DNA of 64,000 nt from Macrophomina tecta (Eukaryota > Ascomycota > Dothideomycetes > Botryosphaeriales > Botryosphaeriaceae). The translations under genes were made by a program, and so were the position numbers. The stretch covers positions 124,001 through 188,000 of the forward strand of contig JAKSGN010000003.1 of assembly GCA_024180945.1 (NCBI GenBank). The letters run 5' to 3'. This document shows, piece after piece, positions 1 through 64,000 of this stretch. The notes under the pieces were generated by a model. The model saw only the letters and a list, made by a program, of their open reading frames with translations, searched no databases and was not told the DNA's origin. How positions within the stretch are numbered: position 1 is the stretch's first letter; each line of letters begins with the position of its first letter.

Positions 1-746
1 AGCCGCCCCGGCCGGGAATGGCTGCACGGCCACCAGCGTGCGCTCTCGCCGCAGCGGCGTGTAGAGGACGCTGGCCGGCGGGATGGTGGCGGCGGCGCAG
101 CGCAGCTCGCGCCCGCGACCCGCGTCGCCGTCCCACTCCGGAAGCTGCCAGGACGCGAGCAGGCCGTCGCAGTTGTCCAGCGACTTGCGGACGAGGCCCG
201 GCAGGCCCGGCAGGCTGGCGGCGGAGACGGGCGCGGGGAAAGCGGACCACGGGATGTGGAAGGGCGAGTCGATGATGAGCAGGCCGGCGACGGAGATGCG
301 AGATGACGACGGCTTCGCGGCCAGCATGCGCGCCATGGCCAGCGAGAGGAAGCCGCCCAGCGACCAGCCTGGAGAGGGTGGGAATGTAAGCGGACAAGGG
401 CCCCTTCGCGTGCGTAGCTTTTTGTGTGTTTCCTTTTTTTTTTTTTCCCCTTCCATGCTCCTGATGTAGTTGCTCGTCTCTCACCTCCAAGAAAGATGGG
501 TCCGCTAATGCCGGCGTTCTCTATCAGCCCAATGTACTGGCGGGCCATCTCGTCCATCCCGCCCTCCCACGGCTCGGCGGTGAAGAAGTGCGGGTTGTGT
601 ATGGCCCAGACGTCGCGGTGCAGGCTCCCAAGGGAAAAGTAGCCAAAGGTCGTGCCACCGCCGTCGTGGACCAGCACCAGCGGCGTCGCGAGCGGGCGCT
701 GCGAGCGCGGGGCGAACTGGATCTGGGTTGGGTTCTTGTCATGCAT
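1..746 (-). CDS. Type II thioesterase / alpha-beta hydrolase (partial, runs off the left edge)
   Basis: Exons, read on the minus strand: 746-485, then 368 to beyond base 1. The 116 bp intron (484-369, GTGAGA...CCAG) contains a T-rich tract on the plus strand. About 209 residues are visible. The start ATG at 746 gives MHDKNPTQIQFAPRSQ, followed by a core strand LVLVHDGGGTTFGYF (oxyanion-loop region) and, right after the splice junction, the nucleophile elbow GGWSLGG (GxSxG, Ser). The remaining catalytic Asp and His lie beyond the edge. This resembles stand-alone thioesterases that accompany NRPS and PKS enzymes and hydrolyse mis-loaded or finished acyl thioesters. Its place at the end of a segment with a giant NRPS fits an editing role, but that is inferred. 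A generic alpha/beta hydrolase is the alternative. Confidence 0.8.
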   Translation of the reverse strand, partial: MHDKNPTQIQFAPRSQRPLATPLVLVHDGGGTTFGYFSLGSLHRDVWAIHNPHFFTAEPWEGGMDEMARQYIGLIENAGISGPIFLGGERRATTSGAWKGKKKKRKHTKSYAREGALVRLHSHPLQAGRWAASSRWPWRACWPRSRRHLASPSPACSSSTRPSTSRGPLSPRPSPPPACRACRASSASRWTTATACSRPGSFRSGTATRVAGASCAAPPPPSRRPASSTRRCGESARWWPCSHSRPGR

Positions 747-962
747 CTCAGCTGGGCGTTGGGGCCCTCAGCGGCTTGCGACAATCAATGTGTGCGGCGC
801 GGCATCGAGACTACCTATGTATGTATGTACCCTCGCGGCCCTATTGCATTGTACAGTACTAAGCGACAGGGTACGACTCATGCTGCGCGGCGGCTGACTG
901 TGTCAGACCCAACCCCCCCCCCCCCCCCCCCTCCAGGAACCAGCACTCCGCAGCTTCGTCAT
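747..962. other. Short intergenic gap with a poly-C tract
   Basis: This lies between the thioesterase start and the stop of the NAPE-PLD-like gene, so it is the thioesterase promoter. It contains an uninterrupted run of about 23 C residues near 910-932. No other element was recognised. Confidence 0.5.
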
Positions 963-2470
963 CTACTCGACAGCAAACGTCGTCGTCTCCCCGATCATGC
1001 ACGCGTCGAACACACCCACCGTCGCGATGCCGCACGTCCTGAGCGCCTGCTCCAGCAGCCGCACCGGCTCGCGCACGTCTTCGTCGCCCATGATCCACGT
1101 GCCCCAGTGCATGGCGAGGGCACGGCGGCAGCGCGTGTCCTTGAAGATCTCGACGGCGTCGCGTGGGTTCGAGTGCACCGACGCCATGAGGGCGCGCGGC
1201 TCGTAGGCCCCGATCGGCAGCAGGCCGAGCGTGAAGGGCCCGCGCAGCTCGCCGATCTGCCTGAAGCCCGGGCACACGGGCAGCCCCGCGTCGTACGGCG
1301 CCGCCCAGTCGTCCGACGTGCCCGCCGGCACTCCCGCCACGTCGCGGTACCCCGTGTCACCCGCGAAGTAGACAGAGGCGCGCACCTCCTCGTCCCCCTC
1401 GTCCCCCTCGTCCCCGTCGTCCTCCTCGTGGCCGCTGTCCGGCCGTGCTGGGGCCGACGACATGTCTGTCACGGCCCAGGACGCCCAGAGGCTCTTGTCG
1501 GTGCCGAGCGGCCCGCGGCCGGTGGTGTGCTGCGCGGGGAGGCAGCTGACGCGCGCGGTCATGGCGCGTTTGTTGTCGCCGGCGCCGTGCGGCTCCAGCG
1601 TGATGTCGGCATCCTCCCACCAGTCCAGCTCGGTGACGTTGGGGATGCCGCTCGAGCGGAACCATTCGGCGTCTCCGAGAGGCACGAAGAAGTGCGCGTG
1701 CGGATGCAGCTTGTGGATTTCCACGACGGTGGGGTGGCTCAGCTGTTCCGCGGAAATCGGCGTGTCACCTCGTCAGCACGCCCAGAAACCAGCTCTGCTC
1801 TGCTGCCAGGGAGGGAACGTACATGGTCGTAGTGGTTGTGCGAGATGACGACGATGTCGATGATGGGGATCTCGTGGACTTCGCACGGCAGTTTGGTGAA
1901 GCGCTTGGGCCCGAACCAGCTGACGGGCGAGCAGCGGTCTGTCAAGACGGGATCGAACAGGACGCGCAGGCCACACGGGAGCTCGACGAGATAGCAGGCA
2001 TGGCCTAACCAGGTAGCCCGTAGGGATGTGCCGTCGGTGCCGTAGCGGGCCGTTGAAAATGTAGGCCTCAGGACTTGTATCTGGCAGTTTCTCAGCAAGC
2101 ACCCGGGAGCAGGGCAGTGGCCAGGCTCACGTTCGCTTCTGCGGCGGATGGGCTTGGAGGCCAGCATGTCAGCTGGAGGGCACGCCGGCGTTGGGTCGAC
2201 GGAGCAACTCACTGTGTCCACGAGCTCAGCCATTTTCGGCTGGAGCAGGCACGCCACGTATTAGCCTCGACTTGCGTCGCGCGCAGGTCGGCACACTGAC
2301 CTTTTCAGATGGGCCTTGGCCGCTTCTGGGTTCATTGGCTGCCAGCTGGGCCAAGGATTGACGAAGCCGGTCTTGCCATTCTTGAGGTGATGCTTCTTCT
2401 CCGCTGCGTCGGCCGGGGCCGTGCTGTTCTCGACAAGCCGGACGGCTGGAGTGGGATGTGTGCACGACAT
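963..2470 (-). CDS. NAPE-PLD-like metallo-beta-lactamase hydrolase
   Basis: Proposed exons (minus strand): 2470-2301, 2239-2213, 2138-1823, 1742-963, giving 430 aa. The last intron (1822-1743, GTACGT...ACAG) is secure, because it restores [16 protein letters not shown]. The first two introns were chosen by phase and branch points and are less certain. N-terminal [17 protein letters not shown] and central [15 protein letters not shown] are hallmarks of fungal N-acyl-phosphatidylethanolamine phospholipase D relatives. The zinc motif HNHYDH (HxHxDH) is intact. Downstream are [22 protein letters not shown] and MHWGTW, which carry the remaining Asp and His ligands. The animal enzyme releases N-acylethanolamines from membrane lipids; fungal substrates are mostly unknown. 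It lies 217 bp from the thioesterase on the same strand. A link to lipopeptide metabolism is possible but unsupported. Confidence 0.85.
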
Positions 2471-3720
2471 GGTGGGCTGGATGCTGCGATCGACGGCGCA
2501 GGGTGGCTGGCGGCGACAACTATAAATGAATGAGACTTGGCTCGCACGTCGCGTAAGCCAGCGGCAGAGGGACGCCCAGAGGGGAGCAACGGCGTGAAGC
2601 ACAGCGGCATAGTAAGCGAGGCCACCATCGCCTTGTCGGGGGGTGAAGAGCATAGGGTGTAAGATAGAACGGGATGCCTTGGCGTTGCCCCCGACTGCGA
2701 GATTCTCTCTAGCTGTGATATTCCTCGCCGCGGGGCTGGTGCTGCAACCGTGGCGAGGATGCCGTTCAACTCGACACGCGCGCACTCAATGGCCCAGGGC
2801 GCGAGGGGCGTGCAGCTGGTGGGCGCAGCGACGGGCTGACCGGCCGACGGCGCGGCGGACCGAGGCCGGACAGCGCGCAGGGCTCCGGCGGGAGCAAATG
2901 GAAGACGGCGAGACGCGAACGGCGTTCGTTGCAGCGGGCGGCGCGCATGGCGGCGCGACCGCCTTCAGTGCAGGTGTTGTGACGCGGTGGCACGCGCAGA
3001 AGGCGACGCGTATTGCTTGCAGGACGGGCGACGCATGACTCGGCGGGCGGCGCCGCCGCGAACAAGGCCGGCGCGGCAGCCTCGGCGGCGCCATCCACCG
3101 CCAGCGCGCCCACGACGGTTGCCGGCGCTGCTGGGCACGCTCACGGCCGGAGCGCAGGCGCAGGTGGCTGCCTGGCGCATGCGGCCCGCGTCGCTGAGCC
3201 AGGCGGGCGCCGTGTGGCAGCGGACGTGCGAGGCGCCATCGGGGCCCCGCGGCATCGCCAAGCGGCCGATCAAAGCTTGTCTGCGAGGCTTGGCAAAGGC
3301 GGCTGCCACCTCGGCGTTGTGTGCGCCCGCGGCGGCGACTCGAGGCGCTGCGCGGGCTCTGGTGCGCGCAGCCAGCCACGGCGCAGATCCCATCGCTTCT
3401 ACCCCCGCCCCTGCCAAAGCTGGGCTGCAGGCTGCGGCGGCCCCCCTGCATCCTGGCAATCCCTGGCGCGGACAGTCAGCCCGCGCGCTGCGACGGCGGT
3501 GAATGACTACATGCGCACCGCAGCCTCAGTCAGAAGACGCCTCGGCGCCGGCCAGAACACGGCGCTCGCCTGCTGGCGCACGGCCGCGCGCACCCGTACT
3601 TATTGCTGGTGCAGCTGGCCGTCTGTCGTTGAGCGCTTACTCGCACACGACGGCCTTCTGGACCCGTTTTTGACTCGCTGCCGTACTCGGCTTCTCCTTC
3701 CTACCTCAGACACTGCCGCC
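2471..3720. other. GC-rich intergenic region
   Basis: This 1.25 kb separates the divergent NAPE-PLD-like gene and the small membrane-protein gene, so it should hold both promoters. It is open in several frames on both strands, but the translations are Ala/Arg/Pro-rich, with no recognisable motif or consistent splice structure. I take the open frames as a composition effect. A long in-frame extension upstream of 3721 is of the same kind. Confidence 0.5.
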
Positions 3721-4065
3721 ATGCGTCCCGCAACCTCCGCCATCGGCCGCCTCGTCCGCCTCCGTCTTGGGGCCTCTCTCGCTCGCCGTCCGGCTGCCGC
3801 GGACACCCGTCCCACCGCCTCCGCCGCTTTCTCCGCACGGGCCCCCCTGCGCGCGGGCCAGCGCTCCGATCCCAAACACGAGAGCGAGTCGTCCGCCAAT
3901 CCGGATTATCCGCCATTCAGCTTCGAGGCTCTCGGCGTGAGCAAGAACATGAAGATGGTCATCATCGGCCTGCTTTCTGTATTCGGCACCATCGAGACCT
4001 GGTTCTGGTGCAAGGCCATCTGGCGCTGGTGGAAAGGCGAGAGCAAAGCTGAGGCAGCAGAGTAG
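3721..4065 (+). CDS. Small mitochondrial single-span membrane protein, unknown function
   Basis: Intronless, 114 aa. The ATG at 3721 follows GCCGCC, a good context. Residues 1-45 are rich in Arg, Ala and Ser and almost free of acids (MRPATSAIGRLVRLRLGAS...), as in a mitochondrial presequence. A soluble segment NPDYPPFSFEALGVSKNMK precedes one hydrophobic span (VIIGLLSVFGTIETWFWCKA, about residues 80-100), and a short charged tail ends in KGESKAEAAE. The size and layout suit a supernumerary respiratory-chain subunit or inner-membrane assembly protein, but I do not recognise the family. It looks like a housekeeping gene between cluster-type genes. Confidence 0.7.
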   Translation: MRPATSAIGRLVRLRLGASLARRPAAADTRPTASAAFSARAPLRAGQRSDPKHESESSANPDYPPFSFEALGVSKNMKMVIIGLLSVFGTIETWFWCKAIWRWWKGESKAEAAE

Positions 4066-4266
4066 ATGGAGCCAAAACATTAGATTTGACAGGCCATTTC
4101 GAAAGCCTGCCGGCATCAATTATCCTTGAATTACTTTTCTCCGCCATAAAAAAATCAACGCCGCCGACGGCGTGAGCACCATTGACGCCGAATAATGCCG
4201 TGATAACCAGCGCCTTCGTGCGCATGCGGAACTCCCCAAAGTGATTACACAACACTAAGATCACAA

Positions 4267-5927
4267 TCATTTCCCGCAACCCAGCCCCTCCAGGCAGCCC
4301 GAAAGCACGGTGCCCAGTTGCGAGCTAGAGATGCGGCCGGCACAGCACAACACGAGGAGCATGGCCATCACGGCATTGGGCCGATCGCGCTGTCGCACTG
4401 CCGTGTTCTCTGCCGCCATTGCCGTCAACAACGCTCCCAGGTTGGGCATCTGGGAAAAGCCGCACGTTAGCATCCATGTCTGAGCATAAGGGCCAACTGC
4501 GGCGAAGCCAAAAAACCAAAAAGGGAAAAGAAATTAAAATCAAAAAAGAAAAAAAGAAAAAGAAACCAGGCGCCCACTCACTTCGTTCTGGAACAGGCGC
4601 TTGATGGCTGACTGGTCCTGCGGGAGGCTCCTCCCCTCCTGCGCGTCGAGAGCTTTGGCGAACCCGCTGCACTCGGCCACCAGCATGCTCTCCGCGCTCT
4701 GCAAGATCTCTTCGTAGAAGCCGCGCCGCTCCCACGCGCTCCACGCGCCGGCCGCGTGGAACACCTCGGCCAGCACCTTGGGCAGCCGCCGGTTGCGGCT
4801 GAGCCGCTGCTCCGCCGCCAGCAGCGACGACTCGTCGAACGTGCCCGTGTAGTACGCTGCGACCAGCGAGTCGAGCCCGTCGAAGCCGGCCGCCGCCGCG
4901 CACTCGAGCACGTACTCGATGCGCTCGTCGAGCGAGGCGTCCTTCGCCGGCGGCCTGCACACCTCCGGCCCGCCCGCATCGGACGACGCCACCGACGACG
5001 CGGGCGGCAGCGCCGCCATGTGTGCTGCCGGCAGGCTGGCCTGGAACGCCGCCGGATGCGGCGAGGTCGACATGTCCATGGCCACGGGCGGATGCTGGAT
5101 GGCTGCGGGCGCCATGTCTGCTGGCTTCCACAGATCGTGCGAGCCGAGCGTCGATACTGCCTACGCTGTCAGCTGAGCCTTCTCCGGGGCCAACGCCTTT
5201 TGTTGAAGATGGGGCGGCCTACGTGACAGATCGTCCTTTTCGTTGAAGAATTCGTTGAAGTTGGACTCCCCGGGCGGCGTGAGTTTGCTGATCAGCTGCA
5301 TCTGAAACCGCAAGCACTCCTGCATGAATTCCGGCGACATGTTTGGCTCCTGGTTGGCCATGTCGGCGAGAGCGCGTGGAGGGTGGCCGTGGCAGGGCTG
5401 GGGCGCCTTTGGCGGGAATAATGTGTTGTTGAAGATTTGTGCAGGCGGCAAGAAGAGGCCGTCGTGATTGGTTGCTTCCACGTGCGGCGCGTTGAAATTG
5501 TGCTGCGTGTGGGGACCGGTATTGTCGGAGGGGTTTGGGGACGGCGAAGTTGTAGACCTTGTTGTTGGCAGAGCTTGAGTGCTTGCTGGAGAGGTGCCAC
5601 GGGCCTCTACGCTCCCGCTCTTGCCGTCGGGGCTGTCGGTCCTTTGCAGAGATGCTGATCGTTCTTCATGGAAGTCGACTCTAGCCTGCAGCTCCCCAAG
5701 GCGCGCCTTGATCCGCTGGCCTGATGACAGTCAGGGCTGAGCGCTTTAGAGTGCGTGGGACAGGCAGGCTTACGATATGTCCTTTGCGCCACCCGGTTCT
5801 GTATCCTCTTTTTCTCCTTGCGATCCTTGACCCTGGTCCAATCATCCTCTGGCGGCATGGTCAGGCCGTTCGTCGTCGGCAGAGAGTAGGTAGGCTCAGA
5901 GGTAGATGCGGGCGCTGACCTCGGCAT
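4267..5927 (-). CDS. bZIP transcription factor with a conserved C-terminal domain
   Basis: Exons (minus strand): 5927-5774, 5720-5223, 5156-4582, 4449-4267; 469 aa. Introns are GTAAGC...TCAG, GTAGGC...GCAG and a 132 bp GTGAGT...CCAG with a T-rich tract; all phases agree. The start at 5927 has the context CACCATGC; an in-frame ATG at 5975 is the alternative. Residues 34-58 form the basic region (RKEKKRIQNRVAQRTYR, then QRIKARL), of the kind found in fungal cluster bZIP factors. The zipper is short. A Ser/Pro/Thr-rich middle is followed by a domain at about 290-469 beginning DERIEYVLEC...GFDGLDSLVAAYYTGTF. The gene at 28112 encodes the same domain alone. It is a plausible pathway regulator of the NRPS cluster, by analogy with bZIP regulators of other fungal peptide clusters. 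Confidence 0.87.
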
Positions 5928-6656
5928 GGTGGAAGTTGCTGGATGTTCAGTCGGCGTCGTCCTTCTAATGCACATATATGCGGCTCTTGAATCTTATCAG
6001 AGCCTCGAGGCAGGCGAAGCCAGCACGACATTACTCCGGAACACGGGCCGGGGCGGTGCCCGCGATTCTGGAACTGCTACTCTCGAGTACCAACAACCGC
6101 ACTGTGCGCGCCCTGAGCCCCGCCCAGGGTCAGAACCTGGTCTTGCCTTAAAAAAGCTTGGCCGTAAAAGGACACCAGCCTCGCTCCCTCTTCCGCCAAC
6201 TTCCGCGGCATGCTCGGGGAAAACCATCGTTAGGAGGCGCGGTGAGCACGTCGCGGTGATACTGTGCCTTCACTCGCGATCACTTTCCATGTTGCTGCTG
6301 TGCCTGAGTGAGGCGCGGAGAATGTACCGGGCCAGACCTCGGTTGAACGCTACATAACCTTACGTTGCATGTACGACCGGTGCGCGGTCGCCCGTCATGT
6401 TCCTCACTTCTGAAACATGGCCATGAAACAGGCACCATTTAAGACACCCTCTGCTCGTGTCGACCCGGACTCGGTCGGCGGCGTCGAGTGGATTCGGCCC
6501 TGATACGCGATACGGATCCTGCGCATAGCATCCCCGCACCCAGATCTCGGCCCAATCGTCGGAGGTTCCAAGCAAAGTCAGGCCTTTAATGAGAGGAAAA
6601 AAGTTTTAGATCAAGGCGCACACCCTTACCGCCATTGGCAATTGTAGGGCGGCCGG
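5928..6656. other. Intergenic region upstream of the bZIP gene
   Basis: This 729 bp lies between the bZIP start and the stop of the HAD gene, so it holds the bZIP promoter and the HAD 3' region. I see no gene or clear binding-site array in it. Confidence 0.4.
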
Positions 6657-7409
6657 TCACTGCGAATCTACGAAATCTGCCATCTCGCGCATGTTCTTGA
6701 ACCGCCAAGAGATATCCACCTGCCCTTCTAGGTCCTTCAAGTCTCCTGCCATGGCGCTGGGTATTTCTTCCCCGCGCTCAATCCAGGCCCCTGTCAGCCC
6801 CACCTGCTTGGCGGGGGCGAGGTCGTGTAAAAGGCTATAGGCCGTGTGGATGATGCCGTCTGGCCCCACCCCCAGGTCTTTACCACACCGCTCGATTAAA
6901 TAGCGAAAGTTGCGCAGGTCGGGCTTATACGAGCCGATGTCCTCGGCCACGTATACCGCATCGAACTTGATCCCTGCCAGCGGGCCGGCGAGCGTCTTCC
7001 GGAACGATTCCCAGTCCACGTTGGACAGGATGACGAGCTTGAAGTGCTTCTGAAGCCGCTGTAGCGCCTCGATCGTATCGGGGAATGCAGGCCACTCCCC
7101 CACGCTGGCTCCAAATTTTGCCTTCTCCTCCGCCGTAGGCTCGGCGAGACCCAGAGTTGCTGCAAAGTCACCGTATGCAGTGCCGAGCACGGTGCTGTAT
7201 CCTGCCGTTGGCCGAGCAGCTTGCACGTGGTCCTCGTGTTTGATGAAGCTGCGGAGAGTCCCGGGCTGATCGTTGTACAGTTCGTGCGATGGGGGAAGTT
7301 GGCTCGTCAACGGAGCCAAGCCCTTGTAGATCGCGCTCTCCCAGTCGACAAGGGTGCCGTAACAGTCGAACGTGAGGCACGAGTAGGATTTGATAGGTCG
7401 GGCCGGCAT
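6657..7409 (-). CDS. HAD-superfamily hydrolase, haloacid dehalogenase type II-like
   Basis: Intronless, 250 aa from the ATG at 7409 (MPARPIKSYSCLTFDCYGT). All family motifs are present: motif I FDCYGTLVDWE with the nucleophilic Asp, motif II LSNVDWESF, motif III Lys in SYKPDLRNF, and the C-terminal TAYSLLHDLAPA typical of L-2-haloacid dehalogenase relatives. Fungal members occur both as housekeeping phosphatase-like enzymes and inside secondary-metabolite clusters, so the substrate cannot be inferred. It is divergent from the aldolase-family gene across a 553 bp gap. A membership claim in the peptide pathway has no direct support. Confidence 0.9.
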   Translation of the reverse strand: MPARPIKSYSCLTFDCYGTLVDWESAIYKGLAPLTSQLPPSHELYNDQPGTLRSFIKHEDHVQAARPTAGYSTVLGTAYGDFAATLGLAEPTAEEKAKFGASVGEWPAFPDTIEALQRLQKHFKLVILSNVDWESFRKTLAGPLAGIKFDAVYVAEDIGSYKPDLRNFRYLIERCGKDLGVGPDGIIHTAYSLLHDLAPAKQVGLTGAWIERGEEIPSAMAGDLKDLEGQVDISWRFKNMREMADFVDSQ

Positions 7410-7962
7410 TTTGAGAGTGGATAGGAGCCGAGGCAAGAGAGGCCGGAGTTGACCTGTTTCATCATGCGACCATCTCGCCAGTAGACGCTTTTATAGAAGG
7501 CTTATACGATGTTTGTTTCCAAAAAACTCCACCCGTCCTCTTACATTCTTAGTAAGATGTCTAGTAAGACATGTGGGCGTTTGGTTACTTGCCCCATGGG
7601 CCCGCGGAGAATTACAGCTCAGGATGACCCGCCGCGACAGCTCCAATAAGCGATGAACCGATTTTATATTAAGAGAGATAGAGCTAACGACAGCCCATTC
7701 CCCCACGTTGGCTCGCCTCGGTGCAGCGGCGCTTGCTCGTGTTCATATTAAGTCACGCGCTGATGTAATCCGAGCAAGGGCTACGCTGTCTCTGGCAGAG
7801 CTTCCAGCGGAGAATTCTGACATTAGTCAGCGCGGGGCCATGCCCGCACGCCAAGTACAGTCTGACCTAATCCTCCCTCCCTCCCCTGTTTAGCATTGCT
7901 TAGGAATCAAGCCACGGGCTGCTGCAACTCTCTTTGTCTGTTTTCCAACCAAGCACCACACA
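7410..7962. promoter_or_regulatory. Bidirectional promoter, HAD hydrolase / class II aldolase
   Basis: Head-to-head start codons at 7409 (minus) and 7963 (plus) leave 553 bp that must serve both genes. It includes a CT-rich stretch just upstream of 7963, common in fungal promoters. No confident binding site was read. Confidence 0.5.
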
Positions 7963-9040
7963 ATGGCCCCATCAATTGAAACACCTAGGCTGGCAACGCA
8001 GACGCCCGCCAAGGTAGTGTATAACGAAAATGTGATATTTCCGCCAGACTCACAAGTACAGATTATGAGCCATGGGCCGAATCCGCTGGTAGGTAGGTAG
8101 CAGCAACACAGTCTCACATCAAATAGAACCAGAAGTCGTGCTAACAACTCCGTGCGGCGCCCAAAAATACAGGCATTCCCAGCTTCAACACTCACCAGGA
8201 ACATCGACAGCACATTCTCGTGCACCTGGCAGCTATATTCCGGAACTGGGCACGATGTGGCTTCACCGAAGGCATATCCGGCCACATAAGCGTGCGTGAT
8301 CCGGAGCACGCGGACTGCATCTGGATGAACCCGATCGGGAAACATTTTTCGCTGCTCAACGCCAGCGACATGCTGTGTCTGGAGGTCGATACCGGAAGAA
8401 TCGTCGGCGGCAACAAGGTACAAGAGCGTCCGAGGCTTCTGGAGCGGCAGAATATGCTAACGCCAGCACGCTACGGTGCCAGACACGCCCCGCTAACGCG
8501 CCCGGCTTCTACATCCACTCGGAAATCCACAAAGCGCGACCGGACGTGCACGCCATCTGCCATGCACACACGATCGCGGGGCGCGCGTGGAGCGTCTTCG
8601 GCAAGCCGCTCGACATGATCACGCAAGACGTGTGCGACTTCTACGGCGCGTTGGCCGTCGACGACGAGTACGGCGGCATCGTGACGGCGGAGGAGGAGGG
8701 TCGCCGTATCGCGCATCAGCTCGGGCCCAAGTCGAAGGGCGCCATCTTGCTGAACCACGGCCTGCTGACTGTCGGCCACACCGTCGACGAGGCGTCGTTC
8801 TTGTTCGGCCTGCTGGACCGCAGCTGCGCCATTCAGCTGCAGGTCGAGGCCGCATGCAATGGCAACCCTACCCTGAAGAAGAAGATTATCCCGCACGAGC
8901 AGGCTGCGTTGAACTACAGTCTTGCTGGAGAGAAAAACTGGCTTTATGAGGAGGCGCAGCCAGATATTCAGATGGAGATTGAGCTGGCGGGGGATATTAT
9001 CAGCAGAGGCGTCGAAGACATGACTATTGAAAGGTCATGA
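7963..9040 (+). CDS. Class II aldolase/adducin family protein
   Basis: Exons: 7963-8092, 8173-8417, 8483-9040; 310 aa. Introns of 80 and 65 bp (GTAGGT...ACAG, GTACAA...CCAG) keep frame and rebuild the family core. Visible motifs are [15 protein letters not shown] (phosphate/substrate loop), [15 protein letters not shown] with the HxH zinc ligands, and [18 protein letters not shown] with the third His. L-fuculose-phosphate aldolases and decarboxylase-like relatives share this fold. Fungal proteins of this length are often annotated as meiotically up-regulated or adducin-type and occur near secondary-metabolite clusters. Aldol cleavage or addition on a small carbonyl is likely; the substrate is unknown. 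Confidence 0.88.
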
Positions 9041-9264
9041 TAAATGCCTCTCGATTTGAATGAATAGCAAGTTTTATTCGCCTGGTTTATGGTTCTAGTG
9101 GCCCTCACTACATATTTGCTGAGTGCTTCGAGGGTTCTCAACTGTGATGAGCGTCTTTTCAAGCTGTAGACCTGGTCTTGCTGGCTGCCGGCGCTTCCTC
9201 TGCCATGTAATATGAATGAATTAGTGCATGGCGGTCTATAATCTGAGGCTTTTGGCTCCGAATA

Positions 9265-11135
9265 CTATGCAACTACACCAAGCATCTCCTTCATCACATC
9301 CCTCGTCTCCATAGCTTGCCTCTCTTCCTCCTGCTGCAGCTCTTGTTCAAGCGTGTCGCCATAACCAAGATGTTGTTTCAGCATGCTAATGTATAACATG
9401 ATTTTGAACACAACAAGAGCGTGCTTGGACATCATATTCTGCCACAGCGTTTCCTGCGTCTCATCGCGCAGCGACTTGGCTGCCCAGAGACCGATCAACT
9501 TGCTCCTGTCCACCGGCGATCCCAAGAAACGATTGTTTCCGTGAACAAGACCCAAGCTTCTCTCAACCAGGATGAACTCGCGGAACCAGCTTCCATCCTC
9601 GCCAAGTAGTTTCGCCGCCTCCTTGACCCAGCGCTCCTTGATCTCTGCAGTCGTCTCTTTCTCTCTCGGCTCGCCGCTGGGCCTGTACGGGCGCATCAGG
9701 CCGGCATTGGCGATGGGCTCGCCGCTCGAGAGACCCCAAGAGCGGGCAAGCTCGTCGAGGGTGGCATCATCGCGCATAAGCAGGGCCTTCCAGAAGCGGG
9801 CATACTTGCGGCGAGAGTCGTCGGTCAGCGTCGCGTAGAGGCCATGATCGATCAGGACGATCTGGGGCTTGCCAGAAGGCAGCCGACGCACGAAGATGTT
9901 GCCTGGGCTGGGATCGCAGTGCACGAAGCCCCACTGGAACATCTGCGCCGAGAAAAGGTCAATGACTGTTGCCATGATGTCGCCCAGTCTCAGGCCCAGC
10001 CCGCCGTCCTCGGGGCTGCGGACGAGCTGCTCCTTGTCCCAAAGCTTGGTTCCGTCCACCCACTCGGTTGTCAGGACGCGCTTGGAGCTCAGTTCGGGGT
10101 AGACTTTGGGGACGTGAACTCGGTCTCTGAGTCGAGGTTCTGCGTCGATAAACGCGGCCAGTTTCTGGGCGTTGCGCGCCTCGTGTTCGAAATCCGTCTC
10201 CTGCATGACAGACTCGGAGAGGTACTCTCCCAGGTGTCCGACTGGGAGGCCGGTGGCCCACGCGACATAGTCTGTCAACTGCCTGTGACAGGCGTCGATA
10301 AGTGTTTGGCGGCTGCAGCAGAGAAGGGGTCATACCTCAGCGTCCACAGATCCCACGAGACCTGCCTCGCAATCTTCCGCCGCTGGACCTTAACTGCAAC
10401 CTCTCTCCCATCCTTCAGACGCGCCCAGTGCACCTGCGCCATCGAGGCACTCGCCCTCGCCTGACGGTCCACCACGCCCAGCTCGTCCGTGACCTCGCCC
10501 TCAGAGGCGACGCCAAAGACCTCCTCGAAAGAGGCGCCAAGGTCTTCCTTCACGACCTTCTCTACGTCTCGCCACTTGCCCGGAGGCGCGTGGTCAAACG
10601 TCTCCCCGAAGAGCAGCTGGTACTCCTCGGGGAGCAGCGCACCCTGCATGGCCACCGCCTGGGCCATCTTCAGGTAGAGGCCGCCGTTGTGCTGCAGCAT
10701 GTCGCGCACGCGCCGCGCGTTGCGGCGGTGTAGCTCCTCCAGCGGGACCTGCGCGAGGAGTGCGTCTGTGCCGGCGTGCAGCTTGTAGTCGAGCGAAACC
10801 CGCGCGAGCGTGGCATACGCCCGAATCGACCGCTCGCCCGACCCCGCGAGCACGAACTTATCGAACATGTAGTCGCAGAGCACGACCTCAAGCCCGAGGA
10901 TCAAGATCTTCCAATACCAGGCGATCTTCAGCTGCGGCTTTTTCTTGCGCCCAGCGCCTGAGGTGTCAGGCTTAGGTGGTGCCGTGCTGCCATTTGCTGC
11001 GTGTGAGCTGTGACGGGTCGCTCGGGCGCGAAGCGGTGCGCTGGAACGGAGAGGATGATGGGAAGGGAGGCGCAGCGGGCGATAGCGAAGTGCTGGGGCT
11101 GCGGCGAAGCAGCGGAGAGAGCGTGACGAAGCCAT
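9265..11135 (-). CDS. Mitochondrial ABC1/ADCK (UbiB-type) atypical kinase-like protein
   Basis: Exons (minus strand): 11135-10336 and 10282-9265; 605 aa. The 53 bp intron GTATGA...ACAG joins DLWTLR to QLTDYVAW. The N-terminus MASSRSLRCFAAAPALRYRP is an Arg-rich mitochondrial presequence, followed by a hydrophobic stretch KIAWYWKILILGLEVVL. UbiB features: GGLYLKMAQAVAMQ (in place of the KxGQ signature), an Ala/Ser-rich loop ASASMAQVHWA, the Lys strand REVAVKVQRR, catalytic loop VHCDPSPGNIFVR, and IDHGLYATL at the DFG position. The DHG form is typical of the ADCK1/5-like branch, whose yeast relatives affect coenzyme Q distribution and mitochondrial lipids. This is probably a housekeeping gene. 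Confidence 0.9.
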
Positions 11136-11599
11136 GAGATGCCGTAAACCGAGAGAGAAACGAGAGTCGCATCCGATGATGTGGCAGGAGGAGAGGCGGC
11201 GGAAAAATAGAAAAAAGGCCGACGTCACCGGGCCTGAAAGGGGTAGGCGACCTTGCGGAGCCCCAGGACATGATATGACAGAGCGCCTGTCATGGGATAG
11301 TAAGCTCCGGCAGCCAATCAGAACCCCCTCACGCCGCAAGTACCCGGAGACTGCGTAGCTGCGAACGATCCGAAGGCAATCCCATACTGCGATCCAAAGT
11401 GCGATACCTTCATGTTTCAATGCTCCAATCAACGATAACTATTAAACTTTTAATGGTCTACATATTCTAAAGAACAAAAAAAATCTATTGATCTCGGCTC
11501 CCATTCCCGCTTTTGTTTTTGCAATTGTTTGCTGTGGGCACCAGCTCCTATACACCCAAAGAGCGCAAGGTGCCTGAGGTCCTCCTGACATAGGCAGAA
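11136..11599. promoter_or_regulatory. Promoter of the ABC1 kinase gene with a CRE-like site
   Basis: This 464 bp lies between the kinase start and the 3' end of the ABC transporter. A palindromic CRE/ATF-type core GACGTCAC sits at 11221-11228, 86 bp upstream of the kinase ATG. The far end is AT-rich and should hold the kinase-side upstream DNA and the transporter terminator. Confidence 0.4.
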
Positions 11600-14500
11600 T
11601 CAAGTGTCAGTGTTCATCTTGTGTGGAGAGTGGTCGTAGAGCTCTCTGAAAACCGAATCCCTCGACAGCAGCGCCCTGGGGTGATCGAACTCTACTAGAT
11701 CGCCGCTGTCCAGGACAGCAACCTTATCAAAGTCCAGAATCGAATCGAGCTTGTGGGCAATCGAGATAACAGTCCGGTCCTGAAACCACGTCCGGACAAC
11801 GTCATCGATGATTGCACTGGTCTCATCATCCAGACTGTGCGTACGTAGGTCAGCGGTGAGCACTCTTTCTAAGAAAACGTCTATGCTTACCTGCTGGTGG
11901 CTTCGTCGAGCACGACGACCTTACTCTTACGTAGCATCGCTCTCGCACACATGAGCAGCTGGGATTGGCCTTGCGAGAAGAAATTGTCGTTAATGACCGC
12001 ATCGAGACCACCTCTCTGCTCAACCTTCTCCCAAAGCTGCACCTTCCGCAGCGCCGCTACGATCTCATCATCGGAGAGGGACTCAGAAGGGTCTGCGTTG
12101 AACCGTACAGAACGATCAAAGATGTATGGCTCCTGCGGTACCGAGACAAGCCTGGACCGTACGAACTCATGGGGCAGCGTCGATATATCAACGCCATCAA
12201 TTGTAATCGAGCCTCCGTCCTGGTCTATCATGCGGAAAAGGCAGAGCGTCAAAGAGCTCTTACCGCTGCAGAAGAGCGGGTCAGAAATCAATTGAAAAGG
12301 GAAGAGAGATTAACGCACCTGCCAGTCCTTCCGCATATGCCAATCTTTTGGCCAGGCTGTATGGACATGGAAATCGACTTCAACACTCGCCCTGAGGACC
12401 TGAGAAGTTATGTCAATTGCCAGCTCGAAAATAAAGCTCGTTGGGGAAACCTTACGCGTACGAGGCGGAAACTTCTCGGAGCTCAATGGCGCCCTCTGTT
12501 GGCCAGTCCCTACTAAGCGTTTCCGGCACGTGTCCTTCGGAGTCGTCCTCTGGCGTGACTTCAGACACAAAATTCTTAATACGCGCCACCGCGCCCAGGG
12601 ACACCTCTAATGATACCCAAGAGGTGATGGTGGCTTTCATTGTGGCGCTGAACGCCAGAATGTTGCTAAGAGCGATACCCATATAGCCAGGTCCGATCTG
12701 CTCTCGCAGAGTTGTGGTCATGACAATAAGGATTAGAGCCATCAGTGCAATAATCATATCAACAGCGAAAGTTAGCCAGCGTTGGAGACAGTACAGCAGG
12801 TAGCTTGGACGCTGCGAGTCGTCGAGAATGCTGAAGTTGCTCTTTTCAGATTCTTCTTCCCAGTGAAAGGCTCGAATGGTTGGCAGTCCGTTGAGCGTTT
12901 CAATGAGTTGAGAGTACAGAGGTGCCTTGTACTCGATGTCTAGGAGACGCATCTGTCTCGAGGTGCGGAGGTAAAAGTGCTGAATGGCGTAGAAGAGCAA
13001 CACGAGGAATGGCAGAACAATAGCCATGTATTTAGATGATACGGCGATGAGAATGCACTGCGCAATGCCAAAGGACAAGGCTGGAGGTAATATTCGGTTA
13101 GCCTCTCCGCAGGCCTGTGGTTGGCGGCCTCTTAACTCACCTGTCGTAACACCCAGGGCTGCAGAAGGCAGTTCCATGTCAATCAATGCCAGATCCTGAC
13201 TGAATCTATTGACTGTCACGCCACTATCCACCATTGCGTGAAGAGACATGGGAGCGCTTCCAAGGTTAGCTGCATTTCCCCCTTGGTAATAGAATACTTC
13301 TTACCGGGAGACGGTGTCAATGAGCATGCCATGGAAATAAACGGCAGACCTGCTAATAACGACGATGAAAAGTGCCCTGAGGGCAACGATTAGAATTAAT
13401 TCCGCAGCAAAGGATGGATACGCAGTTCTCACCATGTGCCCACGAAAACGGCCACAACAGCGCCAACACCAAGCGCGGCGTATACGCCAAGCCACTTGCC
13501 CAGGTCAGCATTAGGCTCTCGGGCATTCGCTTCGGCCCACCATTTGAGCCATATGTCTGAGCAGCGATGTCAGCGTAGTCCCATGAGACAAGGTCCGCAG
13601 ATAGAGGATCTCACTGGGGAAGGAATCGCAAAACGCGAAAACAGCCATGGAGATGAAGAATATAATGAGAGTAAGGTTCCCGGCGGATTTCATGTAGAAC
13701 TTGTAAACAGCCGAATCACCCATTTGACGGGCTGACTTCAGGTTGTCTTCTGTCGATGCGAGGACTTGGTGGACGGTGTCAGCTCCAGCATCTGGGGCAC
13801 GGGCAGTCTCAGTCTTGCGCTCGGTAGCCTGCGGCTTTTCCGAGAAGCCAAAGACGTGGCTGAGCTCCGACGAAGTTCCAGCCTCTATTATTTGGCCTTT
13901 CTCGTTGAGAAGGACAATGTAGTCGGCGTAAGGCACGCGGCGAACTACGCAGGGTGAGCTTGTGTGAGAGGTCAAATGTGGGAGCGTTACAGACCGTCAG
14001 ATGATGCAACAACCACGGTTGTTCTTGCATTTCGGAGCATCCCTTCCTGACCCAACAGGCTGTCGAAGACTAACTCCTCGGTAGCTGCGTCAAGGCCGCT
14101 GAAAACGTCGTCGAATATCACAAACTCCTTCCGCGCATACACCGCCCTCGCAATTGACTTTATGTACGTTAGCAGTGATCTGCGTCTCCACAAGGTAAAG
14201 TCTTCTTACCAGACGTTGCTTCTGGCCACCACTCATTGAGATCCCCTTCGTCCCCACGGTCGTCTCGTCCCCTTTTGGCCAGCTCAGCATATCGTGTTCC
14301 AAGGCGCACGCCTTAATGACCTTCTGATACCACGAATCGTCAAAATCAGCATGCCCGACAATTACATCACGGACAGTTCGATTGGGAAGCCAGGGCGTCT
14401 GCTCAGAATATGCAACGCCCGAGTATTTGGTACGGATGGTGCCTCGGAAGGACGAGAGCTCGCCAAGAAGCGACTTCAGGAGTGTCGACTTGCCGCACCC

Positions 14501-16793
14501 AACGGGCCCAAGGACCAGAGTAAAGGTCCTCCGCCGAATGTTCCACTCGGTGATGTCGATGACTGGTTCGGAGTCATCGCTCCACGCAAAGCTTCCTTGG
14601 ACTGAAGCGATGATGTCTTCGCTGAGTGTGCAAGTGCTGTGATTTCGTAGCTCGTTCAGCTCGTGCTCATCTCCGCGAGGCCAGCTGTCCAGGATGGGTG
14701 CTTCGGAAGTTGAGCGTTCGCTCTTCTGGGTGGGCAGAGCACGATTCTCTCTGCGGTCTCCGGCCAGCCTCTTGTCCTCTCGCTCTTTAGCATTGAGGTA
14801 GTCCTGAATGCGTTGGAAGGACGCCATGGCACCGGCGATCGTTGGGAGAGCGATGATAATATTGGCCAGGGGCTTGTTCAGCAGGACGAGAAGCGAGAGC
14901 GAGGTAAAGGCTTTAGAAATTGTCAACGTGGTGCTACCCCCAGCCGCTATTCCTGCAAAGGTAAAGAAAGTTAGGATCGGCCCCCAGATGGGTGTGCAGA
15001 TGGCTGGTTGTTGGTCAGTAACAAAAGATCTTGCATCCGCGTTTGCAAAGACCTACAGAATAGTATGGACACGCCCAGCAGCAACCGGAACTTCCGAGAG
15101 ATTTCCATCTCGCGAACCCTCAGTTCACGGATGATAGAGAAGGCCACGTCGCTGAGGCCCGATATTTTGAGCCATTTCATGTTGCCGAGAGTCTTGGAAG
15201 TTGCTGTCACACGTTCCTGGGATGCCTGGATCCAGGCAGCTTGGCGGGTCCCGGTCGGAATCGCGAGGAAAATTGTACCAATCATGACAACTGCGCAATT
15301 TATATTAAAATCCGCACTCACGGGTGACAGGTTCAGAGAGCAAAGACACACCAATGGAGAAGGCAACTGGCATAGCGCATGCTGCTCCGAGCTGTCTGTA
15401 GATCAGGTAGACCGCAACGCCGATTTCAACTAAGCCGCCCCACGTCTCATGCAACTGAACAATGCCCTGGACTATCGTGTCGATGTCGGTACTAATGAGC
15501 GTCAGGGCGTCCGCAGAGCTCACGGCAGATGAATCCAAACGCAGGGTCTTGTTGTAGATGCACGGTACGATGCCTCCCCTCATCATGGAGGCAGCGCGGT
15601 AGATACGCCACTCATACTGACCGGTAGAGATCTGGACCATATTAGCACCTGGTTGTGTCACGCTGGATTAAGACAGACTTACAGCAATACCCGTGTACAC
15701 AATTATGTAGGCACCTATCAATCCGTACCCTATGTTGTCATACCGCTGAGCTTTGGGTGTGCTCGCGAGCGCAATTGCCTCGGTGATCAGGAATGGCTGG
15801 GCATACGTGAAGCCGATGGAGCATAACTTGGGGATTGCAGCAGACATGACGGGCCCTGAGCATGCTCCCAACCACGTGTTGAAGAGAGCGCCCGCAACGG
15901 TCTTATCGGGAACTACACGAAGCGTCAACGTGGGCATCCAAAGAAGGAGATGTAGGGTGGGGAGTTCTTGAGGGCCACACCTCTTTGCCATGCCTCCTCC
16001 AAGCTCTTGTACAGTCGTTCGGACTTGAGTTTCTTGTCCATCGGATAGAGGTCATGCAGCCCCAAGATGTTTCGGTAGCCGTAGATAAAAAGTGAGGTCA
16101 GCCAGAAAAAGACGCTTCGGTTAAAGGTGCCGCTAGTAGCATCTTTGGAGCGGTCTTTGTGCGCCGGAAGCAGAATGTGCCTCTTTTCAACTGACTCCAA
16201 CACCATCATGACGGCTCTGATAACCATGGTAGATACGAACAGCGCAGGAATGGTACGGTATGGCCCTAGCATGTACAGGGTCCGCGCTCGAGCCGTGTCA
16301 AGTAGGAGCGACAGGAAGAGGTAGATGTTGAGGATAAACGAGGGCCGAATTGACCTTGCATGCTCGAGCCATGAGAGCAGGCAGAAGCCCAGAGAAACGA
16401 CAAAGGTGAGGACTGCAGCCGGGACAGAGGCGCGGGTGTGCGTGATTGTAGATGACGGGGTGCTTGCCCATAACCCGACTAGAGCAGTATTGAGGCAGAG
16501 CAGAGTGACGGCGGCAGCCTTTGCATGCAGTGAGCAATAGCGACAGGGTATGACAGACAGACACGCACGAGCTTGAGAAGTGGGAGCGGAGTGCTCAGGA
16601 TCTTGATGTCGGATTTGACCAGGTGCAGCGTGCGACTCGGTAGGAGCAGCAGGAACAGGCACGACAGTGGAATCGAAAGTATGCTCTCTTCAAACAACAA
16701 GGTGAAATCGAAACCGCCGCGGCAGCTGTTCCCCGCCCAGGGACCAAAAGAATCATCGACCGAAATAGGGCATGATTGGTCGGATTGGGACAT
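11600..16793 (-). CDS. ABCC-type (MRP-like) ABC transporter, 15 exons
   Basis: Exons (minus strand): 16793-16569, 16518-15981, 15912-15683, 15631-15352, 15290-15057, 15003-14210, 14157-13995, 13944-13615, 13556-13433, 13376-13305, 13256-13141, 13080-12456, 12399-12319, 12265-11891, 11834-11600. All 14 introns (48-68 bp) are phase-consistent, giving 1473 aa, normal for the family. An N-terminal TMD0 with several hydrophobic spans is followed by TMD1, NBD1 (Walker A GPVGCGKSTLL, signature MSGGQKQRL, Walker B FVIFDDVFSGLD), TMD2 (GVTVNRFSQDL) and NBD2 (Walker A GRTGSGKSSL, signature FSQGQSQLL, Walker B VVVLDEATSSLD). ABCC pumps export amphipathic compounds or conjugates. Divergent transcription with the dioxygenase and nearness to the NRPS suggest export of, or self-protection from, the peptide product (inference). 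Confidence 0.93.
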
Positions 16794-17536
16794 GGCGAGC
16801 GGGCTGGAGGCACGCCAGACGCGAGGCGGAGAATGGTGGTAGAGGCCCACTAAGGACGCGTTGAGGGGGGAGGCGGAAGGGGGGCGCGAGAGAGAGAGAG
16901 AGAGAAAGCGAAATGACGCAAGGAATTTGCGAGGTCACAAGGCAAGCGAGGATGCAGTCGTGATTGGAGGCGGCACAGGTTGCGGTGTGGCCGCGTCGGC
17001 GGGCACGAAGTCGGCGCAGCTTCCGACTCGTTCCGCTGCCCGGCTTACTGTCCGTACAGGCCTGTTCGGTTCTCCAACGTGCATGTCCTCCACAGCGCAA
17101 TATGCGTGCTCCTTTCAGCCAGTTGCGCTCGGCTTTCGACGACGCAGAGTTCGTTGTGGATACCCCAGCATCTCGCGTGGCCGGCCAGGGTGTTTCTCCC
17201 AGCCCCGTGCACTGTGAGTGTAATTGTCTTTGTTAGCCGGCATTGGCTGGGCTCCAAGACCCCAAAAAGGCTAGCATGCAGTTATTATAGAAGCACCATG
17301 TGGTTGCGACAGACGCCTAAATAGGTGGTGCTAGTACCAGAACCACTTGCACCTTTCGTCTGCAGTATTACTCAGTCTTTCCCAGTGAGAAAAGACAGCA
17401 AATATGGCTCGTCACGCCGAGAGGCCCGCTATATCTCGATATAAATCAGCACTAGCCACATTTCACGAACCGCTACCCTGCAACCTTGCCCCTACGGCCA
17501 TACCTTCATTTCCTCCCGCCTTCGGACATCTCCGAA
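16794..17536. promoter_or_regulatory. Bidirectional promoter, ABCC transporter / dioxygenase
   Basis: This 743 bp separates divergent start codons. It holds a (GA)n tract at 16888-16905 and a bZIP-type half-site TGACGCAA at 16914-16921, 121 bp upstream of the transporter ATG. Shared control of pump and tailoring enzyme is plausible. The sites were read by eye only. Confidence 0.5.
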
Positions 17537-18649
17537 ATGTCCGCTCTTGCGCCGATCAGAAGAGCACGATGGGCCAGTGCAACAAGCATGCGCTTTTTGC
17601 AGCCCCCCGGGACTCGCTGCTATCACGAATCGGGAAAGAAGAAGGCCGCCCCGGTCGCCATGCCCAAGGTCGCTGGGGAGTCTCTTCACCACCTCCCTCC
17701 TCAAAAGTGGCTGGCACCGAAGCGTCAGCTGAACATTCATGAGAAGGCGTACGAGCCCTCATACTACGATGCTATCTCCAAAATCATGAAAATAAGGCAG
17801 AAGTACGTCGAGGACCGAGGCGTGTTCGTCCAGGGGAGGGAGATAATTCCACTTCTCAAAGCGCTTGGCGCCACGGACGAGGACTTTGACCTGCTCCAGA
17901 CCGTTAGCGACAATCTCGTCGGTGACCCGACACTGCCTTATCGCAAGACGAGGAACGGCAGGTTCTGCATCGACTTCGACTCGAACACTGTGCGGCGCCT
18001 GGAGTTCCAGCCGTTTGCCCTTTCTCTCGAGGAGGACTTCAAGCGGCACGACTCTGGCAAGGTCCGGATCTTCGAAGAGGTCCAGAACGAGCTTCAGCTC
18101 AACACGGCCTTCCAGGCCCTGCTTGTCTTCAAGGTCATGGTCCTCCACGGCATGGATACGAAGCACCGACCGAAGCTCGACTACGAGACTAACAAGTGGG
18201 TTTGCACCCTCTTCAGCGTGCGGACGATTACGACTCCCGCCATCCTCGGCGAGCCTGCCCTCGAGGGAGTGCACAGCGACGGCGTCGACCACACCATGAC
18301 CACCTTCCTCGGCAGCACCAACATGACGCCGGAAAGCGCAGTGACATACATGCACGACATGGCCGAGCAGACGGGAATCCGGTTCCATGAAACGCGGGGC
18401 GAGTACGTCATGGGTCGGGCCCAGCACCGTACGTTCTTGGACACGCTCATCGTTGCCGACCACGAGAGGAAGCATAGCCTCTCGCCCGTCTACGCCATCG
18501 ACAGCACCAAGGAAGCCACCCGCGACATGCTGGTCTTTTTCACCCGCAAGCCCGTGACCAAGGGCCACATCTCCGAGCCTTTCGACTCTCTCCGACCGCA
18601 CAAGGAGATGCCCATGGAAATCCCTCTCTTTGTTCCAGGCAAGCATTGA
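17537..18649 (+). CDS. 2-oxoglutarate/Fe(II) dioxygenase, amino-acid-hydroxylase type
   Basis: Intronless, 370 aa from the ATG at 17537. The fold resembles the 2OG-Fe oxygenase family that includes bacterial free-amino-acid hydroxylases such as isoleucine dioxygenase. The metal-binding HxD is in EGVHSDGVDH (His246, Asp248) and the distal His is probably His313 in ERKHSLSPV. The segment TTFLGSTNMTPESAVTYM matches the conserved strand after HxD. The first 30 residues (MSALAPIRRARWASATSMR) look like a mitochondrial presequence, which is unusual for a tailoring enzyme. In this context hydroxylation of a Leu, Ile or Pro building block for the NRPS is an attractive role. Hydroxyleucine and modified proline are known in leucinostatin-type peptides. 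The substrate is not shown by the sequence. Confidence 0.82.
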   Translation: MSALAPIRRARWASATSMRFLQPPGTRCYHESGKKKAAPVAMPKVAGESLHHLPPQKWLAPKRQLNIHEKAYEPSYYDAISKIMKIRQKYVEDRGVFVQGREIIPLLKALGATDEDFDLLQTVSDNLVGDPTLPYRKTRNGRFCIDFDSNTVRRLEFQPFALSLEEDFKRHDSGKVRIFEEVQNELQLNTAFQALLVFKVMVLHGMDTKHRPKLDYETNKWVCTLFSVRTITTPAILGEPALEGVHSDGVDHTMTTFLGSTNMTPESAVTYMHDMAEQTGIRFHETRGEYVMGRAQHRTFLDTLIVADHERKHSLSPVYAIDSTKEATRDMLVFFTRKPVTKGHISEPFDSLRPHKEMPMEIPLFVPGKH

Positions 18650-20451
18650 TCCGCGCCTGAGTCGATTCGGAGAGCTGGAGGTCTCCGGGACCATGGCAGT
18701 GGAAGGACGCATGGAGGGCCTTCTGCAGACCAGAAAAGCCAGGCGGAGAGCAATGGCAAAAATCCATGACTTCATATTTCGAGACAAATGATAGGTACAA
18801 TGAATACGAATGTTGCTTTTCAAACCCCTCTGCTGGTTCATTCATTGAAATTGTGCTGTGACTAAGGCACACTTAACGCCAAGGACCATGTACAAAGTTC
18901 CTTGATCATTGAAATTAAGACAGGTGCGTCGAATTTAATCGGAAGAATGTTCTTTTTGGAGAACGCGCACAATTGGGGGTAACCAAAGGATTACTTCGGA
19001 ATGCTTCATGCCTTTCCGGACGGGGATTGGTTTCAGTAAGTCGAGGTTTTCTGCATGTCGTCATCTTCACCCCATCTCTTGAAATCTTCCAGGCTCCTCG
19101 ACGACGAAGCACTAAATGGCCAAAGATCTAACTGCGCAAAAATGGCCTAACCTCACCTTCTCCACGTGGAAAACGCTCACTGAAAAGTCGACTCTCTCAG
19201 CCTTATTGAACCACCAAAGCCCATCATTAGCGCTTATTCTCGATTAAATCCATCACGGAGTGCCAATCGAATCGAAGGTGCGTCATCCAAATCTTAACGT
19301 AATATGGCTCAGAATGCACTGAATTCCTTAGTTGTGTCGTAATGTATAATTCATCTCCAGTATAGGCAACACCGTGGTCACCGACCCGGGATCACGTATC
19401 CTGAGAGCTCGCGGAGACACCCATCATCTAGCCACAAACTTCCAACTTAAATAACTAAACTTGGGGTATTGCTTCATGCAAATGTAAACGAAAAATTTCT
19501 GGAGCATGACAGTGTAGCACGTTCCGTCGCCGATAACGGCACAAGTCTAGAAGATAGCCCCCAATGACGGATAAGTCCCTTAAATCAGTGCGTACAACAT
19601 TTGCTGGAAGGTTCTCTTGCTTGGCTTTGGCAGCATGATTCGGTCGACGGAAAACATAAGCCTGGTTTACTCGATCAATGTCCTCTCACGTCTTTAGACA
19701 TATATCTATTCAAATGCTGATTCTACATCAGTACGTTGGAAGAGTTATCATTTATTGCAAATTGATTAGAAAACACCCCTAATGGATTCTTTTTCCTTCA
19801 GAGTTTTATAGGCTGCTCCGAGGTCCATCAATGCCTCGATAGATCAAAGATGAAGACAGTATGACTCCGTCTACCACGTGCTGAACATCGGCCTTCCGTT
19901 GCGATCGCTTTAAGCAAAGACAAGTATACTCGATGGAGCCGCGAATTAAGCTACCGCCGACGCAAATCTTTGACGTTACAAGAAGTTTGAGGCAAACGTA
20001 AAACTGGCGAAGTGGACGGGCGATCGGAGAGAGGGGACAATGACTCAGCACCGATGCGAGGGCCGGAACAGGCCCGCCACCCCGCGAGAGACGCGAATGC
20101 CGTAAGCCCTAAGGGAAATCTACTAAGCCCCCCTAATTGGATCAGGCTGGCTCTGCACTTGCCGAGCGACTTGTGGTCACTGAGCTGGCTTAGCGCCAGG
20201 GGCACAGGACGCACAGATCGTGTGGACACGATGCTGTTACAACTCCTTCCGGGCGTGCCTACATATTCTCAACCCGGCGGCGGAGTTATCACGCCCAATT
20301 TCACGCTAGTGTATGAAAATATATAGTTAGCGCAGCACGGAACAGATCTTGTGCCTTTTTGACAGTTGGATCTTGGAATATCCCCACGGCAAACCTGATT
20401 TTGAACGGGTGTTTTCCCGGCACCGCAGTGGTTTCCATCTTACAGGCCAAG
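18650..20451. other. 1.8 kb intergenic region
   Basis: This is relatively AT-rich DNA between the dioxygenase stop and the FAS alpha-like start, so it holds the FAS promoter at its right end. Only short open frames without motifs were found, and no transposon ends or repeats. A TTGACGTTAC bZIP-like half-site occurs near 19970. Confidence 0.45.
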
Positions 20452-23400
20452 ATGACGCCCGAGGACGAGCAGGAGCTCGCGCACACTCTTCTTATAGAAT
20501 TGATCGCGTAGGTAGATTTTTGAATCAGCTGACCCATCTGCGCTGACTTGGATCCAGACACCAATTTTGTTACCCAGTGAGATGGTACGCCCGACAGACC
20601 AAGTCCCATTGGACCACTCAGTAACTTACCAAGAGTTGGGGCACAGGATAGAGACACAGGACTGCTTTTTTGCTGAAAAGGGTGTGGAAAGGCTTGTCGA
20701 GATTGGACCGACGCCAACCCTGACGAACATGGGAAAGCACACCATTGCCTCCAAGTACCGAGAACATGACGACGCCAACGCTATCACAAGAAAATGTCTC
20801 TCGACCAAGTTACACAGCAACGAAATCTATTATCAGGCTGAGCCCGTACAAGAGCAGGCAGTGGCAGACCAATCGAGATCAGCCTCAACAGAAGCAGTTG
20901 CGTCGAACACCCCAGCCACGCCGAGCCGGGCAGTCCCCGAGCCTTTGCCTCCACAACAAACCACACCATTAGTGGAGGTTGCTGAAGCTGTTGCAGACTC
21001 TCCAATCGGAGTAGCGGACATTTTACGTAGCCTCATAACCGTGAGGCTACGGAAACAGGATGGCACACTCCCGCCTCTCACGGCAAGTATCAAAGACCTT
21101 TGCGGCGGTAAGCTAAAGCCTGGAATTCATACGAAGTCATCGACAGCTAAGTAAAAGAAAGGTCGTTCGGCGCTCCAAAACGAAATCATCGGCGACTTGG
21201 GAAAAGAGTTCGGATCTCTGCCAGAGAGCTTGGAAGATACGCCTCTTGGAGACCTCAGCGACCAGCTGCAACTATCCTTTAACGGTCGGCTCGGGAGCGT
21301 CTCGCGTTCACTGATCGGGCGTATGGTGGCCACCAAGCTTCCTGGAGGCTTCAGCATGACTACGGTCAGGGATTATCTTGAGAAGCGATGGAGACTCGCA
21401 TCCGGGCGGCAGGATGGAGTGCTCCTGGTTGCGCTAACAGGGCAGCCAACTAGCAGAATAACGGCGGACAAGGACGGCGAAGCGTTTCTGGATACAGCGG
21501 TGGCCAAGTATGCCAGTGCAGCGGGGATCTCACTGTCGCCCTCTGTAGCAGCGAGTTCCCAAGGTGGACAGATCAAAGCCGCATACATCGACGAGGAGAC
21601 GTTCGCCTCGCTGCGGAAGAGCCAGGATACCCTTTCACAAGCATTGCTCAAAGCATGTGCAGAGAGCCTGGAAGTCGATCTCAGCAAAGACGCTCGCCGT
21701 ATCGACCGGCTGGAGAAAGCAATCACCGGCTACCAGAGCGAGCTTGAACTCATCAGCGTCGAGCACGGCGAGTCGTACGTGGCTGGGATACAGCCGCAGT
21801 TCAAGTCGGTTCAGCTGAGGAGATTCGACTCGTACTGGAGCTGGGTGAAGCAGGACTATCTCGACATGGCCCACGCGGTGATGCGCGGTGCAATCGATCC
21901 CGAAGATATCAGCAAGCGGGGGCGGATGATCACCAACAGGGCGACTGAAGATCTGCTACAGATCATGTCCTGGTTCACAAGAGTTGCGACAGCCCGAGGA
22001 ATCGGCGACCCGGTTGTCCAGCGCCTGGAGGAAATGCTGAAGGATTGCCAACGGGCCCTGGGCGCTCCTCCGAAAGTGCTGCTCCCCTCGTGGACCCGTC
22101 CGGAGACGGTCGTCAGTGCAGAAGGCTCGCCCAGCTACTCTGAAGTGCCCCGAGACAGCGATTTCGACGTCAACGCTTACATCACCGAAATGCTCGCCCC
22201 CGCAGCCCGCCACAGGGTCTCGCGGGACACGGATGCAGACCGCACCGCGAAAACCACGGGCGCTTGCGAGACGAGCTCGTCGAAGAACGCGTGGCAATAC
22301 GTTGCTCCTCAAAACGCCGCCGAAGACCTGCCAACCCATCCGTACATCCACATCCAGAGGCGCGGGAGGCATTCGGCGTGGGAGTACAGCGACGTCGACA
22401 CGGGCAGATACCTCGAGTCCCTGCGGCAAGGACTGACATTCCAGTCTCCGGCGCCGGCGCACGTGCTCCTGACGGGCGCGGGGCGAAACTCGATCGCGCT
22501 CGACGTGCTCAAGGGCTTGCTGAACGGCGGCGCGCGCGTGCTCGTGACGACGAGCTCGTTCTCGCCGGACGTCGCGCGCTTCTACCAGCGCATCTACCAC
22601 GAGCACGGCGCGCGCGGCTCGCAGCTGCTGCTGGCGCCCTTCAACCAGGGCAGCCGGCAAGACGTCGAGGCCTTGGTCAACCACATCTACGCCACGGACG
22701 ACGGCGGGCTCGGCTGGGACCTCGACTACATCCTCCCCTTCGCGGCGGTGTCGGAGAACGGGCGCGACATCGACGGGCTCGACGGGCGCTCGGAGCTGGC
22801 GCACCGCATCATGCTGACGGGCACGCTGCGCATGCTCGGCGCGGTGAAGCGGCACAAGGCGCGGCGCGGCATCACCACGCGGCCGGCGCACGTGGTGCTG
22901 CCGCTGTCGCCCAACCACGGGGCCTTCGGGCACGACGGGCTGTACGCGGAGAGCAAGCTGGCGCTCGAGGCGCTGCTGGACAAGTGGGGCAGCGAGGGGT
23001 GGGCCGAGTACCTGTCGATCTGCGGCGCGTCGATCGGCTGGACGCGCGGGACGGGCCTGATGAGCGACAACGACCTGGTGGCCGCGGGCATCGAGCAGTG
23101 CGGCGTGCGCACCTTCTCGCGGCAGGAGATGGCGTTCAGCGTGCTCGGCCTGCTGGCGCCGGCGGTGCGCGACGCGTGCCAGGAAGCGCCGCTGCGCGCG
23201 AACCTCGACGGCGGCCTGGGCGGGCTGGCCGACTTGAACGCGCTGGTCGGCCGGGCGCGGGCGGCGCTGAACGGCGCCTGCGACGAGCGCCGGGCCGTCG
23301 CCCTCGACGCGGCCCGGGACGCCGCGGTTGCCGGGCAGGCGGCGCCCGCGCCCGCGCCCGCGCCCCGCCCCGGCAGCGTCGTCGAGCCGCGCGGCGGCGT

Positions 23401-25639
23401 TGGCTTCCGGGGCCCGCGGCTGCCGGACTGGGAGGGCGAGATACGGCCGCTGAGCCGGGAGCTGCAGGGCATGGTGGACCTCGACCGGGTGGTGGTGGTG
23501 GCCGGCTACTCGGAGCTCGGCCCGCTGGGCAACGCGCGCACCCGGTGGGAGATGGAGGCCGAGGGCGCCTTCTCGGTGGCGGGCTGCGTGGAGATGGCGT
23601 GGATGATGGGCCTCATCAAGCACCACAACGGGCCGCTGCACGGGAAGCCGTACTGCGGCTGGGTCGACGCGGCCACCAACGCGCCGCTGGCGGAGCGCGA
23701 GGTCAAGCAGAAGCACGAGGCGCACATCCTGGCGCACAGCGGCATCCGGCTGGCGGACACCGGCGCCGGCCCGGTGCTGCACGAGGTCGTCGTGCAGCAC
23801 GACCTCGAGCCCTTCGAGGCGCCGCGCGAGACGGCGGAGGACTTCAAGCGCGCGCACGGCGACAAGGTGGACATCGCGGCGGTGCCCGGCTCCAGCGAGT
23901 TCCGGGTGCGGCTGCGGCGCGGCGCGGTGCTGCGCGTGTCCAAGGCGGCGCAGCCGGGGCGGCGGGCGGAGGGCCAGCTGCCGGCGGGGTGGGATGCGCG
24001 CGCGTACGGCATCGCCGACGACGTCGTGTCGCAGACGGACCCGGTCACGCTGTACCTGCTGGCGTGCACCGCCGAGGCGCTGCTCAGCGCCGGCGTGCGC
24101 GACCCCTACGAGTTCTACCAGCACATCCACGTGTCCGAGGCGGCCAACTGCATCGGCACCGCGATCGGGCCGGTGCGGTCGGCCAAGGCGATGCTCAGCG
24201 GCCGCGGCGCCAACGAGAGCGTGCAGGACGACATCCTGCAGGAGACGTTCCACAACACGCCGGCCGCGTGGATCAACCTGCTGCTGCTGTCGGCGGCGGG
24301 CCCGATCAAGACGCCGGTGGGCGCGTGCGCCACCAGCCTCGAGTCGCTGCAGAGCGGCTTCGAGAGCATCGCGAGCGGGCGCGCGCGCATGTGCCTGGTC
24401 GGCGGCTACGACGACCTGCACGCCGACGTGGCGGCCGAGTTCCGCAACATGCGGGCGACGGTCGACGCCGAGGCGGAGCTGCGGCGCGGGCGCGCGCCCG
24501 GCGACATGTCGCGGCCGACGGCGGCGTCGCGCGCCGGCTTCGTCGAGGCGGCGGGCGCGGGCGTGCAGGTGCTGACGAGCGCGCGGCTGGCGCTGGACAT
24601 GGGGCTGCCGGTGTACGGCGTGGTGGCGCTGGTCGAGCTGGCGGCGGACAAGGCGGGCCGGTCGGTGCCGGCGCCGGGCGTCGGGCTGCTGACGGCCGCG
24701 CGCGAGGCCCCGGCGCCGCCGCCGTCGACGCTGAGCCTGGCCTACCGCCGGCGCCGGCTGGAGCTGCGGCACGCGCAGATCGACGAGTGGCAGCGCGCCG
24801 AGCTCGAGGGCCTGCACGGCGAGATGGCGTCGCTGCGCAAGCTCTACCACATCGCCGACGCGCCCGCGTACCTGCGCGCGCGCGTGCACGAGGTGTCGCT
24901 CGAGGCCGCGCAGCAGCGCCGCGCCGCGCTGGCCAGCTACGGCAACTTCTTCTGGAAGGGCGACGCGCGCATCTCGCCCCTGCGCGGCGCGCTGGCCGTG
25001 TGGGGGCTCACCGTCGACGACCTGACGGTCGCCTCGCTGCACGGCACGTCGACGCGCAAGAACGACGCGAACGAGAGCCGCATCGTGCACGAGCAGCTGC
25101 GCCTGCTGGGCCGCACGCCCGGCAACCCCGTGCTGGCCGTCTGCCAGAAGCACCTGACTGGCCACTCCAAGGGCGCCGCCGGCGCGTGGATGGTCAACGG
25201 CTGCCTGCAGATGCTGGACTCGGGCTTCGTGCCCGGCAACGCCAACGCCGACAACGTCGACCCCGAGCTGGAGCAGTACGCCAACATCGCCTTCGTGGAC
25301 GCGGGCGTGCAGACGGCCGGCGTCAAGGCCTTCTCCGCCACCTCCTTCGGCTTCGGCCAGAAGGCCGGCCAGTGCATCGGCGTGCATCCGAAGTACCTCT
25401 TCGCCACGCTCGAGCGCGACGACTTCGACCGGTACCGCGCGAAGACGGAGCTGCGCATGCGGCAGGCGGCCAAGGCCTTCGCCGACTCCTTGGTCAACAA
25501 CGACATGTTCAGGGCGAAGGACAGGCCGCCCTATTCCGCCGAGGCCGAGGTCGCGGTGCTGACGGACCCGACTGTGCGGGCTGCGCTCGACGCCGATGGA
25601 GAGTACGCAGTCACGCTGGACGCGGCAGTGCATTTTTGA
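20452..25639 (+). CDS. Fatty acid synthase alpha subunit-like, secondary-metabolism type (no PPT domain)
   Basis: Exons: 20452-20507, 20558-20584, 20647-21107, 21162-25639; 1673 aa. The three small introns (50-62 bp) rebuild [33 protein letters not shown], the standard FAS alpha N-terminus that completes the MPT domain. The carrier domain has CGGRSALQNEIIGDLGKEFG, with Ser184 as the phosphopantetheine site. The ketoreductase has TGAGRNSI (from Thr619) and YAESK (Tyr776, Lys780). The ketosynthase has GACATSLESL (Cys1237), SLHGTSTRK (His1475) and TGHSKGAAG (His1516, Lys1518). The protein ends about 60 residues after GVHPKYL, so the C-terminal phosphopantetheinyl transferase of primary FAS alpha is missing and it needs a PPTase in trans. 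The length is close to that of the aflatoxin-pathway FAS-2. It needs a beta subunit, and none is in the window. It probably makes an acyl starter for the lipopeptide. Confidence 0.93.
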
Positions 25640-28111
25640 GCTTCTAGACTGTAAATTCGCGGTGGGCTTAGGGCGTCGGGCGTCCTGGAGTGCTTGGGAA
25701 TCTGCGCTGTAGCTTGACTTGTTTGTTTTTCTTGGTGGTTAGAAAGGGGGGGGGGGCACAATTTGGCATCTGCATTGCTGGGTTCGGAAACGCACTGGCT
25801 GGAATGAAAGGAATCATATGAGCCAGCTGGCCTGACCTTCTCTTGACTCCTAATGGCCCCCTTCGTGATGCTCGAAGTGTAAAGTAATGTAATCGAGGAA
25901 AATGCGTCAAAGCCATTTCAAGTGCTTTTTCGACGATCACAAAATCATGAAAGAAATCGAGCTGAACATGTTTCCGGCGAGCGATCCTCGGACTGCTTCA
26001 GGGCCTACCAATTTCTCACAGCATCTGCGCGGTCTGATTCTGGCAGGAAACAAAGCTTGGGCTGAAGTGTACCGCCGGGTGGCTTCTCCAAGGGACAGAA
26101 CCATGCATTTCCAGTCGCTCTCCACTGCGTGTCTGGCCTTCACTACCTTGCAAGAATAGGTCAGAAAGCAGTTCTTTTAGGAATCCACACGCGAAGGAAG
26201 ACGCATCGACGCAGAAGCTGAAGAGTGATGGCTGCAACTCAAGATGGGCCAGATGACTTGCGGGAAAGAGAAGGCGCCGATCCAATAGAACGCAAGCTGA
26301 AATGGGCTTTGAAGATGCGTCAGGTGCAAGCAGAGAACAAAGCGCGAGAGTCTACCCTGGCCTAGGAGCTTGCGTAATCGTTATGCGCACAAGCTCAAGG
26401 AATTTCAAGCGAGATTTGTATTACTGTTTCAAGGCATCACCCGTTCTCATGAACAATGCTGTGTGCATAGTGGAACCTCCCTATTTATGCGCCCGCATAT
26501 GCATGAGCACATACTCTTCACTAAAATGCCAACTGCCTCCCCTTCCTTCCTCAAATTGATGGAAGCCTCATATATAAGGTTAGCCGACATCACAAACGTG
26601 GCAATGCCAATCTGTGGCGTCGCCTACGATGAAGCAAGCCTCCTCAGAATCCGTATCACCAGCCCATTTCTATGCTAGCGCGTTTGAATCTCTGTGATCT
26701 TTGGTTGCAACATCAAGCATCCCTATTAAATCGCTCGAGACAAAGGCGAATATAGCCGTGGAAATAGACCATGACAATATTTGGATGGAGGAGCCGCTGT
26801 CTGTTTATTCACCGGTGCTCTGAAGCTCACTCTCAAGCTATGTATTCACTGCAGCATGTTGGTGATGTGCAGTGGGGAAAACCGACCTCAAACATTCTCA
26901 ATGATGTGTATGACACACACACACACACACACACACTCTCTCTCTCTGCATTTGCACACAATGCAGGGCTGCTTTCTATGTCGCTCTGCCAGGTCTGACA
27001 AAGCCTAGACGTTATATGTACCGGCGGGCCTCCGCCTCCGAGGATACAAGCACCGAGGAGGGATGGTAAGCCGTATAGGGTTTGCTTCGAGCGGGTGCAA
27101 GGAGATGGTTGAGAATGAGTAGAGCGAGTAATATGACTGAGTGCTGCGTGCGAAGGTCTTGTTACCAACAGAGTCAAAATTCTATCATTAAAGTCCATTA
27201 CTAAGTTAACGACGAAGGTCCAAGCTATCTAAGGAACGTGACTTATACACAAGCAGGAAAGCACACACAACCCAGCAATGCCGCTCCGAAGCCGGTACAC
27301 GAGAAATTCGTATACCGTCTCTCGAGAGCACCTTATGCCGTCCACTGAGGGTATGGCTGGCGTGCCGTTGCGTAAGGGCCCATGTGGGTCCCAAGTGACG
27401 TTCCGCGCGCGTGATCCTCGTAGTCCGGCGCTTCGCTCCACAGTTCGGGCTGCCACGCTCTTCTCCAATTCTCGTTACATCCCTCTTGTGGAGGCTGCAC
27501 CGTAACAGTATAGACTTTTGGATCCGGTTTCTTGCACACCGTCCAGATGTTAAATGGGCTCCGATGCAAAGGCGTCAAAAGATCTAGAGAGGCATGTACG
27601 CTTGGAACCGAAAATCGAAAACCATGTTGTTCCTATTCGTATGTCTTTAAATACACTTTGGTGGTCCTGATGCACGCGGGCGGGTCCGAGGAAGATTAAG
27701 CGGCCCAAACGGACCGAACTGGCCAGTACGCACGATGGGCGACCGTCTGTTTGAGTTGCAGTGGCGCAGTGAGCCCAATCGGAAGCATTACAGTGCCGCG
27801 ATTCAGCTGAGTCAAAAGCATAAACGAGTAGCGGTCAACTTTAGTTAGCTTTGACTGTCGGCTGTCCAGCCAATCTGGAGACAAGAGCTTCGCCACGCAC
27901 CTTAGACTACAAGGCTTTAGGATCTGCCATTAGTGTAGCATATTAACTGCCAAAGCCAGCGCCGATCTCTCCAGGCATAGAGCTCGCTTGCTGCGGGGTA
28001 GATATAGTCTGAGATTCCTTTCCTGCGGTCAGCGCTATCTCTTACTCTGCCCCTCAATATTCCTCGCTCACTTCTTCAAGCTCCCCAAAAGACATACAAA
28101 GCAGCCACGAG
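25640..28111. other. 2.5 kb intergenic region with a microsatellite
   Basis: This holds the FAS terminator and the promoter of the 28112 gene. A poly-G run lies near 25747-25758. Open frames are short and without motifs on both strands, and no bZIP basic region is encoded upstream of 28112. I recognise no gene, tRNA or transposon here. Confidence 0.5.
26913..26947. repeat. Microsatellite (AC)12 followed by (CT)n
   Basis: This is a simple repeat of about 35 bp: twelve AC units run directly into a CT tract. It lies in non-coding DNA. Confidence 0.95.
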
Positions 28112-28864
28112 ATGTCGTCTACCTCCGGTCAAAGAGCTCCGAGGCGGAGCGGGCCTTACATGCCACCACACAGGGCAAAGACGGAGATTGGGGAACACAC
28201 GCCATTGGACGACCGACTAGACCATGTCCTGGAATGCGCGAGAACAGTTGGCTTTGACAGCCTGGACTCCCTTGTGGCATACTACTATACCGCCGACTTC
28301 TGCTCGAACGTGTCCTTGTCCAACCACCAGCGCATGAGCCGGAAACGCCATCTGCCAGGGATTGTCGCGGGGCTACGGAGCAGTGCGAGCAACTGGTCGT
28401 CTTGGGAGAAGGAAGGCTTTCAACACGAAATTCTGCGGACCGCCGAGAATCTGCTTGTAGAAGAGCTGAGGGACTCGAGCAGGAATGGCGATTTGCAGGA
28501 GCGCTTGCGCAGCACAGTCATGGAATATTCATGCCCGGAAGATGGACGCGGGGGAGAAAGCTCAAGTCTCCAGGCTGCATCAATGCCGCCCGTCTACAAC
28601 ACGATCCAGAATGAGGTCAGCGAAGCCATCTTTCCGCTGTTTGCAAAAGCTAAAGAAGACCGACAGCTGCCAAATCTATGGGCCTTCCTGACGACTCTGA
28701 TACAAAGCAACGAGGCGCTAAACATGCACGAGCACGCGCGGATTGTCTTGGCCTCGGTCATGCTACTCCACGTCGCTGGGCGGATCCCGCATGGAGAGTT
28801 GATTCGCGGGCTCCGGTCCTGCCTGGACGCGGACAAGGTGCACGAATGGGGAGATGCATCGTGA
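28112..28864 (+). CDS. Stand-alone copy of the bZIP regulator's C-terminal domain
   Basis: Intronless, 250 aa. From about residue 27 it parallels the C-terminal domain of the bZIP protein encoded at 4267-5927. DDRLDHVLECARTVGFDSLD pairs with DERIEYVLECAAAAGFDGLD, W..WEKEGFQHEILRTAENLL pairs with W..WERRGFYEEILQSAESML, and LPNLWAFLTTL pairs with MPNLGALLTAM. Both copies also share VMLLHVAGRI/VLCCAGRI near the end. No basic region or zipper is present and none can be spliced in from upstream. It could be a regulatory partner, a titrating inhibitor of the bZIP protein, or an independent family member. It lies 2.3 kb from the NRPS start and 22 kb from its bZIP relative. Confidence 0.82.
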   Translation: MSSTSGQRAPRRSGPYMPPHRAKTEIGEHTPLDDRLDHVLECARTVGFDSLDSLVAYYYTADFCSNVSLSNHQRMSRKRHLPGIVAGLRSSASNWSSWEKEGFQHEILRTAENLLVEELRDSSRNGDLQERLRSTVMEYSCPEDGRGGESSSLQAASMPPVYNTIQNEVSEAIFPLFAKAKEDRQLPNLWAFLTTLIQSNEALNMHEHARIVLASVMLLHVAGRIPHGELIRGLRSCLDADKVHEWGDAS

Positions 28865-29355
28865 TGGCGGGCAAGCTATCGCTTTCACTTGGCAGCAGCA
28901 ACGCTCGCTCTGAATGTAAATAGTTACCGCATGCGGCGACAACGCTCGATCTGCGGCCCAGACCAAAACTATAATGACTCGCGGTGTCACTAAATCTTGG
29001 ACATGAGTACCGTGAAGGCATGACGAGGTGCCGCGTTGCCGGCGGACGTGATTCGTCTTTTTTGCGGGAGTCGGGCCGCGGCTGGCTTAGTGTCCGGCTG
29101 ACAGACAGTAATCCGCGCCGCGCGCTCCCGTTGGGCCTCGCCACGTCCCGCGCCCTGGCACAAGCTCAGCCACCAGACCCCCTCGGGCGGTGCAAGCTAG
29201 AGCCTGGCGCTGGGTTGGCGCGCAGCACCACGACGGGCCATGAGTGATATAGCGGGCGTCCGTTTGCGGCAGCTCGGGGCAGCTCGAAGACATCCTCACT
29301 GCCCACACTCGCCGAAAAGAACAAAATACAAAAAAAAAAAAAAAAAAGGGAAAAA
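28865..29355. promoter_or_regulatory. Promoter region of the SDR-like gene
   Basis: This 491 bp lies between two plus-strand genes. An 18-base poly-A run (29330-29347) ends 8 bp before the ATG at 29356, probably in the 5' UTR. Nothing else was recognised. Confidence 0.4.
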
Positions 29356-30232
29356 ATGCATCTCATCCTGACAGGCGCCACGGGGCTGATTGGCTCCATC
29401 GTGCTCGCCATTATGCTCGATGACCCCGCCGTCGAGAGGATTTCCATCATCAGCCGCAAGCCAGTGCCGCAGGCTGAGGGACACGCGAAGGCGGAGGTCA
29501 TCATCCAGGAGGATTTGGCCAAATACGACCTCGCAACGCTGGAAAAGCTGAAGGGCGCGCATGGCTGCGTCTGGGCCCTCGGGCCGCCGCTGATGTCCGT
29601 GACGAGAGAGTGAGTTGCAATGCCGGTTGCCGATACCACAGGGCGGGGAGATGCTGAAGGCACGGCAGCCAGTACGAATACGCCCACATCGAGCTGCCCG
29701 CCATCGCAGCAAAGACGTACTCGACGCTGAGCGACCAGTTCAACTTCGTCTACGTCTCCCGTATGTTGCACGCGCGCCCCGGGTTGAGCTTGAGTTGGCT
29801 GACAGTTGCGCCCCAGACGACGGCATTGACGAGCCGGGCAGCCGCCGGATGGCTGCGTACGACGTCAAGTTCCGGGCCGAGGAGAAGTTGCTGAAGCTGA
29901 GCGAGGAGACGTCGTCGCTCCGCTTCTTCTCGGTGCGGCCGGCGCTGATCGACTACTCGTACCACACGGCCGTCCACCCGTACATCAAGTACCCGCTGCC
30001 GCTGCCCAAGAAGATTTCCAACTGGTTCTTGATCCCCGTCTTCAGGTTCTTCGGGTCAGTGAACGTGACGCGCTCCGAGCATCTCGGTACCGTCTTGACC
30101 GAGCTGGCGTACGGCGACGGTGCTGATCTCACCGTCGAGGGCGCGTCGCACGGCGGCCGCTACATTGGCGTGGTGGGCATGGCCAACTACATGAAAGACA
30201 AGCGGGCGAAAGAAGGGGTGGGGGCCCAGTGA
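29356..30232 (+). CDS. NmrA/atypical-SDR Rossmann-fold protein
   Basis: Exons: 29356-29609, 29669-29760, 29817-30232; 253 aa. Introns of 59 and 56 bp (GTGAGT...GCAG, GTATGT...CCAG) are phase-consistent. The N-terminus MHLILTGATGLIGSIVLAIM carries the GxTGxxG dinucleotide-binding motif, followed by SRKPVP (NADP-type basic residue) and CVWALGPP. FNFVYVSHDG and KFRAEEKLLKL occupy the positions of the catalytic Tyr and Lys strands, but a clear YxxxK is not evident; YDVKFRAE is the nearest candidate. Fungal homologues are usually annotated as nucleoside-diphosphate-sugar epimerase or HTATIP2-like proteins. It lies 0.9 kb upstream of the NRPS on the same strand. A redox step on the product is possible, and so is a sensor role. 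Confidence 0.8.
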
Positions 30233-31164
30233 TGATCTACCTGTTCTATTCTCTGTCAGTTTCTGAGCCACGAAGGCCGCGTGTTTTTTTTTTTTTTTTT
30301 TTTTTTGTTGTACCAGTATCGCAGAGTGTTTCTCCGGCTTCGAAGGAGGCATGGGAGGAGCACCCGGCAACGACTTTCTATATTTACATTGTGCCAAACA
30401 TGGACTAGCGCGCGCCCGTCGCTCAAAGGTCCCTCCGTGCTTCTCCTCTCGGGACCCCGCGCTTCCAGAACGCTCACGCATCCACCTTCCCAATGAAACA
30501 CGAGACGCCATCGTGCCCGCTACGCGCTGCCAGGGCTGGGCCGCTGCGTGGTCGAGCGAGTCATCGGTACCTGCAGCCGTCGTCTCCGTCCGCTTGCTCG
30601 TCCATGGTGAACCTCTGCGTTCTGAATCGAGCGGCTTGCGACTCGCCTCGAAGCTTGCACACTGACCACCGCTGGCCCGCGGCTCTTACTCAGACCTGAC
30701 CGAACCCCAAGCAGGCACCGCCCGCATGACGTGGAGCGCGCGCCATTGGCTCGCCTGCCCGCTGCGGACCCCCCGGCTTCGCTTTGGCCTCCGTCCGCGG
30801 CCGCAACCGCTGGTGGTCCTTACGTGAATGCGCACAAGGTTGGATTGAGGTCTTACTACGGTCCAGCTGCATCGCGGCTGCCATTAGCCTATCCGCCTGC
30901 GGTGCGCACTCAGTCCCACAAGTGCCACAACGGCCCCGTGCTCGAGCCTGCGCTTGTCGCGCAATTGGTCAGCATGATTCGCATGGTCTGTAGATGGTAT
31001 TATTGAGTTGATGTGTCCTGTTCGGTATTGCTATGCTACGCACCCGTTGACCCTCACCAAGCTGCTGCAGAGTGCCGGAACCTCCAGACTAACTGCCTCA
31101 ACTGTCTCTCTTTTGTCTTCTTTCTGTATCGCTTGCCGTACATCTGTAATCCCCTCGTTTCGCA
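30233..31164. promoter_or_regulatory. NRPS promoter region
   Basis: This 932 bp lies upstream of the NRPS ATG. It contains a poly-T run (30284-30306) after the SDR stop, two bZIP-type sites TGACGTGG (30727-30734) and TTACGTGA (30820-30827), an inverted CCAAT box (ATTGG) near 30744, and a CT-rich leader before the ATG. The sites are short and could be chance matches, but they fit the presence of a bZIP factor in the locus. Confidence 0.45.
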
Positions 31165-32540
31165 ATGGCACACCCTCTGCTCGTCCGGATGGAGCAGCAG
31201 CTTTCGGCGGACCCCGCTGTTGGACAGGCCAAGGTCCTGAACCTGGCCTCGAGCGCCGCGGAGGCGCAATCCGTTGTCGTGCTCTCCCTGCGGCATTCTC
31301 ACGACGGCCCTGCTCCGGACCCCTCAATCGTGAAGGAAATCCGCAGGAATTTGATCAAGGGTTTGGAAAACGACGGCGGCAAAGGAATCGTCCCGAAACG
31401 ATGGGTTCTGCTGGACGATCTGCCCGTGACCAGCGCGGGCCTTGTTGACGCGGACGCCCTGCGCCTGCGGCTGAGTGACATGCAGGCCGAAGCCCAGGAA
31501 AACGCACTTGCATCGCCGATGGAGAGGAAGCTGCGCCAAGTTGTTGCTGATGTTTTGCGCCTGCCGCTGGCTGAAGTCCGGCTGTCCACGTCCTTCATCC
31601 GGCTCGGAGGCGACTCGATCACCGCCATCGAAGTCATGGCGCGATTCCTGGCTGATGGCATCGTCATGAACGTTCCCGAACTCATGACCTGCGACACCCT
31701 CGCCGAACTGGCTTCCTTGGTGGTTCCCGCAGCCGACTCTGTCGAGTCCACCCAATCTTCGATTGACGCCTCGGATACCTTCGCCTTGAAGCCCGAGACG
31801 TTGGCGTACTGGAACGCGCCGCAAGACTGGTATGCTGACGACGTCGGGGCATCGAGCGGCTTCGAAATCTCCGAAGAGGATGCCCATTTGCTTCTTGGAG
31901 GCCTCGAGACCATTCTGAAGATGACTCCGGCCGAAGTTTGTCTCGCCGCTATCTTGCACTCGTTCCAGAGCATATTCACCGATCGCGAAGTGCCTCCTGT
32001 CATTGCCATCGGGCCGGACCCTCAAGCACCAGCCCAACCGTTGAAAGTTCCCGTCGAGTTGGCGCTCGTGCGCGAGGATGATTTCAAGCAGGCTCTGCGT
32101 CGCACAAAAGATGCTGTTCGCGGAGCCGCCGCCTCCCTGGGAGGATCTCCAGTGGCCAGCCCCTCGTTCGTTGAGCTTGTCGTTGACTACGTCGATGAAC
32201 GCCGGCCGGGCACGCCTCCCATTTCCGTTGGCAACGGCCATGTCAACGGCAAGGCCAATGGAAATAGCCACATGGGCGGTAGAAAGAGATCACGCGAGAC
32301 CAGGGCACTTTTTGAAATCACCATCAGAGTGGACATGCGCAACCACGTGACGCTCGAATTTGACCATCCGCGGAACCTTCAGCGCCGCGAGGACGTCATG
32401 AACTGGGTGGACCGCTGCCAGGAGCTGCTGCAGGGCGGCCTTTCCTCTCTGGCATCCTCGGCTCCCATCCACTCCCTGGCCGATTTCGCGCTCTTATCGC
32501 TCGACACCTACGAGGAACTAGACGACTTCACCGAGAACAA
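31165..32540 (+). other. NRPS N-terminal region: decayed A-T-E module
   Basis: Residues 1-105 look like the tail of an A domain, ending in LPVTSAGLVDADALR at the place of the LPxTxSGKxDRxxL (A10) motif. The carrier domain T0 is complete (FIRLGGDSITAIEVM, Ser151). Residues about 205-460 resemble the second half of an epimerization domain: LAYWNAPQDW, a helix like the LLAAllhSF stretch (VCLAAILHSFQSIFTDR), ALRRTKDAVRG at the vKdxxRxxP place, and the closing SLADFALLSLD. The first half, with HHxxxDG, is missing, and EGHGRE is replaced by IAIGPDP. T0 may now serve as an acyl-loading carrier. Confidence 0.75.
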
Positions 32541-35500
32541 GCTGGCAGCGCTGGATGGCGCGGCAATCGAAAGCGCCTACCCGTGCTCGCCGGTCCAGGA
32601 AGGCATCCTCCTCGCTCGGATCCGATTTCCGGAGAGCTACCGCATCGAGCGCGTGTTCGAGGTGGAAAGCCACGGCTCAGCGAAGGTGGATTTGGAGAGG
32701 CTCGAGGACGCCTGGCGGACCGTAGTCAGCCGCCACGCAGCTCTGCGGACCGTCTTCGTTACGAGCTCGCGCGAGGGCGCCATGTTTGACCAGATCGTGC
32801 TCCGAAGCATCGAGCCAGAGATCGCGCGGATAGGCCCCTTCAGAAACGGCACGGCCGCCACTCCGGTGCTGAACGCACTGGAACCTGCCGAGTTCGAGGA
32901 TGCTCTGCCCGCCCATCGCTTGACGGCATGCAGGACGGCGGATGGCCGCGTTTTCTGCAAGCTGGAGATCAGCCACGCCTTGGTGGACGGCATGTCCGCA
33001 GGCGTCATCTTCAGGGAACTCAGACTCGAGTACAGCGGGCTGCTTCCACCGCGGCCCGCCCCCTTGTTCAGCGACTATATCTCCTACCTGCAACGACACG
33101 CGAAGAAGCCCGCGCTGCAGTACTGGGCCGACTATCTCCAGGACGTCACCCCCTGCCACTTCCCGGCCATAGTAGACCATGTCTCGGAGCCGGTAGAGCT
33201 CAAGTCTGTTTCCATTGCCATAGGTTCGATGCAGAATCTCCATGGGTTCTGCAAGGCGCAAGGCGTCACGTTTGCAACGCTCATGCAGGCGGTGTGGGGG
33301 ACCATCCTCCGTGCCTACACTCAGTCCGACGACGTTTGCTTTGGTTTCCTCTCCTCTGGCCGCAACGCACCACTCGCAAACCTGCAATCCATGATTGGCT
33401 GCCTGATCCATATGCTGGTCTGCCGCATAGACTTTGGCGGCTTCGCCAGCTTCAACAGTTTGCTCCAAGACCTGCAAAAAACGCTTGGCCGCAGTTTAGT
33501 CAACCAACACAGCTCCCTCGCCGAGATCCAGAATGCCCTGGGTCTGGACGGGCTGCCGCTGTTCAACACGCTCATGTCCATTGACTACACGGCTATGGGC
33601 GAGGCGGACGGCGATTCCGCCATCAGCTTCAAGCAGATGGTCAACTACGCCTCCACTGAAGTAAGTCGCCAAATCCGCGTGCAATCCCGTGCTATATTAA
33701 CCACTTTCCCCCAGTACGATATTACACTCACCATCGACTCCACGGCCAAGGGGCTGGCCTTCCAGCTGGCATATCAGACGTCAGTTTTGTCCGAGGCGCA
33801 GGCCAACAGCCTGGCAAGCTCCTTCACCAAGGTCCTTGATTTCATTACGAGCAGCCCCGACGCCGCTCCTTCAGCTGCCGAGGTCATCGGCGACAAGGAC
33901 CTCGCCCAGCTGGCAGCCGAGTGCCGCATCCCCGGGCGAGAGCAGTCGTGCGTGCACTGGCTAGTCGAGGAGCACATCAAGACCAGCCCAGACGCGCCTG
34001 CCATTGCGTCGTGGGATCGCGACCTCACGTACGCGCAGCTGGGCGCCCACGCCTCGCGGCTGGCGTTGCGGCTGCAGGGCCTCGGCGTCGGTCCCGAGGT
34101 GCTGGTGCCAATCTGCTTCCCCAAGTCCACCTGGGCTGTGGTCTCCATGGTCGCAGTGCTCCAGGCGGGCGGCGCGTTTGTGCCGCTGGACCCCAGCGCG
34201 CCTGCGGCGCGGCTGCAGAGCGTCCTCGACGACACGAAAGCCACGCTCGTCCTGGCGGCGCCGGCCACCGCCGAGAGGCTCCAGGAGTTTGCTGTCACAG
34301 TCCTCTGCGTTGACGAGGACATCCTCGCCGCGCTGCCCGCCCCGACGGAGCCCGTGACGTCGTCGGTGCAGCCCCACAACGCCAGCTTTGTTATCTTCAC
34401 GTCTGGCAGCACGGGCAGGCCAAAGGGCATGATCATGGAGCACAGCGGCACGGCCACGGTGGCGGAGGCATACCCCAAGGCGCTCTCGATCGGCCCGGGC
34501 ACGCGGGTGCTGCAGTTCTCGGCCTACACGTTCGACATGGGCGTGCTGGACCCGTTGATGACGCTGGCGCGCGGCGGCACGTTGTGCATTCTGTCGGACA
34601 CGCAGCGTGTCAACGATCTCGCCGGCGCCATCAATGCCCTCGGCGCCACCTGGGCCTTCCTGACGCCCACCGTCGCCGACATGCTGGACCCGCGCAGCGT
34701 GCCGTGCCTCGAGATGCTCGTGCTGGGCGGCGAGGCCATTCCCCCGCGCACCGTCGACCGCTGGAAGGACTCGGTGGCGCTGCACGGCGGGTACGGCCCC
34801 GCTGAAGCCTCCGTCTGCGCCTGGAACCCGGCGCTGGGTAAGTCTGGCCAGAAGACTACTAACATAGGAAACCCCCTCTACAGCGCTTTTTGGGTCGTCG
34901 ACCCCGCTGACTTTAGGCGCCTCGTGCCGCTGGGCTGCGTCGGCGAGCTGTTGATTGAAGGGCCCATGCTCGCACGCGGCTACCTCAACGTCGACGCCAA
35001 GGCCGCCGCCAACTGGCTAGAAGACGTGGACTGGCTCCCCGGGGGAGGCAAGAGGAGGGTGTACCGCTCGGGAGACTTGGTAAGGCGAAACGCGGACGGT
35101 ACTTATGACTTTGTAGGTCGCAGGGACACGCAAGTGAAGCTGCACGGCCAGCGCGTCGAGCTCTCTGAAATCGAATCCCGGGCCCACGAGGCACTCCCGG
35201 ACACGGCGGCGTCCCTGGTCGAGGTGCTCAAGGCAGACGGCCAGGCGGACGCCCTCACCCTTTTCCTCTGGTTCACCGGCGGACCGCACTTCCAGCCCGG
35301 CCCAGCGCGCTTCGCCGATACCCTGTCGCCGGATCTGCGCGCACTGATATCGGATCTGGACACGTCGCTGACGAAGGTTCTGCCGTCGTACATGGTGCCG
35401 TCGTTGTACCTCGTCGTGCAAGGCAGCCCCGAGCAGACGACGTCCGGCAAGGTGAATCGCCGCGCCCTCGTGCAGATGGGCGCGTCCCTCTCGGCCGAGC

Positions 35501-38500
35501 AGCGGCTGACCTTCTCGCTCGACGCGGCCAAGAGCGGGGAGGTGCCGGCCACACCCATGGAGAAGTTGCTGCAGGGGCTGTGGGCCGAAGTACTGCGGAT
35601 TGATGCGAGGCTGATTGGCCGCATCAACAGCTTTTTCCGGCTGGGCGGCGACTCGATTGCTGCTATGAAGCTCGTCACGGCGGCCATGCAGAAGGGCATG
35701 CGCCTAGACGTAGCCACCATCTTCAGAGCCCAGACTCTGGCGGAAATGGCTGCCCGCGCGGTCGTGGATGACCCAGAGCAGCTGCAAGTCCTGGAGGCCT
35801 TCTCTTTGCTCCCAGACGGGGTCGACGTCGACAGCCTGCGGGAAGAGGTTTCTCAGTTGTGCGGTGTTGATGCGCTCAGCATCTCCGACGTGCTCCCGTG
35901 CACTCCGCTGCAGGTCGGCTTGATGGCCCTTTCGTACAAGCAGCCCAAGGCATACACCGGCCGCATCGCGTACCTGCTGCCTGCGACTGTGGACGTGGAA
36001 AGATTCAAGTCTGCCTGGGCCACCGTGCTCCGCACTCACGCCATGCTGCGGACTCGGCTGGTCGACACCAAGGCTGCCGGTATCGTGCAGGTTGTTCTCG
36101 ACGGCGAGGAAATCGAGTGGAAGTCCACGACCGACGTGGACGTGTACATGCAGCAGGACGCCGAGATCCCCATGGCCATCGGCGGCCGTCTTTCACGATA
36201 TGCCATCGCCGAAGAGAGCGACGGCCGGCGGTTCTTCGTCTGGACCGCCCACCATGCCCTGTACGATGGCCACTGTCTGCCGTTGATCCTGCAGCAGGTC
36301 GAGGAAGCCTACCGCGACCACCAACTGGAAGCGCCCACCCCCTTCGCCGAGTTCATCCGCTACACCCAGAGCCAGGAAACGCCGGAAGCAGAGGACTTTT
36401 GGCGCAGCCAGCTGGCCGGATCCAGCAGGACCAACTTCCCGGCGCCGCCCCCTGCGGACAAGCTTCGCGTGGACGGCGAGGTCATTCACAAAATCCAAGT
36501 GGCTGCGCAAGCACGCCCTGGAATCACGCTCTCCACGCTGCTCCGCGCTGCCTGGGGCATCGTGCTGGCCAAGCACGCCAACACCGACGACCTGATCTAC
36601 GGAATCACAGTCAGCGGCCGCAGCGCAAACGTCCGTTGTGTCGACCAGATGGTCGGCCCCACCATCGCCACCCTGCCGTTGCGCGTCCGCTTGGCCCCGC
36701 GGCAAAGCATCGCGGAGTTCTTGAGCAGCCTGCAGAGCCAGGGCACCGACATGATTCCCTACGAGCAGTTTGGCCTCCAAAACATTGCCCGGCTGGGCGC
36801 CGGCGCGGAGAACGTATCCTCGATCCAGAGCCTCCTCGTGGTGCAGCCGGCAGGACAAGACACCGAACGCCCGCTCGGATTGACGATGGAAAAGGTCCAC
36901 GGCGCCGGATTCCACACCTACCCGCTCATCATCGAGTGCCGCTTTGCCGGCAACGCCGTCGAGGTGCACGCGCTGCACGACGTGAACGTCGTGCCCGCGC
37001 CGCTGATGCAGGCTATCTGCGCTCAGTTCCAGAGCGTCATGGAGCAGCTCACCGGCGGGGCTGTCCAGCGGCTCGCCGACATCGACATGCTGACGGCGGC
37101 CGACATGCTCCGCATCCAGGAGTGGAACAGCCAGATGCCCGAGGTGGTGACTGCCTGCGCCCACGACCTCATCCACCAGCGCGCAGTCGCGCACCCAGAC
37201 GACATGGCCATCGTTGCGTGGAACGGCGACTTCACCTACCGGGAGATGGACCGCGCGGTCACGAAGCTGGCGAGCCACCTCGTCGAACTCGGGGTGGGTC
37301 CTGAGACTTTTGTGCCGTGTTGCTTCGAAAAGTCGGCTTGGTACGTCGTTGCGCAGCTAGCCGTCATGGTGGCCGGCGGCGCGTTCGTGCCGCTGGAGCC
37401 GTCGCACCCGACGAACCGCCTTCTCGACATCATCGAGCAGCTGGACGCCCGGGTCATGATAACAACGCCCTCGACTGCAGCAAAGTTTGCCCCTGGGACT
37501 GTCTCCAGCGTGGTCGAGCTGTCAGAAGCATACGTCTCATCGCTGCCGGAGCCTGCCGGGCCGTTGGTCGGAAGAGCGGAGCCCAACAACGCTGCGTACT
37601 GCCTGTTCACTTCGGGCAGTACGGGCAAACCGAAGGGTGTTGTGATCGACCACGAGACGCTCTGCTCCAGCGCCGCCGGCCACGGCAGAGCCCTGGGCGT
37701 GTCCAAAGAGACGCGGGCGCTGCAGTTTTCCACGCACGTTTTCGACGCCAGCATCGTCGAAATCCTCACCACACTCATAGCCGGCGGCTGCGTCTGCGTG
37801 CCGTCGGAGGAGGCCCGAATGAACAATGTCGCGGCGGCCATCAACGAGATGCAGGCCAACTGGGCCCTGTTCACGCCATCATTCTCGCGCCTGGTGCGCG
37901 CCGAAGACGCGGCGTCTCTGAAGACGCTGGTGCTCGGCGGAGAGGCGGTCAAGCCGGAGAACATCGCACAGTGGCTGGGCAAGGTCCGGCTGATCAACTC
38001 GTATGGTCCGACCGAATGCACAGTCACTACCGTCGCGCGCGAGATCACTTCTGCGGACGCGCCTCCCGCCACCATCGGCCGGCCGGTCAGCTGCAAGTGC
38101 TGGATCGTCGACCCGGCGGACGAGTCTCGGCTCAGCCCGGTGGGTTGCGTGGGCGAACTCTTCGCTCAAGGCCCGCTGCTCGCCCGTGGCTACCTGCACG
38201 ACCCGCAAAAGACGGCTGCCGCCTTCATCGAAAACCCAGCCTTCCTCACCGACCGTGTCGATAGCTCCGGCCTGCGCCGGCGCGTGTATCGCACGGGCGA
38301 TCTGGTGCGCTACCTGCCAGACGGCAGCATCGAGTACATGGGCCGCAAGGAGAACTCGCAGGTCAAGCTCAACGGGCAGCGCATGGAGCTTGGCGAGATC
38401 GAGCACCACGTGCAGGAGAACATGCAAGGCGCCAAGCAGGTTGTCGTCGACATCGTCAAGCATTGCCAGGGCGCCCAGCGGGCTCAGCTCGCCGCCTTCC

Positions 38501-41500
38501 TCTACTTCGGCGGCGACGAGCCCAGCAAGAGCGCAGATGGGGACGACGAGTCGTGGCTGATGCCCATGGACGCCGAGCTGGAAACGGCCATCGCAGACCT
38601 CATGAGCACGCTCGCCATCGCGCTGCCGCAGTACATGGTTCCCAGCCTCTACATCCCGCTGCGCCGGCTTCCCCTCGCCGTCTCGGGCAAGAGTGACCGC
38701 AAGAAACTGGTCGAGATCGCCGAGAACATGTCTGCTGCCCAGGTGGCCAGCTACTCGTTGGCCGGCTCGGAAAAGCGCATGCCGACCACGGAGATGGAGC
38801 TCGAGCTCCGCGGGCTCTGGTCTGCAGTGCTGGGCATTGACGAAGAATCAATCGGCGCCGACGACAGCTTCCTGCGGCTGGGTGGCGACTCGATCGCGGC
38901 CATGCGTCTCGTGTCCGCCGCGCGCCAGAGAGGCCTCACCCTGACCGTCGCTAGGGTCTTCAAAGATCCGCGCCTCTCTCAACTCGCGCTTGGAACCGTC
39001 CGCGAGGACCAGAACGTGCAGGTGCTGGAGCCGTTTTCGCTGCTCCCGAGCGACCTCTCCCGCGACCAGCTTGCCGAGGCGGTGCGCGCCCAGTGCAGCG
39101 TCGATTTCTCCAAGGTCCAGGATGCGTACCCCTGCACCGCGCTGCAGGAAGGCCTCATGGCCATCTCGATTAAGCAGGCCGGAGCGTACATCGCCCGGAA
39201 TGTGCTGAAGGTGCCCGCCTCCATTGATATCAACCGGCTGCGCAAGGCGTTCCAGGCGGTCGTCCTGGCCCGCGAGATTCTCCGCACGCGCATCGTTCAC
39301 TTCGCCCACCGCGCGTCCGTGCAGGTCGTGCTCGAGGACGACGTCCACTGGGAGACGGTGGGCGAGCTGCAGGCCTACCTGGCCCAGGACCAGCGCGCAC
39401 TCATGACGTACGGGGCACCGCTGATCCGCTTCGCCGTCGCCAGCGACGAGACGCATGGAAGATGCCTCGTGCTGACGCTGCACCACGCGCTGTACGACGG
39501 CTTCTGCCTGCCGCTCATCATGCAGGACGTGCAAAAGGCCTACGACGGCCAGGCCCTCACCAAGCTGCTCCCCTTTTCCACCTTCGTCAAGTACCTCGAC
39601 GAGGCCAACGGCGACGGATCGGACGCGTACTGGACCGCCCAGACGGCCGGCGCCAAGCTCACCCCCTTCCCCCGCCTCCCGAGCAAGCAATCGCCGAAGC
39701 GCGCGGATGCCGCGCTGCACCTGCGCGTCCCTTGCAGCCGCGCTGCCGGGTCCGACGTCACCATGCCGACCATCCTGCGTGCCGCGTGGGCCGTCGTGCT
39801 GGCGCGGTACACGGACTCGGAGGACGTCACCTTCGGGTCGACGCTGTCCGGCAGGAATGCGCCGCTGGGCGGTATCGACGCCATGATCGGCCCGGTCATC
39901 GCAACGGTGCCGGTTCGCGTGCGCGTCGAACCCGCGAAGTCGAAGCTGGAGTACCTGGAGGAGGTGCAGCAGCAGGCGGCCGACATGATCGCGTACGAGC
40001 AAAAGGGCCTGCAGAACATTGCGCAGCTGAGCGCCGACGCGCGCGAGGCCACCAACTTCCGCACGCTCATGGTAATCCAGAAGGGAGTTGCGCGGGCGGA
40101 TCTGCTGGGCATGGCGAATGTGACCGAGGCCATGAACGACGGCTTCTACTCGTACCCCTTCATCCTCGAGTGTACGCCCTTCGACGACGCGGTGGACGTC
40201 GATGCGCGCTTCGACGCCAATGTCATTTCTCCCGCGCAGGTCGAGATGGCCTTGCACCAATTCGGCCACGTTGTGAAGCAGCTGGCCAGCTCCACCGACT
40301 GCTTCCTCGCCGACGTCGACATGTGCAGCCCGCACGACCTCGAACGCATCTACGCTCTCAATACCGCTCTTCCGCAGGCCACGCCCGACCTGGTGCACAG
40401 CTTGATTGCCCAGCGCGTCCAGAGCCGCCCGACCGCCGAGGCCGTGTGCGCGTGGGATGGCTCCTTCACCTACGCCGAGCTCGACAGGCTGTCGGACGCC
40501 CTCGCCGCGCATCTTCAATCCCTTGGCGTCGGCCCTGAGTCGTTGGTGCCGTTCTGCATGGACAAGTCCAAGTGGGTGCTCGTGGCGATGCTCGGCATCA
40601 TGAAGGCCGGCGGCGCCTTCGTGCCGTTGGATCCCGGCCACCCCTTTGCACGGCGCCAGACTATTTGTAAACTCACTGGTGCTGAAATCATGATTGTTGC
40701 ACCCTCGACGCGCGACATCAGCGAGGGCTTGGTTGGGACGGTCGTCGAGCTGACGCCAGACTCGGTCGCCTTGATGCCTGCCACGCTCGCTGCGCCATCT
40801 GATGTCCAGCCTGACAACACCGTATATGTCCTCTTCACGTCCGGCTCGACAGGCGTGCCCAAGGGCGTGGTCATGGAGCACCGGGCCGTGACAACCGCCG
40901 CCCCGCTGTTTGGCGCGTCGATGAACCTGAACCAGGACTCGCGCGTGCTGCAGTTCAGCAGCTACGTCATGGACATTAGCGTCATGGAGACCATCGTCGC
41001 CCTTTCCCAGGGCGCCTGCGTCTGCGTGCCCAGCGAGCACGACCGCATGAACGACCTCGCGGGCGCCGTCAATGCCATGAAAGCAAACTGGACGCTGCTC
41101 ACGCCCTCGGTCGGCCGCCTGCTGACGCCCGACCTGGTGCCGTGCATGCGCACCATGACGTTTGGCGGCGAGCCCGTGGGCAAGGACAACGTCGAGACGT
41201 GGTTCGGACGGACCAATCTGATTCTGGTGTACGGCCCCTGCGAGACCACCATCGTCTGCTCCACCTACACCGTCCAGGACGTCGCCGACTCGCCAACCAT
41301 CATCGGCTCCACCGTCGGCTCGCTCTTCTGGGTCGCCGATCCCGCCGACCACGACAAGCTTGTGCCCTTTGGCTGCGTGGGCGAGCTGTTGGTCCAGGGA
41401 CCCCTCATGGCCCGCCACTACCTCGGGGATCCCGAGAGGACGGCGGCGTCCTTCGTCGACGCGCCGCGCTGGCTGCCCGAGCAGCCTGCGGGCTTTGGGC

Positions 41501-44500
41501 GCAGGGTCTACAAGACGGGCGATCTGGTCAGGGCGCGGCCGGACGGCATGTTCGAGTGCCTGGGCCGCAAGGACACCCAAGTCAAGCTGCGCGGCCTACG
41601 CATCGAGCTCGGCGAGATCGAGCACCAAATCCGGAGCAACCTGCCGGACGCCCAGCTCGCCGTCGCCGACGTCGTGGCCATGAGCGAGGACCCGCAGGAC
41701 AACCTGCTCGCAGCCTTTGTTGCGCTTGCTGAGGACAGCGAACTGCTCCACACTGTCGAGGCAGAGGAAGATACGGCGCCGCTGCCCATGACCAAGCCCA
41801 TTGCGGCTGCGCTGACGCAGCTGGTGGCCGCACTGGCAGAGACGCTGCCGCGCTATATGGTGCCGACGCTGTTTGTCCCGTTCAAGCGCATCCCGATTGT
41901 CGGGAGCGGCAAGACGGACCGCAAGCTGCTGCGCGAGTACGTGCGCGGGCTGACAAAGGAGCAGTTTGCCGCCCACTCGCTGGCCTCGTCGGAGAAGCGC
42001 GCGCCTGCGACCCCCATGGAGTCCAGGCTGCAGGCGCTGTGGGCTGACGTGTTGAGAGTGGAGCCGGAGAGCATCGGCGCAGATGACAGCTTCCTGCAGC
42101 TTGGTGGTGACTCCATCACCGCCATGCGCCTCATTACCGCCGCACGCGCCGAGGGCATCGCGCTGAGCGTCAGCACCGTGTTCGACAGCCCGCGCTTGTC
42201 GCAGATGGCGGCACTGGTTGAAGAAGTGGAAGAGGAGGAGGACGAGCAGGGTGCGCTCGAGCCGTTCGCCCTGCTCAGAGACTCGGTCTCGATGGAGGTG
42301 CTGCGCAAGGAGGTTGCTGACCAGTGCGGCCTCGATCCGGACCTCATCCAGGACAGCTACCCATGCACGCCGCTGCAAGAGGGGCTGGTCGCCCTCACCG
42401 AGAAGCAGGCCGGCTCGTACATCATGCAGACGGTTTTTCAGCTACCTCCCGGCGTGGACCTCGCGCGATTCGAGAAGGCCTGGCGTGTCGTCGAGGCCTC
42501 CACCGAAGTCCTCCGCACCCGCATCATCCGTCTGGCCGACGACAAGGACTTTCTCCAGGTCGTCGTGAACGAAGCGGCCACTTGGGCGCACGGCACTGAC
42601 CTCGCCGCCTACCTCGCGGCTGACAAGAGCGCCCACATGCACCTCGGCAGCCCGTTGGTGCGCTATGCGCTGATCCAAGACGAAGCAGACCAGACGGCTT
42701 ACTTCGTCTGGACGATGCAGCACGCTGTGTACGACGGGTGGAGTATGCGCCTCATGCTCGAGAAGTTCCACGATGCGTACGAAAGCGGCGGCAGCAGCAG
42801 CATCATCATCAGCGCAGAAGCAGGCGACACAGGCCGGTTCGCAGACTTCATCCGCTACGTGTCGGGCCAGGACGTCGAGGCAATGGCCCAGTACTGGCGA
42901 GCGGAGCTGGACGGCGCCACGGCCACGCTCTTCCCGCGCGCGCCCCAGCACCGGCGCAAGTCGGGCGAGGGCGCGGTCTGGCGCCGGGTCTTCCACGTCC
43001 AGCCGCAGTCGCAGCTGGCCGTCACCAAGGCGTCGGTCGTCCGGGCGGCCTGGGCGCTCGTCGTCGCGCGGTACGCCGACACGGACGACGTCGTCTTCGG
43101 GGTCACCGTGTCAGGGCGGAACGCGCCCGTTGCATCCATGGAGTCCATCGTAGGACCCGCCATCGCGACGATCCCGATGCGCGTGCGCCTGGACGGCCAG
43201 AAAAAGGTCGCCGCCTTCATGGCCGACGTGCAGCAGCAAGCCAATGCCGCGATCCCGCACGAGCAGCTGGGCTTGCAGAACATTGCCAAGGTCAGCGGAG
43301 ATGCCCGCAGCGCCTGCGACTTCCAGAGTCTGATGGCGGTGCACCCGCCGCGGCTGACGGCGCAGGACCGCGACGCGACCATTCTCGACTTCCAGCCGCG
43401 CGCCGAGCTGTCGACGTCTGACAGCAGCGGCTTCTTCAACTACCCGCTCGTGTTCCAGTGCCATCTGGGCACCAGCGACGAGCTCGACGTCAGCATCGCC
43501 TTCGACACTGGCCTGTTCAGCGAGCAAGAGGCCGAAGCGCTGGGCTTCCAATTCGAGCGCGTGGTCCAGCAGCTTATGGGCCCGCAGGTTGACAGCTTGA
43601 CGGTCGCCGAGGTCGATGTCTGCAGCGCCCGCGATGTGCGCCAGATGACCGAGTGGAACGCCCGCGACCTGCCCGAGATTGTCGACGAGTGCGTCCACAC
43701 GCTGATCGAGCGCCAGGCCGCCGCCCGCCCGCACGCCCCCGCCATCTCGGCGTGGGACGGCCAGTTTACCTACGCCGAGCTCGACGCTGCGGCCAACCGG
43801 CTGGCGCACCACCTTTTGGCGGCGCACCAGATTGTCCCGGATACGCTGGTGCCTATTCTTTTCGAGAAGTCGGCCTGGGTGATCGTGTCCATGCTCGCCA
43901 TCAACAAGGCGGGCGGCGCGTGGGTGCCGCTGGACCCCTCGCACCCGGAGGGCAGACACCGCGCCATCGTCGCCCAGACGGGCGCGCAGGTGGTGCTGGC
44001 GTCGCCGGCCAATGCCGCGCGCGCCGCCCTGCTCGCTCCGCACGTCGTCCACGTGTCGCCAGCCCTGGACGTAGCCCTCAAGGAGAAGCTGGGCGCCGTC
44101 GGCCGCCCCGAGACCGCGGTGACGCCCGCGCACGCCGTCTATGTCCTGTTCACCTCGGGCACAACCGGCGTACCCAAGGGGATGGTGATGGAGCACGGCG
44201 GTGTCAGCACCAGCCAAACCGCTATCTGCAGGCGCATCCGCATCGGCCCCTCGGTGCGGTTCCTGCAGTTTGCGTCGTACGTCTTCGACATGTGCATCGG
44301 CGAGATCCTGCTGCCGCTTCTATCGGGTGCGTGCATCTGCGTGCCGTCCGACGACGTGCGCACCGACGACATCGTCTCCTTTATCCGTGACCAGCGCATC
44401 AACTGGGCCTTCCTTACGCCGTCGTACGCGCGGCTGCTGCACCCGGACGACGTGCCCTCGCTCGAGCTGCTCTTCCTTGCCGGCGAGGCCGTAGGCCTCG

Positions 44501-47500
44501 ACCACCTGCGCACCTGGGTGGGCCGCGTGCGCCTGCTCAACGGCTGGGGCCCCTCGGAGACGTGTGTGGTGAGCACGCTGAAGGAGTGGACGGCGCAAGA
44601 GGCCAACCCGTCGCCCCTCGACGTCGGCTCGGCCATCGGCTGCCGCTGCTGGATTGTCGACCCGGACGATCCGGCCCGCCTTGCACCCGTCGGCTGCGTC
44701 GGCGAAGTCGTCATCCAGGGGCCCACCATCACCCGCGGCTACCTCGGCAGCCCGGCCCGCACCGCCGCCGCCGTCGTTACCGAGCTGCCGGGCTGGGCGC
44801 GGGGCGACGACACTGCCGCCGGCCTCGACACAACCTCACCGCGCCGCTACGGCCGCTTCTTCAAGTCGGGCGATCTCGCGTACTTCAAGCCAGATGGCAG
44901 CGTTGAATTCGTCAGCCGCAAGGACACCCAAGTCAAAATCCGCGGCTTCCGCGTCGAGCTCAGCGAGGTCGAGCACCACGTGCGCAAGAGCTTCCCCGGC
45001 GGCGTCGAGCAGGTCGCTGTCGACATCTTCAAGCGGCCCAACGGTGGTGCGCCCGCCCTCGCTGCCTACCTCTGCTTCTCGGATGCCACCCGTACCATCG
45101 CGGCGCGCGGCGGTGAGGACGCGGACAAGCTGTTGCGAGAGATGCTGCTGCCTATGACCCCGGACCTGCAAGAGCGCGTGCAGGCGCTCATTGGGGACCT
45201 AGCCGTCGCGCTGCCGTCCTACATGGTGCCGACCATCTTCGTGCCCCTGGCGTTCATGCCGTTCGTCACCGCGCTGAAGCTCGATCGCATCAGCCTCGGG
45301 GCCCTTGCAAGCGCCGTTTCCGACGAGCAGCTGGCCGCGTACGCGCTGCAGGACACGCGCAAGCGCGCACCGGCAACTCCCATGGAGATTGAGCTGCAGC
45401 AAATCTGGAGTAAGGTGCTGGGCTTGCCGCTCGAGGGGATTGGGCGAGATGATAGCTTCTTGCGGCTGGGCGGCGACTCCATTGCGGCCATCAGGCTCGT
45501 CACGCTCGCGCGGGAAGCCGGGATCGCGCTCACGGTGCGGGACATCTTCGATGAGCCCCGGCTTTCCGGCATGGCGGTCACCGCGGCCGCCGCTGGTGCC
45601 GCCGGCAGCGAGGGTGAGGACGGAGAGGCGGCGGCCGAGCCGTTTAGCTTGCTGCCCGCCGCCGTCCGCGAGACGCTCGCCAGGCGCGTCGAGGAGGCAT
45701 GCGGCGTGTCGGCCGACACCGTGCAAGACGCGTTCCCGTGCACCGCGCTTCAGGAGGGCTTTATGGCCCTCGCGGAGAAGCAGCCCGGGTCGTACACAGC
45801 GCGCAACGTCTTCAAGCTGCCCGCGGCGGTCGACGTTGAGCGGTTCAAGCGCGCCTGGGAAACTACGGTCAAGCGATGCGAGCTTCTGCGCGCGAGGCTG
45901 ATCCTGTGTGAGGGCGTGGCGGTGCAGGTGATACTCGACGAGCCCGTCGTATGGGAGAGGCTACAAGAGGAGGGAGGAGAGGATAGAAGGAGAGACGTGG
46001 CGGCCTTCGTTGCCGAGATGGAGAAGACGGCGCCGATGAAGTACGGCTCGCCTCTGTCGCGCTACGCCATGGCGACGGATGCCGAGGGGACAACGTACTT
46101 TATCTGGATGGCACACCACTCCATCTACGATGGCTGGTGCCTGCCGCAAATCTTTGCCATGTTGGAGAAGGCGTACGCGGGCGACGAGGCGAACATCGAG
46201 GCGCCCAGCTCGTTCCGCGGCTACATCGAATACGTCCAGTCGTCCGACCCCGAAGACTCGGCGGCTTTCTTCAAGAACGAGCTCCAGAGCGCCACGGCTG
46301 TCGATTTCCCACGCGCTGCTCTTGCACGCGCGGCAAAGAGGAACGAGGTTCGCCACGACGTCTTCACTCTCGACATGCCCGCCGCTGGCCGCGCAGACGC
46401 AGACGTCACGGCAACGACGGTGCTGCGCGCGGCGTGGGCGCTGGTGCTGGCGCACTGGACCGAGACGCAGGACGTCGTCTTCGGCACCACCGTGTCTGGC
46501 CGCAACGCGCCGGTGCCAGGCATCCACAAGATGCTGGGCCCGACGCTTGCCACGCTGCCCATCCGCATCAACACCGCCGCCAGCGGCAACCACACGATCG
46601 CGCAGCTGCTGGATTCCGTCCAGCGCCAGGCCAACGCGCTGATCCCGCACGAGCACTACGGCGTGCAGAACATCTCGGCCGTGGCGCGCGACGCCTGCGA
46701 CTTCAAGAACCTGCTCGTCGTGCAGCCCGACCACCGCTACGCCAACGGGCTCGGCGTCGAGGTCGTCGACAACCTTGTGTCGGCGCACCAGGGCTACCAC
46801 GTCTACCCGCTCGTGCTCGAGTGCCTGCTGCACGCCGACGACATCACGCTGCGCGCCACCTTCGACCCGCAGGCGCTCCCGCGCACGCACGCCGAGGCCC
46901 TGTGCCACCACTTGGCCACCGTCGTCGACCAGCTGGCCCGCCTGCCGCCGCAGACGCCGGTGGCAGCGGTGCGGCTGTTTGGCGAGCACGACGAGACGCT
47001 CGCCCGTGCCTGGAACCCGAGCCCGGCGCCGCTGCAGGCGGGCGCTACGCTGCACGGCGAGATTGCCGCTGCGGCGGCCGCGACCCCTGACGCTGAAGCT
47101 GTCTGCGCGAGCGGCATCAGCTTCACGCACAGGGAGCTCGACGGCAAGGCGGCTCGGCTGGCGCGCCGGCTTAGGAAGCTCGGTGTTCGCCGGGGTGATC
47201 TGGTGCCGCTGTGTTTTGAGAGCTCGGCGTGGTACGTTGTTGCCGTCCTGGCAGTGCTGAGGGCTGGCGCCGCCTTCGTGCCGCTCGACCCGAAGCACCC
47301 GCGGGATAGACGGGAGGCGGTTATTGAGCAGCTTGGCACCAGGATCCTCGTCGGCAGCCCCCTGGGCGTGGAGAAGTCGGAAGGGATGGCGGACATGTTG
47401 GTTGAGGTGTCGCAGGAGACAGAAGAAGTGTTGGAGAAGGAAGAGCAGGAGGAGAATGAGGAGGATAAGGAGCACACGGCCACTGCTGAGGACGTCGCGT

Positions 47501-50500
47501 ACGTCATTTTCACGTCCGGCAGCACGGGCAAGCCCAAGGGTGTGGTGTTGCAGCACGGGGCCGTGTGCACCGCGAGCCGCAACCACTGGGAGCCGTTTGG
47601 GGCGCAGACACGCGTGCTGCAGTTTGCCGCGCACGTCTTCGACGCCTCCATCTTCGAGATCTTCACGACGCTTATGCACGGCGGGTGCGTCTGCGTTCCG
47701 TCAGAAGAGCAGCGCATGGACCTGACGGCTCTGGGCTCGTTCATCAACGAGGCGCGCGTCAGCTCGGCCTTCATGACGCCCGTCATGGCCCAGATGCTGC
47801 ATCCGGCCAGCATCCCCACCATGAAGACCATCATCATCGGCGGTGATGCGCTCACGCCCGCCGCCGTCGAGCCGTGGATCTCGGCCGGCCGGCAGGTCAT
47901 CAACGGATACGGCCCCACCGAAACGTGCGTCTTCATGACCAGCTATACACTCAACTCGCCCGCCGACGTCGCTCTCATCGGCCGGCCCCGCGGCTACCGC
48001 GCCTGGGTTGTTGAGCCCGACGACAGCAGTGTGTTGGCGCCCGTCGGCTGTGTCGGCGAGCTGGTGGCCCAGGGCCCGTGTCTGGCGGCCGGCTACCTGC
48101 ACGACGAGGCCAAAACGCAGGCCTCGTTCATTGCTGCCCCCAGCTGGGCATGCGATGACTCTGCCGCCGGCGCGCGCATGTACAAGACCGGTGACCTCGT
48201 GCGCTACGGGCATGGCGGCAATCTCGAATTCCTCGGGCGCAAGGACACCCAGGTCAAGATCAACGGCCAGCGCGTCGAGCTCGGCGACATCGAGCAGCAC
48301 CTGCGTGCCGGCGGCCTGAAGCACGTCGTCGTCGGCATCGTCCGCCGAAGTGGTGACAAGGACGCTCTGGCCGCCTTCTTCTCCACCACCGAGGACGCCC
48401 ACGCCGTCGACCATGTCGCCGGCGCCTTCCAGCAGCTCGAGGGCGAGGCCAAGCAGCGCCTTGCCAGCCTAGTTGCCCGACTCGAGGGCGCGCTGCCGGC
48501 ATACATGATCCCGTCGCTGTTCTTCCCGCTGCTCTTCCTGCCCCTGACCACGTCTGGCAAGGCCGACCGCAAGAGCATGCTCCAGCACGTCGCGGACATG
48601 CCTCGCGACCAGCTTCGCCAGCACGCCCTCGACAGCGGCAGTAAGCGGGCTCCAGAATTGCCCGTCCAAAAGGAGCTCCACGCGCTATGGGCACAGGTCC
48701 TACGGCTCGACCCTGCCACAATTGGCCTCGACGACAGCTTCTTCCGCCTCGGCGGCGACTCGATTGCGGCAATGAGACTCGTCGGCGCCGCCCAGGATCG
48801 AGGCATGCGTCTGACCGTTGCCGCCATCTTCGAAAACCCACGTCTGGAGAGCATGGCAGAGGCGGCGGCAACGATGCAAGAGGGAGAAGATGACTCCCAG
48901 GTGCCGCCGTTTAGCATGCTGCCGTCCATGGATCCCGAAGAGATCAAGAAGCAAGTGGCTGAGCGGTGCAGCGTCGAGCCCAGCCAGGTCCGCGACGCAT
49001 ACCCGGCGACGGCGCTGCAGGAGGGCGTCATGAGTTTGTCTCTCAAGCAACACGGCACTTATATCGCCCGCAACGTGTTCCGCCTGCCGCCGCACATTGA
49101 CATTGACAAGCTCAAGGCGGCGTGGGAGACGATGCACCTGGCGCACGACATCCTGTCCACGCGCATCGTCATGCTGCCCGGCATGACGGTGCAGGCCGTC
49201 ATCGCCGACAACATCACGTGGCAGACCGGCAACGACCTCGACCGCTACCTGGACCAGTGCAAGGACGCCTTCATGGACTACAACAGGCCCCTCGCACGGT
49301 ATGCTATCATCGACGACGGACAGGGCAGTCGGTACATGGTCTGGACGCTGCACCACGCCATCTACGATGGCTGGAGCGCCCGCATGGTCCTCGAGGCCGT
49401 GCAGGCTGCCTACCTGGGCGCCGACGAGCCCGCCGCGGTGCCCTTCTCGCGCTTCATGCGGTACATCACCGAGGCGGATGCCGACGCGTCGGCGGAGTTT
49501 TGGCGGCAGCACACGGCGGGCGCAGAGCACGCGTCGTTCCCGCGGCGCTTGCCAGCCCACAGCGGAGGCCAGAAGGAGGAGGACTGGAATCGCATCCGCC
49601 AGACGCTGCCGCTACCGCAAGGCGCGTCGGCCGCCCACGATGTCACCGTCAACACGCTGCTGCGCGCGGCATGGGCCTTGACCCTCGCCCGCCACGCTGA
49701 CGCAGACGACGTCGTCTTTGGCGTCACCGTCTCCGGCCGGAATGCTCCCCTCAACAACATCGAGCGCGTCATGGGCCCGACCTTCGCCACGGTCCCGCTG
49801 CATCTACACGTCGATCTGGGCCAGGACTTGGGCGACTTCCTCCAGGGCATCCAGCAGCAGTCGGTCGACGCCATCCCGCATGAACAGCTGGGCCTGCAGC
49901 GCATTCGCGAGCTGGGGCCTGACGCCCGCACCGCATGCTCGTTCCAGACCCTACTGGTGGTGCAGGCTGCCGGCGAGCAGAACCGCGCGCAGAACTCGCT
50001 CGGCCTGGAGGTGGTGAGTGTGCCCGCCACGGACGAGGGCTTCCGCTCCTACCCCATCGCCATGGAGTGCTTCCTGTATGACGACAAAATCGTCGTTGAC
50101 TCGCACTACGACGCCAACATCGTGGCCACGCCCATCATGCAAAAGGTCGCCGCGCACTTCCGCCACGCGTTCGAGCACCTGCTGGCGCCTGCGGAGCCCG
50201 CCAAGGGCCGCGCGCTTCGCTCCGTCGAGATGGCGGGCCCCGAAGACGAGGAGCTCATCGAGCAGCTGAACGGCGCCAGGCTGCCCGCGCAGGTGGACAG
50301 CTGCTTGCACGAGATGGTCGAGCGCCAGACCGTCCAGCGCCCAGACGCCGAAGCGTTGTGCGCCTGGGACCTCCAGCTCTCCTACGCCCAGCTCGATAAG
50401 GCAGCCGCAGACCTTGCGCGCCACATCGTCAATCTGGGCGCCGGCGTTCCCGGGACATTCATTCCTGTTTGCTTTGAGAAGTCTGGGTGGGCTATCGTTT

Positions 50501-53500
50501 CGATGATAGCGGTGATGAAGGCCGGTGCGGGATTCGTGCCGCTCGACCCAACTCATCCTATCGAACGTCGCGTCGAGATTATCGAAGAGGTTGGCGCGAA
50601 GGTCATTCTAGCTTCGCCCGGTGCTGCTCCTGCGTTTGATGGGTTGGTCGGAGATGCAAAGGTGGTTGTTGTATCGCCTTCCCTTATGGAGTTGCTTGCG
50701 GCAGAGCCTCGTGCGCAGATTCAAGCGGTCACTCCCGTTCAACCGACCGACGTTGCCTACGCCTATTTTACCTCTGGCAGCACTGGCAAGCCCAAGGGAG
50801 TGGTCATGGAGCACAGGTCCATCTGCTCCGGCCTGGCAGCGCAAGCCCCGGCCGTCCGCATCACTTCCTCCACCCGCGCCCTCAACTTCTCAGCCTTCGT
50901 CTTCGACGCCTGCCTTCTCGAGATCTTCGGCACCCTCACCCAAGGTGGCTGCCTGGTGGTGCCGTCGGACAGCATCCGCATGAACGGGCTTGCCCAGTTT
51001 ATGAACGACACTAAGACCAACTTCGCCATCTTCACGCCCACCTTCGCCACCACGATGAGGCCCGAGGACGTGCCCGGCCTGCGCGTGCTGGTGCTCGGTG
51101 GCGAGGCGGTGCGCAAGGAAAACCTCGACACCTGGCTGCCCGCCGTCGAGGTCATCAACGCATACGGCCCGACCGAGTCCTGCATCGCCGTCGTCTTCCA
51201 TAGCTTCACCGCGCCCGACCAGGCCACTATTATCGGGCGCGCCGAGGGTGCCGTCGCGTGGATTGCCGACCCCGACGACTACAACCGGCTTGCGCCCGTC
51301 GGCTGCGCGGGCGAGCTTCTGATCCAGGGCCCGTCGCTCGCGCGCGAGTACCTCAATGACAAGGCAAAGACGGACGGCGCGTTCGTCGAGCCGGCCTGGC
51401 TGAAGAAGAACCGCTCCAAGCTGCCGCCTCGTGTTTACAGGACGGGCGATTTGGTCAGGTACACGGCAGAGGGCACGATTGAGTACATGGGCCGCCGCGA
51501 CTCTCAGATCAAGCTGCGCGGCCAGCGCCTCGAGCCCGGGGAGATTGAGTACCAGGTCAAGAGAAGTCTGGGCGGCGATAACGTGCAGGTGTCGGTCAAC
51601 CTTCTCAAGGGCGCGACTGCTGCGAGCGCCGCAAACCTGGCAGCCTTCATCTGCTTCGATCCCTCCGCTGCAACCACTAGCGGGGACGACGGCTTGCTCC
51701 TGCCCATGGATGAAGCTGCCGTTGAGAAGATCCAGGAGCTCGTACGCACCCTCGCCAAGGTGCTGCCTGAGTACATGGTGCCGACCATGTTCTTCCCCGT
51801 ACGCCAGATGCCCATGGCGACGTCGGGGAAGACGGACGCGCGCCGCCTCAAGCGTGCCGCCCTGGCCCTGACGCACGAGCAGCTCAAGCAGTACCTGCTG
51901 TCCTCTGTCGGCGATGGTGCCAAGCGCCCGCCGCAGACGGGTATGGAGATCAAACTCCAGGGGCTGTGGGCCGCAACCATTGGCATCCCCCTGGAGGAGA
52001 TTGGGCTTGACGACAGCTTCCTCCAAGTCGGCGGCGACTCGGTGTCGGCTATCCGGCTGGTCACCAACGCCCGAGCCGAGGGCGTCCAGTCGCTCACCGT
52101 TGCTACCATTTTCTCGAACCCGCGGCTTGAGGACATGGCACGCGAGTGCGAGGCGCTGCAGGCTTCCGAGGAGGAAGAGGAAGAAGCCATTGCTGCTCAG
52201 GCTGTGGAGAGGAAGAGGCCGTTTGGCCTGCTTCCCGACGACATCTCCCCGGATCGCGTCAGGGAGGCTGTCACGGAGCAGTGCGGCATCGCGTCTCCGG
52301 CTCTTTCGATCGAGGACGCCTACCAATCCACGGCGCTGCAGGAGGGCATGATTACTCTGACGGAGAAGGAAGCAGGCACATACGTTGCCCAGAACGTCTT
52401 CCGCCTCGGCGCTGCGGCGGACGTGGGTCGGTTCAAGAGCGCATGGGAGTCTGTGGTTGCAGCAGTCAAGATCCTGCGCACCCGGCTCTTGTCCATCAAC
52501 GAGCGGTGCATGCAGGTCGTCCTCAACGAAGACTTCACGTGGCACACGGCAGCCACTCTCGAAGAGTACCTCGCCCACGAAAAAGCCCTATCCATGCATT
52601 ACGGCAGCCCACTCTCCCGCTACGGCCTGATCACCGAAGGCGGCGAGACCTTCTTTGTCTGGTCCATCCACCACGCCGTGTACGACGGCTGGAGCATGGC
52701 CCTGATCAAGGACGCGCTCATGGGCGCATACTACCACGGCGTACCTCCATCGGACGGCGCTGCTCCCTACGCTGACTTCGTCGCGTATACGCTGAGCATC
52801 CCGCGCGATGAGACGGAGGAGTATTGGCGCTCGGAGCTCGCGGACTGCAAGAAGACCAACTTCCCGCGCCTGACCAACCTGGCCAAGAAGCCGCGCACCG
52901 ACGAGGCCATCCGCCGCTCCATCGCTCTCCCGGCAAAGCAGCTGGGCAGGGGAATCACCAAGGCGTCGCTCATGAGGGCCGCCTGGGCGATCGTTGTGGC
53001 GCGCAATGCCGGCGTGGATGATGTGGTCTTTGGCACCACGGTTTCCGGACGCAATGCGCCGGTGGCAGGAATCGAAGGCATCATTGGGCCGGCCATCGCC
53101 ACGATGCCCGTCCGCGTGCGTCTCGGCGACGGCTCGATGCCCGCGTCTCACTTCCTCAAGGCCGTGCAGGCCCAATCCAACCAGCTCATTCCCTACGAGC
53201 AGTTCGGCCTGCAGAACATCTCCAAGCTCAGCAGCGATGCGCGCGAGGCGTGCGACTTCCAGACGCTGCTGGCCATCCACCCCCCGCAGACGACGGCGAC
53301 ATCGGACGAGGCCGAGCCGTTCCTGCACCAGCTGAACCAGGACGACAGCGCCGAGAAGACGTTCTTCACGTACGCGCTGGTCTTCCAGTGCCACTTATCC
53401 GAGGGCGACGAGATGCAGGTGACGGCCACGTACGACTCGTCGATCCTACAGAGTTCGCAGATCGACAGGCTGGTCTCGCAGTTCAGTCACGTTGCCAACC

Positions 53501-56500
53501 AGCTGATCGAGGCGTCTTCGCGCCCCGTCGCCAGCCTTGACCTTGTCAGCCCGCATGAGCTGCAGCAGCTGCGGGCCTGGAACAGCGAGGATGAGCCGGA
53601 AATTGTCGAGTCCTGCGTGCACCACCTGGTGCAGCGCCAAGCGGCTCTGCGCCCCGAGGCACCGGCAATTCGTGCCTGGGACGGCGTCTTCACGTACGGC
53701 GCACTCGACGCCGCCGCGAACCGCTTGGCCCACCATCTGGTCAGCGACGTCGGCGTCCAAGTGGACCAGCTCGTGCCCGTGTGCTTTGAAAAGTCGGCCT
53801 GGTTCTTTGTGGCCATATTGGCCATCTGCAAGGCTGGCGGCGCCTGGGTTCCGCTGGATCCTTCGCACCCTGAAAGCCGCCAGCGCCAGGTGGTACAGCA
53901 GACGCGCGCCAGGCTCGCCCTCGCATCACCCGCGAACTTTGACCGCTGCAGTAGCCTGGTGGAGACGGTCGTCCAAGTGTCCCCGGCTCTCGACGAGCAG
54001 CTGGCAGCCACCAATCCAGATGCCAGCTCGCACCCGCCGGCGTGCGACGTCTCCCCGCGCAACGCTGCTTACGTTCTCTTCACCTCCGGCAGCACTGGTG
54101 CGCCGAAGGGCATTGTTATGGAGCACGCCTCGGTGTGCACGAGCCAGACGGCCATCAGCAAGCGGCTCGGCCTTACGCCCGAAGTCCGGATTCTCCAGTT
54201 CGCCTCCTATGTCTTTGATTTCTGCATCGGAGAGATTGTTGCGTCTTTAATCTCGGGCGCCTGTGTTTGCGTCCCATCCGAGTACATGCGCATCAACGGG
54301 CTTAAGCAGTTCGTGCGCGATATGGACATCAACTGGCTGTTCCTCACGCCTGCCTTTACGCGCACCCTGAAGCCCGAAGACGTGCCTGGGGTGGAGCTTC
54401 TCCTGCTGGGCGGCGAAGCGGTCGGTCAGGACATCCTCGACACCTGGTTTGGCAAGGTACGCCTCATCAACGGCTGGGGCCCTACCGAAACCTGCGTCGT
54501 CAGCACACTGCACGAGTGGGCTTCGCCCACCGAGTCGCCGCTCACCATCGGCCGCCCGGTTGGCGGGAAGGTCTGGATCGTCGAGCCCGACAATCCCCAG
54601 CGCCTGGTCCCCGCTGGATGCATTGGCGAGGTCGTTATACAGGGCCCCACGATGCTGCGCGAATACCTGTCCGACCCGGAGCGCACCGCGGCGGCGACGG
54701 TGACGGCGCTGCCCGAGTGGGCGCCGAAGCGCACCTCGCGGGGCTGGGATAGGTTCTACAAGTCTGGTGACCTGTGCTTCTATAACGCCGATGGGACCAT
54801 CGAGTTCGTGAGCCGCAAAGACACCCAAGTCAAGATTCGTGGTTTGCGCGTTGAACTGGGCGACGTCGAGCATCACGTTCGCGCCACGCTCGAGGGCGTC
54901 AAGCAGGTCGTTGTGGACGTCTTCGAGACGGGCGCGGGCTCCACCCTCATCGCCTTTTTCTGTCTCTCGACCAACACGCGCGCCCAAGAAGACGTCAACG
55001 ACGCCGCCGTGTTCCTACCGCTAACGGAAGAACTAGAGAGTAAGGTTACGGCCGCGGTTGGACAGCTGAACGTCACCCTGCCGCGGTACATGATCCCAAC
55101 CGTCTTTGTCCCGACGCGGTACATGCCCTTGGTCACTTCGTCAAAGCTCGACCGCAACAGGCTCCGCAGCCTGGCCGCCGCCCTGCCCACCCAGGAACTT
55201 GCCATGTACTCGCTCGCGCAGACCAAGAAGCGCGAGCCCGCCACCGACATGGAAGCGCGCTTGCAGAAGATCTGGGCGGATATTCTGCATGTCTCTCCTG
55301 ACACTATTGGGCGGGACGACAGTTTCCTGCAGCTGGGCGGCGACTCGATTGCGGCCATTCAGCTGGTCACGCTGGCACGCGACCACGGCATCTCCCTGGC
55401 CGTTTCCGACATCTTCGACGACCCGCGTCTGACGGCCGTCGCCCGGGCAGCGAGCCTGGTTGATCAAGACGAGGCGCTGCCACACGAACTGGAGCCATGG
55501 GGTATGCTCGCACATATGGACCTCGAGGCTGTTCAGAGCCATATCTGGGACCAATGCAACCTCTCAAGCGATCAGGTCATTCAGGACGCGTATCCGTGCA
55601 CCAAGCTCCAAGAAGGAATGATGGCCCTCGCGGTCAAGCAGCCGGGCTCGCACATCGCCAACTACGTGTACGAAATACCGGCACATGTGGACGTGGCCCG
55701 TTTCCAGCGCGCTTGGGAGGAGACGGTTCGTCTCTGTGACAACCTCCGCACCCGAATTGTGCTCTTCAACGGCGTCTCTATCCAAGCCGTGCTCCAGGAC
55801 GACATCTGCTGGCAGCCCGCTGGCGGCAAGACCATTCACGCGTACATGGAGAGCGAGCAAAAGGCACAGATGCAGTACGGCTCGGCTCTGTGTCGGTATG
55901 CCCTGGTGCAGGACCCGCGCGACGGCGCCAACTATTTTGTGTGGACGATGCACCACGCGGTGTACGACGGCTGGAGCATGCGCCTCATGCTCGAGCGGCT
56001 CCAGCGCATATACCAAGACACTGACGTGCCGGCCGTCGTCCCGTATGCGGGCTTCATCAACTATACGGCAAACCTCGACATCGACGCCGCCAGCGCCTTC
56101 TGGAAGGACCAGCTGTGCGCAGCCAAGCGTGCGGCGTTCCCGCGCATGCAGAAGAGTCAAACCAGCACCAGCGCTTCACTCAGCCGCGACATCGTCTTCC
56201 CGCGTAACACCGGCTCGTCAGTCACCAAAGCCACGATCCTGAGGGCCGCCTGGTCGCTCGTGCTCGCCCGCTACAGCGACAGCGACGATGTGTGCTTCGG
56301 CGCCAGCATCTCCGGACGGCAGGCCGCCGTCCCAGGCATCGAGAACATGGCCGGGCCCGTCATCGCCACCATTCCCGTGCGCGTGCGCCTTGACCGCCGC
56401 ACACCCGTATCCAAGTTTTTGGAAGACATCCAGGCGCAGGCGTCCGACATGGTGCCACACGAGCAGCTCGGTTTGCAGAACATCGCCAAGCTGGGGCCGG

Positions 56501-59500
56501 ACGCCAGGGAGGCCTGCGACTTCTCGAGTCTGCTGGTGATCCAACCGGCACAGGTCCTCGAGCTCGATGGCGCTAGGGAGGGAAGCATACTGATCCCGAG
56601 CACCGACGCTGCCTTTGCGCCCGAGACAGCAAACTACTTCACCTACCCGCTCGTGGTGCAGGGCCACATCTCCGACGAGCGCGTCGGCCTGCACCTCGTC
56701 TACGACCCTGCGGTGCTGTCCGAAGGGCAGCTCGAGGCACTGGCGCACCAGTTCGAGCACGTCGTCCGGCAGCTGCTCCTCGCCTCCCAGGCCCTCAACG
56801 ACAATGAGAAGACGATTGCGGACGTCAGCCTTGCCGGCCCCTTCGATCTGCAGCGCGCGGCCTCCTTCAACGGCCCCGTCGTGCCAGTCCAGCATACAAC
56901 CTTCCACGCCCTCGTCGACAAGCAGGCACGCGAGCGGCCGCACGCCCCCGCCATCCACGCGTGGGATGGCGAATTCACGTACGCGCAGTTGGCCTCCGCG
57001 TCGGACCGGCTGGCGCGCCACCTGCTCGCCACCACCGACATCAGGCCCGACTACCTGGTGCCCATCTGCTTCGAGAAGACGGCCTGGACGTACGTCGCCA
57101 TGCTCGCCGTCAACAAGGCCGGCGGCGCGTGGGTTCCGCTCGACCCGAGCCACCCGGACGCCAGACGGCGCGAGATTCTGGAGCAGACGGGGGCCAGCTT
57201 CATGCTGGCGGGCGAAGCTGCTTCTGCCAAGTGCGGCGGCCTCGGTGCGAAAAGGATTGTTGTGGTGGGGAAGGCGCTGGATGCAGAGCTGTCCGAGCAG
57301 CAAGCCGCATCAGCCGGCCCTCTCCCCTCGACCGCAGGCCCGCAGCACGCCGTGTACGTGCTCTTCACGTCGGGCAGCACCGGCAAGCCCAAGGGCATCG
57401 TCATGGAGCATCGCAACGCGTGCACCAGCCAGCTCGAGATGGCGCGCTGGCTGGGCTTGTCGGCGGGGGTGCGTATGCTGCAGTTCGCATCGCACGTGTT
57501 CGACATGTCGATTGGCGAAATCATTGGCCCGCTCATTTCGGGCGCCTGTCTGTGCGTGCCGTCGGAGCGTGACCGCATGAACGACGTGCCCGGCTTCATC
57601 GAGCGGGCCAAAGTCAACTGGGTGTTTTTCACCCCGTCGTTCGTACGCCTGCTAAGCCCTCACGATATCCCGAGCGTCACGACGGTGCTAGTCGCGGGCG
57701 AGGCGGTCGGCTACGACAATTTGGAGAAGTGGGTTGGCAAGGTGCGGTTCGTGAATGGATGGGGCCCGTCTGAGACGTGCGTCTGCAGCTCCCTGCACGA
57801 GTGGACGCAGGTCGAGGGCAGCTCGCCACTGACGGTGGGCAAGCCGCTGGCGTGCAACTTGTGGGTGGTGGAGCCGGACGACCACAAGCGCCTCGCGCCC
57901 GTCGGGTGCGCGGGTGAGATTTACGTCCAGGGCCCCACGATCTCCAGGGAGTATTTCATGGACGACGAGAAGACGAAGGCGACGTACATTGACGACATTC
58001 CGGATTGGGCGCCCAGGCTGGGGGCTGGCGAGGATGCGCACAGCAGCCGCTTCTACAAGACCGGAGACCTGGGCTACTGGAATCCGGACGGCACGCTGGA
58101 GTTCGTCGGCCGCATCGACACGCAGGTGAAGATCAGGGGGTTCCGCATCGAGCTGGGCGAAATCGAGCACAATATCAGGAAGAGCCTGGCCGGTGTGGAG
58201 CAGGTGGGCGTCGACGTCGTCAAGACGGACGACGGCAGCAACCCGACCCTGGTGGCTTATCTCTGCTTCTCTGAGGAGAGCCGCACCGCGGCCGACGATA
58301 TATCGGACATCTTTGCCCCGGCAGACGAGCCGCTGAAGGCGGCGCTCGCCTCTCTCGTCGACGACCTCAAAGCAGCTTTGCCCCCGTACATGGTCCCGAC
58401 TCTCTTTTTACCGCTCAGTTACATGCCGTTCATCACCTCGACCAAGCTGGACAGGAACAGGCTCTCCGCGCTCGTGGCCGGCATGTCGCGTGACGAGCTG
58501 GCCGCCTTCTCGCTAGACAACCAAGAGAAGGTCGCGCCGACCACGGCGATGGAGGTGCAGCTGCGCGATCTTTGGGCCCAGGTGCTCAAGGTGGCTCCCG
58601 AATCGATTGGCAGAAACGACAGCTTCCTTCAAATCGGAGGTGACTCCATCACCGCCATCCAGTTGGTGACGGTGGCCCGCAATCAGGGCGTCGGCCTCAG
58701 CGTCGCCCAAATCTTTGCAGACCCTCGGCTTGGCCGTATGGCTGCCGTGGCGCAGAACGAGCTGACTGCCGAATCAACTTTTGAAACCGAGCCCTTCGGC
58801 CTTCTTCCGGCGGACACGCGCGACGTTGTGGTGGCCGAAGCAGCCAAGCAGTGCCGCGTCGACGCGGGCAAAATCCTCGACGCTTTCCCCTGCACACCGC
58901 TCCAAGAAGGCCTCATCGCGCTGGCGGAGAAGCAGCCTGGCTCATACATGGCGCGCTTCGTCATGCAGATTCCCCGCGGACTGGACATGGCGCGCTTCAA
59001 GGCCGCCCTGGAGACCACGACATCAGTCTGCACAAACCTGCGTACGCGCATCGTTCTCTCCTCCGGCCAAGGGCCCCGGCAAGTTATCCTCGACGAAGAC
59101 GTCGCTTGGCGGGAGCAATCCGAAGAGTCGTTGGGCCAGTTCCTCAAGAAGCCGGCCCTCACCATGGGGTACGGCACGCCGCTCTCGCTCTTCACGCTCG
59201 TCCGCGACCAGATCTGCACCCACTTCGTGTGGGACATACACCACTCTATGTACGACGGCTGGGCCCTCTCGCGCATGGTCGAAGTCCTCCAGCGCGCTTA
59301 CTACCAGGAAGACCTGCCTACGCCCATCCCCTACGCCAACTACGTCAACTACACACTGGCCTCGGGTGAAGACGAGGCCCGCGCCTTCTGGACCGCCCAG
59401 CTCGACGGCGCGCACATGGCCAAGTTTCCCAAGGCCCCCGCCGACCTGCCAGACGTCCGCTCTGACCGGACGATGAGCCAGTGGATGGCGGTCCCGGAGG

Positions 59501-62500
59501 CCCGCAACGCCGGCGACGTCACCACGCCGACCCTCCTACGGGCGGCCTACGCCTTCGTCCTCGCCAAGTACCTCGAGAGCAATGACGTTGTATTCGGCAG
59601 CACGGTCTCAGGCCGCAACGCCCCGGTGCCCGGCATTGACAGGATCCTGGGCCTGACTATCGGCACGATCCCCGTGCGTGTGCGCATCGACCGCACGCAG
59701 ACGGCGGCGCAGTACCTGGCTGCCGTGCAGCGCCAGTCTAACGACATGATACCCTTCGAGCACACCGGCCTGCAGGTCATCTCGCACTTCGGCGAGGGGT
59801 GCCGCGCGGCGTGCGACTTCCACAACCTACTCATCATCCAGCCCGGCTTCTCCAACGACTTTTCGCGCGACATGGGGCTCAAGCTGGTCGACATGACGGC
59901 CGAGAACGAAAACTACCACGTCTACCCGCTCGTCTTCCAGTGCTCGCTGGAAGACAAGGGCCAGATCCGCCTGCACGCCACCTACGACTCGCGCGTGCTG
60001 TCGGAGGCGCAGATACAGGCCATGATGAACCAGTTCGAACATGTTGTCGGCCAGCTGGCCGGCGGCGGCGACGCGGTGCGCCTGGCCGACGTCAGCCTGT
60101 GCGGCCCGCGCGACATCGAGCAGATCTGGGACTGGAACACGCAGGAACTGCCCGAGACGACCAGCGCCTGCGCGCACGACCTCATCGCGCTCCACGCGGC
60201 CTGCGCCCCCAAGCGCGAGGCCATCTGCTCGTGGGAGGGCAGCATCACGTACGCCGACCTGGACCAGCTGTCGTCGCAGCTGGCCAACCACTTGTTCCAG
60301 CTCGGCGTGCGGCCCGAGACGCCCGTGCCCATCTGCTTTGAGAAGTCCATGTGGACCATCGTGGCCATGCTGGGCATCATGAAGGCGGGCGGCGCCTTCG
60401 TCCCGCTCGACCCCTCGCACCCGACGGCCCGCAGGCAGGAGATTGTCAAGGAGACGAAGGCGCAGTTCATGATCGTCTCGCCTTCTGCCGCAGCGGGCTG
60501 CGCCGGCATGGCGGAACACGTGCTCCCGCTGTCGGCGTCGCTGATGGCCTGGTTCCCCAAGACAGCGAACCACGGCATGAAGCAGCGCTCGAAGCCCGCG
60601 CCTTCCAACGCCGCATACACCATCTTCACTTCCGGAAGCACTGGCAAGCCAAAGGGCGTCACGGTCGAGCACGCGGCTCTCTGCTCAAGTATCATGGGCC
60701 ATGGTCGAGCTTATGGCCTGAGCCCCTCATCCCGCGTGCTCCAGTTCTCCAACTACGTCTTCGACGTCAGCCTGGGCGAGATCTTCTCGACGCTCGTCTT
60801 CGGTGGCTGCGTGTGCGTGCCCTCGGACGACGCGCGTCTGCGCAACATCGCAGGCTTCATCAACGAGGCCCGAGTCAACACGGCCATGCTGACCCCGTCG
60901 TTCGCCCGCACCTTCGTCCCCGACGAGGTGCCAACGCTCCAGACGCTTATTCTCGGCGGCGAGCCGCTGGCCAAGGACAACCTACTCACCTGGACCGGCC
61001 GCGTGCGCCTCATCAACGGCTACGGCCCTGCCGAGGCCACCATCTACTGCTCGACCTACGTCTTCGACAGCGCTGACGAATCTCCGACAATTATTGGCCG
61101 CGGCGCCAACGCCACGTGCTGGATCGTCGAGCCCGACGACCACCACGCTCTCGCCCCCATCGGCTGCATAGGCGAACTCCTGGTCCAAGGGCCCGCGCTT
61201 GCTCGCGGCTACATGAACGATGTCGACCGCACGCGCGACTCTTTTATCGACGACGTGGCATGGCTGCCGCTGCGCGCAGCCGGCCAGGCGCCCCGTTTCT
61301 ACAAGACGGGCGACCTGGTGCGGTACCGCGTTGCCGATGGAGCCATCGAGTACGTCGGCCGCAAGGACACGCAGGTTAAGCTGCGCGGTCAGCGCATCGA
61401 GCTCGGCGAGATCGAGTTCGGCGTCAAGAACGTCGCGGAGGTCGACGTCGCACAGGTGGTCGTCGACCTGATCAAGTCACAGGGCGGCGAGGCGCTGGTC
61501 GCGTTCGTCAGCTTCGAATCCGTCGCCCAGCAAGAGAGGGATGGCAGAGACAAGAGGGCCAGTATGCACGCGAAGAGGTCGAGCGTCAGCAGCATTGCCA
61601 GCATCAGGAGCACTAGGAGCAACAAGTCAGGCAGCATCCGCAGTGCCGCTGATGTCAGCCCGCTCCTCCCGATGGACGACGAACTGCGAAGCAAGCTCGC
61701 GGGTCTGGCAAACAGCGTCGCCGCGACGCTGCCGGCGCACATGACACCGCAGTACTTCGTCCCAATGCGGCGCATCCCCGAGACTAGCTCCGGCAAGCTG
61801 GACCGCAAGACACTGCGCGAGATGGCGACCAACATGGCTGCCGAGGAGCTTTCTGCCTACGGCATCGGCGGCGGCAGCGCCCCCTCGGCCTTCCGCGCGC
61901 CGGTCACAAAGCTACAGACGGCGGTGCGGAAGCTTTGGGCGCAGGTGCTGAACATGCCCGAGGACAAGATCGGCATCGACGACAATTTCTACCACCTCGG
62001 TGGCGACTCGATCCGCATCATCACGCTAGGCAAGCTCATCCGCAAGGAGTTCGACGTCACCCTCGGACTCGCGCAGCTCAGCAGCAAGAACACGACTGTC
62101 AGCGGCCTCGCTGACTTCGTCCGCCGCGCGCGCTCCGGCTCTGCCCTCCAAGAACAAGAAGAGCCCAAGGTCGACCTCCTGAAGGAACTCAACGCGCTGT
62201 CAATCTCCCCGCTGTCGAAGGAGCTGCTCGCGCACCCAACTAGCACCCTGCCCATGGGGGGTGCTACGGTCCTGCTGACGGGCGCAACCGGCTTCCTAGG
62301 CACGCACATCCTCGAGAAGCTACTACACGACGACCGCGTCGCGCACGTCATCGCGCTGGTCCGCGCGGCGAGCCCGCGCCACGGCCTCGAGCGCGTACGC
62401 AAAACCGCCCACATCGCGGGGTGGTGGAGCGTCGGCGACGCGGCTAAGCTGACGATTTGGGTGGGCGACCTTTCCCACACCAAGCTCGGGCTGAACGACA

Positions 62501-63570: not shown

Positions 63571-64000
63571 GAGCGGTCCATGGGAGGGTAACCTTTTAGA
63601 TTGAGTTTTCTCTTTGTCTCTTTGGTAGCGTGCTATTTGGTTTTTAGGATGTGGACATAGGGCTTTTCCTTTTCTGGCGGGTTTTGCGTTGTTGGACTCG
63701 TTCTGTGTACATCTGTTGTAATATCTGTACGTGGTACTATGCTGTTTCGTGTAGGCTTGTAGAATCTCGTTCATTATTAGCTGTTTAGATGCGCGTAGTA
63801 GACTGAGTTTGTTGTCATAGAAAATAGTTGGTATTCGCATTCAATTATCACGATATTTGCTATTTAACAAGATCGGTCCTTGCTGGAAGAACACATTGCA
63901 TCGTTATTCTCAAAACTTCCTTCAGCTGCTACGCCGTGATCAGAGCTGGTTGAACTCAATGGTTGTCCCTTAGAGGGCCTTTGGTGAAACTGCAAACTAT
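63571..64000. other. NRPS 3' flank
   Basis: This 430 bp of AT-rich DNA follows the NRPS stop and should contain its transcript end. No gene start was found before the window edge. Confidence 0.5.

What the first reader, a model, noticed from the sequence alone, without database searches (positions are those of the whole stretch)
31165..63570. Nine-module reductively releasing NRPS: likely N-acyl nonapeptide pathway
Seen: nine C-A-T modules, an extra carrier at the front and an R domain at the end, in one about 10.8k-aa protein without E, methyltransferase or thioesterase domains. Known: lipoaminopeptide and peptaibol synthetases end in R domains and give C-terminal aldehydes, alcohols or amines. 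Inferred: the product is a linear, acylated nonapeptide.
Basis: partly seen in the sequence, partly recalled or inferred. Interest (0 to 1): 0.9.

Follow-up and report, generated by a model that had tools for sequence, protein, structure and literature searches.

The report
Leucinostatin-like nine-module fungal lipopeptide synthetase
A fungal gene encodes one giant enzyme that most likely builds an antibiotic-type fatty peptide related to leucinostatin; its start and its release end have both changed in unusual ways, so it is a new variant of a known kind.

Summary
Window 31165-63570 (+) is one 10,801-aa open frame parsed as T-(C-A-T)x9-R with ten intact carriers. Modules 1-6 correspond in order to six-module R-terminated synthetases of Cercophora and Podospora; modules 6, 7 and 9 match a Purpureocillium protein that I take for the C-terminal part of a leucinostatin synthetase. 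Pocket codes at modules 4, 7 and 8 are Aib-like, where LcsA puts Aib; module 1 is Pro-like. I predict acyl-(Pro)-X-X-Aib-X-X-Aib-Aib plus a reduced ninth residue. Two features were missed. The front is a decayed A-T-E loading module: the A core and the catalytic half of E are gone, T0 remains, and C1 is of the kind that follows E. The R domain has Gly where 33 of 33 compared relatives have Ser or Thr, and a 47-aa insert, so reductive release is plausible, not secure. The acyl donor is circumstantial. LcsA itself could not be compared, and the host species was not identified.

The parts
31165..31497 (+). Remnant of the C-terminal end of an A domain, without the A core
   Evidence: Pfam finds the carrier but no AMP-binding match in aa 1-465; BLAST of aa 1-188 matches A-T ends of fungal NRPS and the N-termini of two Trichoderma synthetases at about 30%
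31498..31728 (+). T0, extra N-terminal carrier (LGGDS intact)
31729..32565 (+). Remnant of an E domain; the half with HHxxxD is missing
   Evidence: In 33 of 40 best BLAST rows the matched stretch follows an HHxxxD-like motif and lies 171-196 aa further from the carrier than here
32566..35766 (+). Module 1 C1-A1-T1; C1 of post-E lineage (SHALVDG); A1 code DMLFVGGVCK, Pro-like
35881..39003 (+). Module 2 C-A-T, code DAVLVGSVTK
39115..42225 (+). Module 3 C-A-T, code DIMLTGVIVK
42346..45591 (+). Module 4 C-A-T, code DMGFFAGVVK, Aib-like; C motif QHAVYDG
45721..48873 (+). Module 5 C-A-T, code DAFFIGGVFK
48988..52155 (+). [not shown]
52309..55458 (+). Module 7 C-A-T, code DFGFLGGVVK, Aib-like
55579..58758 (+). 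Module 8 C-A-T, code DMGFLAGVCK, Aib-like
58873..62127 (+). Module 9 C-A-T, code DVGMIGGIYK, like the last module of P0123
62155..63570 (+). Terminal R domain (GATGFLG; Tyr10528, Lys10532; Gly10502 where relatives have Ser/Thr)
62797..62937 (+). 47-aa His/Pro/Ser-rich insert in R, absent from 10 of 10 aligned relatives (P0123 has a 7-aa insert close by); no intron found by a simple GT-AG pattern
29356..30229 (+). Small SDR-like gene (starts MHLILTGATGLIG) directly upstream of the NRPS; two exons assumed
   Evidence: reading frames; Pfam NAD_binding_4 17.1 bits, below its cut-off 20.1
21155..25636 (+). Fatty acid synthase alpha-type gene (ACP, helical domain, KS); no PPT match, no FAS beta on this contig; N-terminal exon not resolved; role in the pathway not shown
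17456..18646 (+). 2OG-Fe dioxygenase (PF10014); role in the pathway not shown
11890..16662 (-). ABC transporter pieces (ABC_tran, ABC_membrane; TMD0_ABC just below its cut-off)

Best explanation
It is a single-protein synthetase of the fungal lipoaminopeptide/lipopeptaibol kind, related to the leucinostatin synthetase LcsA but with nine modules. Proposed working: an acyl chain made by a polyketide or fatty acid synthase is loaded in trans onto T0, which has no adenylation core of its own; C1 joins it to Pro (or a methylproline) on module 1; modules 2-8 add seven residues, with Aib-type residues at 4, 7 and 8; module 9 adds a last, probably alanine-type residue; R releases the chain by NAD(P)H reduction to an aldehyde or alcohol that other enzymes may finish. 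Shown by computation: domain order, intact carrier serines, module relationships, Aib-like and Pro-like pocket codes, decayed A-T-E front, altered R active site. Inferred: acyl source, residues 2, 3, 5, 6 and 9, R activity, end group, and that the upstream PKS and ligase belong to the pathway.
For: Domain parse. Trees of 64 A and 63 C domains: A2-A5 each join the same-numbered A domains of P0011 (Cercophora) and P0045 (Podospora) at 100/100; A6 joins theirs together with P0123 A2 at 100/100; C2, C3 and C5 join the matching C domains of both at 100/100 and C4 at 100/99; C1 joins the partial P0011 C1 at 100/100; C6 joins theirs at 98/82, then P0123 C1 at 100/99; C7 joins P0123 C2 (100/99), A9 joins P0123 A6 (97/87), C9 joins P0123 C4 and C5 (100/98). 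A wider FastTree set (110 A, 114 C) agrees and puts A5 with the partial first A of P0123 (1.0). Module BLAST: m1-m6 are 51-60% identical to modules 1-6 of P0011/P0045 in order; m7 is closest to P0123 (52%), as is m9 (46%, its last module). Aib-like codes at 4, 7, 8; A1 in the clade with DVLFCGLICK domains, whose proline meaning I recall. LcsA is PCP-(C-A-PCP)x10-NAD with Aib at A4, A7, A8 (PMC4946873, passages and section 11). Upstream: HR-PKS with a methyltransferase domain, an AMP-binding exon, an SDR-like gene beside the NRPS. Loading of T0 through an acyl-CoA ligase is the route proposed for coniotin (PMC11774467, section 10).
Against: Gly in R, against Ser/Thr in 33 of 33 relatives, and an insert that 10 of 10 aligned relatives lack. 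No Aminotran_4 match on contig C3 among the 8 in the genome, although lcsP is of that type. The HR-PKS and AMP-binding exon lie 38-52 kb from the NRPS start, with a BED-finger ORF between; a motif scan of the 134 kb around the NRPS found no standard ligase core motif outside the NRPS itself, not even for that exon's gene. A1 is unresolved within an eight-domain clade (0.33). A7 and A8 fall only in the large clade that holds the Aib-like codes (99/94), and PMC4517408 says that its peptaibol clade with Aib also takes Iva, Leu, Ile, Ala, Gly, Val and Ser; A7 is nearest to P0236 A1. Module 8 is closer to module 4 of P0011/P0045 (46%) than to any P0123 module (43%), and C8 with P0123 C3 has only 0.88. 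The only protein that I saw named lcsA in the lists (P0300, Trichoderma asperellum) is not a near neighbour of these modules; it shares only the broad A1 and Aib clades. C1 is not of the type that follows T0 in the two related synthetases checked.
Confidence: 0.63

Rival explanations
1. Same assembly line, but R is inactive or changed: the peptide leaves by hydrolysis or transfer, perhaps helped by the hotdog thioesterase gene downstream, giving an acid or amide instead of a reduced end.
For: Gly where 33 of 33 relatives have Ser/Thr, and an insert after the Tyr/Lys helix; a Ser-Tyr-Lys triad is described for the peptaibol R domain (PMC2835699 passages); FlK-like thioesterase at 68807-69283 (-).
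Against: Cofactor motif, Tyr and Lys are intact and the frame is open through R; Tyr is a main proton donor in that model. I did not map that paper's Ser onto this alignment, and in 7 of the 33 relatives the Ser is followed by a Thr that may be the working residue instead.
Confidence: 0.25
2. T0 is idle and C1 takes its acyl group directly from acyl-CoA or from a partner ACP, such as that of the FAS alpha-type gene at 21155-25636.
For: C1 comes from the post-E C lineage; the FAS alpha-type gene shows the expected ACP serine and KS cysteine by eye.
Against: T0 keeps LGGDS and passes Pfam; the three FAS beta matches are on C5 and C35, none on this contig.
Confidence: 0.2
3. Apicidin/HC-toxin-like logic: the FAS alpha-type enzyme helps to supply a 2-amino fatty acid as one of the nine residues instead of an N-acyl cap.
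For: FAS alpha-type gene 5.5 kb upstream of the NRPS; two other FAS alpha genes of this genome lie within about 20 kb of NRPS and Aminotran_4 matches.
Against: No Aminotran_4 and no FAS beta match on this contig; linear R-terminated layout.
Confidence: 0.1
4. The locus is decaying and makes nothing.
For: Decayed A-T-E front and altered R.
Against: A 32.4-kb intact frame, ten carrier serines, nine A core motifs, and C and A domains of full length.
Confidence: 0.08

Closest known systems
LcsA, leucinostatin synthetase of Purpureocillium lilacinum (PMC4946873)
   Same: Leading PCP, single protein, terminal NAD-binding domain; Aib at modules 4, 7, 8; neighbouring genes of the same domain types (HR-PKS, AMP-binding, ABC1, ABC transporter, metallo-hydrolase, P450, SDR-like) (against 15, 22, 35, 46, 67)
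   Different: Nine modules, not ten; no Aminotran_4 on the contig; E remnant and post-E C1; R with Gly.
Six-module R-terminated synthetases of Cercophora scortea (P0011) and Podospora appendiculata (P0045), listed as hypothetical proteins
   Same: Their modules 1-6 match modules 1-6 here in order, 51-60% identity
   Different: They end after module 6; their R keeps Ser; their gene models start inside C1, so their fronts are unknown
Purpureocillium takamizusanense NRPS P0123 (6524 aa)
   Same: Modules corresponding to 6, 7 and 9 here, then R
   Different: One more module before the last (code DVAMVVAMFK), Ser in R; starts inside an A domain; that it is an LcsA fragment is my inference
Coniotin cluster of Coniochaeta hoffmannii (PMC11774467)
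   Same: HR-PKS acyl chain, acyl-CoA ligase, T0, C1, Pro first, Aib-rich
   Different: Three NRPS proteins with 21 modules
Echinocandin/pneumocandin-type synthetases (P0252, P0266)
   Same: T0 at the front followed by C-A-T modules
   Different: End in a C domain, not R

Membership tests
LcsA-type (leucinostatin) synthetase | PCP-(C-A-PCP)n-R in one protein | tested here: met
LcsA-type (leucinostatin) synthetase | Aib-type A domains at modules 4, 7 and 8 | tested here: met
   pocket codes and clade; substrate not assayed, and the clade is broader than Aib
LcsA-type (leucinostatin) synthetase | Pro-type first A domain | tested here: met
   A1 in the clade of DVLFCGLICK domains (100/100, 0.68-0.79; codes); that this is a proline code is recalled
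LcsA-type (leucinostatin) synthetase | Ten modules, the ninth for beta-Ala (position by elimination) | tested here: not met
   nine modules; the last one matches the last one of P0123
LcsA-type (leucinostatin) synthetase | Aminotran_4 gene (lcsP type) in the cluster | tested here: not met
   8 genome matches, none on contig C3
LcsA-type (leucinostatin) synthetase | HR-PKS and acyl-CoA ligase in the cluster | tested here: inconclusive
   HR-PKS and one AMP-binding exon found 38-52 kb upstream; co-regulation unknown
LcsA-type (leucinostatin) synthetase | SDR gene directly upstream of the NRPS | tested here: inconclusive
   SDR-like frame present but Pfam score below cut-off; orthology not tested
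LcsA-type (leucinostatin) synthetase | AHMOD-type residue at position 2 | not testable with these tools
   code DAVLVGSVTK has no reference here
NRPS terminal reductase with canonical triad | Nucleotide-binding motif plus Ser/Thr-Tyr-Lys | tested here: not met
   GATGFLG, Tyr and Lys present; Ser/Thr position is Gly
Peptaibol synthetase (Tex1 type) | Aib-rich linear product with C-terminal alcohol | not testable with these tools
   needs product analysis; Tex1 not seen among the listed proteins
Echinocandin-type lipopeptide synthetase | Terminal C domain | tested here: not met
   ends in R
HC-toxin/apicidin-type cluster | FAS subunits with an aminotransferase feeding a 2-amino fatty acid (recalled) | tested here: not met
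   FAS alpha-type gene present; no FAS beta or Aminotran_4 match on contig C3

The most novel reading that the evidence does not exclude
A chimeric lipopeptaibol synthetase: a T0 left over from an A-T-E loading module, with the catalytic half of E deleted, hands an acyl chain to a C domain whose ancestors accepted D-aminoacyl donors, and at the other end a reductase with a Gly-Tyr-Lys site and an insert releases the peptide in a non-canonical way (aldehyde only, hydrolytic or in trans).
Probability: 0.22. Interest if true: 0.62.

Novelty: new variant of a known kind. Interest (0 to 1): 0.45.

Why it matters
Lipoaminopeptides such as leucinostatin and emericellipsin are antifungal and cytotoxic peptides. 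A nine-module relative whose first six modules are shared in order with six-module synthetases gives a natural series of six, nine and ten modules, useful for learning how such assembly lines gain or lose modules. The decayed A-T-E front suggests one way in which an amino acid starter was turned into an acyl starter, and the altered R domain is a natural test of whether the Ser of the reductase triad is needed.

Tried and rejected
Missing first exons: in the three forward frames of 28501-31300 read by eye, and in the two ORFs there given to Pfam, there is no A domain, so a full A0 is unlikely. Intron in R: a simple GT-AG pattern gave no candidate of a length divisible by three. FAS alpha as housekeeping gene: thought unlikely, since none of the three PPT-type matches lies near it and it is 35-50% identical, by aligned piece, to the four other FAS alpha copies. 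Cyclising release: rejected, no terminal C or TE. Ser in the C1 motif as decay: rejected, 55 of the 60 best-scoring C hits have SH there. The genome-wide AMP-binding search scored 14 of 159 candidates, so it says nothing about absence. NCBIfam named nothing more specific. The ABC1 search shows further ABC1 genes elsewhere, so that gene may be unrelated to the pathway. No structure prediction was run. Notebook entry 2 overstates the tree by giving 100/100 for every one of modules 1-6; the true values are in this report.

Literature, what I saw: PMC4946873 passages and section 11; PMC4517408 passages; PMC6278523 passages; PMC2835699 passages; PMC11774467 outline, passages and section 10; PMC11193748 two passages. 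I saw no paper on this architecture in the listings of searches, of which I saw titles and abstract starts only (20 of 76, 20 of 28 and 9 of 10 papers). The pocket positions were placed by recalled motifs; the GrsA alignment itself was not printed. That DVLFCGLICK is a proline code, the order of Podospora and the apicidin/HC-toxin comparison are recalled.

Full report
Observation. The frame at 31165-63570 (+) is open for 10,801 codons. HMMs built from its own modules give T-(C-A-T)x9-R, with T0 at aa 112-188, nine C and nine A domains of nearly full length, and R at aa 10331-10801. Pfam finds the same families. All ten carriers keep GGDS, all nine A domains have TSG(S/T)TGxPKG and the pocket lysine. 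The C motif is HHxxxDG in seven of nine; C1 has SHALVDG and C4 has QHAVYDG.

The front. Residues 1-111 resemble the last part of an A domain without the core; Pfam finds the carrier but no AMP-binding match in aa 1-465. Residues about 190-467 match E domains of fungal synthetases. Of the 40 best BLAST rows, 33 have an HHxxxD-like motif shortly before the matched stretch, and in those 33 the stretch lies 171-196 aa further from the carrier than here; the other 7 rows (P0001, P0181, P0010, P0314, P0008, P0022, P0255) lacked the motif or a usable carrier and were not counted. So the catalytic half of E is gone. Of the 40 best hits of C1, 38 start 514-556 aa after the preceding carrier, as a C domain after a full E does; two rows gave 241 and 249; the value here is 320. 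Of the 60 best, 55 have SH in the motif, three NH, one HH and one no match. The candidates were collected partly by words from this same region, which favours such relatives. P0011's own C1 is cut short by its gene model and matches at 46% over 329 aa. Two related synthetases, from Trichoderma chlorosporum and Paramyrothecium, also start with an A remnant and T0, but C1 follows within 40-41 aa.

The modules. In a tree of 64 A domains from 11 proteins, A2, A3, A4 and A5 join the same-numbered domains of P0011 (Cercophora scortea, Sordariales) and P0045 (Podospora appendiculata) at 100/100, and A6 joins theirs with P0123 A2 at 100/100; A1 is unresolved in an eight-domain clade at 100/100. In the tree of 63 C domains, C1 joins P0011 C1 at 100/100 (P0045's is too partial), C2, C3 and C5 join both at 100/100, C4 at 100/99 and C6 at 98/82; C7 joins P0123 C2, A9 joins P0123 A6 and C9 joins P0123 C4/C5. 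The bootstrap of the C tree had not settled. A wider FastTree set of 18 proteins agrees and puts A5 with the partial first A of P0123; it leaves A1 and A8 weak and puts A7 nearest to P0236 A1. By BLAST, m8 is closer to module 4 of P0011/P0045 (46%) than to P0123 (43%). P0123 (Purpureocillium takamizusanense, Hypocreales) starts inside an A domain and carries five further modules and R. LcsA has 11,872 aa; the difference of 5,348 aa is about T0 plus four and a half modules, so I infer that P0123 is the C-terminal part of an LcsA orthologue. P0300, the one protein that I saw listed with the name lcsA, does not group closely with these modules.

The release end. R keeps GATGFLG, Tyr10528 and Lys10532. 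Residue 10502 is Gly; among the 33 relatives with an R domain found in the 320 held, 32 have Ser and one Thr there; in seven of them the Ser is followed by Thr. A 47-aa insert follows the Tyr/Lys helix and is absent in 10 of 10 aligned relatives. PMC2835699 names a Ser-Tyr-Lys triad in the peptaibol R domain and gives Tyr the proton-donor role; I did not map its numbering. R activity is therefore open. PMC11193748 says that an aldehyde or hydroxyl end would be expected from LcsA's R domain but has not been seen among the characterised leucinostatins.

Surroundings. Upstream on the same strand are an SDR-like gene (29356-30229), a FAS alpha-type gene (21155-25636) and a 2OG-Fe dioxygenase (17456-18646); on the other strand an ABC transporter, an ABC1 kinase-like gene and a metallo-hydrolase. 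Downstream are a 2OG oxygenase, a P450 and an FlK-like thioesterase. An HR-PKS (KS, AT, DH, MT, ER, KR, ACP pieces, minus strand) lies at contig C3 about 108.4-116.8 kb and an AMP-binding exon at about 102.9-103.4 kb, with the NRPS starting at 155.2 kb. The lcs cluster has genes of several of these domain types, but the ABC1 and metallo-hydrolase genes could equally be housekeeping, and an lcsP-type aminotransferase was not found on this contig.

Verdict. A leucinostatin-like lipopeptaibol synthetase with nine modules, not filed as a leucinostatin synthetase, because the tenth module and the aminotransferase were looked for and not found. The most unusual parts are the decayed A-T-E start with its post-E C1 and the altered R domain.

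Noticed in passing
G000:C35:3062407-3096334: NRPS, FAS alpha, FAS beta and Aminotran_4 matches lie together, an apicidin/HC-toxin-like set.
   Followed up: no
G000:C31:720076-754793: FAS alpha and Aminotran_4 matches within about 20 kb of an NRPS, without a FAS beta match on that contig.
   Followed up: no
L011:4850-7078 and L012:8699-9445: BED-finger ORF about 34-36 kb upstream and a hAT dimerisation domain about 9 kb downstream of the NRPS: possible transposon remains on both sides.
   Followed up: no
window 21155-25636: Very GC-rich stretch (72% in 22001-24000) with long open frames on both strands; the + strand is the FAS alpha-type gene.
   Followed up: partly
G000:C3:214196-222784: Another PKS on the right side, seen as KS and KR-ACP pieces.
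   Followed up: no
whole genome G000: 75 Condensation-domain matches, five of them within the first 26 kb of contig C3: an NRPS-rich genome.
   Followed up: no
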